Assembly: GCA_009761415.1 (NCBI GenBank)
Contig: QUOL01000003.1
Span: 2,356,001-2,420,000, forward strand
Direction: 5' to 3'
Source of the DNA: Sarcomyxa edulis
Taxonomy: Eukaryota > Basidiomycota > Agaricomycetes > Agaricales > Mycenaceae
DNA: 64,000 bases
Positions 1 to 64,000 of the stretch are shown here, piece after piece. Numbering within the stretch: position 1 is the stretch's first letter; each line of letters begins with the position of its first letter. Made by a program: the position numbers and the translations under genes. A model generated the notes under the pieces. The model worked only from the letters and a program-made list of their open reading frames with translations, did no database searches and was not told the origin of the DNA.

Positions 1-1891
1 TCGCGAAATGCCTGCAGACTATGAGAAATGGGTCGACGCCCAGTTTTCCTCTGAGAAAGCTGCTAACAAATGCAGTAACTTTCAAAGCTCAGTATACCCT
101 TTGGAAAAGACCAAGATCAAAGGCGTCCTCGACGACATATGGAAAAAAGTCAATGCCGTGAGTTACTACGCTTTCACAACAATATGGCAAAGAATCTTAT
201 TTCATCCTCCTCTCCAAGAACTATAAAGAAGCGTCTGGACAAGACATCGACGCGTTATGGCAGTTGCAGAATGCGCTGAAACGTACCCCCCGCTGGCATT
301 CTTTCAAGATCACAGGGACTGCCAATGATGACGATTCTGAATACGACTCCGATGGGCCTCCGAAACTCACACCTATTGGTCAAAAGCGAGAGAGAAAACA
401 ACTCCAAATCACTCGGGGTGGAGAAGACGGCTCTGATGACTCGATGCCTGGTCTTCAATCCGTTTCCAACTCTTCAGATGATGAAGAGAGTGAGGACGAT
501 AGCGAGAGCGAGGAGGACGACGACGACGACGATTCAGACGATAGTGGTTATGACACTGAGCAGGAGGATGAAATGAGGGACATGCTCAGGGAAGCTATGG
601 ACACGGCGATCGAAGCTGATTTCTTCGCGCTCAATACGGATGCACCCCCGGAACTTGATCCCCTTGCAGATGACCGCAAGAGCAATCCGTTCCTGAAACT
701 TTTGGGCTCCTTGCGAGGTAAGATTCTGGATGTCATTTCTGAGCCTTCGTCCTGAATATGTCTCCCGCTAGGACGTATGTTTTCCGCGAACCCGAAACTC
801 AGAAGTACCAAACGGACTGAGACTCGACAGCCTGGGGCTCGACCTGCTCCCTCTGCTGCTCCTAATCGCAGTAAGATAAATTATTACCACTGCGGTCCTG
901 ACCATCCCTGAAACAGTCTTTTTTGTTCGTAGCGGAGCCAACGAAGAGTCAGAAAGCAACCGTTGAGGAGGTAGAAGACGAAGATGACCAGGTCCGCTCA
1001 GTCAAGAAGAAGAAGAAGAAACCCAAGAAAAAGAAGAAGCCTGCAGCGCCAGCGCCTCCGCCTGAACCAGAGCGAGTGCCTACTCCGCCTCCCGCTCCAG
1101 TCGCTCCTCCGAAGGCTACTGCTCCTCCTCTCAAGAAAGCTGCACCTGCTCCACCTAAGCGTACGACGGTGAATGCCACAGTTCCTCCGCACATGTCTAC
1201 AGCGTCTCTTGTGGACCAGACAACCGCACAATCTGCCCGTTCGTATCTCCAATCCGAAAACCTCGATTCTACCAAGACAAAGATCAAATCTAGGCCAGAC
1301 CACGCGTCTATGTTTTCCATCTCAGAGAAATTCGGCAAGCTACGCTCTAACGCGGAGGACAAGTTGGATCCTACTGAAGAAAAGAAGGCCAAACAAAGTT
1401 GGTTCTCGAAGTTGGGCAAGAAGACGAACAAGTACATGCACCAATTGCTCAATACTTCGGAAGATGACAAGAAAGGTCTCGCTCCCATGAAATGGGAGAA
1501 TTTCTTGAAGGTGCGACCATTACCGGTCTATTTTATCATGTCGAATCTTATAAGCATCATAAGGTCATGCGAGAAATGGGATTCAGCTACGATCCCAGTA
1601 CCGCAGGGTCTAGTGTTCGATTTGATCCTCCCGACTCACGCGATAAAGTAAGTTCAACAGTCTCGTTCATTGATTATCGTTGTACTGATTTTCTACTCTT
1701 CTACGCAGTCCATCACTTTCCATAAACGTGAGTCTATACTAGCTATCAGCTTAATTTTCCATGTCTGACAAAACACGCCACCAGCCCATCCGGACCCCAC
1801 TTTGAGTCCTCTCAAACTGAAACAGTTCGGGAAGAGATTGAAGGATTATTATGGGTGGACAGAGGAGGATGTTGCGAAAAAATTGATCTGA
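1..1891 (+). CDS. Acidic/proline-rich protein with C-terminal HicA-like domain (5' partial)
   Basis: The reading frame is open from the window edge, so the N terminus is missing. Spliced parts read: a short N-terminal segment; a strongly acidic tract rich in Asp, Glu and Ser (about 440-590); a Lys-rich then Pro/Ala-rich linker (about 980-1170); and a C-terminal fold. The last part is joined over introns at 1511-1560, about 1648-1708 and about 1728-1783. It reads WENFLK, MREMGF, GSS-RFDPP, ITFHKPHPDP and LKQFGKRLK, ending at TGA 1889-1891. The alpha-beta-beta-beta-alpha layout with a G-S-x-x-x-F strand and an HxPHP-like strand resembles the HicA/YcfA mRNA-interferase fold. The position of the usual catalytic His in the GSH motif is Ser here, so RNase activity is doubtful. 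The fold call is inference. The acidic and basic linkers suggest a nuclear protein, and no partner antitoxin is visible. Confidence 0.6.
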
Positions 1892-2209
1892 GTTGATTCG
1901 ACTTTGGAACTTATCGCTAATGTTAAGAAGTAAGTATATCTTGTAGCACTGTCTCAACATCATCCGTACTTTATGATTCATTATGATGCATATTTTTCTT
2001 GAATTTTTCTTGCAAACAGGTCTATTCACGCGTCGTAATATGTGACACTATCACGTGATGTCACTGCGATACATTTCATCGACCGTATTCCTCACTTGTA
2101 CTCAGAAAGAGTAGTTCCTGGCGACATTCGGAATCATGAACGAGCTAACAAACAACATGTAGAGAAAAGCAATACTCCTGACATAGTTCTTGAAACTTAT
2201 TGGACGAAA
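1892..2209. other. Intergenic, tail-to-tail
   Basis: This is the shared 3' region between the HicA-like gene (+) and the REC114-like gene (-). It is AT-rich with no convincing ORF and presumably holds both polyadenylation regions. I see no repeat or RNA gene. Confidence 0.5.
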
Positions 2210-3448
2210 TTAAGGCAACAGTCCAGTGACTTTCCACATGGATTGTAAGTTCTCGAGCTGCAGATTTCGTAGATTAGTAAATGCAATGAATATGTACATA
2301 CCCCAGACTGACCAATTTTTCAAACCCATCCTCACGCACGACCCTGGCAACGAGTCTCTCGAGATCCGCTCTGGACAGATCCGAGTCGTACAGTTTTGTA
2401 GAGTGACACAGACTTTGAATGAATGCGTCCGAGTCAGCCGCAGCTTGGGATGGGACAACGTTTGTAACAAGACCAGATGGCTGGCGAGGAGGTGGTGGAG
2501 GAGCATTGTTGCTATTCAGAGAGGTGGAAGACAGAGAAGAACCAGGGAGAGACGTGTTACTGGTAGCGTTCTGGACAGTGATCAACGGTCGAAGCATAGA
2601 GGAATTATTAGTCTGGCAAGAAGCTATCCCAGAGGGTTGGTTGACAGGAGGTGCTGCGAAAGAAGGCAAGGGTCTAGGAGAACTTGAGCTGAGATTGAGA
2701 TACGAGGAAGGGGCCTCGACTTGGGACGAAGATATAGCAAATACAGAAGAAGACGAGGACGTAACTGCGCCAAGAGGAGAGCTTTGCAGAGCATGAGGTG
2801 CGAATTGAGATAGATCGGAAGTGTACGCGAGTGGACCAGGTGGATTGACAGAAGTAGGTGGATTCAAGGGGGACGGTCCTGATACAACGACGGGATTTGG
2901 GTTAGCTTTGCAAGGACATACAGTGCGTATGTTGTCGATGAATTGGGCGGCAGCGGCAGACGTTGTGAATGTTATTTGGAACCGGCGATATGTCTGCGGG
3001 GATGTTAACGGCTGACTAGATAGAGTGATATATTGAGTACCGATGGTGCTCCAGGAGCGTTTGGAAAAAGATAGCGGATGCCAACCACTGCATCACGGTA
3101 AACTGCTTTCAAGGGAAGACTCTGCGAGTGCTGTTTCTGACGCGGTTGAGACGAAAATGACAAAAGATCTAGATCTTCCTGTAGAAGTTCAGGACCTCTG
3201 TTCAAGTATGTATACGATTTGACGAGTCTCACAAGAATGTATTCTTGCTGGTCATCGTCCAAAAACCACAGAACGCGTAGTCGGACGGATTCGAGGTCGT
3301 TTTTTGCAGATTTTTTTACGTCCAAAACTAAGCGCATAATAGGATTAACAAAATGCTGCCATTCCTGAGCCGATTCTGCTCTAGAAGGATAAGATCTTGA
3401 GTACTTTGCGAGCAAATGAGTGTTCGTGGCTGTTGTGGAAAGAGACAT
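2210..3448 (-). CDS. Putative REC114-like meiotic recombination protein
   Basis: I place the start at ATG 3448 (MSLSTTATN), 41 bp from the divergent GYP1 start. Two introns restore one frame: about 3037 down to 2991 (47 nt, GTACTC...CGCAG) and 2312-2258 (55 nt, GTCAGT...TGCAG). The stop is TAA 2210-2212. The N-terminal ~150 residues form alternating strands with LRVLWFLDDD, YILVRLVKSYTYL and RRFQITFTTSAAAAQFIDNI, which fits a pleckstrin-homology-like fold. A long Ser/Pro-rich linker follows. The C-terminal helix reads LERLVARVVREDGFEKLLEN and continues LQSMW. A PH-like N terminus, disordered linker and short C-terminal helical domain is the architecture of Rec114 (Spo11 accessory complex with Mei4 and Mer2). 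The identification rests on architecture and spotted motifs, not an alignment, so an unrelated PH-like protein remains possible. Confidence 0.5.
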
Positions 3449-3489
3449 GTGCCGCGAAAAGAATTGTAGAGTGGCCTCTCCCCGCTTCA

Positions 3490-5648
3490 ATGGCTGCTCG
3501 TTCCCCTCCAGCCCGTCCTCACATCGGAATTCATCCCTCAAATCATTTCGCATCGACTGCTGATTCTTGGGTCGAAGACGACGCTTGGGATAGTGCATCT
3601 GATTCAGAATCTCCTCGTCAGACCACCTTGTCGACGCCCTGGAATCATTCATCTTCATCTGCCCCAAAACCCGTTCCAAGACCTGCTTCTAACGCTTCTT
3701 CTTCGACTCTCGCACTCTCATATACACATCTAAGTGCTCCAAATCCCAGTTCTTACCCACCGAGACCAGATTACAGAAGTGGGGATACTCAGGCAGGTAC
3801 ACCGCCCCAAAAGAATGGCTGGACTATCGTCAGGACAGCTCATGACCACAACGACAATCGGCATTCGCAAGATAACGCCAAAACAAAGGCTGCTGGCGGT
3901 CCCGATCATGTCGAGCTTGATCCAGATATTGAGGTTGAAGGGGACATAATACTCGGCGATCTGGAGACAGAGCAGCTGGACGACCAACCTGGATCACCGC
4001 CCATTCATACGAAACTCAAGCAGTATCAGGGATCGATAAAAGATGGCATTGATGCGATTGTAAATGGTACTATCTCCAGCGCATCCTCTTGAACAAATCT
4101 CATATCTAGATTATAGATCCCTTGCACGATATCCGTCATCGATTGCCCAGACGTTCAGATACATCTCCAGAGGCCTCTACAAAGCGTCCCAAGGAATCCT
4201 CTCAAGATGCGACCGAGAAATCCGAAAAGCTCATGCGTGAACGATCGATACGCTCGAATCGACGGCATAAGTTTGTTGATTGTTTGACGAGTCAGGACGT
4301 TAACATTGGTATGTGGTTCTGGTACTTGCCTGACATGATGATTAATATCCTTAGAACTCTAGTGGAATTACGGAAGCTGGCTTGGGCAGGTATCCCTGCA
4401 GACCTACGACCAATAGCTTGGCAACTTTTGCTAGTACGTTATCTCTCCATTCGAAACGGAGCCGTCATGTTAATCCATGTCCTTTACTAGGGATATCTTC
4501 CCCTTCCTACTCCCCTTCGTTCCTCTACCCTTGCCCGAAAACGCGGGGAATACCTTTCGCTCGTCGAGGTCGCTTTTGCCCGTGGCCGTGATCGGGAGGG
4601 TCTCGACCAACAGATCTGGCATCAAATTGAGATCGACGTTCCCCGCACGCGACCCGGGGTCAGGCTTTGGATGCAGGAATCTACGCAACGTGTCCGTTCC
4701 CTTCCTTCCGATCTGCTTCGTTCCCGTGTCTAATTTCCAGATTTATAATTGAATCTATTTAGAGCTTGGAGCGTATATTATACGTATGGGCCATCAGACA
4801 TCCAGCGAGCGGCTACGTACAAGGTATCAACGATCTGGTCACTCCCTTTTTCCAGGTGTTTTTGTCGGCATATATAAGTGAGCATCTTCTCTTTGTTCTC
4901 TTACCGCTGGCAAGTATCAACATATGCTTTACCCAGCTTCAGACCCGGAACTGTTCGATACCTCCCTGCTACCCCAACACGTTCTGGATGCCATCGAAGC
5001 AGATTCGTTCTGGTGTCTGTCCCGTCTTCTTGACGGGATCCAAGACAATTATATATCTGCACAGCCTGGTATCCAGAGAAGTGTGAGACGAATGGCGGAG
5101 CTTGTGGCACGGATTGACGGTATGCATCAGATGGTGCCTCTACTCCACTCATCATCCTCTCATATGCATGCCTAGCACCACTCTCCGCTCACTTGGAAGC
5201 CCAAAACGTCGAATTCATGCAATTCGCTTTTAGATGGATGAACTGTCTTCTGATGCGGGAAATCAGTGTGCAGAATACCATCCGGATGTGGGATACATAC
5301 CTGGTACGTGTCAACCCCGTTTGAAGATTTACAGCAATTTGACAGGAACACTGGATTCACGTCTAGGCTGAAGGTCCTGACGCCTTTTCTCAATTCCACC
5401 TCTATGTATGTTCGGCGTTTCTTGTCAAGTGGAGTGACAAGCTACGCGAGATGGATTTCCAGGTATGACTTCTCTAATCTCACCGTCCGATAGACGCTTG
5501 ACCGTCGTACACTTAGGGTATCATTATGTTTCTCCAATCCTTGCCTACGCAAGACTGGGGCGACCATGAGATCGAGATGCTTCTGAGTGAAGCCTTTGTT
5601 CTCAATTCGATATGGCATAACGCACAGAGTCATTTCAGTGTCAAGTAA
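3490..5648 (+). CDS. GYP1: Rab GTPase-activating protein, TBC domain (GYP1/TBC1D22 type)
   Basis: Nine exons join cleanly: 3490-4066, 4117-4308, 4363-4433, 4491-4691, 4763-4877, 4937-5119, 5176-5303, 5367-5462 and 5517-5648. The N-terminal ~200 residues are Ser/Pro-rich and probably disordered. The TBC domain then shows the three signature motifs: GIPADLRPIAW, the arginine-finger segment IDVPRTRPGV and the glutamine-finger segment SGYVQGINDLVTPFF. Near-identity of the ERIL-WAIRHPASGYVQGINDL stretch to the Gyp1/TBC1D22 subfamily makes this assignment strong. In yeast, Gyp1 stimulates GTP hydrolysis by Ypt1 and other Rabs at the Golgi, and the same role is inferred here. Both catalytic fingers (R and Q) are present. 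The start ATG is only 41 bp from the divergent REC114-like start, so the two share a very compact promoter. Confidence 0.93.
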
Positions 5649-6818
5649 ATCAACGGACAGCTGGATCGGTCCGGTGTACTAGTCTTTCTATGCGTATATC
5701 AATTGCGAGTAGCTCGAGTGTGTCAGGGACATTTACAGCCTCTATTGGCATACTTGGGCAATGTATTCTGAGTCTGTAAAATTTGATGACGGGGTTTATT
5801 TATATATCAGGTATGTAGGGTGTATTTGGAGGCCTCCCTCTGGATAGCTCTGGTGGCTTTTGTTACGAAGAATTCAATTACCTCGGAAGTGTTGCCGCAC
5901 TGTTGCGTTGCCGATCAAGTGAGGTAGTGAGAATGTTCTGACGTCAGAACTCTATCATACATCGAGCACCGTCGAGGGAGAATCAGTATTGTCCTGAGTC
6001 TGTACGCGTGTTATTCGAATGTCAATTGAAGCGCGAACTTCATGGGGGAGCGAAGAGCATTCCCAGAGATGTTCGAATACGCAATTTGAAAACTTAATAT
6101 AGGCTTGGTCTGTTCATTCCCAACTCTCGACTGGAAACTTGAAATCACCGCGGTGTGAGTCAAGCCGTCTAGATCATATCCGAACTTGAACACCAACAAT
6201 CAGCGCTCGATATTTTCCTAGATTGAGAATCGGCGCGCTTAAAATCTGTAGTATACATAGCATTTGTGCCATGGAGGTACTGCTCGAGCACTGAGTACGT
6301 ACTCACGGATTGAGCTGGTCTTACTCTGCGCGAGGATCTGGAACGTGACGAGAACAGACGCGCCGTCACGGCCGCGTCCGAAAGGTCGTGATCAACCGTG
6401 ACCAACTCGCCGGTCACCCGGCGTCTATTAGCCGTCCTCTGCCGCCGTCCTGCCGCCAGGAGCCTGCAGCTGGACGTTCTGTGAGCCGTGGTATATTACA
6501 TACCATACGAATTCGAAGTGGACAGTGTCAATGCGGTGTGAAATAATCTTGAGATGGCACCAATGAGACCTCTTGACCGAAGAGAAAGATATGCTCTCGT
6601 TCTCAATATTGTGTTGGATCAAGGACTCGGAGGAGAATATAATTGAAAGTCGGCTTGTTTATTTACATCATTCCGTATAGATTTAATTTGCTGCACTCTT
6701 ATAGCCCTTCCTCGTCTATGCCTCCTACCTACTAGTCTTCCAAAAGTACCGAAACAAAGTTGATCTCGCATTGTGGCAAAGACGCCACTCCCTCGAATTG
6801 TATGTGAGGTATTATTGT
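5649..6818. other. Intergenic region without a supported gene
   Basis: This is about 1.2 kb between the 3' end of GYP1 and the 3' end of the interrupted kinase. Only short ORFs (60-80 codons) without family features or plausible introns are present. I see no tRNA-like structure or tandem repeat. Confidence 0.5.
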
Positions 6819-7429
6819 TTACACATTAATACTGCGTAAGCGAACAACGAGCTGGTCCATGGTCAGTCTTGATTGAGCATCGTGTGCCCAAGCTCCTTCC
6901 ATGAGGTGCCAGAGTTTGTCGGTTATAGCCTTCATCTCAACATACTTTGCACGGTTAGGGACTGTGCCATTGTTGACCATCAGCATGACTTTAAAATCGG
7001 TAGTGTAATAGTATGGGAGCCTGCCACTGAGTACCTGAGTTGACCAAAGCGACGGTCAGGCATCAGAGGATGGAAAGGGACAAGGTATCAGCGCACCTGA
7101 AGCATCAACATGGCGAACGCGTAAACATCCGTCTTTTTTGTGAGTAGTCCGACAGGCGAATCATCATCTGTTGTAATGAGCTCCGGCGCAAGGAATCGTA
7201 CGGCTCCAGTAAACGCCGTCGTATATCCTTGATGGTCAATGACCTTGGAACGGCCAAAATCGCATACGCGTGGAATTCCGCCATCAGCGATCAGAACGTT
7301 TTCCTACGAGGATTGGCTTCAGTAGTGGCGAGAGAGGTTGTCCAAAGAACTGTAACTTACAGACTTGATGTCACCGTGTATCACATTTTCAGAGTGCAAA
7401 TATCTGATGCCTTCGGCTGCGCCGATGAT
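6819..7429 (-). pseudogene. Protein kinase, C-terminal lobe (3' part of a gene split by TE1)
   Basis: Translated on the minus strand with two introns, this gives IIGAAEGIRYLH, then IHGDIKSENVLI (catalytic loop, HGD in place of HRD, as in many fungal TKL-like kinases), VCDFGRSKVI (DFG), RFLAPEL (APE) and TDVYAFAMLM, and ends with the helix of the C lobe at TAA 6819-6821. The first exon begins at 7429 right after a TCTGGCAG acceptor and is phase 0. It has no N lobe of its own. That lobe is found at 23202-23780, also minus and also ending at phase 0. TE1 (7457-23182) fills the intron between them. Catalytic residues are all present, so the gene was probably functional before the insertion. It could still be expressed only if a 15.8-kb intron is spliced. 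Confidence 0.85.
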
Positions 7430-7447
7430 CTGCCAGAGGCCAATAAT

Positions 7448-7456
7448 TAGTCGATT
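7448..7456. repeat. Left target-site duplication of TE1 (TAGTCGATT)
   Basis: The nonamer TAGTCGATT occurs here and again at 23183-23191, just outside TE1 and inside the kinase intron on both sides. With one copy removed together with TE1, the kinase intron becomes a 37-nt GT-AG intron with a CTAAT branch-like sequence. Confidence 0.75.
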
Positions 7457-7844
7457 CAGTCAATAGTCACTACATACTGGGTGAGTGATACATCACTCAC
7501 CTTTAGGTAGACACAAGGCGTGATATAATGGAGACTCTAGTCAGAAACATAAATGATATATCACACCACAAGGTGTCCTCCTATAATCCCGTGTAAGGCT
7601 TCCAGTCTCCGCCTCAATTCCTGTCAGCAGGTAGTTGTCATCGATTTTCTGCCTTCCCTTTGAGGACAATTATATTTAGGCGACCCGCCTTGCCCCAATC
7701 AAGACGTCGTGGGCGCCGTTCTCACCGACGGCAAACATGCTTCGTCGCTGTTACCTGTATTGACAAAAATTCACTACTTAAACACGAATTTCTTCGAATT
7801 TTCCCGAATTTTCTTAGAATTTTCTGGCTTTTTTGCTGTATTAA
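7457..7844. repeat. TE1 left terminal/subterminal region
   Basis: This non-coding end of TE1 carries a near-palindrome GAGTGATACATCACTC at 7483-7498, GTGATATAAT near 7520 and TGATATATCA at 7554-7563. These match repeats at the other TE1 end and at both TE2 ends. The rest, up to the transposase stop codon, is AT-rich with a run of AATTTTC-like words near 7790-7830. Confidence 0.6.
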
Positions 7845-10800
7845 TCAATGACTCTCTACACGTGGGGGCTCAGTGAATACATCGCCATCCTCATCAACAC
7901 TCGCCATTGCTATATCTCTGTCACCAATCTTCACCCACTCGTCAACGTCGTTCCAATCATGTATACATGCTACCCGTAAGGCTCTTCGAATTGCTGCCTG
8001 TCGTTTGGCGTAGGCATTGACACCCTCTGCTTGCTGAGCAGAAACAAATGGAAGTCCTTCGCCTTGTGTATCCCACCAGTTCCCTTGCCATTCGAAGAAC
8101 GCTAGAATCCGGCGCATTTCTTCCAAGAGTAGAGTGACCTCCTCTGACCATCGATGTGCCCTCGCTCGGGCTCTGCACCACTCAATTCGGAGCGCTAGAG
8201 TTTCACCTCCGTTAGCCGTACTTGTTCAAAGGTTTTGCTCGACACGTACCATCGTGCATACCGGGATCCTCCGTTCCGTCCCCTGTGATCCCCATCGTGG
8301 TCCATATCCACGATAAGGTGCGTGTCCCCTCTGTATCGTCTGCTAGGCCTGTCGACATCCCCCGAATATCTTCATCTCTCAGCTCCTTCAAGACGTTCTG
8401 CCATGTCCGTGATTTTTCCAAACAGTCACCAAGAATGGATAGGGCGCTTCGAGCATGCTTATACGCTTTCGCCGTTGCGGCGAGTCGATCACTAATCTTT
8501 TGGATGTTGGCGTTGGATCTAGTATTCTGCGCAACCCCTCGAGAGAACCGGTCCTTGTATTTGTAGAGATATGAGCGCAGACGCAAATCTTGGCGGATGG
8601 AGTGGAGAGCGTCGTAGGCTTGTCCTTCCCGCAGTCTCCATTCGTATTCCTGGAAACGGGTATCGCAGTGAACACGGCGGCGAATTTCGGAGGGTAGAAG
8701 GAGCGGGATGTCTTGAGGTGCGTATCCAGGACTGTCGGAGGGCATGCTTTGTGCAGCGTTGTCTCTAAGCGAAGCAACGCCAGGAATGTAGAGAGTCTGG
8801 AGCTCGATCCAGGCATCAATCTTGCGACGAAGCCTATTGGACCGTTCGGCGACTTGTACACGCTGCAAGGACGTAGAGTGTTCCCCAAGGCTCGCAAGGT
8901 CATTTACTAGTCGTCGTCTCGTTTGTTAGTCAGTACGAAGGACGATAGAAAAAAAATACGGCGGACTCTCACTGTTGCTGCTCTAATTCTATCCCACTTG
9001 ATATCATGACCGTAGGATGTACCTGCCGATGTACAACAACATCAGGGTCTGCACCTGCGTTTTCTGCTAGCGCCAACCGAACATCGTGTTGTGTTACAGC
9101 TATCAGAATGATCAGTGAGAGTTTGATAAGGGAAATATGACTGGAAACAAACTTTTGACAATAGCCTTGAAGGGGTTTGGTTGTGTATTGTCTTGCTCCC
9201 AAAGCTCTATTGCGGTGGTCCACTCCTTGACTGTTTTCTCGGGAAGTGCAGACTCGAAGTCCCGGAAGGCAATGACATGCTCGGTGCGCGCAGGGATGGC
9301 AACTCGGAATTTTTTGTACATGACTCGACCTGTCGGAGCAGCATTTGTCAGTACTGGAGATCATACAAATGTGGATCACGAACCAAGAGCAATAGTTTTT
9401 TTCCAATTCCAGTCATTGAAGTGGTCGTCGATCGTGTCGCGTCTCGACCCGGGGCCCATCTCCTTCGTACTTCCAGCAAGACGATTGGCGTCCGCCCAGC
9501 CGCGCTCTGGAGCTTCACCATCTGTCCTTCCCACACCTTTTGTGAGATTGAAAGAGAACGCGATGTTGCAGGCTTCGATATGGGCAGGAAGATGGAATTT
9601 GGGAACGAGGAATTTGACACATTCCATACCGTTAAGAATTTGCCTTTCATGGGGGAAGATCCGCATGCGTTCCCATATGTTCTTGTGCCACTGGCAGGCA
9701 ATGTCATAGGACACCACCAGCCAGCGGAGGGGGGTGTTCTCGAGGCTACTGAAGAACATGTAATCCATGTTTAGATACCTACCAAATGAGCATATCAAAT
9801 GAGCATATCGACGTCCAGATCAGATGAGATGTCCCGATAGAAACATAACATACCGTTCTCCCTTTTGAAGATCGCCAACGCCATTCGGCCTCTTCATGTT
9901 GTGTCGAGCACAGTCAATTGTCCCTATGCCAGAGGCAGCCGTGCCACGGGACTCTCGGTCGGGTTTGTTTACAGCGTCGTGGTCCACACAAGTGCTACGC
10001 TGAAAATTGAAATCGTAAGAAACAGAGATCTGATAGTTAATGGATGACAATACCTCTTGTTTCTGATCCCAATGCTTCGCAAGATGCTCTTTATATTTCT
10101 TCTCTTCAACAAAGAAAGCCCACCCATCGCTTAATCCAGGATCCACCCTGTCGCTGGAAACAACTTTCCGCTGCAAGCGGAAGTTGGCGTCGATGGCGAG
10201 AAACAGGGCGTAGATCCATCTAGAAAGCATTCAACATCAAGATGACGGAACGCGATGCTATCAGTACGCACCTCTGTAAGGGGTGGGCTTCCTGCCATCC
10301 TGGGGGTAAGTTGATTCCATCGTGGGGGCAGGCTGGGCAAAGAAGAGCGCATTGCCCGGGCTTTGTTGCTGCAACGCCCCCGGGGTCGTGTCCACGGCCT
10401 GCTCGCTTGAGCATACGGGAGTTCCTCCAAGCGAGAATCATACGGAGGAACTCAGAATACCGATCCTAGAATGATAGCAATCAATAACAGAGATGTATAA
10501 TCAGACGGGTAGTGTACCTTCACAGGCAATAAACCTAAGTTGTGTGTTTCCCGGACCAAGCTCCTGTAAAATTCGTATGCTGAACTTTTGGATTCGAACG
10601 ACAGAAGCTGGAAGCGCTTCAGAACACGGAAAGTCGCCGCAGTATTGGGATATTGGTCAGTGGCAGGGAACAGTCGCGCTCGGAGTAATTGCGTGGGGTG
10701 ATCTTTACTGTGTTCGCAATCACAGAAATACAAGTCGACTTCAAAGACTCCGTGTGTATCGATGATGACAAAGTCGCGACCCCGCGCTGCCTGAGGACTT

Positions 10801-11615
10801 GGACAAGCTATGCCTGGAGGGTGGCCCAGCTGCACGCGTAAACCGAGTTGCTTGAGTAGTTTCCGTTGGAAAAAGGTGCCATTCCATTCCTATAACTGAC
10901 GTTAGTTTCAAAGCTACATGTTGGCAGAAAACGACTGACTTCGATACGATGCAATGGATTTTGAGCGTGAACTTTGACCATACAGTCTTGACAGAACATG
11001 TCGCAACCAAAACAGTCTTCGCATCTGTACACGCCTTCACGGAGCTCACACTTTCGGCACGGCTTATCCTGAGAATGTCCTCGGCCTTCCAGCCATAGTA
11101 AATTAGCAAGGTAGCGGTCTCGCTCGCTCCGCCACATCAGCAGTGGGTGGTCCTAGAAATGGTATGGCACTGATGAGCACCGGGAACGAAAGATAGGGAA
11201 TGAAGATGCGTACAGATGGACCACGCTTTCTAGCGGGATCAACGACGTGAGATATATCTTCGAGTTCACAGACGTCTGGGTCCCCATCCAAGTTGATGTC
11301 CAAAATATCGTCAATATCTTCAGGAGCAAACCTCGGAGCATCGTCTCTGAGTTGCGATGTGGAGGCACCGGATTTTTGAGGAGAAATCGGAAGAGTAAAA
11401 TATGAGGTCCTCGAAGATAGCTCCCCTGTAGGTTTGACGGAGAACTGGGAATGGCGGTGGTGGTTGTAGCGCGGAGGGTGAGGTAGTACAGGTTGATCAT
11501 CATCACTGGAATCTGAGGGGAGTACTGTGAAGTGGCTGACGTCTGGTTTATGTCGAACACGGCGTCTGCCTCTATGAGGAACTGAACTGCTTCGTTTACT
11601 CGATGTGCTAGCCAT
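7845..11615 (-). CDS. KDZ transposase of TE1 (CxC2 Cys-cluster + KDZ domain)
   Basis: A multi-exon gene starting at ATG 11615 and ending at TGA 7845-7847, with introns matching those of the TE2 copy (33063-36830). Order: basic/acidic N terminus; CxC2-like cysteine cluster around 11100-10960 (CRKC, YRCEDC, FCQDCM, then HAQNPLHRIE); and the transposase core. The core has AIDANFR (candidate first Asp), VVSYDIACQWHKNIW (candidate second Asp), VPKFHLPAHIEACNIAF and EAPERGWAD (candidate catalytic Glu). A long helical tail follows, with YEWRLREGQAYDALHSIRQ. KDZ (Kyakuja-Dileera-Zisupton) enzymes are RNase H-fold DDE transposases. The frame is open across all exons I traced, so the protein may be active. 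It is oriented so that its 3' end faces the left terminus of TE1. Confidence 0.88.
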
Positions 11616-12312
11616 TCAGTGGGGTCAGCGCGAAAGGCATCGCAATTTTCGACGAGTACTCCTTACTTTTTTGCCGATATCACCCGTAGCATTGTAGATA
11701 TTACTTAAGTCACAGGGAGAAACAAATAGCAGGAATTTGACGTGCTTCCGGTTGGAGGTTTGTTGATAGACAACTTCGCGTGGAGTCACATGTGACAAAC
11801 TGAGAACGCGATGTGATAGTATTTGGGAGATCTCGATAGGTAAGGTACCCTATAATTTGCTCTTGACCATTTTATACTGTGGATAGGCGACTACACCCTG
11901 AACATAGTCTATCGAGTCGCGGTGAGTTCAGCGTTCATCTATGTGTTCCAAGGAAATTCACGTTCACTTACTGCGGCACCAATTCAGAGTAGCCCATGTA
12001 CGTTCTACAAGCTCGACATCTTCACGTTCGAGGTCTGTCACGGTCGAATAATGCGTAATTTCATGGAAAAATGGTTTTATGTGATCCCTGGAGCATACGG
12101 TACGTTAGACATATCCAGATAGATATTGCCACAGATATACTTGCATCAAATTTGCCGGGACCCGAAGGGCAGACTTAGAGCCTCGCAAGAGTTGTGCGAA
12201 AGACGATTGTTCGGGTTGAGCCATATTATTGCGGTTCATGGCAACATCAATACTTATATAGGTTTTCGAACTCATTCACACGGATATATTTATACACAGC
12301 GGCTATCAAATT
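11616..12312. promoter_or_regulatory. KDZ upstream region and TET/JBP 3' flank
   Basis: About 0.7 kb between two minus-strand genes of TE1. It must hold the transposase promoter and the 3' end of the TET/JBP gene. Short ORFs here have no supporting features, and I see no TGATATATCA motif. Confidence 0.45.
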
Positions 12313-14158
12313 CTAGTCTACTCCAAGCAAAGACCTTCGATCATCAGCGATCTCATCAAGCTTTGAGAAAAGTCCTAAGGACCATTCCCAACGTGAATCG
12401 CCTTCACCGTCAATCGCCTTCTTCCTATCCTTCCCACCAGGCTGGGCCAGCAAGCTCTTCACCGTCTGAAACCCGCAATCCACCCACCGCATCAGCCCGC
12501 CAGCGCAATACTGTGTAATAGAACAACGTGTTTCGCCGTCACGAAGACCAGTGTTAGCGTGATGGACAATGGCCGAAGGAATGAGGACGGTGGAGCCAGG
12601 AGGGAACTGAACCATTATCTTGAAGGGAAAAAGGACGAGGAGGGCGCTGGTGAGAGGATTGAACTTGCCAAGTGCAGTAATGGCGCAGAATCCCCCAGCT
12701 ACATTGCCGACGTCGATGTGCTTGAGGGAAACAGATCGTGGGCCACAATTGAAAGTGACGGCGGGATAGACGCTGTTGCTGTAGTTGTGAATCAGGTACG
12801 GGGTGTGCTTCCATAATTTCTTCATCTGGTCGGAGATCCAAGACCACCACTTGGGAATGTGATGAAACATGGCACCTGGAGAAAGAATCAGACAATGTAA
12901 AGTTAAAAAGAGACAATCCAACTTACTACTTTGAAATCCGATAATTCGGTCGATGGCATGACTACCGAAGATGATGTCAAGCAAAGCTTCCCGCTCCTTA
13001 CTTTGTACAAGATTGCCCGGCATCTATAGCATAGCGTGAGGGAAGGCATTAGATGACGTAGATATAGAAACACACCTTCTGTCCCCCGCCGAACGAGACT
13101 CCTACTGCCATAGCTGCAAAGTTGCCACGGCGATGCTGGAGATCCTCTTCCTTGAAAGTACCGAAGGAGCAACCCAGGGAAAAGACCTTGAGCAGGATTG
13201 CGAGAGCCTCCTTAGCAATGTCTGTCCAAGCAGGGTCGTCGGGTTGACCGACCAAGACGGCGACGATACGATCCTCGGAGTCAATGATGTACCTAGTGCT
13301 TCTGAAAGATAAGTTAATTACACGGCAGTCTCGAGGTGACAACAAAAGAGGCGTACAGTCCGTCCCATTCAATGACTCGAAAGCCGTCGCGGGAAAGCTC
13401 GTCGGTCGTCCAGATGTGTGTATCCTGATCCTTCTTCTGGTCGCGTTTGCCGGTGTACGACCCCTTCGCGTGAGGAAGATTGGAGACGTTTGCAGTAGTC
13501 CTGATAGACGGAACGGCGGTGAATTGGCTGCCCATTCGGGATTTGGGATGATAATAATGGCCGCGATGAAACAGAAATGCTTGCGAGATCCGTGCGCGGC
13601 GGCGACGGATTTTGGAGCTCTCCTTGGAATGTATCTTCTTCGTCATTGAACGGGTAGTGCGAGGTACAACTGGAGGAGAGGCCGTTGCAACGGGAGCGTG
13701 AACGGCATCGAACGGATGGGCGAAGATCTTCACCGGCGTTGAGAGAGTGCGATCTCGTCTTGTTCGAAAGGTTGGGCGAACGGCGTGGAGCGTGTGGTTG
13801 GAGCGGAGGAGGCGGGGCGGCGCTGAAGCCGAAGAAGTGGATTGGCAAGAAGGGATGGCGTTGCTAAGGCCGTAGGACAAATCTTGGCCTTCTGTATCCC
13901 CAACACCATCATCCATCCTGTCATCCTCCGCGTTGACGGCTTCCCGAAGGAGCTGTGAGACGTCGACAATCGGGGGAAGACGGATGGTGCGTGACGGATT
14001 TGACGCGAGAGGTTGAGCGGGAAGTTGGGGCTGCGGAATCGACACATTGATCCTCTGGCCGCGAAGACGTAGGCCCTTGAGAATTTGAGGTTAGTTAGCT
14101 ACATTGAAAAGCGAATTGAACGGCGACTTACGCTTCTAAGAATTGTATTGCCTGCCAT
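12313..14158 (-). CDS. TET/JBP-like 2-oxoglutarate/Fe(II) dioxygenase (TE1 cargo)
   Basis: Five exons on the minus strand: 14158-14132 (MAGNTILRS), 14075-13357, 13301-13076, 13023-12927 and 12875-12313. The N-terminal ~240 residues are Pro/Arg/Ser-rich. The catalytic part starts with a conserved strand, VGVSFGGGQ, then PGNL. It carries the iron-binding HxD in LKHIDVGN, the distal His in SAIVHHANTGL, and a C-terminal ETRCSITQYCAGGLMRWVD with the Arg expected to bind 2-oxoglutarate. The same motifs occur in the second copy at 48949-50585. Fungal TET/JBP enzymes oxidise 5-methylcytosine and are known to be expanded in basidiomycetes and linked to KDZ transposons (Iyer and colleagues, 2014). Here the gene lies within the element. 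It could regulate the methylation state of the element or of host DNA. That role is inference. Confidence 0.82.
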
Positions 14159-17073
14159 ATCGTTGGTCTTTCTAACCAGCCTAATGCAAGATCGGATCAG
14201 TAAGGCGAGAGGCCGAACGTACATAAAGCTTACCTTTTGAGAATACACTAAGTCCTGCAGGTCAACAGCACGCACACCGCAGTCAGTAACAATGAAGCTG
14301 GAAACACCGAGACTGACTTACTGTACTCCCAGAAGGCCGTGCAGAAAGGGCGAGATTCAAACAAGCTGCAAAGGGTCAACGTTAGCGCTGGTATACAAAA
14401 TAGAACAATAAGGGCAGATAAATGTTTCGAATCGCGCCTGATGGCATGTTTTGCGCGTGCCTTTGGTCAGGCTCTGCACATACAACCAAGGCCGAGACGG
14501 GTGGAAAAACATGGATATGACGAGGGAAAGATGAGATACTTACAACGTGTATGGTCGGTGGACCGGGGAGGACTACAGCAAACTATGAAACAACGATCGT
14601 TAGCACAGGTTGAACGAAGAAAGGCCCTCAACTTCCAGCGTATTGTACGCGTGCCTTTGGTGAGGCTCTGCGTACGGCTGAAAATGGAGGGAAGGAGAGC
14701 AAGCGAGGAACACGACTCACCGGTAGATGGGGGTTAGAAACAGGAAGAACGGGAGAGGGCAAATAGATAAGGTCGCGGTGGGTCGATGGTTGCGAAATGA
14801 ATTTGTATTGTGTAGGCACACCGGCTCTATCCCATCAGACTTGCATCAGAAACGTATTGCGTGCACACTGTGCCGCTTGTGAATAGATTGGAATAACACC
14901 TACCTTAGATCTGAAAGCGACGCACCTGCCGGTTGAACCACACCCCAAGAACGAAACCAGACAGCACTGAGAGACACTCACGATATCTTGCAGCTGGGGT
15001 ATGGAGGTGAGACTCAGTAAATTCAGGGCTGGGCGTATATGCCATCGCAATGAGACCGCCGTGGGGTAGTCCCTGAAACGAATTTGTATAACCACTTCTC
15101 TGGCATCACTATCACAATCAAAGGCGAACCATGTGCTCGATATAATAGCTGTATACTTATTGCTCACCTTGTCCCCAGAGCAGTCGACGTTCCAGTCGAC
15201 ATTCATCCTCAAATCAAGTGAGGCCTCGTCCATAGCATGAAAGGGAGCTGAGAGGTGCATGTAAGATAAGGGTGGTGGTACACACAAGCTTGAAGATACG
15301 GACCCGTATCTAGGTACGCGAGAGAGTGAAATTGTGAAGTTTAGAAGACTTACCGAGCTTTTCACCGTGACGATCTACTCTCCGAGTCGTAGTTCGCATG
15401 ACCGAGTTTGAGTCCACGTGTCGCAAGTACAACTCCCCTTCGTCTTGGCATACTTATAGCGGTCCGGTACCAACGAACGTCATAGAGGCCCGTGCGTAAT
15501 AAGCTGGAGGAGGAGGAGGAGAGGCCAGGTTGAACTGACTTGCGTCTCGAGCTCTTCGAAGGACTTGATGTTGGGAAATCAGGAACGGTGATATTGGCAT
15601 TGTTTGGCAACAGCCTCTCGGATGCTTTCGGTTCCTACAAGCGCCCACTCGTTATCGTTTTGCACAATGTAGTAGAAGCCTGCTCTTCAAAGTTCGGGTA
15701 CAATATCGATGATTTCTTCCTAACCTGGAGCTCGGCAATAGCACCCACATCTGCATAGTGAGTTTGCATCTTCCTCTAGAAGATGTCGCAACTCACACGA
15801 TTCAAGTAGCAGACGCACCATGTTGATGTTTGCGATATGTGTGATTTGGGAAGCTCTCGCAAGCATATATTCTTGATTTACTGCATGCTTCACTCTACTG
15901 AGTGCTTTGAAATAGAAACCCGCACTCCGAAACGTGACTTTTGAATCACTGCCAGTGGCTTCATAAGTCTCTTTCTGGTTTCTCGCCCGATCCAGGCTCT
16001 CTACCCTCAGCGACCGCACTCCCGTAAGGCCAAAATCCTCAGGGTTTTTAGGAGCACACACTCTATGTACGTTGGAACATTGCATACCCTTCATCAGACT
16101 TCGCAATCCTTCACATTTACGCTAGCCATACAAAACTACTTTAGGGTACTCTGGAGAAGCTGGTGAACATCAGACAGCTATCCCTGGCGTCAAGACAACA
16201 AATGATATTACCTTCACCCATATTTGCGAAGTCCAAGGTTCCGGATTGCTGAGTGGCCTCATTCCTTCGACATCAAGCTGTAACCCTAACCCTAGGTCGA
16301 ACAGTCCAATATGTTTGCGATATTGTGGTACTACGGGAAGTCTCTGCAGATTTTTCGACTCTCGGATTGATTTAATCAACAAGTCCATAGACTACATTGA
16401 TATTCCAGAAGCTGGAAAGAGCTTGAGCTGTGGTCAGAGTGAACGGCGTACCATCGAGTCCAAAGTTGATCGAGGTTCAAGTCATGCACATTGGCATAAC
16501 GTCGACCTGTTGAGTCCGAACTTATATTCTACATTCTACAGGCTCAAGTCGAGAAAGTGAGTCTCACACATCTTTTCGAGTGCTTTTCCATAACCAGGTA
16601 TATTTATGTTATCAAAGTTGCCGTCGAGTCCCACTAGATTCTTTGAGTTCTTCAGGATCAAAGGGTCGATGTTTGCGATCCACAGGCAATTATCCGAAAT
16701 GTGTTCTCTTCCACGCTCAAGTAGGTGGTTGTACATTCTCTTTAATTACCAACTATCGTATTCTTACACTCATTCAAAGATATGTACCGGTTATATGGCA
16801 CCTCGACGTATCTGCACTTTGAGCCAATCATTATGTTTGCGATATCCTATCTCATTCTCCCTGACTTGTCCGCACTGCAGGTATACACGTACCAAAACCA
16901 AAGTGGGTTGGAATACTTGCATAGATTCGCCAGAGGTAGAGAGCAACAAGTGAGTGACAAAGTTACTATCGTCAAGTTGAACTTTCTGGTTTTCGGCAAC
17001 CTAGAGCAGTATTCCGGTGCACCTGCCACTTGTGTCCAGCGCGTCTTGTCAAGTCTCCATCACCATCATCATC
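14159..17073. other. Gene-poor 2.9-kb stretch inside TE1 with possible decayed repeats
   Basis: No gene could be assembled with confidence. From 14160 to 14820 the sequence contains two copies of a ~24-bp word (GCGTGCCTTTGGTSAGGCTC) at about 14454 and 14648, perhaps the 5' leader of the TET/JBP gene. From 15700 to 16900 the word TGTTTGCGAT recurs at about 15827, 16312, 16670 and 16834. On the minus strand this encodes IAN-like starts of short leucine-rich stretches (such as LWIANIDPLILKNSKNLVGL), which could be remnants of an LRR or F-box-like gene. A short telomere-like run (TAACCCTAACCCTA) occurs near 16281. Open frames of 60-180 codons are present but not connected by clear splice sites. 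Confidence 0.35.
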
Positions 17074-18029
17074 ATGCGCTCTCTCGCTCAGAAGAAGGAA
17101 GCACATCGAATTGCTTGCGCTGCCTATAATGAAAGGTACTGAGCAAAGATATACCTTCACTGGATAAATACTCATTTCACCACAGGAATCGCTCTTACTT
17201 GAATGAAAAGTCACGTCTTCGAATGGCAAGGTAAGACAATCTACTACCACTATCAAATCGATCTTGAGGCAAGAGTCTTTCAGATACCGAAAGAAGGAAA
17301 AGCTTGCTGCTTCTAGCGATAATGCTAGGACTGTCTTGCGCAGCAAGGCTAAAGCAACCAAAGCACCGAAACGTATCAAAACTCAGGTTACGGCGACAAA
17401 AGCGCACGATGAGCGTAATTCATTGGGCTCCAAGGCTCAGGATGATATGCCGTCGACCCCAGTGATGGTTCATCGTATTCTACAGCCAAGTATCGACGCC
17501 ACCTCCCCGTCTGAATCTGAATCGCTCCCAGATTCTGACGGTTGGTCAACTCCAACCCCGACCTCAAGTCCAAGCCTTCGTGGCATGCGTTCTCTATCCC
17601 CCGAGCCTTGGACTAGGTATCAAACCAACTTCGCTCATCAGGCTGGCTCTGCTCAACAGACTGCCCCTGCTCGTCAGGCTGTCCTCTCTGATGCTGAAGC
17701 GTATGCTCTCGTTGCACTCATAGGTTTTACTTATATCCTGACAGTTGTGGATTAGACAAGCAGATGCTATCAAAGCTTTCGATGAGCTCTTTGAAGATGA
17801 CGATACACCCAGTTTAAGGTAGAATTCCCCGTTCCCTCCTTCGAAACTCATTCCTGACCTGCAATATAGCATCACTGAGGGCCAAGAATTCTCGTCTTCA
17901 ACATATTGGCAACGGATGTTGCAGCACGATCAGCAAGACAAACGCTCGCATGACGATGCCCTCCATCTGCGATGGCAGCGCCGCTGGGAGGAGAAGATTA
18001 GAGGCAACCGTGCATTTGGTCATCGGTAG
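17074..18029 (+). CDS. Small basic-motif protein (TE1 accessory gene)
   Basis: Start ATG 17074 (MRSLAQKKEAHRIAC). Introns 17136-17185 and 17231-17283 join the signature YNERNRSYLNEKSRLRMARY, followed by RKKEK. Two further introns near 17723-17764 and 17820-17869 lead to a C terminus rich in Trp and Arg (LRWQRRWEEK), ending at TAG 18027-18029. The N-terminal Arg/Lys-rich helix resembles the basic half of a bZIP-like region, so DNA or RNA binding is plausible. The same YN-x2-NR-x2-L-x-EKSR-x-RMA signature is encoded in TE2 at 29146-29795 at the same relative position, so this is a conserved accessory gene, not chance coding. The middle is Ser/Pro-rich. It is tail-to-tail with the viroplasmin-domain gene, 148 bp apart. 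Function unknown. Confidence 0.7.
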
Positions 18030-18177
18030 AGTAGCTTCTGATTATAGTCACACCGCTATCTTGGGAGAATGCACATCTTTTTCACTTCTTTCAGCCGAGG
18101 GCGATCGTACATAGTCACAACAGAAGCAGTGAAGTTCCAGAACAAAAAAAACTATCCAAAAAGAAATTCTATCAAGA

Positions 18178-19552
18178 TTACATTATCACACGTACACGAC
18201 CTGCGGCGTAGGCACACTTGTATCTCCACAAGGCATCCGTCTTGGTGGGATACTTTTTGAACACTGCCCCGGACACCTTGTTCACGTACGTTGCAGTTTC
18301 GTCCCTGAGCACTAGATTAGTAAAGACCTCTCGAAGATAGAAGCCCTAACACACCAGTCTGAGTAGACCCCAGGAGCCTTTCCAGCCGTCACAACGTACC
18401 ACTTTCCATCAGGAGGCGGTGGAACGCCAACTAGAGAGGCAGCAACCTCATCGGGAGTGGGCGGAATCCGAGATGCTAGCAGAATTTTGAGTCAGACGAA
18501 GAACCTTGTGATGAACAGTTCGAAATACCTTCGGAGTCAGACTCCGACCCTGGATCAGAATCTGAATCTGAATCGTTGGTGTTCCCAGGGGTAACAGGTG
18601 CTACGGCGATAGGAAGAGCAACACCAACGGTGGGCATAGCATGACCTGGATTGATACTTGGTTACTGATGGATAATAAGGAAGACACAGCTTACCAGAAG
18701 AACCAGGATACGAGGGAGGAGCCCCAGTTGCAGAACCAGAATATGAAGGGGGAGCCCTAGACACAGTGGTCACGACTGAGAAAATTAATGAAAATAAGTC
18801 CAGACCGGTAAGATGAGTGTTTCACATACCGGATCCAATATTATCCTCGGACGCGGGCAAGACTGAAGCCCCAACAGCCTCAGAGGGAGCAGCAGTGGCC
18901 TCTATAGCGCTCTCATTCGAACTAGTGGAAACTGCTGCGAAGGTCACTTAGCATACTACGAGCCTAAACGTAGCGCGGATGTTTACATACCGGATGCAAC
19001 ATTATCCTCGGACTCGCGCAAGACTGAAGTCTCGAAAGTCTGAGAGGGAACAGCCCTAGCCTCTACCGTGCTCTCAGACAAACCAGTGGAATCTGCTGCG
19101 AAAACCTCAGACTCGAAGTCGGACTCGGACTCGGACTCGGACTCGGACTCAGATATAACCACAATCTCGGCAGGCTGAGGAGGGACAATGCCGGCCTCCA
19201 CCGTACTGGGGGAGTCTATGGAAACTTTTAGTGAATATCAGATAAGAGGAATATTTTAAGGCTTTGCCTACCGGGTACGTCTCCAGCCTGAGAGGTGGTG
19301 GCCACCACAACGGCGCTGACATCACTTTGAAGAGTGTTGGTGCCAGCGCCAGTAGACTCAGCTGCTATAGTAGTAGTTTAACAGGGTCAGTACAATCCCT
19401 TGAAGACGTTTGAGAAAAAACTCACGAGGAACAGGCAACCTCTCCAAAATTGCAGCCTGGGTAATCGCAAGCTGCGACAAAGCGGCAGCGATAGCAGACA
19501 ACGAGGAGGCAGTTAATGCCTCATCGTTGTGTGCGTTCACGTACTGTGTCAT
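18178..19552 (-). CDS. Viroplasmin/RNase H N-terminal-like domain protein (TE1 accessory gene)
   Basis: Minus-strand gene with many short exons, from ATG 19552 (MTQYVNAHNDEALTASS) to TAA 18178. The N terminus is a helix of the form SLSAIAAALSQLAITQAAIL. The middle is low complexity with Ser-Glu, Ser-Asp and Ser-Pro runs (for example around 19110-19160). The C terminus shows WYVVTAGKAPGVYSDW, then YVNKVSGAVFKKYPTKTDAL, and ends in RVI. This is the W-Y-x-V-x-x-G-x-x-P-G-V-Y and G-A-x-F-K-K pattern of the viroplasmin / RNase HI N-terminal domain that binds RNA-DNA hybrids. No RNase H catalytic domain follows. TE2 has a homologue at 28140-28753. It diverges from the WF-box gene over a 467-bp promoter. 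Exact exon borders in the acidic middle are uncertain. Confidence 0.7.
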
Positions 19553-20019
19553 TGCAGTAGAGGGGAGAAAGTGGGAGGGAAGAACGATTGTACGACATTG
19601 CAAGTTTGCGTTCCTCAAGTAGGGGAGCGGAGGCAATAGCCGGATCCCGATCGATTGTCTCGATCACTTCAGCCGCGACTTCGTACAGTCACAAGCGTCA
19701 AGTTCAACGCGGTACCTTCAAGTAAAAGTGATATATCACTTGTCAGGTGTGCATTTTCCTTGTATCTCGAGCTCTGATAGGACCAACAGAGTAGTCTAGG
19801 TAGGTGATACATCAAAGAACTCTCATTCCACGGGTAAAATTGCCAGAATTTCCAATGGGTTCAGCCACTCACGTTCTTTAGATTTTCTTGTTCGTGATAT
19901 ATCACCTATCATGGGTGCGTCTCGTCGGACCTTGGACATAAACTGGCGATATAGAGCTACCCAGGTAAGTGATATATTAGAGACCTCTCGGTATATGGAG
20001 ATTTTCGCCGAATTTCTCA
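19553..20019. promoter_or_regulatory. Bidirectional promoter of TE1 accessory genes with four TGATAYATC motifs
   Basis: Divergent region between the viroplasmin-domain gene and the WF-box gene. It contains a perfect 16-bp palindrome AAGTGATATATCACTT (19726-19741), GGTGATACATCA near 19803, GTGATATATCAC (19894-19905) and AAGTGATATATTA near 19967. The same motif marks the subterminal regions of TE1 and TE2, so it is a candidate binding site for an element-encoded protein. Confidence 0.6.
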
Positions 20020-22600
20020 ATGGCCCCCCCGCGCTGGCAGACGCCTCCTCAGCTAGAATTCCTCAAATCGTATCTATCAAGTTATCTTCTCCATTTATCG
20101 AACGGTAAACTAGCCAAGTTCTGGCCTATAGTGACCGAAGCCTGGTTCTCAAGATGGCCGGAGATCGACGCTCAGAAAGCACTCAACAATATACCTGCGG
20201 CGTTCTCGGAAACCGAGTCCCAAAATCTGACCCAAAATACCGAGGTCCTGTTCCCTGACATAGTTGTAAGCCCTGCGGAGGTGCTCAAGCTTGCAAGGAA
20301 ACGCCGTAAAGGGGTATGGATTTTTATCTCCAGTCTGCTGCGATGAAATCATGTTTGACCGTTCCATATCTTCAGCAACTCAAGCATTGGTTTCGCAACA
20401 ACTCTAAGGACAACAAACCGAGTCAGAACCCCCTCTTGAACCACCTCAATGTTCTGTCCCAACCTCCCCCTAAAAATAAGCGTCGCCACCACCGCACCGA
20501 GATCTATGAAAAACTCTACGCAGAGAAGATCTCTGTTGCTCTCAAATCGGAATTGGCATTGCATAGTGCAGGTGGAGGTACTGATGAATCCGGGAACGAT
20601 GAGTCGGACTCAGAGGAAACGATTCTCAAGGGTAAGAAAAGGAAATCGGAGTGGATGAAGACTCGACGGCGGCTGGTGAAGGAAATGTGGGAGGCAGAGA
20701 CAGAGGAAGTTCGAATGGAGGTGGAAAAGGCTTGGGAAGCTGAAGGCGAGGTGGCAGAGAAGAATGTCGTCGAGTCGCAGCAAACGATCCCGGAAGACCT
20801 TCAACGGTAAGTCCAATGCAGAGCTCAACGGCCACCGGTTTATCTGACTCAAATTACCAGTGCTATTGAGGAATTACCGGAATACATGAGCAGCACCCTG
20901 AATCATCAGAAGAACCTGACCAACTGGGTCGGCATGGCGGTCCTCGGTGGACCTAAACCAAATGCCAATGGACACTTGGACATCATAACGTACGTCTTCA
21001 TCAATACTGCTAATGTGAATATCATAATTGACCCTACTAATTTTCCAGAGTACACGTTGGCAAAACCGATATGGGCAACAATTTTGCTGATTCCCACCCG
21101 GACTTCAATCGTGATATAATCGCCCCATTTGGAGCATGGCTCAAACGCGTATTTCGTACGTCAAAATCTGCGTTATTGTAATATAACAACTATCTAATAT
21201 TCTTGACAGCTTCGTCGGTACGGCAGGGAAGTGCCATCGTTACACAATCACAGAATGTCTCTCCAAGCCACACAGTTGACGACACACTAACGGTGTCCCA
21301 ATTTCCCCAATCCCCCACGTTGAATCAACTTCCCAACTTATCCGATCCAGGCCTTATCTCAATGAAGCCGGCATCGTTTGCAGGCTCGAAATCGCCGAAG
21401 AGAAAGAAGAGAAAGAATAAAAGAAAGGCCAGCGTAGTAGAGGGACCCAATTCGGCGGCAGTGTCACCGTTGTCTCAGGCTTTCTCATCCACTTCTGCGC
21501 CTCTGCCTCTTCCCAAAACACCTGTACAGGTTCCTCGCCCCTCCGCCGGTACACAGTCATCGCTTACCACCCCAGTCCGTCTGGGACCCAATTCGGCGGC
21601 AGTATCACCGTTGCCTCAGGCTTTCTCGTCCACTTCTGCACCTTTGCCTCTTCCCAAAACGCCTGTACAGGTTCCTCGCCCTTCCGCCGGCACACAGCCA
21701 TTGCTTACCACCCCAGTCCGTCCGGGACCGAGTCCCGATTGGTCCCGTATCATAACACCAATCAATACATCATCTCCCCTTTCGTCATCTCCTCTGAAGA
21801 CCCCTAGTGATAGATTTGCGCAACGTCTATTTCTCGCTACATCTCCTTCAGCTGACACTGCATACCCCGACCTGGACCCAGATTTGCAACCGTCGAAAGA
21901 ACCGACAGGTGTCTTCGAAACTCAATCGCCGGCTACACCAGGTGATACTCGTCAAATTGACCCATGGTCTCTTCCTACACCGTCTATACCAACCAGGAAT
22001 GGTGTACCGACTGCCGTTAATCCAGCTCCATCCCCTACACCAGTTCGGCCGCCTGATCGTCCTCGCCGACAGCCTGCATTTAGGAGAAGACTTGGACTCG
22101 GGTCTCAATCAAACCATACCTCTAACCCTCCCGACGCGTCACCAAGTCTACCTCTACCTCCTACCGACAACATGCCTTCGCCTCCACTCCTACCTCTGGC
22201 TCTACCTCTACCTCCTACCGACAACATGTCTTCGCCCCCACTCTTGCCTCTGGGTCTACCTCTGCCTCCCACTGACAACATGCCCTCGCCTCCACTCCCA
22301 CCTCTTGACAAATCTCCCTCACCTCAGCGACCTTCCCCAAAGGCTCCCCTGCGAAAGTACAAGGGGTGGGTATATATCCCGATAACCTCCCCTCAGGCTG
22401 GAGAAGGCCATAATGTGCCGGTTACTGAGCCGACGTTAGGTCGACGGGTAGCCAAGCGTCGAGTGGCTGCAGATGGGTCAGAACTCTCTCTTCCTACAAA
22501 GAAGGCCCGTACCGAAGCGACACAAAGTAAGGGAAAGGGGAAAGGGAAAGGGAACGACAAAGGGATGGGGAAAGGATCGAAGGGGAAAGGGAAGGCGTAG
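20020..22600 (+). CDS. WF-box protein of TE1 (long Pro/Ser-rich C terminus)
   Basis: Five exons: 20020-20313, 20376-20806, 20861-20989, 21049-21155 and 21210-22600. The N terminus reads LEFLKSYLSSYL, then KFWPIVTEAWFSRWP, and the second exon opens with QLKHWFRN. A conserved middle contains EELPEYMSST, WVGMAVLGGP and VGKTDMGNNFADSHPDF. The TE2 homologue (25103-27786) has the same blocks in the same order with similar intron positions. The last ~460 residues are low complexity: a repeated block about 120 bp long (21450-21570 and 21588-21710), three LPLPPTDNM repeats (22140-22300), and a GKGKGK tail. Unlike the TE2 version there is no terminal Trp-rich domain. I know this N-terminal pattern only as an expanded family of unknown function in Agaricomycetes. 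A DNA-binding role is inference. Confidence 0.75.
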
Positions 22601-23182
22601 TAGATGACAGTCATGTTTACTTAGTTTTCTATGTTCCGCCTATGTCCTTATGCAGCCCTTGAAATATGACTTTATGCTGTTCTAACATACAAGTCAGATG
22701 AGTCTGAGAATATACAGATGAACAGAGGCTCAACGACCTTACTAGTATAGGTGGGCGAGGACTCTGAAAAACTAGTCGCTCGTTCTTTTTCAAAGTCAAA
22801 AGTTTTGGAATTATCAGTATAGATTTATCGATTGGTACTGTGTACACGAACGATAGAATATATCTACATGATTTTCATTTTCATTTTTATTTTTTTCAGA
22901 ATTTTTATCGTGCGCGGTGCTGAGCGCCCCCAGCAAGCGGGAGGGCGCTCATTATCCCGCCCCTGCCTAATGTAGCCGTCGATCGATCGGCCCCAAGGAA
23001 ATGCTATCGCAATGCCGCGTACTTGCCGGATGCCGAGGATGCCGATTCAGAATTCAATGGCGCCCCAGGATCACTTGTAAGGTGATATATCACAGTCACT
23101 TCTGCTCACAGATCGTATTATATCAGGCCTTGTCCTGTCCATAGAGGTGTGTGTTGTATTATAGTTACAGTATAGACTGCAA
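22601..23182. repeat. TE1 right terminal/subterminal region
   Basis: Non-coding right end of TE1. It carries GTGATATATCAC (23082-23093) and ATTATATCAGGCCTTGT (23117-23133), which mirror the left end. The outermost stretch reads, reversed, CAGTCTATACTGTAACTATA then ATACAACACACACC. A GC-rich patch lies near 22910-22960. Confidence 0.6.
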
Positions 23183-23191
23183 TAGTCGATT
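23183..23191. repeat. Right target-site duplication of TE1 (TAGTCGATT)
   Basis: Second copy of the 9-bp repeat at 7448-7456. Three bases (CAA) lie between the GACTG end and the repeat, so the precise terminus is uncertain by that much. Confidence 0.75.
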
Positions 23192-23201
23192 GCCTACTCA
23201 C

Positions 23202-23780
23202 GATATTCATTTTGTCTGCGGTCGGATGATCACGAAGAAAGTCGGAAATATTACCCGATTTACAGAACGGAGAGATCAACGCCGGAGACGGTCCAATGCC
23301 ACTGCAGATGCCCAGAAAAGGCAGAATGTTGGGATGGTGTAAAGTACGCCAAACCCTGGCTTCGCGTGTTAAACGCTAGGAAGATACAGGATGAGTATCG
23401 TTGATGCCACAATCAAAAGTACGTGTACAGCATACCCTGGTCATTGCGTCGAGGTGATCTTCCCTCGTATGCACACCAATGAAGATTTTGATGGCAACCT
23501 GACAGATTTATGAGTGAGTAACCGAGGAATAGAGACTCTACCCACGTACATCAGTCGTCGTATTGTCCTTCGGATTTGTCCAGATCCCGAGGTATACTTG
23601 ACCAAACCCTCCAACAGCCACAGAATCAGATTGAGTTTTTCTCACCTGACCAGTGAGATCCTATAGTGTCGTGTTGTAGAGACGTCAACACTGTGAAATA
23701 GTAGAAGAGAGATCTAGGTAATCAATGCAACTCACAGTGGCAGGAGCTTCGAGTTTAGTTGTGGAGCCGTAGAGGGACAT
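23202..23780 (-). pseudogene. Protein kinase, N-terminal lobe (5' part of a gene split by TE1)
   Basis: Start ATG 23780 (MSLYGSTTKLEAPAT). Exons joined over three introns give VGGFGQVYLGIW (glycine-rich loop), VAIKIFIG (catalytic Lys), LTREARVWRTLHHPNILPFL (C-helix Glu and beyond) and ALISPFCKSGNISDFLRDHP, then MNI at a GTGAGT donor (23201). The frame is phase 0 and fits directly onto the C-lobe exon starting at 7429, giving the usual spacing between the D-helix and the A-A-E-G-x-x-Y-L-H helix. The 5' LTR of the gypsy element lies only 166 bp upstream of the ATG, so the promoter was disturbed as well. Confidence 0.85.
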
Positions 23781-23941
23781 TGCATTGAGAGACTTGAAAG
23801 GTGTGAGGAATTTGCTTTGGTTTACTTATAGGTACTCCAATCATGGCGCCTATCTCGCCACGAAGGCTGTGACAGTTGAAGACAGCGTGGGTCCTGGCGT
23901 CTGCCAGTGCGAACCTGGGGAAATCCAAGTGCAAAAGTAGA

Positions 23942-23946
23942 TCTAC
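23942..23946. repeat. 5-bp target-site duplication of the gypsy element (left copy, TCTAC)
   Basis: TCTAC directly precedes the LTR at 23947 and directly follows the LTR ending at 42433 (42434-42438). Five bases is the usual length for Ty3/gypsy integrases. The pairing shows that the two LTRs 18 kb apart belong to one insertion. Confidence 0.85.
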
Positions 23947-24192
23947 TGTAATCTTGGGATTACCACAACTGCCTATTACGGACTATTTCCTATTACGGAC
24001 TATTTCCTATTACGGACTATTGTCACTTGTTGTCCGAACGCTTCTAGATACAGTACGCATACAGTCAACTACTTACTTACGACTTCCATCCACCCCCTCC
24101 TGTACGCACCTCCGAAATCCATAACATTGTCTCGTTTAGCTTTGCTCCCTCTTAGTGTTAGCTGGCCCCTCTCCCAGAAGGCCCGCTTTCCA
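23947..24192 (+). repeat. 5' LTR of the gypsy element
   Basis: 246 bp, starting TGTAATCTTGGG and ending GCTTTCCA. It contains three tandem copies of CCTATTACGGACTATTT-like units. It matches 42188-42433 apart from one C/T difference near the GTTGTCYGAACG segment. Confidence 0.9.
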
Positions 24193-24330
24193 CTTTTTTT
24201 TAAACGTCGACATATTTGGTTCCGCTCAACCCGTTTTACCTCCGTGACGAAAAACACCGTTTTCCACATACTCCTCCGTCCCTCCGAGCGATTTTTTTTA
24301 AAATCGTCTCCACTGCCGTATACAATCTGT
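24193..24330 (+). other. Gypsy 5' leader upstream of TE2
   Basis: Short non-coding leader between the 5' LTR and TE2. It starts with a T-run and has no primer-binding site directly at the LTR border. TGGTTCCGCTC at 24217, 24 nt further in, is the only TGG-starting candidate. It ends in AATCTGT (24324-24330), the left target duplication of TE2. Confidence 0.5.
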
Positions 24331-24566
24331 CAGGCAACCCTGGTACTCTGATACAACACACTGCTCTAAAGGACAAGTATGGGGTGATACATGATCAGTT
24401 GTTATTGAGAACCGAGCGTGATACATCACGCTTTGGTAATATATCAGGCTACTTGTAAATAGCATCCGGGAGAAATTTTTGGGTTTTTGCACCTGGGCGG
24501 GATATGGTTTGGCGTTGCTTGGCTCCACCTCCGCCGCGCTCCTTTTGGCCTGCTCCGCGCTGCCGC
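24331..24566. repeat. TE2 left terminal and subterminal repeats
   Basis: After the terminal sequence, CTGATACAACAC occurs at 24349, GGGTGATACATGATC near 24383, a near-palindrome GCGTGATACATCACGC at 24416-24431, and AATATATCAGG near 24438. The right end has GTTGTATCAC near 37238, TTATGTATCAC near 37270 and GTTGTATCACC near 37303 in inverted orientation. Confidence 0.65.
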
Positions 24567-24850
24567 TTTCGTTGCGCCCGCCTCTGGCTTCTGTTCCGTA
24601 TGTTGCGCCGCCCAAAACATAGCACTATTTTATTTTCAGGTATATAAAACCCCCCCACAATCCGTTATATACACTTCAATGTCTCGTTATAGCATCATTG
24701 CCTTCCATTTTCGTTGCGCCCGCCTCTAGCTTCTGTTCCGTATGTTGCGCCGCCCAAAACATAGCACTATTTTATTTTCAGGTATATAAAACCCCCCCAC
24801 AATCCGTTATATACACTTCAATGTCTCGTATAGCATCATTGCCTTCCATA
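24567..24850. repeat. Tandem duplication of a ~142-bp unit
   Basis: Two head-to-tail copies begin TTTCGTTGCGCCCGCCTCT at 24567 and 24709. They are almost identical through the TATATAAAACCCCCCC and CCGTTATATACACTTCAATG segments. Each copy holds a TATA-like box, so a duplicated promoter is possible, although the nearest gene (25103-27786) ends, not starts, here. From 24850 to 25102 the sequence is AT-rich and empty. Confidence 0.7.
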
Positions 24851-25102
24851 TAGCTTCGACCTAAAAAAACATATCCGGATTGCTAGAATTTATTATCCAT
24901 GAATTAGAAAGTCCCAGTCCTCGATCGTACACTGTTACAAGGGAACTTCAAGCTTAGAACATATAGTTACAACAAGATATTTTATTGGTACAGTAATATA
25001 CGGTAATAGCACGTTAGTGCAGCAAGAAAACATAGCTAATGTACGACGACACGATTATTAACATACAAAATGACATCCAGAAGGGCGGCGACGCAGCTAG
25101 CA

Positions 25103-27786
25103 CTACTTGACCTTCCGGCGTTTCCGCTTTTCAGCTCGTCCGACCTCTCCAACTGCCTCAGGTTGTCTTTTTTCAGACGTTACCGCCATCCGTTCGAGAC
25201 AACGACGAAGGTCTGCGGAGGCTGCCTTCCACTCTTGCGTAAGGGCACCGTCGGCAGAACCCCACCACCAAAATACTAACATAACTATGAATAGCCCATT
25301 TGGCCCACCCCGCTTCAACGATCCCCACTCTCCTATGCCATCTTCGTCCGATGCCTCTGCATCAGAGTCCCTGACGTACACGGCACGGGGAGTTCCACCA
25401 TTCCCGACCCTCCATCTAGGCTGTAGGGTGTTCCACCAGCCAACGGCTGTAATGCCATACACGTCTACTTTGCCAAGATCGGGTCGAAGTTCGAATTTGC
25501 GGGCCCTGGCAAGCCACCATTTGACCTGCACAGGGCGGCCCTTCGCGGGAAATGGAGAATTCTTTGAGAAAAAGACTGTATTAGATCAACGTCTCCACAT
25601 AGACGATGTCGTGTTGCTTACCGTTCCGTGTTCACCGAATAGCAACCCTTTTTCCACCTCACCCCAAAGTGTTACGGCTAACTTCCAGTCTTCTCCCAGA
25701 GCACCCTCTTCGAAGTGTTTTACCGCGTCCATGTACCAGTCTGGAACCGAGGTGGGCGTTGGGGACAGTGACGACGATTTTGGCGCTGGCGTTGGCGCTG
25801 GCGTTGGCGCTGATGCTGGTGTGACTGGTGATGTAGGTGGTGGGTGTATGGATGCTGATACAGGTGCAGGAGTCGATGCAGGAGACGATGCAGGTGCAGG
25901 AGTCGATGTAGCAATAGACGATGCAGGTGCAGGAGTCGATGCAGGTGCAGGAGTCGATGTAGGAGTCGATGCAGGTGCAGGAGTCGATGCAGGAGACGAT
26001 GCAGGTGCAGGAGTCGATGTAGCAATAGACGATGCAGGTGCAGGAGTCGATGCAGGTGCAGGAGTCGATGTAGGAGTCGATGCAGGTGCAGGAGTCGATG
26101 TAGGAGTCGATGCAGGTGCAGGAGTCGATGTAGGAGTCGATGCAGGAGTCGATGCAGGTGCAGGAGTCGATGCAGGTGCAGGAGTCGATGCAGGTGCAGG
26201 AGTCGATGCAGGAGTCGATGTAGCAGGAGACAATGCAGGAGTCGATGTGGCAGGAGTCGATGTGGCAGGAGTCGATGCAGATGCTTCTTTTGGTGGCGGT
26301 GCTATTGGCCTCGGCCTCGGCCTCAACAAAAGCGGGTCAGCTTCTGGAGGCACATCACCCGTGTATGCTGGGAAATAAAACCCTCCAACCATTACCAGAG
26401 GCTCAGGAGCTGGATTGGCAGGAGCAGCATCTGGATTGGCAGGAGGAGGGACTGGTCCAATAGGAGGAGAACCAGGAGGGAGAGGAGGGAGTGAGGGAGT
26501 GGACGCTGGCTCAGTAGACGCGTTTTTTGCATTTCTTCCGACTCTCTGACGCGATGGAAGTGGTTCATTCGTCAGGCTGTCATCGTTACTGATATCAGGA
26601 GCCGTTTTAGTTACTGCGCGGCGTGCTCGAACTTCAGGCGCTAAGAATTCAGTCCGTCAGCTCAATAGCCACGAAAGTGTTGCGGTGTACTCACGAAAGA
26701 CACTACGAACGAACGCCGTCCAAGGAACGAGGAATGCTGTATCGAAGTTCGGGTAGGCGTGGTTGAAATTGTTCCCTAACGCCGATTTGCCTACATGGAA
26801 GCTTTGGTATTGTCAGTACTGTTTGTTGTCCCGGGTAGTTGTGGTTGTGGTCACCTCGCGATATCGATTTCACCCCCCTTTTCGCCGTTTGGTCCTCCAG
26901 CCAAACCAAGAAGGATCCAGCCAGTGAGCTCGTGTATTTCATTGAAGAAGTCTTGCATCATAGTAGGCAGATATTTGCAAGCCCTGCAGAAGTCGGCGTA
27001 CAGTATCAGCAAGCAAAATAGTGGTCGTACAAACAAATTGATTCACTCTAGATAGCTTTCAGCACTACGCTCCCCTCCGTTATCCACATCTCCATCTCCA
27101 TCTCCCTCTTCCTCTTCCTCTCGTTTCTTCTCTGCTGTATCTTCACGCTCCTTTTCCACGATCGCTAGCACTTCATCCTTCACCTCTTGCGATGCAGACT
27201 CCCATGCCTCGGACAAGACACGACGATACACCTTGAATCGTCGTTTGGAGTACTCATTCCGAGTCTCTGGAACTGGCTGACCATCGAGAGTAGGTGCTTC
27301 GCTCGCAGTTATGTTGTTGACTTTGTCGTTCATTTCTCCGGCGTAGTGGAGACGCGAAAACACCTCGATAGGCTGGTGTACACGACTTCGAGTCGAAGAC
27401 TTTTGATTGGCCTTCATTCGTGCCTTGAGATCGGTCACAAAACCCTTGGTCTTCGCACGAAGGCGGACACTAGTGCTGGTATGATTACGAAACCAACATT
27501 TGAGTTGCTGTCAAACATTTCGGGTAAGTCAAGATTCGGGATTTTCATGATAGATAAATACCTGGCGGCGCTGCACAAGTATCGTCTTTGCCTGTGCTTG
27601 ATCCTCTGGAGAAAGGAGTCTCGGGTCTACAGCGTTTTCCGACGTAGGCCATTTCTTGAACCAGGCTTCGAGCAATACAGGCCAAAACCCGTTGAGGTCT
27701 TTTTTAGTCTGATAATCCAAGTATGATGGAATCCAGCTTTCGAGGAATACAGCTTGCTCATCATTGGTCCAGCCATGCGGGGCCAT
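25103..27786 (-). CDS. WF-box protein of TE2 with C-terminal Trp-rich domain
   Basis: Minus strand, ATG 27786 (MAPHGWTNDEQAVFLESW) to TAG 25103. N-terminal blocks: FLESWIPSYL, FWPVLLEAWFKKWP, then QLKCWFRN after an intron. Middle blocks: YLPTMMQDFFNEIHELTGWI, GEIDIA and VGKSALGNNFNHAYPNF, in the same order as the TE1 gene. A long Ala/Pro/Thr/Ser repeat follows, then a C-terminal domain with DWYMDAVKHFEEGALGEDW, RPVQVKWWLARAR and VGWWNTLQPRWR, and a final helical segment ending KRKRRKVK, a nuclear-localisation-like tail. The last intron probably uses the acceptor before AATTCTCC (25564 region), since only that keeps the frame. Molecular function unknown. The terminal domain is familiar from large uncharacterised families in mushroom genomes. 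Confidence 0.72.
25840..26290. repeat. Coding minisatellite (18- and 12-bp units) in the TE2 WF-box gene
   Basis: Repeats of GCAGGTGCAGGAGTCGAT with shorter variants run for about 450 bp. On the minus strand they encode STPAPA/STPTSTPAPA repeats. The plus strand is also open across them (DAGAGV repeats), but that frame is a shadow. Repeat number is likely to vary between strains. Confidence 0.8.
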
Positions 27787-28139
27787 TCACTGCCGACGGA
27801 GATTTCGGAGATTTCAAAATAAAAATATCCGGAGTCCACCTCAATCCAGCTGCCAAGATACAGGTCCATCCCCAAGAATTCGTCTCAACCCCAAGTTTTT
27901 GACGCACGTTCCTGTTTACTAGCCAATCAAATGGTCCGGATGACCGGGGACTGGACCTAACCGGTCCTTCGAGTAAGTTCCAGGTGGTTTCGAACCAATC
28001 AGAGCGATGCTTCGATTGATTTAGCTTTGATGGAGGGTTTTTAAAGCATCCGAAATTTGCAAACCCCCCATCTTTCCTACCCCATCTAGCTAGTTCCCCA
28101 CCATCTAATATCTCACCGACCCCGCATCTTGACTCGATC
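27787..28139. promoter_or_regulatory. Bidirectional promoter of TE2 accessory genes
   Basis: 353 bp between divergent WF-box and viroplasmin-domain genes. It contains two CCAATCA boxes (about 27921 and 27999) and a GTTTTTAAAGC TATA-like stretch near 28039. Unlike the equivalent TE1 region it holds no GTGATAYATCAC palindrome. Confidence 0.5.
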
Positions 28140-28753
28140 ATGGCTAACATCGAAACTGAAGAGTTGACGTTGGCCGCTATTTCGGCTCAACTTGCGAGGT
28201 TGCAAATTGCTCGTACGTTGACTCTCTATTGATCTCTGGCTCACAACACTGAAAAGCCTCCAGTTGACGTTGCGACTGCTTCCGCTGCTGCTCGCGCCCC
28301 TCAAGCCCCTAGGGTCCAAAGTGAGGTCATGGCGCCTCCTCCATTTGCTGCCCCCGCATCGTGCCAATGCGGCGCTTCTGCTCCTCCCTATACCGCGTCG
28401 TCGTCTCAGGCGGAGGTCCCCATCCCCCGTACGTCTCCTTTTTCTTCTCTAATATCTATATATCTATATGTCTTGCTCAATTCTGCATATACAGAAGACG
28501 TGCCGGCGTCTCAGAGGTGGTATCTCGTCACTGTCGGGACCAGACCTGGCGTTTATCAAGGCTGGTACGTGTTTTTACCTCTGTCCCTTTCCATCGTAGT
28601 TTCTCAACTTGCGTTGTTTCTAGGCAGGTCGCTGCTCGCTACACCAGGGGAGTCAAAAACTGGTGTGCTACCAAGCAGCCTAGCGAGGCCGTAGCGCGCA
28701 TACGTTTTGCGGAAGAGTTAGCAAATGGAGGAGTGCAACGCGTCATCGCGTAG
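28140..28753 (+). CDS. Viroplasmin/RNase H N-terminal-like domain protein (TE2 accessory gene)
   Basis: Four exons: 28140-28212, 28264-28428, 28495-28564 and 28624-28753. N terminus MANIETEELTLAAISAQLAR, alike to the Leu/Ala helix at the start of the TE1 homologue. A short Ala/Pro linker follows, then RWYLVTVGTRPGVYQGW and VAARYTRGVKNWCATK, ending in FAEELANGGVQRVIA. This retains the W-Y-x-V, R-P-G-V-Y and RGVKNW positions of the viroplasmin-like fold and lacks the long acidic middle of the TE1 protein. About 145 residues in all, so the domain makes up nearly half the protein. No catalytic RNase H follows. RNA-DNA hybrid binding is known for this fold. Its job in a DNA transposon is unknown. 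Confidence 0.72.
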
Positions 28754-29145
28754 GTCTCCCCCCACTTCGGACTGGCCATCGTACCACTATTCCCAGTTGT
28801 GCAGTACCTACGTAGTTCGTCCTAGCATCACGCTCACCTTCTTGATCGATGGCCGCCCTTGCTCTATATATATTACCTACGTACCCGCCGTTTACTTACA
28901 ACATGCTCGTCACCTGTGTCCTTGTCGCTGTACTCGGCGAATACAAAAAAATATTGTTGCCTGAATACTTTCTATAAATCTGAAGTCTTCAACTACGAAC
29001 GAAGTACCGTATGTACAATTAGAGTGAAATTTGAATATATTGATAATGCTAACCAGTCGTCGGTCAACACATCAGACTCGAAGGATAGAGAGACTGTAGA
29101 GCTACTAGATAATGACGGGGAAAGTAATGTTGACCAATTGAAGCA

Positions 29146-29795
29146 CTATGCATCTTTGATTGGTTCGAATATGTCGTCCGGGTATACATAGTCCTCGTCA
29201 CAGAGGCATTGGTTAGGGAACTCGCATGCGCACCCAGGACAAATGAAGGGAAACTCTGGCATTGTCTCGACTCGAATCCGTCGTGCGTCACGTTCGGTAT
29301 CAAGGGCCTTCCTGAAGTGTTGACGTTACAGAGGATGAGAGAATGCAACTGACTACAACTGACTACATACTGTTTATTGTTGAGCCTGCGTTGTGTCGCC
29401 TTCTGTCTCAAAAGCTCCTTGTTGCTGAAGGAAAAACTGGATATGAGATGGTGATCAGAGAAGGCATTGACAAGTAACACACCGTTGATAGTACTCCGCT
29501 ACAGATTCCCTATGTCGAGCCCGAGCTTCGTCGGTAGGTACGACAATTGGTGTTGTGCCATTGGCTTTGCGCTCAGCCCTTATTCTGCAGAGGGTCATCG
29601 AGTAAGCGAAATGATGACAGAGAATTGAGACGACGAATGTTGAGCTTACTTTGCCATCCGTGCTCTGGATTTTTCACGTAGGAGGTTTCTATTGCTGAGA
29701 ACGCTGAAGGGTCGATGGACTGCAATGAGCTCGGCGGGCGGGATGACTTGCCTGGCATTGTAGTCAGACGACCGACGGCGGCCTGAGCGAGGCAT
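29146..29795 (-). CDS. Small basic-motif protein (TE2 accessory gene)
   Basis: I choose ATG 29795 (MPRSGRRRSSDYNA) rather than the downstream in-frame-looking ATG 29758. A GC-AG intron with the classical AG|GCAAGT donor then joins to SNRNLLREKSRARMAK. This reproduces the TE1 signature (YN-x2-NR-x2-L-x-EKSR-x-RMA). A second copy of the motif follows: ARHRESVAEYYQR, then NKELLRQKATQRR. The C terminus has a Cys cluster, FICPGCACEFPNQCLCDEDY, perhaps metal binding, and TAG at 29146-29148. It is tail-to-tail with the viroplasmin-domain gene, as in TE1. The last exon borders are less certain. Confidence 0.6.
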
Positions 29796-30268
29796 AGTAG
29801 AGTAGGATGGGAGAAGTGTGAGAGGAGTGAGAGGAGTGAGTGAGAGGAGTGAGTGAGTGAGAGAGCGACGATCGAGATCGAAATGAACCTAACCCAAATG
29901 CGGCATCTGAATTGGTCCCTCCTCTAAATCGTCGAGCTCGTACAGCGTTCAGCAGCTGTGTATCACCGTGTGCAACACAACGAACAGGTAGATACATCAT
30001 GATAGTATATGTATCCCAACGGCTGGACAGATCCGACTCCTGGCGCAATTGCAAGCAAGCCTTCTTGCTCGATGGCTGTCTGGGCATTGTGAGCCTACTT
30101 GCACCCCACCCACCGCTCCACACACAACACTTCAAGCCCTCTTGATATTTGGGCCTTCTTTGGATAGGTATGTTCTATTGCTCTACAGCTGACCACCCCT
30201 CAATACTACTTCAGTCGTGTGCTATAGTAAGGAACTTTGCTGTCCTGGCGAGGCAAGCTACAAAACTT
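29796..30268. other. Upstream region with GAGTGA simple repeat
   Basis: A GAGTGAGAGGAGTGAG-type simple repeat runs at about 29815-29870, directly upstream of the basic-motif gene. The rest carries only short ORFs without family features. Confidence 0.5.
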
Positions 30269-30938
30269 GCACCCTTCTCCCCGACTCAAATATCACAATT
30301 CAGGTTCCCCAAACGTCCTGAAGTTTTTCTCGTATGCAACTAGTCTGTGCTCCAAACGGCTCTTCACCCTAATCCATCTCATTATTATGTTATAGCATTT
30401 GTTTGATTCGTACTGACGGTTCGCGTCTCATTATCAAGCACCCTCCCCCCGACCTACACAGCCCAATTCAGGTTCCCCAAACGTTTTGAGGTTTCTCTCA
30501 TATGCAACTAGTCTGTGCCTCTAACGGCGTTTGGCCCCAACCTATCTCATTACTTTGTTATAGCATATGTTTGATTCGTACTGACGGTTCGCGTCTCATT
30601 ATCAGGCACCCTCCCCCCGACCTACACAGCCCAATTCAGGTTCCCCAAACGTTTTGAAGTTGCTCTTATATGCAACTAGTCTGTGCCTTTAACGGCGTTT
30701 GGCCCCAACCTATCTCATTATTTTGTTATAGCATATGTTTGATTCGTACTGACGGTTCGCGTCTCATTATCAGGCACCCTTCTCCCGACATACAGAGCAC
30801 AATTCAGGTTTTCCAAATGTCTTAATAATACTTCTATATGTAAGTAGATCGTGCTCCGAACGGCTCTCTACCTCAGTCCATCTCGATATCATGTTATAAC
30901 ATATGTCAGATTCGTACTGATGGTTCGCGTGTCACAGC
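30269..30938. repeat. Four tandem copies of a ~168-bp unit
   Basis: Copies begin GCACCCTTCTCCCCGA or GCACCCTCCCCCCGAC at 30269, 30439, 30606 and 30774. Each includes AATTCAGGTTCCCCAAACG, ATGCAACTAGTCTGTGC and GATTCGTACTGACGGTTCGC. Copies two and three are most alike; the fourth is the most diverged. No coding potential is conserved between copies. Confidence 0.85.
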
Positions 30939-31924
30939 CTTTTTTGACCTCAACCGAACCCACACGATGACTATCAAGTCCCCTGAAGGCTATCATATTG
31001 TTATGAGATGTAAGTAATAGTATTTTGTCAGTGCAGTTTCCCTCCATTTGGTGCTGACCTAACACTATGATATTTGTATGTTTTTTGTACAGCATTTTGA
31101 AACATTTTCTGCGCTGTTTGCGCTGTTTGCGCGCTTTGATGTCTTAATATCCCTTTCCATGATCAATATCATTATAGCCAAGCATATGGGCACCAGGTCA
31201 ACGATCCCGAGAGATCTCCCAAGACCTGCAGGGCGCGTGAAGGGAGGCTCGTCAAAACCCTCAAAATTCTGATGGTTTGCGACATCCACATTGGGACACT
31301 TTTTTTCTCACCACGCGCGCCACGGAAGGCGGATCTAATACGTGTGCATAACCCTCTGCCCAGCAACGTTTCAACCTTCCTCCACCTCTTGACTGACCCT
31401 TCCCTCCAGAGCTTCACTGGCTATGCCGTCTCTACACTCTTGTTTCGGACACTTTTGCAGTTATCGACACTCAATACTCGTCACTCCACTGCGACAAACT
31501 AGATATACAACATGGCATATAAACAAGGTAGCGAACTGTCAGTACGTCACCTCCAAGGCAGCTTACAATTTTCCTAGATCGCCCGCTCCTCAGAAGCTTC
31601 AATATTCAATCGAAGAAGTTGTTTCGCAGCCTTATAAGATCCTAGGTTTGTCATTTTGTCTTCCCCTCTCCTGTTCCTCAACCACCACCTTACAGTACGT
31701 TTTTTTTTGCTCTTTTTTGCTCTCTTCCACTCTTTTTTGCGTTGTTTGCTTCATCTAACACTCATTTCTTATCCTAGAGCAGTCTACTTGACAACTTCCA
31801 CGAGATTCTTCCAACCTGGTATCCAACGTCATAAAAATCCATCAAGTTCGTCTTTCCTCGCCTCGTTAAACAAGCAACTGACAGTTCTCTTGACAGCAAC
31901 ATTATCACCAAATTCGTATCCACT
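30939..31924. other. Non-coding stretch inside TE2
   Basis: No supported gene. The region between the tandem array and the acidic ORF contains short ORFs in both directions, T-rich runs near 31640-31740 and several candidate splice sites. It could hold 5' non-coding exons of the gene at 31925. Confidence 0.4.
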
Positions 31925-32626
31925 ATGGCCGGCAATTCTCGTTCGCGTGCCACATATCGTCCCCCCCGCTCTTTCCGTTGTCCCCTTCATCGTAATCATC
32001 CTTCGCCCCCCCTTTCTCCAACTCCACCTCCTTCGCCCACTTGGGCTCCTGGCCCTCCTCTTCGCCCAACTCGCGTTGTTTTTGGTATGAAGAAAGGGTC
32101 CCCCGCTGTCATGTTGGCATCAGTTCCCATCAATACCGCCGGTCTTGTCACGGATGCAGACTTTCGCGCCAACGGCTGGGACGTATATAGGTTACGGGAC
32201 CGCAGCGATGGTGACCGTGTCTACGCCGAGATCAATGCCAGAAACCCCGAGCGTGCTATCTGGAGGGCAGAACAGTTTAAGGATACCGATGGTCACTTCG
32301 AGGACATGTTCGATATGGAGGCGATGTTCGATGTTGACGACAAGGACGATACAGATGTCGAGGAGGAACCTGTCGAGGAGAAGGCCGTCGAGGAGAAGGC
32401 CGTCGAGGAGAAGGATATCGACCAGAAAGCTGCCGACATAGAATCCCAGCCCGTCGTGCCTGCCTCTCCTGTTGCACAGTCTTCGGCAGATCGGACAGAT
32501 GGCGAGGCCCATGAGCGTCGGTATAGTATGATGGGTAGAGGGCGTGTTGTTGTACCGAGAGAGGAAAAGTACCGCCATGGTGACGCTGCGCAGCACTTGG
32601 GTCATCTTCGCGGTACGTTCAAGTGA
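31925..32626 (+). CDS. Acidic protein of unknown function (TE2 variable slot)
   Basis: Single open frame of 233 codons from ATG 31925. The N-terminal 50 residues are Arg/Pro-rich. A central folded-looking segment reads GLVTDADFRANGWDVYRL and DGDRVYAEINARNPERAIW. The C-terminal half is highly acidic, with three tandem VEEKA-like repeats. A weak TATA-like context and an earlier exon cannot be excluded. I do not recognise a family. It lies just upstream of the transposase and on the same strand, the position held by the TET/JBP gene in TE1. Confidence 0.55.
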   Translation: MAGNSRSRATYRPPRSFRCPLHRNHPSPPLSPTPPPSPTWAPGPPLRPTRVVFGMKKGSPAVMLASVPINTAGLVTDADFRANGWDVYRLRDRSDGDRVYAEINARNPERAIWRAEQFKDTDGHFEDMFDMEAMFDVDDKDDTDVEEEPVEEKAVEEKAVEEKDIDQKAADIESQPVVPASPVAQSSADRTDGEAHERRYSMMGRGRVVVPREEKYRHGDAAQHLGHLRGTFK

Positions 32627-33062
32627 AACGGCCCTCCCCCATCTTGTTGCCTACTCGACCCTTTTTTTGTTTTCTTGGATCCCTCCCCGAGTGACTTTCA
32701 GATTCTTCGAACTTTCTTGGCGCCTTTGTATGTATATACATCTCTTGGACTTTGTTTCCTCTTCAGATATTTTGTTTCTTTGTTTATGAAGCTTCTTTTC
32801 GTGCATATCCATACCTCCCGCATACCCTGTAACTTACTGTACACTCTGTCAGTCTAATGTCTTATAGATACCATTCTACTTCTTGACTTGTTATGCATGT
32901 ACAAATATATCTTGGACTCTGTAATTTGTGTGAGGCTTGTTCAATCACGAGTCAGGACGCGACTCGATCTCGTGATGTGAAGAATCTAAAGTGTCCTTGG
33001 AATTCAACAGGTCCAAATCCTGCAGCCACTCAGTCAACATACGTCTTGACGACAAAGCCCAC
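32627..33062. promoter_or_regulatory. Upstream region of the TE2 transposase
   Basis: About 0.4 kb, T-rich, between the acidic ORF and the transposase ATG. It should contain the transposase promoter. I see no clear TATA box or TGATATATCA motif. Confidence 0.4.
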
Positions 33063-36000
33063 ATGAAAAGAAAGGGCGTAAAACGCGTTAAAACCTCTGC
33101 TACACAATTCACCTTCCATTCTGTCCCTCCAGAAAACCCTACTTCTGCCCCGACAGATCGTACACATCGTCATCTCGCGTTCACTGGTCGCGATGATGGC
33201 CGAGTCAACACATCGATGAACTTTTTCCAGGCTCCTGCATCACCACAAAAGACTGCTCCTGTGCCTCGATGGGCCGATACCCTCTATGAAGAACACTTTA
33301 CGGAGAGCGATGATGTAGTTTCTGGGTCCAGTGAACCGTTGGATACAGGATATGTGGATCCAGATTATGTGACTTTCCTCAACGAAATCACGCTGGAACC
33401 GTTACCAACTAAACGTCGACGTCCCAAGTCCGTAAGTCTCATTTATATATTTGCTGTGTTACTTATCTTGGACTGACCACAAATAACAAAGGACTTCCCA
33501 CTGCACATATGGGCAAAACAGCGAGATGAATTTTTGGTGGAACTTAATCGTTTGGAAGGTCGAGGAGACCACATTGGATTACCCTGTGGGCGTTGCAACG
33601 ACCCTGTACCAGAGTATCGTTGTCGAGACTGTGATGGATGCGAGATGTTTTGTCAGGATTGCACGGTTGCTTCCCACAGCAACAATTTCCTGCATCGGGT
33701 CCAGGTATGTAACATCTTATTCACGAGTCTTATAATTCTTCGAAGACTGATCTGATCTCTATACAGCACTGGAATGGGACTTTTTTTGACAACGTTACTC
33801 TCAAGAGTCTTGGGCTCCGGAAATTGCTCAATCACCGAGATGGCGAGATCTGCCTCAATTTCGAAGAACAGAACGACTTCGTTGTCGTTGGAAACCACGA
33901 TATACAAGAGGTCTGCCTCCGCTTTTGTGCTTGCGAGAGAGCCGTCCACCCCGTGAAACAATTGCTCCGTCATCGTCTCTGGCCCGCCACCACTTCCTAT
34001 CCCAAAACAGCGGCAACATTCAGTTGTCTCCAACGCTTCCAACTAGAGTCCTTCGAAGGGAAGCTCACAGTATTTGAGTATTATCACAGCTTGCTTCGTG
34101 GGACAGATAACACAGGCGTCAGTCCACCGAGGGTAAGTCGCTTCTCTCTCGGCTGGTTCTTCCCCAGGTACTGATATCTCTCTGTTCCAGGATCGTTACG
34201 AGGCACTTCTCCGTATGGTTCTAGAATGGCGTCATAGCAGAATGCTCAAACGAGGTGGCCGCGGACACCATCCTGACGGTGTTATGGGTACAAAAGAAGG
34301 CCAACTTGCGGTCTTATGTCCAGCATGTCCACAGCCTGACATTAATCTGCCACCAGGATGGGAAGAAGCACCGGCTGACAAGCAGTACGTTCTTATGAAA
34401 TGATCTTGAGACGTTGCGTAGCTCACTTCATTGATCACAGATGGCTTTACGGTCTGTTCATAGCCATTGACGCCAACTTTAGGATGAAGCGCAAGCTCGT
34501 TTCGAGTGATGTAGCGGATCCAGGGTTGAACAAGGGCTGGGCATACATAGTTGACGAGGTCCCGTACAAGGCCTACTTGAGAAACTACAAAGGCAAACCC
34601 GAGGTATTTAGTCGATTGGTTCTCAAGCTGTCATGATGTGACTGATCATGAAACTGAAGACGAGTACTTGCACGGCTCATAAAGCTGTGAATGATGCCGA
34701 AACACGTCAATCTGATGGACTGGCAGCCACTGGACTGGGGACAGTGGACTGTGCACGACACGATTTCAAACGACCCGTTGCTGTTGGAGACTTACAGAAG
34801 GGCGAACGGTGAGTAGCGCCAGTTCATCATCCTACAGCACAGATGACTGACATGTCGTGAAAGGTATGCAAATATGGACTATCTCTTTTTTTCTGGCCTT
34901 CGCGATAGCAAAATCAAGACTCTCGTTGTCTCGTACGATATAGCATGCCAATGGCATAAGAATTTGTGGACTCGAATGATGGAGTTGCCCCACACATACC
35001 GATTCATTGATGGCCAGCGAGTCATCGTCTTTGTCGTCCCCAAGTTTCATCTACCCGCGCATGTATTGGCGTGCCAGATCGCGTTCTCGTTCAATTATAC
35101 TAAGAATGTCGGTCGGACAGAGGGTGAGGCTCCCGAGCGAGGATGGGGAAATATCAATGGGGCGGCAGGTATGACTCAGGAAATGGGACCAGGAGCACGT
35201 AGAGATACACTGGATGACTTCTTGGGCGATTGGAACTGGAAGAAGGTGGCGAACATGGGTGAGTCCACCTGACTTCCTGTATAAGATATATCGTACTGAT
35301 CGTTCTCGGTCGAGCAGCTGTTTCTCTTCGCCGCAAGCTCAAAGTAGCGGTCCCTGAGTGTGGTGATCATGTAACTACCCACGAAGCTCTCGAGGATGTG
35401 TTAGTACCCCGTGATGTACAGGAGTGGAAGACGGCGATAGAGGCTTGGGAGGCTGATAACACCAATCCCAATCCATTCGAAGTCAAATTTGACGGTACGT
35501 CTCGTATAATTTGATATGGATTCATCGGTAGTCTAATCCGAGTTCTTACAGCGCTTACCACCGAGGCAGTTCGCCTGGCCATGAACGCAGCGGAGGCAAT
35601 AGACGTACAAAAAGGGAACATTGTTATGATTCACGACGCAGTCTCTCCCTGTGTTCTGATGATGACTGGTATGGATTTGGAAGAGCAGCAGTAAGTCTCA
35701 CTGTGTCTGCCTATAATGTTGAACAAGCATCTAATAGATTACAGGCGTCGACTCGCAGCTGATAATGCTGCACTAGGTCTTCACGCGACGGATCGGCAAC
35801 ACTCCAACATCATCCAACGTGATACAGCACTACGCACGCAGATCACAAGCTGGTACGATATCCAGCAATTGTACTGCCCAGCAGCCCACGCAGCCCGTTC
35901 CCGCGAGCTCGCTGGGACACCATCTGGCTCTCCTCTCGGCCCTGCATCTAGCATGAAGATGTGGTTCCCTTCGATGCTCGCACCGCAGGCTGATTGCGAC

Positions 36001-36830
36001 ATCAAGCTACAGGAACACGAATGGAGTCTGCGATATGCCCAAGCAAACGACGCGCTCCAGGTTATCCGTACCAACCTTCAACTTCGTGCAGCGCTTTACC
36101 ACTATAAGGATCGGTTTGACCGCGGGCAGAGTGCAATGACTCGTTCTATGCACCTCTTAGACAAGGTCAAAGACAGAGTAGCTGCAGCGTGCCTGCGGTA
36201 TCGGGTCGCTCGCCATGCACTTTGTGTCCTAGCTCCGCGACTTCTTAAGGGAGTAAGATGGGAGGTACAGTTGAAGCCATTGGAGCCTGCCGATGTGCGG
36301 GGACTTTCGGTGGGTGACATGGGTGATTCCGAAGGTCGTCGTAAGCTGTCCTGGATATGGACGGCTCACGGTGTAGCGGCAGAAGCTGACGACGATGAGC
36401 GGCTTCATGATTGTATGTATGATCTTTTCTATCCGTTTTTTCTAAACTAATGTCGCATGCATGTATAGCCCTACGTATCGAATGGTGCAAGAGTCGCGCA
36501 CGCGCCATGCGATGGACAGAGGAAGTCGAGCTTTTGCAGGAGGAGATGAGGCGTGTACTACAGTTTCTTTTGTGGCAGGCGGAATGGTGGGAAAAGCAAG
36601 CGTCGCGCATACCAGGATCGAGTAGAGAGCATACGGAAGGGGTTGTCGCCTACGCTATGCGTCAGGCTAGCATTCGCCGCCTGATGCGCACGCATTGTAT
36701 CGAGTTGTGGGGTGGGACAAATGACCTGCTAACACATTGGAAACCGTTTAACAGCAACCACGACATTGGTACGGGACGGGTTCCCTCTACTACTACGACA
36801 TCCTCGTCTTTGACAGACGTATTTGGATAG
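33063..36830 (+). CDS. KDZ transposase of TE2 (CxC2 Cys-cluster + KDZ domain)
   Basis: Eleven exons with good splice sites: 33063-33431, 33492-33704, 33767-34132, 34191-34384, 34441-34603, 34660-34808, 34863-35258, 35318-35494, 35552-35690, 35745-36412 and 36469-36830. The CxC2-type cluster spans about 33580-33700 (PCGRCND, YRCRDCDGC, MFCQDC, then SHSNNFLHRV). Transposase core: AIDANFRMKRKLV, VVSYDIACQWHKNLW, VPKFHLPAHVLACQIAF and EAPERGWGNING, with candidate D, D and E residues as in the TE1 copy. The helical tail has HEWSLRYAQANDALQVIR. I found no stop or frameshift. It ends about 500 bp from the right terminus of TE2, as the TE1 copy does at its own end. It is clearly homologous to the TE1 enzyme throughout but well diverged, so the two elements are not recent copies of each other. 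Confidence 0.9.
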
Positions 36831-37333
36831 CACATTCCTATGTGTTGGCGCGGGTAGATGGATGGGGACATTGGCGCGTGGCGCTTTTCTTGGGCTTTCG
36901 TACAGTTACTCTTAGTTACATTGATTCTGAATGTTTTTTTCTGTATGTCTAATTCGCCGTGACAAAAAGCGGCGGGGGGGCGCACCCACATGGCATTACA
37001 AGCCTAAGGAGGCGCACGTTGTCCTCTTTTGGCTTCTCTGAGGTGCAAAGGCCGAACGTACTTGCAAATATAGACTGAGTCCTGCTCAAATTGGTATATT
37101 TGGGGTTTTCACCCGATTTTCCGTGTATTTCCTGTCAAATTGAGACGATATGTGCTCCGGATATGGTTGAGGTGCTAAAATACTGGTATCTCACCGGATT
37201 AGGCAGGTGTCAAGAAGCAGATGCATTGGAGGGAGGTGTTGTATCACTCAAGGCTCTAGATGAGTGGATGTTATGTATCACTCCTTGCTTGTAATATATA
37301 ACTGGTGTTGTATCACCCTGCCAAGGTCTGGTG
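36831..37333. repeat. TE2 right terminal/subterminal region
   Basis: Non-coding end. A GC-rich patch (GGCGGGGGGGCGCACCC) lies near 36970. From 37238 onward three GT-rich GTATCAC motifs precede the terminus CCAAGGTCTGGTG at 37321-37333. AATCTGT (37334-37340) is the right target duplication. Confidence 0.65.
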
Positions 37334-37573
37334 AATCTGTCTCACTGTCCTGAAATAGTCGCCGTTCCGAAATCTACCCGAATACGCTCCTTGAGGCCTC
37401 TTCCTCATCGTGCACAGCCACCCGCCCTACAGTCAACCGAACACACATCCTCCCCACTTTCTTCCGCACCCGCCTCTCACCATTCTCCTTCCACATCACC
37501 ATCACGCTCCGATATATCATCATCATCGTCATCCTCTTCCTCGGACCGTGATCTTCCTGCACATAAATCAACG

Positions 37574-40500
37574 ATGTCTACCAACGCGGCTACTACTCTC
37601 GCTCGTCTCGAACAGCCCGACGGAACTAAACCTCCGGTGTTAACAGTAGGGAAAATCGAGGCTGGGCCTTTACTTCAGTTCGAAATAGGGTGCAGGAAGT
37701 ACTTCATGCATAAGAAAATTGCGAACGCCGACAAAGTCAAGTCCATCGCTTACGGCATTTTGAATCCTTTGGCTCTACAATGGTACATGGGGAATCAGGA
37801 TGAGATCGACGCGCTCACTTTCGACGCATATATGGAGAAGGTACGCGAAAATTACCTCGAAGAAGATTGGGATTACAAGATACGTCGCAACATCCTATCG
37901 TCCCGCCAAGGAGAAAAGTCCTTTTTCGACTGGATCAACGATCTCCTCGCACAGAACGCTATTATCGTGAAGACTACTGTCTTCTGTAACGAAACCACCT
38001 TACGCAGCCATCTCGAAGCCAACATGGCTCCCAGACTCACAAACATCTGTCTTCGTGAGAAAGTCGTTCGCATCATCGATTTCAAAGCGTGGTACACTGA
38101 AGTCATCGAGTTGGACAATGAACGCATGCGCGCCGAAGCTCAATCCAAACTGTGGTTGGCCGATATCTACCGCGCTAATCGCGTGTCGGAAATGGCCGCC
38201 TCCGCTCTCAAACCCGCTAAATCATCCTCTTCCAACACTTCCTCCGCAAAGACTCGCTCCACTCCCGCCGCCGGATCTGCTACCTTTGAACGCCTCCCGA
38301 AGCTCACCGATGAGGAGCGTGCTATCTTGTACGCGAACGAAGGGTGTTTAAAGTGTCGTGTTTGCTACGCGGGACACATTTCCGGAGATTGCGAAACTGG
38401 TTTCCCGAGCGCCGTCGGATACAAAGCCGTCACTGCCGCCGACGCCACCGCTGCCCGTGCCAAGAATACAGGAAAGGACGCAGCGATTGTACCAGTCACT
38501 CGACGCAAACCTGCTATCGTCGCCGCTGTTGGAATGTCACCTTCCTGTGTTGTTGGTGACGGTACCGACTCCGACGAGTACGTACCTCAGTCTTTACATA
38601 AGCACCTTTACTGGGACTGTCTTGTCGACGGTCCCGATACCTCCTCCGCTTTGAAGGTTCACGCGTTAATTGACAACGGATGCCCTACAGTGCTGATTGA
38701 TACAAAACTTGTCGATCAACTCGGCCTAAAACGGCACAAATTGCAAACATCCGAATTCGCAGAACTAGCTATGGGAGATGACAGAAAGAAGTTGAAGATT
38801 GAATTGAAAGAATGGGTCAAATTATTGTTATCGTCGCCGGACCACGGCTGGAATTCTAAAGTTGTACGCGCTATCGTGGCCCCAGGTTTATGCGCACCTG
38901 TAATACTTGGCTTGTCCTGGCTCGCCATTAATAAGATTGTAATTGACCACGACGATCGTACCGCAATCGATAAGGTTTCAAATTTCGATATACTGGCACC
39001 ACTACCACCTCCCCCCCTTCCTCCCAAGTCCCCCCCCTCCCGACATAACTTGCCAAAACTCGGAACGATTCGAAACCTGAAGCGTGAACTATTGAAACAA
39101 CTCGACGACATTTTACCTCCAGTACGGGCAAATGTAACAAGAAAGGAGCCGACGTCAACGGTTAAACCGTCCGATTTTGTGGCATCCGTACGACTTCGCA
39201 TAGAGTCGTTGGCGTTTCAAGACAAACTGTCGAAAATGGGCGACAAGATGAAAGAACGTTTCATAGATCGTTTTCAAGAACTCCCACACACCGATCTCTT
39301 ACCCACCGACGTCTATCACCGCGTCAAATTGAAGAACCCGAACGAAATTATCGCTTGCAGGGGATATTCGTGTCCACGCAAATATCAAGATGCATGGGAT
39401 ACCTTAATCCAGCAACATCTCGACGCTGGTCGAATACGACCTTCGACATCGCCGTACGCATCTCCGGCATTCATCGTTCCAAAAGCAGATAAAAATGCGT
39501 TGCCTCGATGGGTCAACGATTATCGAAAACTTAACGCCAACACTGTGGTCGATACGTACCCCTTGCCCAGGATAGAAGACATTCTACACGACTGCGCTAA
39601 AGGAAAAATATGGGGGAAAATCGACATGACGAACAGTTTCTTCCAAACTCGAATGCACCCTGACGATATACAGTACACCGCGGTAATAACTCCTCGGGGC
39701 GCTTTCGAATGGCTCGTGATGCCCATGGGTTTCAGAAATTCTCCATCAACACACCAGCGCCGGGTGAACGCCGCACTACGAAAACACATTGGCAAAATCT
39801 GTCACGTTTACCTAGACGACATCGTCATATGGTCCCAAACAGTAGAAGAACATGAAACGAATGTTGCCCTGGTACTTCAGGCTTTGCGTGATGCTCAACT
39901 ATTGGCCAATCCCAAAAAGACCGAACTGTTTACTACCGAACTCGATTTTCTCGGACATCATATCTCCGCTCGTGGGATCGAACCGGACGCATCAAAAGTC
40001 GCTCGTATCCTGAACTGGAAATCTCCCACCTCTGCCTCTGAAGTACGCGCTTTCTTGGGTCTCGTACGATATCTCGCCAACTTCCTTCCCAAACTTGCCG
40101 AATATACCTCCGTTTTGACTCCGTTGACCAATAAAGAATGCGAATCTTCCTTCCCTGGTTGGACACCGAATCATGAGGCCGCATTCATCGCGATCAAGGA
40201 CATTGTACTCGGTGCCGATTGCCTCACAACCATCGATCATCAGAACCCGGGAAACAACAAAATATTCGTCACTTGCGATGCTAGCCTCGTACGTACGGGC
40301 GCAGTTCTGAGTTTCGGAGAAACATGGGAAACAGCTAGACCCGTGGCATACGACTCCATGCAACTCAATGCGGCACAACGTAATTATCCAACACATGAAC
40401 GAGAGCTGTTGGCGATAGTCCGGGCACTGGCCAAATGGCGCGTTGATCTGCTCGGCGCGTCGTTTACTGTCTACACCGATCATCAGACTTTAGAGTCTTT

Positions 40501-42166
40501 CGACACACAACGTGATCTGTCTCGCCGACAATGTCGCTGGCAAGAATTCTTGGCTCAATATGATTTCGACTTGATATACATTAAAGGCGAGGATAATACA
40601 GTCGCCGACGCCTTGTCTCGTCTACCAGTAGAAGACGATTTTGACACTTCGGACCCCTCAGTACTCGTTGCCTCAGTCTTCACTATAAAATCCGATCCCG
40701 CCTTTCTTAACGACATTATCGAGGGCTATGCTGTGGATCCTTGGTGTCAATCACTGATGAAAAACGGAGTAAGCGTACCTGGTCTGGAAGAAAAGGACTC
40801 TTTGCTTTACATAGGCGGACGTCTGGTAATTCCTCGGTACGGTGATCTTCGTGAACAACTGTTCAGACTCGCGCACGACTCGTTGGGTCACTTCGGTTTT
40901 GAAAAATCTTACGGCTCCTTGCGTGACTCCTACTACTGGCCTCGCATGCGACGCGATTTGGAACGCGCCTACGTCCCAGGCTGTACCGACTGCCAACGCA
41001 ATAAAGGAAAAACTAATAAACCGGTCGGCCCACTCCACCCTTTGCCAATACCCGACGCGCGTGGCGATAGTGTCGCCATTGACTTTATAGGTCCACTGCC
41101 CGACGACAACGGTTACAACTGCATAGTCACCATGACAGACAGATTGGGATCGGATATACAAATCGTTCCAACACGAACGGACATCACTGCCGAAGAATTC
41201 GCCGTTATATTTTTCGATCACTGGTATTGCGAGAATGGTCTCCCACTAGACATCGTGAGCGACCGTGATAAACTGTTTGTATCGAAGTTTTGGGCCGCAC
41301 TCACTGCCATGGCCGGTGTAAAACTAAAGATGTCCACCGCCTATCACCCAGAAACCGACGGCTCGTCTGAACGATCCAACAAGACGGTGAACCAATGTCT
41401 CCGCTACCATGTCGAACGAAACCAACGCGGTTGGGTTCGAGCTCTTCCACGTGTCCGCTTCGATATTATGAACACCATCAACGACTCCACCGGGTTCAGC
41501 GGTTTCCAGCTAAAGACAGGGAAATCGCCCAGGATCATTCCTCCTGTAGTCGAAATGCAACCCACGGATGACAACGAAGAGTGCACGGCCGCTCTGCGCG
41601 TCCTCGAACGATTGGAGAACGACGTGAAAGAGGCGAAGGACAATCTATTAACGTCGAAGATCGCTCAGGCGGTCCAATCGAATCGACACCGGGCCGCAGA
41701 AGTTATATTCAAGGAAAACGACAAAGTTATGTTATCTACTTTCCACCGCCGGCGCGACTATCTACAAAAAGACGACAAGCGGGTAGCCAAGTTCATGCCG
41801 CGTTTCGACGGTCCATACACGGTGGTCCGCGCTTTCCCAGAACGTTCTGTGTATACACTCGACCTGCCGAACTCCCCTGAGGTTTTCCCGACTTTCCATG
41901 CATCCCTATTGCGCCCACACATTCCTAACGACTCCGACTTATTCCCTTCCCGAGAGCTTGAAGAGCCCGACGCAGTAGAAACAATCAACGACGACGATTA
42001 CTACTCGATTGAACAAATCATCGACGAACGAAAGCGTGGTCGTGGTTACCAATACCTCGTGCGTTGGACTGGATACGGCCCAGACAAAGATTTATGGTTG
42101 CCACGCAGAGAACTGGAGGACTGTGCTGCTTTGGACACCTGGCAAAAGTCTAAGGGACGTGTCTAA
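37574..42166 (+). CDS. Gypsy gag-pol polyprotein with chromodomain
   Basis: One open frame of 1530 codons from ATG 37574 (MSTNAATTLARLEQ). The frame is open further upstream but without an ATG. Domains: Gag; a zinc knuckle near residue 258 with unusual spacing (CRVCYAGHISGDC, CX2CX3HX4C); protease near 364 with ALIDNGCP (Asn where D-S/T-G is usual); reverse transcriptase from about 630 with YLDD near 745; RNase H from about 897 (VTCDASL, YTDHQTLESF); integrase with the HHCC zinc finger near 1100 (HDSLGHFGFEKSY, CTDCQRNK) and the catalytic triad around 1170, 1229 and 1265; and a C-terminal chromodomain at about 1475-1525 (YLVRWTGYGPDKDLW). The chromodomain places it among chromoviruses, which tend to target modified histones. 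No stops or frameshifts, so it looks potentially competent apart from the TE2 insertion in its leader. Confidence 0.95.
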   Translation: MSTNAATTLARLEQPDGTKPPVLTVGKIEAGPLLQFEIGCRKYFMHKKIANADKVKSIAYGILNPLALQWYMGNQDEIDALTFDAYMEKVRENYLEEDWDYKIRRNILSSRQGEKSFFDWINDLLAQNAIIVKTTVFCNETTLRSHLEANMAPRLTNICLREKVVRIIDFKAWYTEVIELDNERMRAEAQSKLWLADIYRANRVSEMAASALKPAKSSSSNTSSAKTRSTPAAGSATFERLPKLTDEERAILYANEGCLKCRVCYAGHISGDCETGFPSAVGYKAVTAADATAARAKNTGKDAAIVPVTRRKPAIVAAVGMSPSCVVGDGTDSDEYVPQSLHKHLYWDCLVDGPDTSSALKVHALIDNGCPTVLIDTKLVDQLGLKRHKLQTSEFAELAMGDDRKKLKIELKEWVKLLLSSPDHGWNSKVVRAIVAPGLCAPVILGLSWLAINKIVIDHDDRTAIDKVSNFDILAPLPPPPLPPKSPPSRHNLPKLGTIRNLKRELLKQLDDILPPVRANVTRKEPTSTVKPSDFVASVRLRIESLAFQDKLSKMGDKMKERFIDRFQELPHTDLLPTDVYHRVKLKNPNEIIACRGYSCPRKYQDAWDTLIQQHLDAGRIRPSTSPYASPAFIVPKADKNALPRWVNDYRKLNANTVVDTYPLPRIEDILHDCAKGKIWGKIDMTNSFFQTRMHPDDIQYTAVITPRGAFEWLVMPMGFRNSPSTHQRRVNAALRKHIGKICHVYLDDIVIWSQTVEEHETNVALVLQALRDAQLLANPKKTELFTTELDFLGHHISARGIEPDASKVARILNWKSPTSASEVRAFLGLVRYLANFLPKLAEYTSVLTPLTNKECESSFPGWTPNHEAAFIAIKDIVLGADCLTTIDHQNPGNNKIFVTCDASLVRTGAVLSFGETWETARPVAYDSMQLNAAQRNYPTHERELLAIVRALAKWRVDLLGASFTVYTDHQTLESFDTQRDLSRRQCRWQEFLAQYDFDLIYIKGEDNTVADALSRLPVEDDFDTSDPSVLVASVFTIKSDPAFLNDIIEGYAVDPWCQSLMKNGVSVPGLEEKDSLLYIGGRLVIPRYGDLREQLFRLAHDSLGHFGFEKSYGSLRDSYYWPRMRRDLERAYVPGCTDCQRNKGKTNKPVGPLHPLPIPDARGDSVAIDFIGPLPDDNGYNCIVTMTDRLGSDIQIVPTRTDITAEEFAVIFFDHWYCENGLPLDIVSDRDKLFVSKFWAALTAMAGVKLKMSTAYHPETDGSSERSNKTVNQCLRYHVERNQRGWVRALPRVRFDIMNTINDSTGFSGFQLKTGKSPRIIPPVVEMQPTDDNEECTAALRVLERLENDVKEAKDNLLTSKIAQAVQSNRHRAAEVIFKENDKVMLSTFHRRRDYLQKDDKRVAKFMPRFDGPYTVVRAFPERSVYTLDLPNSPEVFPTFHASLLRPHIPNDSDLFPSRELEEPDAVETINDDDYYSIEQIIDERKRGRGYQYLVRWTGYGPDKDLWLPRRELEDCAALDTWQKSKGRV

Positions 42167-42178
42167 TTTTTTCACGAT

Positions 42179-42187
42179 GGGGAGGAG
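42179..42187 (+). other. Polypurine tract (plus-strand priming site)
   Basis: GGGGAGGAG directly precedes the 3' LTR, the expected place and composition of a polypurine tract. Confidence 0.8.
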
Positions 42188-42433
42188 TGTAATCTTGGGA
42201 TTACCACAACTGCCTATTACGGACTATTTCCTATTACGGACTATTTCCTATTACGGACTATTGTCACTTGTTGTCTGAACGCTTCTAGATACAGTACGCA
42301 TACAGTCAACTACTTACTTACGACTTCCATCCACCCCCTCCTGTACGCACCTCCGAAATCCATAACATTGTCTCGTTTAGCTTTGCTCCCTCTTAGTGTT
42401 AGCTGGCCCCTCTCCCAGAAGGCCCGCTTTCCA
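42188..42433 (+). repeat. 3' LTR of the gypsy element
   Basis: 246 bp, TGTAATC to TTTCCA, near-identical to 23947-24192. TCTAC at 42434-42438 is the right target duplication. Confidence 0.92.
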
Positions 42434-42732
42434 TCTACTCCCTCATGACCGTTCGAAATCTCGTACCGCAATGCTTGATGAGGCAGTCGTGGATATAATT
42501 ACTGAAAGAAGAGCCAGTCAATATGATTTGAGTGGCACCGTGGGATTCTTGCTTACGTAAACAACGCGTAAAAGGAGGCAGCGGCGACTCGGACGCGTCG
42601 ACTTTCTTTCTTTCAACTACCATTGTCAATCATCCAGCGCAACCTTGATATCAATCCTTCCGCTTACTCCAACACCTCTCATCTTCAAAAATTAATCTGT
42701 GTAGATCTACTGAGTTGGAAACCCTCTCCAGC

Positions 42733-43920
42733 ATGTCATCCGATGGACATCTCGACGAAACAGTAAGCTGACTTGTCGCATAATGCTACAGTCTCGGCAA
42801 GAGATGTTCATTGAATCCTGATTGTAATAGGACATCAGCACCTGTGTACTGCAACGCAGTATTGATCCTGTGGACTCTGGCCATCGTGCGGATATATTGA
42901 CAGGAATGTTTCGGGACCAAAAGGTTACCTTCGAATCCATTCTTTTTGTACTACATCTAACGTCAAGGAAGGTGGCTCTCAAACAATTGCGTGGCAAAGG
43001 CTCGACTCAGCGGAATTGGACCGAGAACGTTCAAAAGGTGAGCTTACAAGATCGACCTTTTCAACGCCTTCTTCTCTCTGATCACGGCTCTCAGCGCTAT
43101 ATCGAACATGTCAAAGTCTGGATTCAATTGGCTCATGAGAATGTTGTTCCAGTCTTTGGGCTCGCTTTCGACCTAGGAATTCTTCCAGCTTTAGTGATGC
43201 CTTATTATCCTGATGGTAGCGTCATGCATCGCCTATCCTCTGATATCGAGGTATCCCAAGATACACGACTATCCTGGCTCAAAGATGCCTCGAGTGGTCT
43301 TCAATATCTCCATGACTTCACGCCGCCAGTGATTCATGGCGACATCCGTGGCGTGAGTCTTGTGGTGGCACCTCCCACATATAATCAAAAATAACCTCAT
43401 TGTTTGTATTATAGGCAAACATTTACGTCGACAGTGGTGGCCACGCACGCATTGCGGACTATGGTATGCCTTTTGTTCTTGACGAATCTTTCTGGGCCGA
43501 ATTCGAGGCCATTGGTCCATGCCGTTGGACTGCTCCTGAGGTGATGGATCCTTCCGAAGACGAGTCTACTATCTCCAAGGTCATCTACACCAAGAACAGC
43601 GATATATATTCTTTCGGAATGACCATTCTAGAGGTAAGTTCTCGATTGTCCGTTGATATTGATATATCACTGAGTGGCACGGGGCTTTGGTGCAGGTTCT
43701 GACCGGAAAGGCTCCTTTCGATGATAAGGATCACGACCTCAGAGTATACAACATCGTTGCAGCTGGAAAGCGTCCGGATATTCCTTCCCACCTACAAGAT
43801 GACATCGGAGCTCTCATTCAGCAATGCTGGGCCCAGGATCCTGCAGACAGACCTCCCGCAAGTGGGGTCTGTCAGACTCTTCTGAGCGTTCGTACCAAGG
43901 TCTTCAATCACCTTTGGTAG
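42733..43920 (+). CDS. Protein kinase (TKL-like, fungal)
   Basis: Start ATG 42733 (MSSDGHLDET); introns at 42763-42830, about 42924-42970, about 43037-43094, about 43352-43414, about 43449 and about 43634-43695. Motifs: VALKQLRGKG (catalytic Lys), PALVMPYYPDGSVMHRL (hinge), VIHGDIRGANIYV (HGD catalytic loop with Asn), IADYGMPFVL (DYG in place of DFG), RWTAPEVM (APE) and SDIYSFGMTILEVLTG. The N-terminal glycine-rich loop is weak, so the nucleotide pocket may be unusual. The key Lys, Asp and Asn residues are present. One intron contains TGATATATCAC near 43663. It faces away from the split kinase, and in the empty-site reconstruction the two are divergent neighbours. Substrate unknown. Confidence 0.82.
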
Positions 43921-44105
43921 ACTTGTATTGATCTGAACTTTAGTTGACATCTTCGAAGGCCTCGATGGAGATGGTGCCTCCTTGAACTGCTGGGGACCTC
44001 ATGATCTTACGCCTTCTGGCGCCCTGTTCCCTTGTACTATGGTTTCTAGCATCTCATGTACTATATATATATAATGTCTCTCCACATTATCAATGAAAAG
44101 CCGAT

Positions 44106-44720
44106 CTATGCACCCTTACTTCTATTGTTCAGCCGTTTCTGGAGTGCCGATCTAACTCTCTGTCTCCATTCCCCTTCCAAGATACTATACTCGACCACGT
44201 CCGAATAACTGCCATCTAGATTTCTCCAGAGGTCTCTGTGCTTTCCCTCATACTCCGCCTCAGCAACCTTCTCCAGCCAATTCCTCATCCCTACATTCTC
44301 CACCCCAGTCTTAAACGTGATTCGATGCATATGCCGCTCCTCAAACGCGAATTCCAGAATCGTGTACAACGTATCCGTGGCCACACCCCCTCGATGAAAG
44401 TCCGGCGAGACTAGGATCCCCGCTGCACATGAACCATTATCTTCATCGATATCATGGATACCGCCCATTCCAGCAAGCACCGTGGACCCGTCACTCTGAG
44501 TGGCATGCACGTTGAACCGGATGATATGGGGGTCTTCAGCCTGTTTCTCTCGAGCGAGACGCGAGTCTTCTGGAGTTAGGCTCTCAGGGAAGAAACGCAA
44601 ATATCGACGGACTTCTGGGTGAGTGCGAATGATGGCGACGCGTTCGTCGTCAGCTAGAGATGGTGGGACAAGCTTCAATCTTCCTGTGTACGAAGTCAAT
44701 GATATCTGGTGTTGGGGCAT
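44106..44720 (-). CDS. GNAT-family N-acetyltransferase (RimJ/RimL-like)
   Basis: Intronless, 204 codons, ATG 44720 (MPQHQISLTSYTGRLKLVPP). Typical order: TGRLKLVPPS at the N terminus; strand AGMGGIHDIDE; then AAGILVSPDFHRGGVATDTL, the acetyl-CoA pyrophosphate loop (R-G-G-V-A pattern); then ILEFAFEERHMHRITFKTGVENVGMRNWLEK with the V-x-N-x-x-x-R-x-x-x-E signature of Acetyltransf_3 proteins. Length matches the family. It would transfer acetyl from acetyl-CoA to an amine; the substrate cannot be told from sequence. It is tail-to-tail with kinase 2, 185 bp apart. Confidence 0.88.
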   Translation of the reverse strand: MPQHQISLTSYTGRLKLVPPSLADDERVAIIRTHPEVRRYLRFFPESLTPEDSRLAREKQAEDPHIIRFNVHATQSDGSTVLAGMGGIHDIDEDNGSCAAGILVSPDFHRGGVATDTLYTILEFAFEERHMHRITFKTGVENVGMRNWLEKVAEAEYEGKHRDLWRNLDGSYSDVVEYSILEGEWRQRVRSALQKRLNNRSKGA

Positions 44721-45269
44721 GATGAAGGCTGTAAGGGTTGTGACTCCTACATTCCCAGCTTTTATAAACGTTCTCGGTACCTACGACTTAGCGAAATCTG
44801 ACTCGTGTATTCGGTCTCGGAGTCCACACTCGATCAGTCTAATAAGAAGCAATAAAAAACGCTGACAGCAGGTTGAAAGAACCGAAGAAGACGACTGGAT
44901 TGGATGGCTACGTCATTTCAAGGACTGGCTCTAGACTCCTTCCGTTTTGAGACCACTCATTTTCGACTTTTCATCCATCCACGTTTCGGAGTCCTACCTG
45001 CCTCCCCTCCTCCCTCGTGGCCTGTCATGCAAGGCAGCGAAAATCATAAGACCTCTCGAACTCCCTTTCTTGGTGTTCGAATTGCAGAATACGGTACACG
45101 CTCTTCCTCTTTATCTTTAGATTTTCGACTCAAGTACGAAAAAAAACATCTACAGCTCGACCGCATTTGAGTTGGCTCGATGTCAAGTCTTATAAGATCT
45201 ACACAATTGGCAAGTACCTCAGTTCTCCCATCCTTTCCACTATCCCCCAGCTCTATCCAGACTTATCTA
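44721..45269. promoter_or_regulatory. Divergent promoter region
   Basis: About 550 bp between the GNAT gene (-) and the next gene (+), containing a TTTATAAACG TATA-like box near 44760. Open frames here are short and lack features. Confidence 0.5.
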
Positions 45270-47089
45270 ATGGGGAAATCTGCCAGCTCGAGCTCTCGCC
45301 CATCCCAACGCTACAATGCTCTCTCTGTGCATGCTCGGACCCGTGGCTCTGAACGTGCCGCTCTCATAGCACTCAAGAGACACGATCCCGAAGAGTCAGC
45401 CCTTCGTATCATCCAAAAGGACCTCAATCGACATAACAGCGAAGGAACACTCGTTACTTTCTGCAAAGTCAAAGGTGACTGGACCCCGTGGTTTCGGTAT
45501 GTCATTTCTTATCTTTTCCACCTGATCTATGTGCTGAAGACAGACTAGGCCTCTCCAGTTGCACCGCAATGGCACTTTCCGTGTTGTCGCTCCCTCAGGA
45601 TTCCACAACGTGCAAGACCTTGTCTATCCTCAATGCCCCCACTCTCTCAATCCCTTTCGAACTATCGAGGATACGACTATGTCGTTGTATCACAAAGGCA
45701 GCAAGTTTACCTTTGAGGCTTGAGGGCATTCATGTCAATTCATTGGTATGTTGTCCTTGCTTTGATTATCTCCATACTGATGTCGTCTTCTTGTAGTACA
45801 TCTTCGTTCCCTTGCTAAAGCCAATTATATTCTCAACGAAGATGAGCTCGCTCAACATATGGGTGAGCTTTACAGCTCTTTTGTTCTCTTTGACACTTTT
45901 CTAACATACTTTGCAGATGATGGTACTCCCTTTGACCCCGAAGAAGACGAAGAAGACCATGAGACATCCTCGCAATTCGGTGAGCTCAATTTTTTAACAA
46001 GTCACTTCTACACAGTCACTAACACAACGCCAGATGCTGAAATAGCAAGGCAGCTTCCATTTGGCTCGCCGTCGACATCTGCTACTGCAGTCGATGCATA
46101 TCTCCAGGGAGGGTCCAGTCCGTCTCCATCCCCTTCTCAGCCCCTTCCACGTAATCTCAAAGCTCCAGGAGAGTCTTTTTTCTCTGCCGAAGAAGCGGCG
46201 TATAGGGCTAATCCTGGTACGCATCTTTGTCTGTATCATTATGCCTTGCTTACACCCATTATCTTTCAGACTTTGACATGATACTCCAAGTCCTGGAACA
46301 GCAGAAAAATGGTGTCTTCATAGGCACGTACATATACCTCTCTCTCTCTTTCTCAACTAATATCTGTTTGTGTTTCTAGCGAATCCCTCTCGGCACCCTG
46401 CATTCGACTCCAACAATCTCCCGTTGTCTCTCGCCACCTACGTACCGAAAGGCCGGGATGATGAACCCGAACACCTGGTGTTCCTGTTCACCAGAGTCGG
46501 CGAGGCCGTTCGCGAGTATAACTCGACTGTGGGAGTGTCCAACCACACGATCACCTTCTTCCTCACCCACGCAGTTGCGTGTGAGATCTGTAGCTGCACT
46601 TTCTCTGAAGATGGCTATCACGCTCATCTTAGTGATGGATGTTGCATGAATATGCCCGGGCTTTCCAAAGGTATTTTACTTCTTTTCTTGATTCCTTTTG
46701 GCGTCACTCATGTTGTTCTCACTGTAGTTTCTATCAGCAAATCGCGCGCCCCTGATTTTTGGCTCCCTCATCGTACGTACTCGTCAGCCACCATCCCTCC
46801 TGCGAAGGAGTACCTCAACACCGTAATCGGGCGCGCCTTCTGTGACTGGAACTCATGTATTGGAGTTCCTCCTGATGTCTGGATCCTTATCACCACTTCC
46901 ACCGTCTACTGCCCCGAATGTCGGCTTACGCGCTCCTTCGACGGGGATGCTGGGCATCGCAATGCGGCGGGTTTCTGCGAAGACATCGGCCAGGAGATCA
47001 ATGGAGGATGGATCATACGCAACGAGGGGCCAATCGAGTGTGAAGATGTTGTAATTGGGCCTCTCGCGATGGTATTGTGGAAGAAATAG
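45270..47089 (+). pseudogene. Unrecognised gene with duplicated Cys/His motif and an in-frame TGA
   Basis: Start ATG 45270 (MGKSASSSSRPSQRYNALS); exon 2 (45549-45745) continues WTPWFR into PLQLHRNGTFRVVAPSGFHN. After FTFEA the frame meets TGA at 45721-45723. Reading CGA (Arg) there would lead into exon 3 at 45797 in phase (VHLRSLAKANYILNEDELAQ). Later exons remain open to TAG 47087-47089, so the stop looks like a recent C-to-T change or a sequencing error. Two related segments may bind metal: ACEICSCTFSEDGYHAHLSD followed by CC, and YCPECRLTRSFDGDAGH followed by a Cys. The middle has a Ser/Pro-rich acidic linker. I do not recognise the family. Confidence 0.55.
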
Positions 47090-47223
47090 ATCCCTTATTT
47101 TTGTTCGATACTTATTATCTTGAGTCACTGTTGATGTAGTATATTTTCTTGCAAACAATGATATTGTTCTTGGCCTGCCCGTTCCGAAACATATATACAA
47201 CCCTTAAGAAATATCATTGTAAC

Positions 47224-48465
47224 CTAGAGTAGAGTTCGAGGAATTCCGCCAGGATAGCCGTACTGCAGGAACACGGCCTCCCATTCTTTGTATCTCGACC
47301 GTCCAAACGTGTTGTCCAAAACACTTGCAGTAGACGCCGTGCACACTATACATACCGTCCGCGTAGCTCTATACTGCATCCCCTCCTTGTCCAGCGCAGA
47401 TGGCGATACAATCGACGCGAGCAGCAAAATGACTCGGGTGATGATGGGGTCCTTGCTGTCGGGTATACAATGCTAACGTGATAGATGGTCAGGACGCGGT
47501 GTGAATAGACAAGATCAGGACTCACTCATGACCTGCGCCCTCAAAAAGCTTAACGGTCCGTCGACGAGGTTTCCACATCTCGCCGGTCACCGTTAAGCTT
47601 TGACTTTCGCGTTTTCCGTCTAGACAGGGCTCCCATAGTGTTCCGAGTGTCACCTTCCCTCCTCGTTTCTTGAGACTCTCGAGTATACAATGTTCCGCTA
47701 CAACATGTCTGGACATGAGTTCGAGGGCTTTGTCAACGAGCCAGGTTTCTCAAGCTGCCAGTACGTCAGAGACACACCTCGCTGCCAATCTGATTTCAGA
47801 AGGGCCAGACCGATTCAGTGGGTTGGTACAGAGGCGGTACCAAATCGTTGCATGCCTGAAAATCAGGAGTAAATCAGTTTCCACACATTTTCAACGGTCT
47901 TATTGTTACGCTTCAATGAGAGCAACTCACTGAACGAACAGTCACTCCACGTTTATTCTTCATCCCAGATACCGAAAGACCCCTCACATTTACGTGCAGA
48001 CTCCGAGATAGATGACCGAGGGCATCCTGAGTGTCGCAGTTAGTTTTCTGCATGATAAAGTGGATATATGGTGGATATTAATATTGACCGCGGGGCGCGC
48101 ATTCTACCTGGCCACCTGAAGATGCATATCATCAGTATCTACAGACGGATAATCCACTGACCTCTTAGGATCATAAGATCTGCGCCGCCCACTAGAACAG
48201 GCACTGTTGTGAGTGGTCCTAACAAATCGGAAGCAAAGGTGCAATCAAGATTGTGGGCGGCTGAGATCTGCGAGGTGAGTGAGGTATTGACATATGTGTC
48301 CGGGACTCCTTTGCCCCTTGTTGTGGCCTGAGATCAGTGGCAAGACGTCAGGCAAGCGCTCACACCAATTTGACGTATGTCTACTGACCTGACCTGAAAA
48401 CGTTCAGAATGTACGCGTGGAGGTTGTGTGATCAGATCGACAACATATTCATCCCGGGCCGGCAT
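47224..48465 (-). pseudogene. Unrecognised multi-exon gene with an in-frame TGA
   Basis: From ATG 48465 (MPARDEYVVDLITQPPRVHS) several exons can be linked: a segment with DTYVNTSLTSQISAAHNLDC and VPVLVGGADLMILR; then DALGHLSRSLHVNVRGLSVS; then WYRLCTNPLNRSGPSEIRLA and CVSDVLAA. There a TGA interrupts the frame, followed by ETWLVDKALELMSRHVVAEH and SLKKRGGKVTLGTLWEPCL. The last exon ends YGYPGGIPRTLL at TAG 47224. TGA could derive from CGA. Exon borders are approximate. No family recognised. It is tail-to-tail with the preceding gene, which has the same type of lesion. Confidence 0.42.
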
Positions 48466-48948
48466 GTTGTGCAATATTTTGATTGACCTCCGCCACTAGA
48501 GGAGTTTCAATTTTTTTTCTGTCTTTCTTCCGAACTCGAGCAAGTCGCCACACCTATATATCCCCACATCAACGTTGCGATAGGTGCAAAAAGTACGTGT
48601 TGTGAATACATTTATATTGCTCTGTTGTGAATTTACCCACCCCTTTCATTAGGTCCAGCTTACCTCTCGTGCCACTCGACTTTTGAGTCTCGATACCGCA
48701 ACCAAACCGCGACTTCAATCGTGAGTATTTTTTTTCCCATTTGTCTTGACACGCGTATAGATTGCCATATGTGCCCGATGGTTTAGTTCCTTGCAGAGAT
48801 CGCGCCTCGGTCACGCTGCCTGGGACTAAACCACCTCCGGACTCATATGGCAATTGGTACCAGTGGCAAGAACACTGGATTACGAGGAGTTTGTGATACT
48901 CATCTACACAATCTGTTCCCAGTCCAACCCAAATATATACATTATTCC
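48466..48948. promoter_or_regulatory. Intergenic region upstream of the second TET/JBP-like gene
   Basis: About 480 bp between divergent genes. One 94-codon minus-strand ORF (48569-48853) has no recognisable features and is left out. CCACACCTATATATCC near 48550 is a TATA-like stretch. Confidence 0.45.
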
Positions 48949-50585
48949 ATGGACATACATCGTGTGAGTGACATTGTTGGAACGCGTCGCGTCACGTCAT
49001 ATTGACACTTCAATCTGCAGACTACTCGATCTGGACGTGTTTTCAGCACGTTTCGCGTTCTAGGATTTGATTTTGCAGATCAGCTATCCTCAGTACTCCG
49101 CGAAACGCGAAACGTGGAGAAGCACCTGCAGGAACTCGGACTCGACGAGGAATCATTGGATTGGGATGAGAGTTCTGACGTCAAGGTAGCATCCCATTCT
49201 CCTGCCACCAGTCCTCGTATTATCACTCCCACTATGATGAACATGGAGGCTTTATTTCCCAATGTCCACGGTGCTCTTCGGCATAAGAGTGTCACAAAGG
49301 CTAAGCGGCAGGCCAAACGGCTCTATGAGAGTTCCCCGCGCCACGTTGTGAGGAGTAAGGCTGTGGGAAAAGTCGAACATGAATCAACGCTGCGCAGCGT
49401 TGTGAGCGACAATCATGTACAGGCCCCCCATAGTAAGCAGGGGTACCTTGGGCTTCGCTCGCCTATCGAGCCCATTGGGACACTCGAGGACTTGCTGGCA
49501 CAAGGATATAAATATGTGCCATATCAGGAGGGGTTAGTCCATTATTACTCAAGCTCTCCCTCTCTCTCTCATCACTCATTGTTTCCATGTTCTAGGGTAT
49601 CACGAGTGTTTGAAGACATGTACGGCAGAATCCATGTCACTTTCAATGACTGCCCAGAGGGTATGCGAGATGTCAATGCCCAACTTGTTGAGGCAATGGA
49701 AGACGCACAATCAAAACTGAGCTTTGGAAGCTCATCGAATGCACAGGACAACAGTGCAGCACCATCGAAGCATGCCTCGAGAGGAGACTTCCCAACTATT
49801 TCTGTCGGGATTTCTTTCGGAGGCGGACAGACGGTTGGTGGTGGTTCTATGTTTCATGATCTGAAATCTAACCTTGTTTCTCCAGGAGCCAGGTAACTTG
49901 CAACACAGTAAAGGAAACCAAGCTGTTCTTGAACAGCTACTTCAGAATCGAGCTGTCAAGCGTGTCGCAGATTTGCAAAGCAGTAAGGATATGTGAGACA
50001 CATTTATGATGGAGATCATACTGATCAAATCATATTTTAGGCTGCTATTCTACATGGATGCCAAGGCTCAGTGAGGCGTACGAGACAGTCATCCAGAAAT
50101 TGCAATACTGGAAACCAGGCCTCAGACGAAACTTTGCCAAAAGTGTATTTTGTTGTGCTACATTCAACTTCGGTCCTTGTGCGATCTGTAAAGGCCATCG
50201 TGACCATCTTAATTGGGGAGCAGGAGGATGCGCTATAACTGCCGGCGGGTACTTCGATTACCGACGAGGGGGCCATCTTGTTCTCGTTGAGCTCAAACTC
50301 ATCCTCGAGTTTCCGCCAGGATGCACAATCATAATCCCCTCTGCCTGCATCACGCACGGAAACCTTCCCATTAGCCCTACCGAGACACGGATTGCCATGA
50401 CCCAATATACTGCCGGAGGGTTGTTCCGTTGGATTGACAACGGGTTCAGGACCGCAAAAACATTCGAGAGAGTAGATCCAAAAGGAAAGGCTCAGGCAGA
50501 TGAAAAACGTACAGAACGATGGATATCATCGGTGGGACTTTACTCTACTATCGATGACTTGGTACAATTATGGAAGGCCACTTGA
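48949..50585 (+). CDS. TET/JBP-like 2-oxoglutarate/Fe(II) dioxygenase, second copy
   Basis: Five exons: 48949-48963, 49021-49532, 49596-49833, 49886-49982 and 50041-50585. Same plan as the TE1 copy: Ser/Pro/Arg-rich N terminus; then VSRVFEDMYGRIHVTF; ISVGISFGGGQ followed by EPGNL; TFNFGPCAICKGHRDHLNW with the iron-binding HxD; CAITAGGYFDYRRGGHLVL; PSACITHGNLP with the distal His; and ETRIAMTQYTAGGLFRWID with the Arg for 2-oxoglutarate. Intron positions around GGGQ and PGNL match those of the TE1 gene. No KDZ gene is adjacent; instead it is tail-to-tail with a MULE-like gene 94 bp away. Oxidation of 5-methylcytosine is the family activity. Activity of this copy is inferred from the intact residues. 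Confidence 0.85.
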
Positions 50586-50679
50586 GTACTTCGAGTTGCG
50601 CCGGAAATCTATAGTTTTGAATCAATTTTGAATATATTGTGGAAAAGGCAGGCTTATGACAGGATATCGCAGTGTAGTA

Positions 50680-53600
50680 CTAGGGATAAAATGTCTCAAC
50701 TGCCCCATCTATCAAGTCCTCTCTTGTAAGGACTGAGACTTTTCCCGAACCTGTCAGACCTCCTGCAAGTTGTACCCCATTCTCGAGGTCCTTTTCAAGA
50801 TTGGTGTTCGCTCGAGTCTCGGCAATTCTAGCCTTTTCAAGAGCTTTGGTGACTGCTGTATGTTTTACAGAGTGGGTGGTAGCGTTTATTGAAGAGAGCG
50901 TGTTTTGGTGATTGTTGATACGCGTCTTTGCTTTTTCAATGCTAGCGTAGGTATTGCGTAGTTTCTTGTTATGAGACTCAATGGCACGGTCCCCAGAGAG
51001 GAGCGTATTGTGATGTGCAGTAACTAGTAGAATATCAGCTATATATCAAGATAAGCTTGCCGAAAAAAACCTACATTTTCGTTTGACACTCTTGATCGCA
51101 TTTTCGGACAAATGACCTGACTTATATGATGGTCGGACTCCAGTGTCTTCCCAGAGCTATATTGCAAAATATCAGAGGTACGTTGCCGATGGGAAAACCT
51201 TGCATTACCTGAAGAGTTTTCATTTTGAAGTCATCGAAGAATTTGCCTTTGATGACTCCCCCGAGTAGAGTGCATCCGGTACCTTCTCGGTTGGCGTCGG
51301 CATGAACACTCTCAATAAGATTGCTGTTGGATTCCCCAGCCCTCCATATGTCTGCTGGGATATGACTTTTCTCCCAGCAGAGGCCTTCAAACGCAAACTT
51401 GCTTCGAACCTTGTCTTGCACCCAATCTGGCCCAAGTAAGCAATTATTGTTTGCATTGGCAGGAGCGAAGCGCTAGAAAGTGACTGCTTACCTGCTCCTG
51501 ATTTTCCTCCGAGAGTTTCAATGGCGGTTAAGGTGCCACTCCAATCATGGTGTGTCATACATATCAGCCCACGCATGAGGTGTTTCACTTTGTCCGGAAC
51601 AGCGGAGCTCTTTATGTTCCGCTTAGCGTGAGTGTTACACAAACGGAAAAGACGGTGAAGGTGCTCATAAGGTGTGAGGTCTTGGAGCAGTCGATTGGGT
51701 TCGTGTAGGTCAAATTTCCCCGCAACTTGAGGCTCCCGTGCACGCTCTTGCAGATGAAGCCCGAGACCTGGAGGATCAAAGCCACATCAGGTACATACAT
51801 CATTGCTGCTGACGGAGGTGGTTATTGTACCTTTTGCTTGACCACCATGTTGATCAGCTGCCCAGTGCAAAATCATTCCGTGGTGCTCGGTGAGCGAGGA
51901 TGCGTGTATGTGGCGCCATCGCAAGGTTTTACCAGTATCAAACCGTACAATTTTCTCGATTTCTTGGAATATGAGATAGTGCGCAACGGCTGTTTGTCGA
52001 TTGAGATATATACGACAGAATATAACACCTTCATAATATGTATGTGAGTATGTTGAGCCTGGCATAGGAACACAGGAGCTTACTTGTATTTGCATCACGG
52101 TCAACGCATGCAAGTTCAAACTCGTGGTATCCAACCACTCGTTTGAATCCAATATCGCTCTGCAAATATTGAGCAGATTGAAGGCGTCGACTGCCTTCGG
52201 GACTCATGCAGATAATAATGCGAAGGGAATTATCTGTGCTCGAGCCCTCAACATCTGCGTCGTCTTCATCATGCTCTGTCATTGACGCGGCATCAAGCAC
52301 AAGCATACGCCGGATATAATGGTCGTGGGGAGGGAGGGTGTTATCCTGTACTGCTTTCAGATTTGCTACACCTGGAAATTCCATGAATTCTAGGCAATGG
52401 TCGTAGGTAGGTAGATGAGACACTTACCTTGCCATTCAGTTCCGAACGGAAAGCACTTTTGTTTGACTTGAGAGATGTACGCGTTGAGATGGGAGCGGTT
52501 GGCAAGGGACGTGTGGAGGTCACTCAACATCGGGGCCCGAGTGGTTGGAAATGTCGCGGCAAGATAAGACTTGACTATGGGATGGCGAAGAAAGCGTCGG
52601 GGGGTGATATCAGGAAGGTCTTCTGCTAAAGTCTCCAGGAGGTTCATAACCTGGGTGCGGACAGAGAACGGTGTTTTGAGAGGTAACGGGATAGGGTGGG
52701 AATGAGATCCTTTGGTGACAATTAGAATGTAGGGGCAAACCGCTCGAAATTCTGGTAGTGGTTCGAACACCCGAAACTTGCTGGAGCACGGTAGATGAAC
52801 AAGCAATGGCTGAGAAAGAATATCATCCTCGTTACGGTGATCGAAGGCTATAAGTCAAATGTCACAAAGAGATGCAGATCAGTGAAAAGATCTGACGCAC
52901 AGCAAGTTGGTCTCTGGGCCGAGAAATTTGTGACGGATGTGCATGCTACTCGTGGCCCATATCCAGATGAATATGCAGCCTCTTCGATTGAGGCAATCTC
53001 ATCAAGATCATCCGTAAATATTGCCTCCAGATACTTCAAATCGTAGGAGTCATCTAGATGGAACACAAAGTGATCTTTGTTCGTAGGTTGAAAATGTTCG
53101 CAGCTTTCAAAGGGTTGAGATTGTGAGTCATATAAAGCAAGTTCAGTAATGCAACATTTACCTTATTTGTGCTCTTCCGTGGTAAGTATACTCAAAGAGA
53201 AGACGTCCCTCGCATTTCTCGACTGAAGGGAGATATCCTCTTTGAATCTTGACTTGATGATCAAACATATCATCCCAATTGTCTTGTTCTTCCTGACTTC
53301 GAATTGTTGTTTTGTCGAGCTCAGAAGAACAACCAGTTCGACGTAGTGCTGTGATCAACGCCGATGTTTTGCGAAAAATATCACGAGTCGGGGACGTGTG
53401 TTCCAAGCGAATTGTTTGGTCTTCACGAAGACGCTCACGGATGGCCTCACGGCTCGCCGAGACGTGAGGTTCGGACAATTCCTCAAGATCCGTAAACGGG
53501 CAAGCTTTCACCCCTTGACCTACGATCAGGTTGACAAGTTAGACTGGCTCAAAATCTATCAAATATGTATACTCACATGTTGAGTGCCTTTCGATGCAAG

Positions 53601-54199
53601 GAACCATTTCCCCGGTACTCATGTTCAAAAGCAACCTCGAAGTAACATCGAGTCCTTTCTTTGACATGCCAGATGGCCGCCCAAGAGAATATACTATATT
53701 ATGAGTAGGCCGCTGCTCACTCCGAGGATCTATGCGAAAGAGGTGCGAGGTGCCCAACTGACCCCGTCTCGCTTGTTTCTGGATATTCAACACAGGCATC
53801 CACATCTTCATAGATATGAAGAGCTGCCAGAGTAGTCTTGGCATTCAACACAACATTGAACCGTGTTGAACGCCGCTGTGAGGAATATGAAGGAGGCGAG
53901 GTGGTGTTCGCTTTCGCAATATCCACAGCTGGAGAGGTGCTAGGAGCTCGGGGTGCAGGAATATTCGAAGGAGAACTTGAAGATTGCAAGCTTGAGTTAG
54001 ACGGCGATGCTCTGAGGAATTCAAGGAGAGCACGGAGATGTTCTGCGAGTTTCAGAGGCGCCACGATAGCATCATTGCTCGATGGGCCAGTGATGAGCAA
54101 AAGTCTGTTGATATCAGGCCGAATATCCACTGTATTGGAAGGAGAGGGTGAATTGCGAGCTGGATTCAGCAGTGAATCGATAGAAATACGGTCTGACAT
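50680..54199 (-). CDS. MULE-like transposase-derived protein (expanded Agaricomycete family)
   Basis: Minus strand, ATG 54199 (MSDRISIDSLLNPARNS) to TAG 50680, many exons. The N-terminal ~160 residues are Ser/Pro-rich, then a cysteine- and His-containing region (GVKACPFTDL, CEGRLLFEYTYHGRAQI). A core follows with HGMILHWAADQHGGQAKGLG (candidate Asp), LFRLCNTHAKRNI (the C-x-x-H-x-x-x-N-I pattern seen between catalytic residues of MULE DDE enzymes), then SNLIESVHADANREG with the candidate Glu and CTLLGGVIKG. The tail is a coiled coil (about 51010-50760). The MULE assignment is by motif pattern. The protein could be domesticated. I found no terminal inverted repeats around it. Exon borders in the middle are approximate. 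Confidence 0.65.
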
Positions 54200-54896
54200 T
54201 TGACCTAGTGATACTAAGATACAGGAGGGTGATTACAGGGCTCAAAATCCATAGGTGAATGCCCCGAGACTCCCAGAGAAAGGAAGGTGAAGGTACTGGC
54301 AACTCTTCCTCGGAACTAGTGGAAAAGCCTAGGGATTTCTTTCATAAATCCCCTGAAGTAGCGGGGCATACAATTTCCGGAAATCATGAGGACGAGTCGG
54401 CATGTCCTGACCTGGTTCGGATGTCATGCAAGAGGGGAGACCGGGCATGGTTGCGAGGCGAGTTGTTCAAAATGGTGGAAAATGGGATTCAGATGGCCTT
54501 CAGGTGTATATCAAGGACAATGAGGCTACGAAGAAGGACAGGACTTCATTGAAGGATCCGTGTGGACCGTTGTGGACCCCAGGAGGCTATAAAGTGACGA
54601 AAAATAATCCATATTTACGCGTGTATCATTCGGATGGTCTTGCCCCTCGGAACACGCCGACGGCAACTCACATTGCCAGTGCCGGTGGTCCAGGCTTTCA
54701 TTTCCCTGGATTTTGATGGATTCTCATTAGACTGATCGAGTCTCCCCTCTTCGGTCTCGAGCCTTCCGTTGTTGTCATTTCCCGGATAGTCGGTACAGCT
54801 CCCAGTTTAGCCCCATCAATGTCGATGACGACTTCTTAGATAGTATAGACTCTATATTTACTCAGCCTTCTATGGGACTTCTGTTACATCAATGCA
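54200..54896. other. Intergenic, possible gene remnant
   Basis: Plus-strand frames at 54259-54716 can be read as short protein-like pieces (WTPGGYKVTKNNPYLRVYHS, HIASAGGPGFHFPGF) but no start, splice pattern or family supports a gene. Nothing else seen. Confidence 0.35.
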
Positions 54897-56403
54897 TCAC
54901 TCCTGCAACTCCGGGCTATCGACAAACAAGGCATCCATATAGACAGGCGGATACCTATCTCCAGGGACCTGATCAGCTTGTACGGCAATTTCGCGCAACT
55001 CTGCTACTTCGTCAGGTGTGAGCTTGACATCGTTCGCCGCTAAGTTCTCTTCTAGGTACTGGAAGTGTCAGGCGTGTCAGCGATGTGATAGGCCCAAGAC
55101 CGTCAGAGCTACTTACCTTGACTTTCTTAGTTCCAGGGATAACAACAAAATCGTTTCCTTGGGCAAGTATCCACGCAAGAGTGACCTAACCGGGAGTAGC
55201 GCGGTGCTTGACACCAATCTTTTCGACACGGTCAATAATTTCGACGATCTTGGGGAAATTCTCTTTGGAAAACCTGGAACACAGAGATCGCATTAGGATA
55301 TCTATGCCTAGGAATAGATAGACGGCTCACTTTGGAGTATATAGCCGCAAATCACCGGCTTCAAAGTCATCTGGGGACCTCTAATGACGGAGCGTGGTTC
55401 AGCTGGTGTGCAGAGAATGATTCCGAGAGGACGCTACGTACGTATTTCCCTGTCAGGAGACCCCTACCGAGTGGCGAGTACGCGACGATGGTTACTCCCA
55501 GCTCCCTGGCCGTCTTCAACAGGGCGATCTTGGGGTCCTCGATGTCCAGAACGAAGGGGGAGTATTCCACTTGGATTGCGGAGATAGGATGAACGGCATG
55601 TGCTCGGCGGAGAGCGTTGGCGGAACATTCGGATAAGCCGAGGTATTTGACTTTACCCTCTCTGCGAGTAGACATATTGATGTGAGTTTCTGAAGACGTG
55701 AAAGGCTCGAATGAGATGCGCACTTGACCAATTCAGCCATGGCACGAATTGTCAACTGCGAGTGGTAATGTAAGAGGTTGGGTTTGACTCAAACAATGAG
55801 ACGTAGGATACCTCGATGGGAGATTTGGGATCGACTCTAGAAAACAGGAACATTGTGAGTTTTCTTGATATCGCTGTCAAACGATAAAATGTACCTGTGC
55901 AGATAGTACAAGTCTATCGTGTCTACTCCGAGTCTTTCCAGAGACTTTGCACAGTTGATTCTGGCATCTTCAGCAGTTCCAGAGATTCCTTGGAAGTTTG
56001 GACCGAATCCAAACTTCGTCGCAAGGAAAATGTCGTTGCGTTTACCAGTGCGTTTGAACCTGAAGCGTGTTCAATCCAGCAAAAACTTGAATGAACACAA
56101 GCATGGAAACGAATACTCACCATCTACCGATAAGCTCTTCTGAATCACCATAAGAGTTGGCGGTGTCCCAGTGGGTGCATCCGCGAGCGTAGGCAGCGTC
56201 TAAAAGCTACTATAGTTTGTCGATCATCGTCTCGATCGGTTAGCGAGATACCCCCATCAAGTAGCCTTCAGTTGTAAGCGCCCACGTACCTCGAAGCGTT
56301 CCTCGTCGGGCGGAATAGCACCATAGGTAGCAATGCCAACTCCCATCGCACCAAATCCGATGGGTACGACGAGTGTGTTGCCAATTTTTCTCTCGGACGA
56401 CAT
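54897..56403 (-). pseudogene. Aldo-keto reductase, copy 1, with nonsense codon
   Basis: Start ATG 56403 (MSSERKIGNTLVVPIGFGAM). Exons give the AKR barrel: [20 protein letters not shown] with catalytic Asp and Tyr, [12 protein letters not shown] with the Lys, TIDLYYLHRVDP with the His, then [24 protein letters not shown] and [13 protein letters not shown]. After KHRATPG the codon is TAG (55186-55188 read in reverse) where copy 2 has CAG, followed by intact [20 protein letters not shown] and a normal C terminus ending at TGA 54897-54899. The break removes the C-terminal cofactor-binding part, so the product is unlikely to work. NADPH-dependent carbonyl reduction is the family activity. It is a tandem paralogue of copy 2. 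Confidence 0.8.
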
Positions 56404-57669
56404 CGTGGAGTCTCAAGAAATACCTTGAATGATAGTCCAACCCAGGGAGTATAGGCTCGTCTCTTATACCGTCTCTCAATCGCTGACGAAATTGGACCGT
56501 CTCCGAGTCGGATGCAGGAACACCCAAGATAAATTTCCCATCGCTCGCCGTGCACTACGTATGCTTGCCGAGCAGACCGTGTTCCTCTCGTTTCTCTGTC
56601 GTTCCTCTATCATGCTTGGAAGTCATCTCACCATCGTAATGGTGCGATGAAAATGCGATCTTCTTCTCTCCTTCTCTTCTTCTCTTCTGTTGTTGATCAG
56701 TTTATCCATGTAGACCATGACCCTCTGTAGTCTTCTCGGACAGATTCGTCTTCCATGCCACACTAATACAAGTCTAAGGTCGTATCGTTTTCTTTATCAT
56801 CAATTGAGATTCATAGTGTTGCTCGTGTATACGATGAAGGAACGACTACGGAGTACACCTCAGTAGGATTGCCAGGTTGAACGCAGCGTCAGCATCAAGT
56901 CATATCTAATCAAAGTATGTATTACTGACTAACGAGAAGTAATCGTGTCTGGTCAAGGTCTGTACAAGACTCAGTGACCTGAGTCCCATGCTCCAGAGGT
57001 ACGCATTATAGAGACCTCATTGGGAATATGCTAAAAATGTAATCTACGCAATTTTCGCACCAGCAACTCATGGCGTCTCTCGAGGCTTGAATGAACAAAG
57101 ACCTAACAATGACTCTTAACTTCTTTCGGAGACGCAGAACCAGCTACCTCCCGGAAGGTCGAAGCTGTCCAAATGTGATGTCAGCAACTACGCATCGTAT
57201 GCCCCGTTTCTGATCTTTTCCTTCAAGTTTTTACGACATCCTCAAAACACCTTCATCCAGTAGGAGATCGCAAAATATCAGTCGGCGAACGAATACCTCG
57301 AGGCCGAGATATCTTTCTATCTGTCGCTCTCTTCTGACATCCCAAGTGGGACACGCCAGTACATCGAGCCTCCGAGAAGATATGCAATTTCATCCGTTCC
57401 CTCCGCGGAACGCTTCAATATTCTCATTGTGAATTCATAAGACTCGGTCGAACCGATTTGTAAGTGCTATCGCCACTATGAGACCATGCGAGGTAGGCTG
57501 ACATATACTTATTTCCGCCCGACGTCGTGGGTACCGAAGCTGCCTAATCACAGTGAATCGCTGGCCGGAAATCTCGGATTGACTTCGTCACCTGTGGGAG
57601 ACCAAGTATGACATACATTTATTTCAGGTGTTACCATGAAGTGTACAGGGTGAATATGTTTCTTGGCAT
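56404..57669. other. Intergenic between the aldo-keto reductase copies
   Basis: About 1.3 kb containing the promoter of copy 1 and the 3' end of copy 2. No ORF with features and no third reductase remnant are visible. A TTCTCTTCTT-type pyrimidine run lies near 56655-56690. Confidence 0.5.
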
Positions 57670-59155
57670 TTAGGCCGTAGGCAATTCCGGACTATCGATG
57701 AACAATCCATCCATAGAAGACTTTGCGTATCGGTCTCCAGGGACATTCTCAGCTTCTTCCGCAATCGCTCGCATATCTGCAATCTCTTCAGCCGTGAGTT
57801 TGACGTCTAGAGCCCCCATGTTCTCCTCCAAATACTGCGTTCAAAAATGAATTATCTGTAAATGGTCCTCGCTGATGATTGATAGCACGACACATACTTT
57901 GATTTTCTTCGTTCCAGGGATCACAACAAAGTCATTGCCTTGAGCAAGAATCCACGCGAGTGTCACTTGCCCAGGAGTAGCGTTGTGCTTGACTCCGATT
58001 TTCTTGATACGATCGACAATTTCGAGGATCTTTGGGAAGCTCTCTTTCGAATATCTTGAAACGCACAGAGGTATGAGATATATCTGCATGACTGGAAGGA
58101 TAAATATGAACTCACTTCGGGATCGTCCTCCTAAAGTCATCAGGTTCAAAGTCGTCTGGGGATTGCTGGTAATTGATTATATCAGAGAGTGTATTAATCA
58201 ACGTTCGAAGGAAACTCTCTTACATATCGTCCCGTCAAGATTCCTCTACCAAGAGGGGAGTATGCGACAATGGTAACTCCCAACTCCCTAGCAGTCTTTA
58301 ACAATGCAATCTTGGGGTCCTCGATGTCCAAAACGAAGGGGGAGTATTCGAACTGTACCGCGGATATAGGGTGGACGGCATGCGCACGGCGCAGAGCTTT
58401 GGCTGAGCATTCAGAGAGGCCGAGATATTTAACCTTGCCTTCCCTACAAAGAAAAACGCCGTCAGCTTGCGCAGAAAAAAGGACACAAACTCCACTACTT
58501 GACTAATTCTGCCATGGCGCGAATCGTCAACTGTAAACGTATCATAAATATATGTATACGCAACCGCGTAAAACTAGATCACCTCGATGGGGACTTTAGG
58601 ATCGACTCTAAGAAGAATATGATCTGACCTTAGTATCGCATTCAGTAATGGCATTGCAACATAATTACCTGTGTAGATAGAATAAGTCGATAGTCTTCAC
58701 CCCAAGTTTCTCAAGTGACTCGGCGCAGATCTTCCTCGCAGCTTCAGGGGAGCCATCGAAGCCGACAAAATTAGGACCGAAGCCAAACTTGGTAGCCAGA
58801 AAGATATCGTTTCGTTTGCCAGTCCGCTTGAACCTGTACTTTCGATTCAATAAAATTATTTGCATCGAGATAAACAGGTACTCACCACTTTCCCAACAAC
58901 TCCTCGGAGTTGCCGTACGAGTTTGCGGTGTCCCAGTGTGTGCATCCACTCGCGTGAGCGGCATCCAGAACCTAAAGTCGAGGTTATCAAAAGTCAAAGC
59001 TAGAAGCTATTGGACAACAACGACCCAGTGTATACCTTGAACCGTTCTTCATCTGGTTCTACAGCACCATAGGTGGCGATACCGATTCCCATGGCGCCGA
59101 ATCCGACTGGGGAGACAACAGTGTCTCCGATTTTTCTTTCAGAGATGAGAGACAT
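57670..59155 (-). CDS. Aldo-keto reductase, copy 2
   Basis: Start ATG 59155, stop TAA 57670. About nine exons on the same plan as copy 1. Motifs: [20 protein letters not shown] (catalytic Asp and Tyr), [15 protein letters not shown] (Lys), TIDLFYLHR (His), [28 protein letters not shown], then [15 protein letters not shown] and [13 protein letters not shown] (the cofactor-phosphate-binding region), with the end at [11 protein letters not shown]. The frame is intact, unlike copy 1. Expected to be a cytosolic NADPH-dependent reductase of aldehydes or ketones, of the AKR13/YakC-like type. The substrate is not predictable. Confidence 0.88.
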
Positions 59156-59509
59156 CGTTGGCTTATCGTCAATGATCGTGGTACGAAGTCAAGATATTCC
59201 AGAACTATCTGCGATTCGTACTTTCTAATTATAGTCTCGAATTATAACACGGACCCAATTTTATCGATCGGCCGGCAAGCATGCGCGTCCACCCACGGCT
59301 TAAAGGTGGGTTCAATCTACGTCATCCCTTCGACTGCAGTAACTACCAATCTGAAGTGCAAACGATTAGTTACTCCGGACTATCGACAAAATGTGCCGCT
59401 GTTGCGTAATTTAAATAGATCCAGAAACATTCCTAGCGTTTGTCGTCGCCGACACCAGGTAAGATAACTAAGCTTCCGATCGACAGTGTTTTCAAAGAAT
59501 CAACATCTA
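59156..59509. other. Intergenic between aldo-keto reductase 2 and the helicase
   Basis: About 350 bp. Holds the promoter of aldo-keto reductase 2 and the 3' end of the helicase gene. No other feature seen. Confidence 0.5.
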
Positions 59510-62500
59510 TCATGCCTCGGTTCCTTGAGTCGCAGCTTGTCGTCTTGCACCGAATAATTCGATGAGATCTGGATGAGAGTCGACATGAGATGCGAGGAGG
59601 AATGCAATTGCCAATGCACTGACCTTGCAGCCTAGCCTCTTTCTTTTGCATCGGCGTTTCTTTTCGTTTTGTACCAGAGAATGCCTTCGGGGGTGGATAA
59701 GTCAATCAACGCTCGTCTAGGCATACGGAAATGTCTGTACTTCTTGGATCAAAGTCTTCTTTCTTGGATCTCGATGACCTTGTGATTCAACAAATGTAAA
59801 TACAGGTTTCGGGTCATATCATGCAAAACGTACCTTGGATTCGACGGTATTTTCCGCAATAAGCTGATAGACATGAACAGGTTTCTTTTGTCCGATCCTA
59901 TGGTATAGAAATATTGTGTATTGTGTAGGGCATTCGAATGGACGGATGCGACGAACCTATTGCAGCGATCTATTGCTTGACTTTCTATCCCTTCCTATAT
60001 GTTCAAATCTAAGTACTACTACGAACGACAGGGAAGAGAAGAACAAACCTGCCACCACCTAGGGAGTGATGGGAGTTGAACGAATTTAGTCAAGACATTT
60101 ATCCACCCAATCTTGTGACTCACGGATCCATTCTACAGAAGAGCGTCAGTGCTGAATCAGTGTAATAAAGACGTTCATCTCTCTCACAGATATACGTTGT
60201 TAGCAACTAGCCATAAGTAAAGGAACGGTGAGCAATAGAGACCATTTACGACTCCCAATCCACTTACCAGTCAAATTAAGACCGAGAGCTCCCTAGAAGG
60301 AAAAGTTTGAGATAAGAACAGGCGCGAATTCTGTAGACGTACGGCTTTCAGGGAAATCAGCATGACTTTGGGATTCACCCCAGTGAAAGAGGTTCCATCT
60401 AATCCTGCACGAATACTGGCCTTGGAAGGCTTGGCTCTGGCTTTGGCCTTGCCTTTCCCCTTTGCCTTACCTTTGCCTTTCTTCTTGGAGAACGCTGCGT
60501 CGTCATCTTCGTCGTCAATGAAGTCGTCATCATCGTCCTGGCTTCCGGTCATGCGGAAATCGTCGTCCGAGCCTGCAAGGTCTATGATGTCCTCGTCAGC
60601 ATTGTCATAGACTTTGCGACTGCGCCTTCGAGAGCTAGGAACTGTGGTTTCTGCAGGTGTAGCATCAACCGAGCCTTCTTCTAAGGGAACCGAAAACCGG
60701 GCGATAGTTTCTTGACGTCTTTTGGCAGACATTTGACCGTCAAAACGCACGTAAGGAATTCTGTACGGAGAACGAAGCATCAGAAGACTTGAGGTAAGTC
60801 ACTCATAAACATAGTACACGAACCCTTCCTCTTCCAATGATTCGGCGATCTGTGGAGAATGTTATCAGTCTAGAAAAGGAGCCTCTCCGATAGGCTCTCA
60901 CTTTGTCCAAGAATGAAGTGAATTGAGAGAAAACCAGAGATTTTTCTGTCGGTGGGGTAAGCTTCAAGAGGTGGATTAGCTGGTCAATCTTAGCAGAGGA
61001 TCCTGCTCGAATGCCGGTGGCATCGACTTCTTCATCCCGACGGACAGGCAACTGGGTCAGATCTGTCGGTGGCGCAGGCTCTACTAGATATCCCATGTCA
61101 ATAGGTCGACGATCCTGAAATGACGTGATCAATTGTGGGAACACTCCTGCGGTAACTGAGCGTACCATTGGGCACTTGGGATCGCGCGCGATGACTTCTG
61201 TGATACTGCGAGAACATGAAGACTTGGGTTACAAGAGTCAAAGTTATACGACGCACCATGCTAAACAGAATGCATGAGCACAGCCAGTGATTCTAGGATC
61301 ATCGAGGATCCCAAAACAAATCGGGCACTCTTCGTTATCCTCTATAGCCTGGGCAAGCAGAGCTTGCAAGCGGATTTTGTCTTGCAAGGTGATTTCGACT
61401 GGTTTTGCAGAAGTATCCTCCTCCTCCTCGGCAGTTCGTAATTCCTCGAGGTAATTTGGCGGAACAAGTCCAGGATGAAGGGCTAATTGTCGCATACGGG
61501 TGAGCATACTCAAAACGTTCGAAGGGACCTGAATTCAGAGTAAGATACAAGATCGATTCTAGGGGTACGGAACGCACAGCGTGGGCTCCACGATTCATAT
61601 AGTTTTCGAAACGCTGCTTGGATAGCGCTTCTACTTCGTCATACAGAACCTTGGAGTATGTCAAGACATGAAAAGGTCCGAGTCGGAACACCACATACCC
61701 TCGCCTCGTCACTGAGTGCCACTGGAACCATAATCATTTCCACCTGTGGCAGAGTCAGGGGACAGATAACGAAACGATGAACGATGGTAATTACAGGTGG
61801 AAGGGGAACCAAGCGGTTGCCATCACTGTCTTGCATCTACGAAGAAAAATGTCAATATGATGTCAAGAGCCGGTAGAGTAGAAAGCAACCTCTTTGGTGC
61901 GTCGTATGCAAATATGACTCATGAGTGCCTACGGAAGGGTCAACAATGCGTCAAGTGGGAATGTGATTTGCGGACGAACGCGGAGAAGTTCCGCCCCAGA
62001 CGGGTCGCCATCCTTGAGTGGACGGAGGAGAAGTCGTTTAAAGAAGTCTTCATTATCGAGAGGACGACATATTTGTAGGAATGTCAAGATAGAACCCAAA
62101 TCCTATATTTTCTAGGTCAGCCATTCGATGCAAAGTGAAGTACACAATTCGCGTTACCCTGGGGGAATTAATCTTGAATCGGACAAAAATTGTAAGCTGT
62201 AGACCGAAATATGTGTAATGCCACTGACAATTGGGGTACCCGATAACACCCAACGCCTTTGAGCGTTAAGCCCGCACACAGCTCTAGCCATCTTCGTCCT
62301 TGGATTACGGATATTGTGACCCTCGTCAAGGATTATCCTCTAAGCAAGGAAACAGATCACGAGACAATTCCAACAACGAAGCAACGCAAATAGTAGTTAC
62401 CTTCCATTGAACTTCAAATAAGGTCCCTCGTAATTTCTTTTTCTTCTTAGCTGGTTCTTCGCCTTTAGCAGCTTCGGAATCAGCATGTTCACCGGCGACT

Positions 62501-64000
62501 GTTTGGTAAGTAGTTATCACAACGTCATAGCTTGTTAGTTCAGCAGCGGTCATGGAACGTTTGGTTCCGTAATAGACGCAAGAAGATAATGCCCCGCGAG
62601 TGCAGTGCTCTTCGATCTGCTTCTCCCAGTTCGATAGAACAGACAGTGGGGCCACTGAATAAGAACGTTGAGAGAAACACAGTTAAGTAGAGGATGAGGG
62701 AGCCGACGCACCAATCAAAGTACTCTTTGAGTAATCGGAAGGCACGTCCTTTTTCGTCGCAAGGATTAAGCTGATCATGAGCAGCGTTTTCCCCTACAAA
62801 CGAGAGAAGATTAGTCTCATACTGTCGTCGAACGACGCTGAATAGAGGCACCAATCCCTGTGAATAATCATGTCAAAACTGTACAAAAACCTCGACGTAT
62901 ATATATACCATTGAATCTGCACATAGTGCACCTCGCCCAAGTAGCGGAGCAGCGGTTTGAGGAGTTCTGGTCGCAACTAACGAAAAAAATATGAGATGGA
63001 ACTTGTTGGAGCTGACACACGCCGTTCTCACGATTATAGTAATAATTCTTTGTAGAATATATCAGGAGTCTGACCAGACAGAGCAAGATGGGACTCAACA
63101 TACTTTCGTTCCATCCTTTTTGAGTTGCCAAAATTGCACTGGCCTATCGGTTTCTTTCTTCGGCAAGACAGGGTATTCATGTTCAACACACCATTGCAAG
63201 CCTTGGCTCTACATATAGTAATATATGAGCGACAAAATTTGTATGCTGAACTTAGGAAAACCGACCTGATGTTTTAGTAGATCGACCACTAGATCGCCAT
63301 TCTTGATGCCCGGTGGATTTGGGTGAAGAGGTAATTTCAAGATGTCGTCTGTTTCTAGAAGTGAATCCAGAAGCGTGCTCCGCCTCCCTTCATCGTCGAC
63401 CTTTTCGAGAGTAAGCAACATCTGCTTCAGCTCGGCTGCTTTTTGGAGAGCTTCGTATTGTTTTCGGGCAGCTTCGGCTTGAGCAGTGGTCTGGCCGGGA
63501 GGGGCACGTCGTTGCGTAGATGGCCCAGATACTGCTTGTGAAGACGGTGCTGGCATCGAAGGTCCGGGTCTGGCACTCTTCGCTGAAGCAGCTGAAGCGG
63601 GAGGACCCCGACGAGTAAAGCCAGCTTGACGGGGAGTTGCCCAGATCAACCGTGGTTCAAGTTGGTCACGCTTGTCAGAAGCTCCGTATATCTTGAGTGA
63701 CCTAAACGCGACATGACTCAACCCACCTTGATTCACAAATGGTTGGACTCACATAGGAAGTGCGTATCCTGCAGCCCTACGAGACATACCAACTAGAGAT
63801 ATGTCTCATTAGTATGCCGAATATGTGAAGACTACGATGAACGTACCATTTCCTTCGAGAATGACACCCTCGACACTGACCAGTCTGGCGTCGAGAAGAG
63901 GTGCGAGTTTACTAGCAATGTTCCTGGGGACATGGCCAACTTGAACGTTCCCTATGTTTTTGACTTGTATGGCATTACTGTGGCGAGCAAACTGATGAGC
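59510..64000 (-). CDS. HIRAN-SNF2-RING helicase (RAD5/HLTF type), 5' partial
   Basis: Runs off the right edge, so the N terminus is missing. Order on the minus strand: HIRAN domain (GNVQVGHVPRNIASKLAPLL, about 63990-63850); a Pro/Ala-rich linker; SNF2 N-terminal half with ADSMGLGKTLTMISLILAT (Walker A), VAPLSVLSNWEKQIEEHC and IILDEGHNIRNP (Walker B DEGH); a RING finger inserted before the C half (CPICFGILDDPRITGCAHAF, about 61340-61270); then the C half with KSLVFSQFTSFLDK, PYVRFDGQMSAKRRQETIARF and RCNRIGQKKPVHVYQLIAEN, with an acidic Asp/Glu and Lys-rich insert at 60650-60460. Rad5/HLTF proteins remodel stalled forks and polyubiquitinate PCNA. Near 59755 the IQERK-TLIQE stretch is out of frame by one base. 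The C terminus DLIELFGARRQ resumes afterwards, to TGA 59510. Confidence 0.87.

What the first reader, a model, noticed from the sequence alone, without database searches (positions are those of the whole stretch)
7457..37333. Two giant KDZ transposons share one conserved accessory-gene module
TE1 (15.7 kb) and TE2 (13.0 kb) have related termini. With TE2 reversed they have the same order and polarity: KDZ transposase, variable gene, basic-motif protein, viroplasmin-domain protein, WF-box protein. The last two always diverge from each other, and the basic-motif gene is always tail-to-tail with the viroplasmin-domain gene. The proteins are clearly homologous in motifs and intron placement but well diverged, so the module has been kept by selection and not by recent copying. 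A KDZ link to TET/JBP genes is described in the literature; I am not aware of a description of this four-gene module with defined element ends.
Basis: partly seen in the sequence, partly recalled or inferred. Interest (0 to 1): 0.92.

Follow-up and report, generated by a model that had tools for sequence, protein, structure and literature searches.

The report
Mushroom jumping genes carrying partner genes
Two large fungal jumping genes each carry, besides the enzyme that moves them, the same back-to-back pair of helper genes; the pair recurs beside most of the related elements that were read in this genome and has descended together with the moving enzyme, so it looks like part of the machine rather than random baggage.

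Summary
The core observation holds. TE1 (7468-23179, 15,712 bp) and TE2 (24331-37333, 13,003 bp) are single insertions with CA..TG ends and perfect 7-bp target duplications, the published Kyakuja (KDZ) signature. TE1 sits in a kinase-gene intron, TE2 inside a Ty3/gypsy element, so transposase and partner genes arrived together. A viroplasmin (RNase H1 N-terminal) gene and a 'WF-box' gene, divergently transcribed upstream of the transposase, were found at 14 of 16 KDZ loci read (one of the 14 weakly; 8 of the 10 loci picked before I knew where the pair lies); 32 of 48 KDZ places were not read. Of 15 WF-box places in the genome, 13 lie within 16 kb of a KDZ hit, all upstream and on the opposite strand. 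Transposase and WF-box trees share 6 of 7 splits. The WF-box protein has an HMG-box-like fold (modest match). TE1's 'variable gene' is a TET/JBP dioxygenase. TE1 and TE2 basic-motif proteins share only a short motif. The conserved unit is transposase + viroplasmin + WF/HMG, with optional genes. Six elements carry boxes at fixed offsets (19, ~54, ~88 bp) at both ends. TET+ KDZ elements are known; I did not find the pair or the boxes in print. Function is inferred.

The parts
7468..23179 (-). TE1, complete Kyakuja-type KDZ element, 15,712 bp (transposase on - strand)
   Evidence: CA..TG ends, 7-bp TSD; joined flanks give a GT..AG intron of a kinase gene
7461..7467 (.). TE1 target-site duplication, left copy CAATAGT
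23180..23186 (.). TE1 target-site duplication, right copy CAATAGT
7845..12239 (-). TE1 transposase gene, 1166-aa model, KDZ + CxC2 (first exons uncertain)
12313..13916 (-). TE1 TET/JBP dioxygenase gene, 478-aa model (the 'variable gene')
   Evidence: 67 homologues; weak Tet_JBP matches in 3 of 6 relatives scanned; relative P0009 folds as CcTet/NgTET/TET2
17074..17822 (+). TE1 basic-motif protein gene (model)
17872..19552 (-). TE1 viroplasmin (RNase H1 N-terminal) domain gene; domain exons 18355-18475 and 18196-18304
20020..22600 (+). TE1 WF-box/HMG-like protein gene (first three to four exons reliable, low-complexity tail uncertain)
24331..37333 (+). TE2, complete Kyakuja-type KDZ element, 13,003 bp (transposase on + strand)
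   Evidence: CA..TG ends, 7-bp TSD; lies between the left LTR and the coding part of a Ty3/gypsy element
24324..24330 (.). TE2 target-site duplication, left copy AATCTGT
37334..37340 (.). TE2 target-site duplication, right copy AATCTGT
25103..27786 (-). TE2 WF-box/HMG-like protein gene (low-complexity middle uncertain)
28140..28753 (+). TE2 viroplasmin-domain gene, 145-aa model
29146..30000 (-). TE2 basic-motif protein gene (model)
31925..32626 (+). TE2 variable gene (no Pfam family over its cut-off; homologue in relative J)
32897..36830 (+). TE2 transposase gene, 1073-aa model
7486..7560 (.). TE1 left terminal box array: TGATAYA boxes at offsets 19, 54, 87
23086..23161 (.). TE1 right terminal box array, offsets 19, 55, 88
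24349..24425 (.). TE2 terminal box array at its left end in the window, offsets 19, 55, 89
37240..37315 (.). TE2 terminal box array at its right end in the window, offsets 19, 54, 88
23947..42433 (+). Ty3/gypsy LTR retrotransposon interrupted by TE2 (LTRs 23947-24192 and 42188-42433, 99.6% identical over 246 bp)

Best explanation
Shown: TE1 and TE2 are two divergent KDZ DNA transposons with the end signature of Kyakuja, each one insertion. The conserved unit is a transposase plus a divergently transcribed pair: a viroplasmin (RNase H1 N-terminal) protein and a WF-box protein with an HMG-box-like fold. Optional genes vary by subfamily: a TET/JBP dioxygenase (TE1), a different gene (TE2), a basic-motif protein. 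Inferred: the transposase binds the phased palindromic boxes at both ends; the WF/HMG protein binds and bends DNA to bring ends 13-16 kb apart together, or otherwise helps assemble the transposase-DNA complex; the TET enzyme oxidises methylcytosine on the element and keeps it expressed; the viroplasmin protein binds RNA:DNA hybrid or double-stranded RNA and counters RNA-guided silencing or clears hybrids. The pair therefore serves the element itself and is kept by selection on transposition and expression.
Confidence: 0.6

Rival explanations
1. The partner genes are passive cargo: fungal genes captured once by an ancestral KDZ element and carried along without helping it move.
For: Some components are optional (TET, basic-motif, variable gene) and viroplasmin-domain genes exist elsewhere (6 of 13 places); viroplasmin evolves fastest (dN/dS 0.21-0.44); a viroplasmin gene is reported inside a large Pleurotus Helitron copy (PMC4289320, passages).
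Against: Order and divergent orientation kept across transposases 47% identical or less, co-descent of WF-box and transposase, dN/dS below 0.5 in all 9 unsaturated pairs.
Confidence: 0.2
2. The pair acts mainly against host silencing (methylation and RNA-guided), not in the cut-and-paste reaction; the HMG-like protein is a transcription or chromatin factor for the element.
For: 18 of 26 TET-like places lie 2.3-3.7 kb upstream of a KDZ hit, 13 of them in TE1's orientation; published proposal that transposon TETs counter methylation (PMC12730594, discussion part 1); shared divergent promoter region, 205-467 bp between the starts in the models of TE1, TE2, G, B and D1.
Against: The pair is present where no TET was recognised (TE2, J, A-E), and in the compact 11-kb elements I recognised only transposase plus the pair, as expected of core machinery.
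Confidence: 0.3
3. The module is itself a separate mobile unit nested in KDZ elements.
For: Nested insertions occur here (the copy at F is interrupted, its pair about 33.7 kb further off than in G).
Against: One TSD pair per element, insertion sites accounted for by the outer ends, WF-box tree matches the transposase tree. I did not search systematically for a second set of ends inside.
Confidence: 0.03

Closest known systems
TET+ Kyakuja (KDZ) transposons of Agaricomycetes, Kojima 2025 (PMC12730594)
   Same: KDZ transposase, 5'-CA..TG-3' ends, 7-bp TSDs, TET/JBP gene inside
   Different: In what I saw of the main text (introduction, sections 3.1 and 3.2, part 1 of the discussion, figure legends, and a search of the whole for six terms) no viroplasmin or WF/HMG partner of Kyakuja and no phased terminal boxes are described; TE2 and several relatives here have no recognised TET. 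Its supplements were not readable
KDZ elements with an HMG-domain partner, Iyer et al. 2014 (PNAS; not held; recalled from its abstract)
   Same: HMG-like partner protein of KDZ elements
   Different: Cannot be compared in detail; the WF-box protein may well be the same family
KDZ elements of Marasmius oreades (PMC8290104, passages)
   Same: KDZ elements are a large part of its DNA transposons; terminal motif said to be characterised
   Different: The motif is in a supplementary figure that I could not read, so the boxes seen here may be in it
KDZ1-3 of Cryptococcus (PMC12810828, passages)
   Same: 9-11 kb KDZ elements, 4-8 bp TSDs
   Different: 139-241 bp TIRs, CxC1 rather than CxC2, no partner genes mentioned in the passages seen
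TET+ IS3EU elements with a conserved alpha-kinase gene (PMC12730594)
   Same: Conserved gene order and opposite orientation of a partner gene in a fungal DNA transposon
   Different: Other superfamily, other partner

Membership tests
Kyakuja (KDZ superfamily) | KDZ transposase domain | tested here: met
   TE1 E=5.1e-67; TE2 genome hit E=2.5e-38
Kyakuja (KDZ superfamily) | CxC2 cysteine cluster | tested here: met
   TE1 E=4.4e-40; TE2 not scanned
Kyakuja (KDZ superfamily) | 7-bp TSD and 5'-CA..TG-3' ends | tested here: met
   TE1 and TE2; also G, I, J, K
Kyakuja (KDZ superfamily) | no terminal inverted repeats | tested here: inconclusive
   No long TIRs in TE1 and TE2, but inverted arrays of three short boxes at fixed offsets
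Kyakuja (KDZ superfamily) | position in the KDZ transposase tree | not tested
   no named Kyakuja, Dileera or Zisupton reference was fetched
Zisupton / Dileera | 8-bp TSD | tested here: not met
   7 bp at all 11 loci where ends could be set, of 16 read
TET/JBP dioxygenase (TE1 gene) | HxD...H iron-binding residues | tested here: met
   invariant in TE1, G, I alignment except the aspartate (I reads HVY); H and D nearly invariant and second H invariant in 49 homologues
TET/JBP dioxygenase (TE1 gene) | TET fold | tested here: met
   model of relative P0009 (48% identical over 60% of the TE1 protein): first 24 Foldseek rows all TET/CMD1 enzymes
TET/JBP dioxygenase (TE1 gene) | Pfam Tet_JBP over its cut-off | tested here: not met
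   none for TE1; 3 of 6 relatives scanned match at E=2e-4 to 0.021, under the cut-off
RNase H1 N-terminal (viroplasmin) domain | PF01693 match | tested here: met
   TE1 4.8e-13, G 1.9e-10; TE2 20.3 bits against a cut-off of 21; M three stretches, hand-spliced D1 9.5e-9 and N 7.1e-9
RNase H1 N-terminal (viroplasmin) domain | lysine pair of the hybrid-binding surface (role recalled) | tested here: inconclusive
   present in TE1, G, I, K; absent in TE2, J, A, B, D1, M, N
HMG box (WF-box protein, second half) | three-helix HMG fold | tested here: inconclusive

The most novel reading that the evidence does not exclude
Kyakuja elements are three-protein transposition systems: the transposase works with an obligate, co-inherited WF/HMG architectural protein and a viroplasmin hybrid-binding protein on a phased, three-box palindromic array at each end; TET and other genes are later add-ons. 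Nothing found here excludes that.
Probability: 0.3. Interest if true: 0.75.

Novelty: new variant of a known kind. Interest (0 to 1): 0.52.

Why it matters
It turns a loosely noted 'accessory gene' habit of fungal KDZ elements into a defined unit with exact ends, partner genes, a co-descent test and candidate binding sites, so that requirements for movement and for escape from methylation can be tested gene by gene. It also gives a likely role to families of mushroom 'hypothetical proteins' (WF-box, viroplasmin-domain).

Tried and rejected
Profile searches of the WF-box and TET families against solved-structure sequences found no relative; the folds gave the answer. A full-length WF-box protein search returned nothing at E<=0.001, probably because of its low-complexity middle; the N-terminal profile found 6 proteins, two named from Hygrophoropsis aurantiaca. 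Co-localisation in other species could not be tested: no fungal collection with gene context is on hand; one Mycena rosella protein (P0066) joins a TET-like part to CxC2, a hint only. Seven-base TSD matches alone prove little at G, I, J, K: about 2-4 pairs are expected by chance in the ranges scanned and 2-6 were seen; one pair per locus also has the terminal motif. Ends were not set at A, F, H, M and N. An early reading of reverse-strand boxes at 155 and 223 (and my note) was a coordinate artefact of the palindrome, put right. dN/dS: 10 of 19 pairs saturated, among them TE2-J and TE1-K, and two more have dS above 2; TE1-TE2 was not computed. Gene models come from my own exon-chaining script; first transposase exons, viroplasmin linkers and WF-box tails are uncertain.
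Full report
OBSERVATION. The window is part of a 35.6-Mb, 40-contig genome. The two elements have exact ends. TE1 runs from 7468 to 23179, starts CA, ends TG, and is flanked by CAATAGT on both sides; TE2 runs from 24331 to 37333, CA..TG, flanked by AATCTGT. Joined with one TSD copy, the TE1 flanks give a short GT..AG intron between two exons of a protein-kinase gene (Pkinase E=5.1e-20 for a hand-joined piece). TE2 lies in a Ty3/gypsy element with 246-bp LTRs 99.6% identical, between the left LTR and the first methionine of its long frame (frame identified). An open frame happens to run across the TE2 site there, but that part is upstream of the first methionine, so the LTR pair and the TSD are the evidence. 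TE2 is therefore younger than a young retrotransposon (inference). Transposase and partner genes came in as one unit in both cases.

HOW GENERAL. KDZ gives 93 exon matches that I grouped by eye into 48 places (list; the last is under the family cut-off). I read 16 of the 48. Ten (A, B, C, D1, D2, E, F, G, H, I) were taken as consecutive ranks among the intron-split KDZ hits before I knew where WF-box genes lie: 8 of 10 have the divergent pair. The two misses: H has none in the 20 kb read; F is a 99.8% copy of G as far as position 9113, where the likeness stops, with its pair about 43.5 kb from the transposase. J, K and M were taken because WF-box hits pointed there, N because it had TET but no WF-box hit; all four have the pair, N weakly: profile E=1.4e-4 beside an HMG-like stretch that I recognised by eye. 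With TE1 and TE2 that is 14 of 16; counting near-identical copies once (B/C, D1/D2/E, F/G), 11 of 12. In all 14 the viroplasmin gene is on the transposase strand and the WF-box gene on the other. Viroplasmin hits in A-E are weak singly. Genome-wide, three WF-box queries gave 15 places at E<=0.01; 13 are within 16 kb of a KDZ hit, all 13 upstream and opposite; the others are F's pair and a weak hit 24.7 kb away. 3.8% of the genome is that close to KDZ. TET-like: 26 places, 18 of them 2.3-3.7 kb upstream of a KDZ hit, 13 on the same strand and 5 opposite; one lies 15 kb downstream of the TE2 transposase, in the window; 7 are farther or have no KDZ hit on their contig. Viroplasmin: 13 places within 16 kb (one of them F's pair, nearest to another KDZ; one, C21:92131, on the strand opposite to its KDZ, locus not read), 6 far; an intron in the domain makes that search insensitive.

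SUBFAMILIES. TE1, G, I, K carry TET and the basic-motif gene; TE2 and J carry a basic-motif gene and another variable gene; A, B, C, D1, D2, E carry a second WF-box type and no recognised TET or basic-motif gene; M and N carry TET (opposite strand in M). In the compact elements B-E, about 11.1-11.8 kb with long inverted terminal repeats, I recognised transposase, viroplasmin and WF-box only. I read this as the core, with the rest added.

CO-DESCENT AND SELECTION. Trees of transposase and WF-box (first 330 residues) for 10 loci share 6 of 7 splits, the exception being the place of M; distance correlation 0.95, 0 of 5000 permutations as high. Intron phases 0,2,2 in 7 of 8 and a 129-nt third exon in 7 of 8, M being the exception; B, D1 and E were left out of that count because their models skip an intron. 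NG86 dN/dS is below 0.5 in all 9 unsaturated pairs of 19: transposase 0.051-0.095 (3), TET 0.17 (1), WF-box 0.12-0.20 (2), viroplasmin 0.21-0.44 (3); two of the 9 have dS above 2.

TERMINI. Kojima describes Kyakuja as without TIRs. In the six CA..TG elements here each end has palindromic boxes (TGATAYATCA-like; counted as TGATAYA with at most one mismatch) at offset 19 in 12 of 12 ends, 53-55 in 10 of 12 and 86-90 in 12 of 12, about 34 bp apart. The most interior stretches sharing one offset, in 300 draws of 12, was 3. The motif was read off these ends, so the first offset is partly by construction; the six elements form two related groups. TE1 and TE2 differ over most of the rest of these ends. 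The boxes are the obvious candidates for binding by transposase or partner; this is inference.

MECHANISM. Shown: anatomy, linkage, co-descent, constraint, a TET fold and a modest HMG-like fold in relatives. Inferred: WF/HMG protein as DNA-bending assembly factor; TET as demethylator, as already proposed for such genes; viroplasmin protein as RNA:DNA-hybrid or dsRNA binder against silencing. Against the last: TE2, J, A, B, D1, M and N lack the lysine pair.

PRIOR WORK. Library searches: 'KDZ transposon fungal' (15 papers), 'Kyakuja-Dileera-Zisupton', 'viroplasmin Agaricomycetes transpos' (14, none), 'KDZ HMG transposon TET', 'Kyakuja', 'viroplasmin basidiomycete' (93, 1), 'KDZ accessory genes transposon' (94, 3), 'divergent, HMG domain, Zisupton' (103, none). 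I opened six papers, all in part: sections of PMC12730594 and passages of PMC12810828, PMC12477816, PMC7641404, PMC8290104 and PMC4289320. None of what I saw describes the viroplasmin/WF-box pair or phased boxes in KDZ elements. Supplements were not readable; the Marasmius oreades paper says that it characterised KDZ terminal motifs in one. PMC7641404 reports that intact Pleurotus KDZ elements are preceded by a CxC2 region, as here. Iyer et al. 2014 was not held; my memory of its abstract is that some KDZ elements encode extra proteins including a divergent HMG domain, so the HMG part is likely not new. PMC4289320 reports a viroplasmin gene inside a large Pleurotus Helitron copy beside a putative transposase.

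VERDICT. A real, well-bounded and, as far as read, general feature of this genome's intron-split KDZ elements; a new variant of a known kind, interesting because it makes a testable three-protein hypothesis. On rechecking I lowered the observation verdict to 'partly confirmed' because the basic-motif homology is not borne out; the other scores stand.

Noticed in passing
window 50088-50564 (+): A third TET-like exon (42% identical to the TE1 protein), outside TE1 and TE2; the nearest KDZ hit is that of TE2, 15 kb away.
   Followed up: no
G000 C21:188062-189631 (-): TET-like gene, exons 68-82% identical to that of TE1, with no KDZ hit within 56 kb: perhaps a close relative of TE1 that lost its transposase, or a solo gene.
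   Followed up: no
L011 and L013 (C40:730720, C40:771212): Two copies 99.86% identical over 10.7 kb whose unequal terminal repeats are swapped, as if the inside had flipped by recombination between the inverted ends; both have perfect 7-bp TSDs.
   Followed up: partly
L021/L022 (C4:569962-589961): A 99.8% copy of element G whose likeness stops at 9113; its viroplasmin/WF-box pair lies about 33.7 kb farther off than in G, with another KDZ hit in between.
   Followed up: partly
L033 (C10:404501): Viroplasmin protein with three matched stretches of the domain (PF01693 E=1.5e-22) and a TET gene on the strand opposite to the transposase.
   Followed up: partly
window 54905-56209 and 57681-58974: A direct repeat, 68% identical over 1.3 kb, right of the retrotransposon, perhaps paralogous genes (coordinates converted).
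   Followed up: no
window 44106-44780 (-): GNAT acetyltransferase frame (Acetyltransf_3 E=4.9e-17).
   Followed up: no
L017/L018 region, locus I (L027/L028, C40:61487-81486): The TET-like protein model of locus I reads HVY where the others read HxD, so this copy may be inactive or the model wrong.
   Followed up: no
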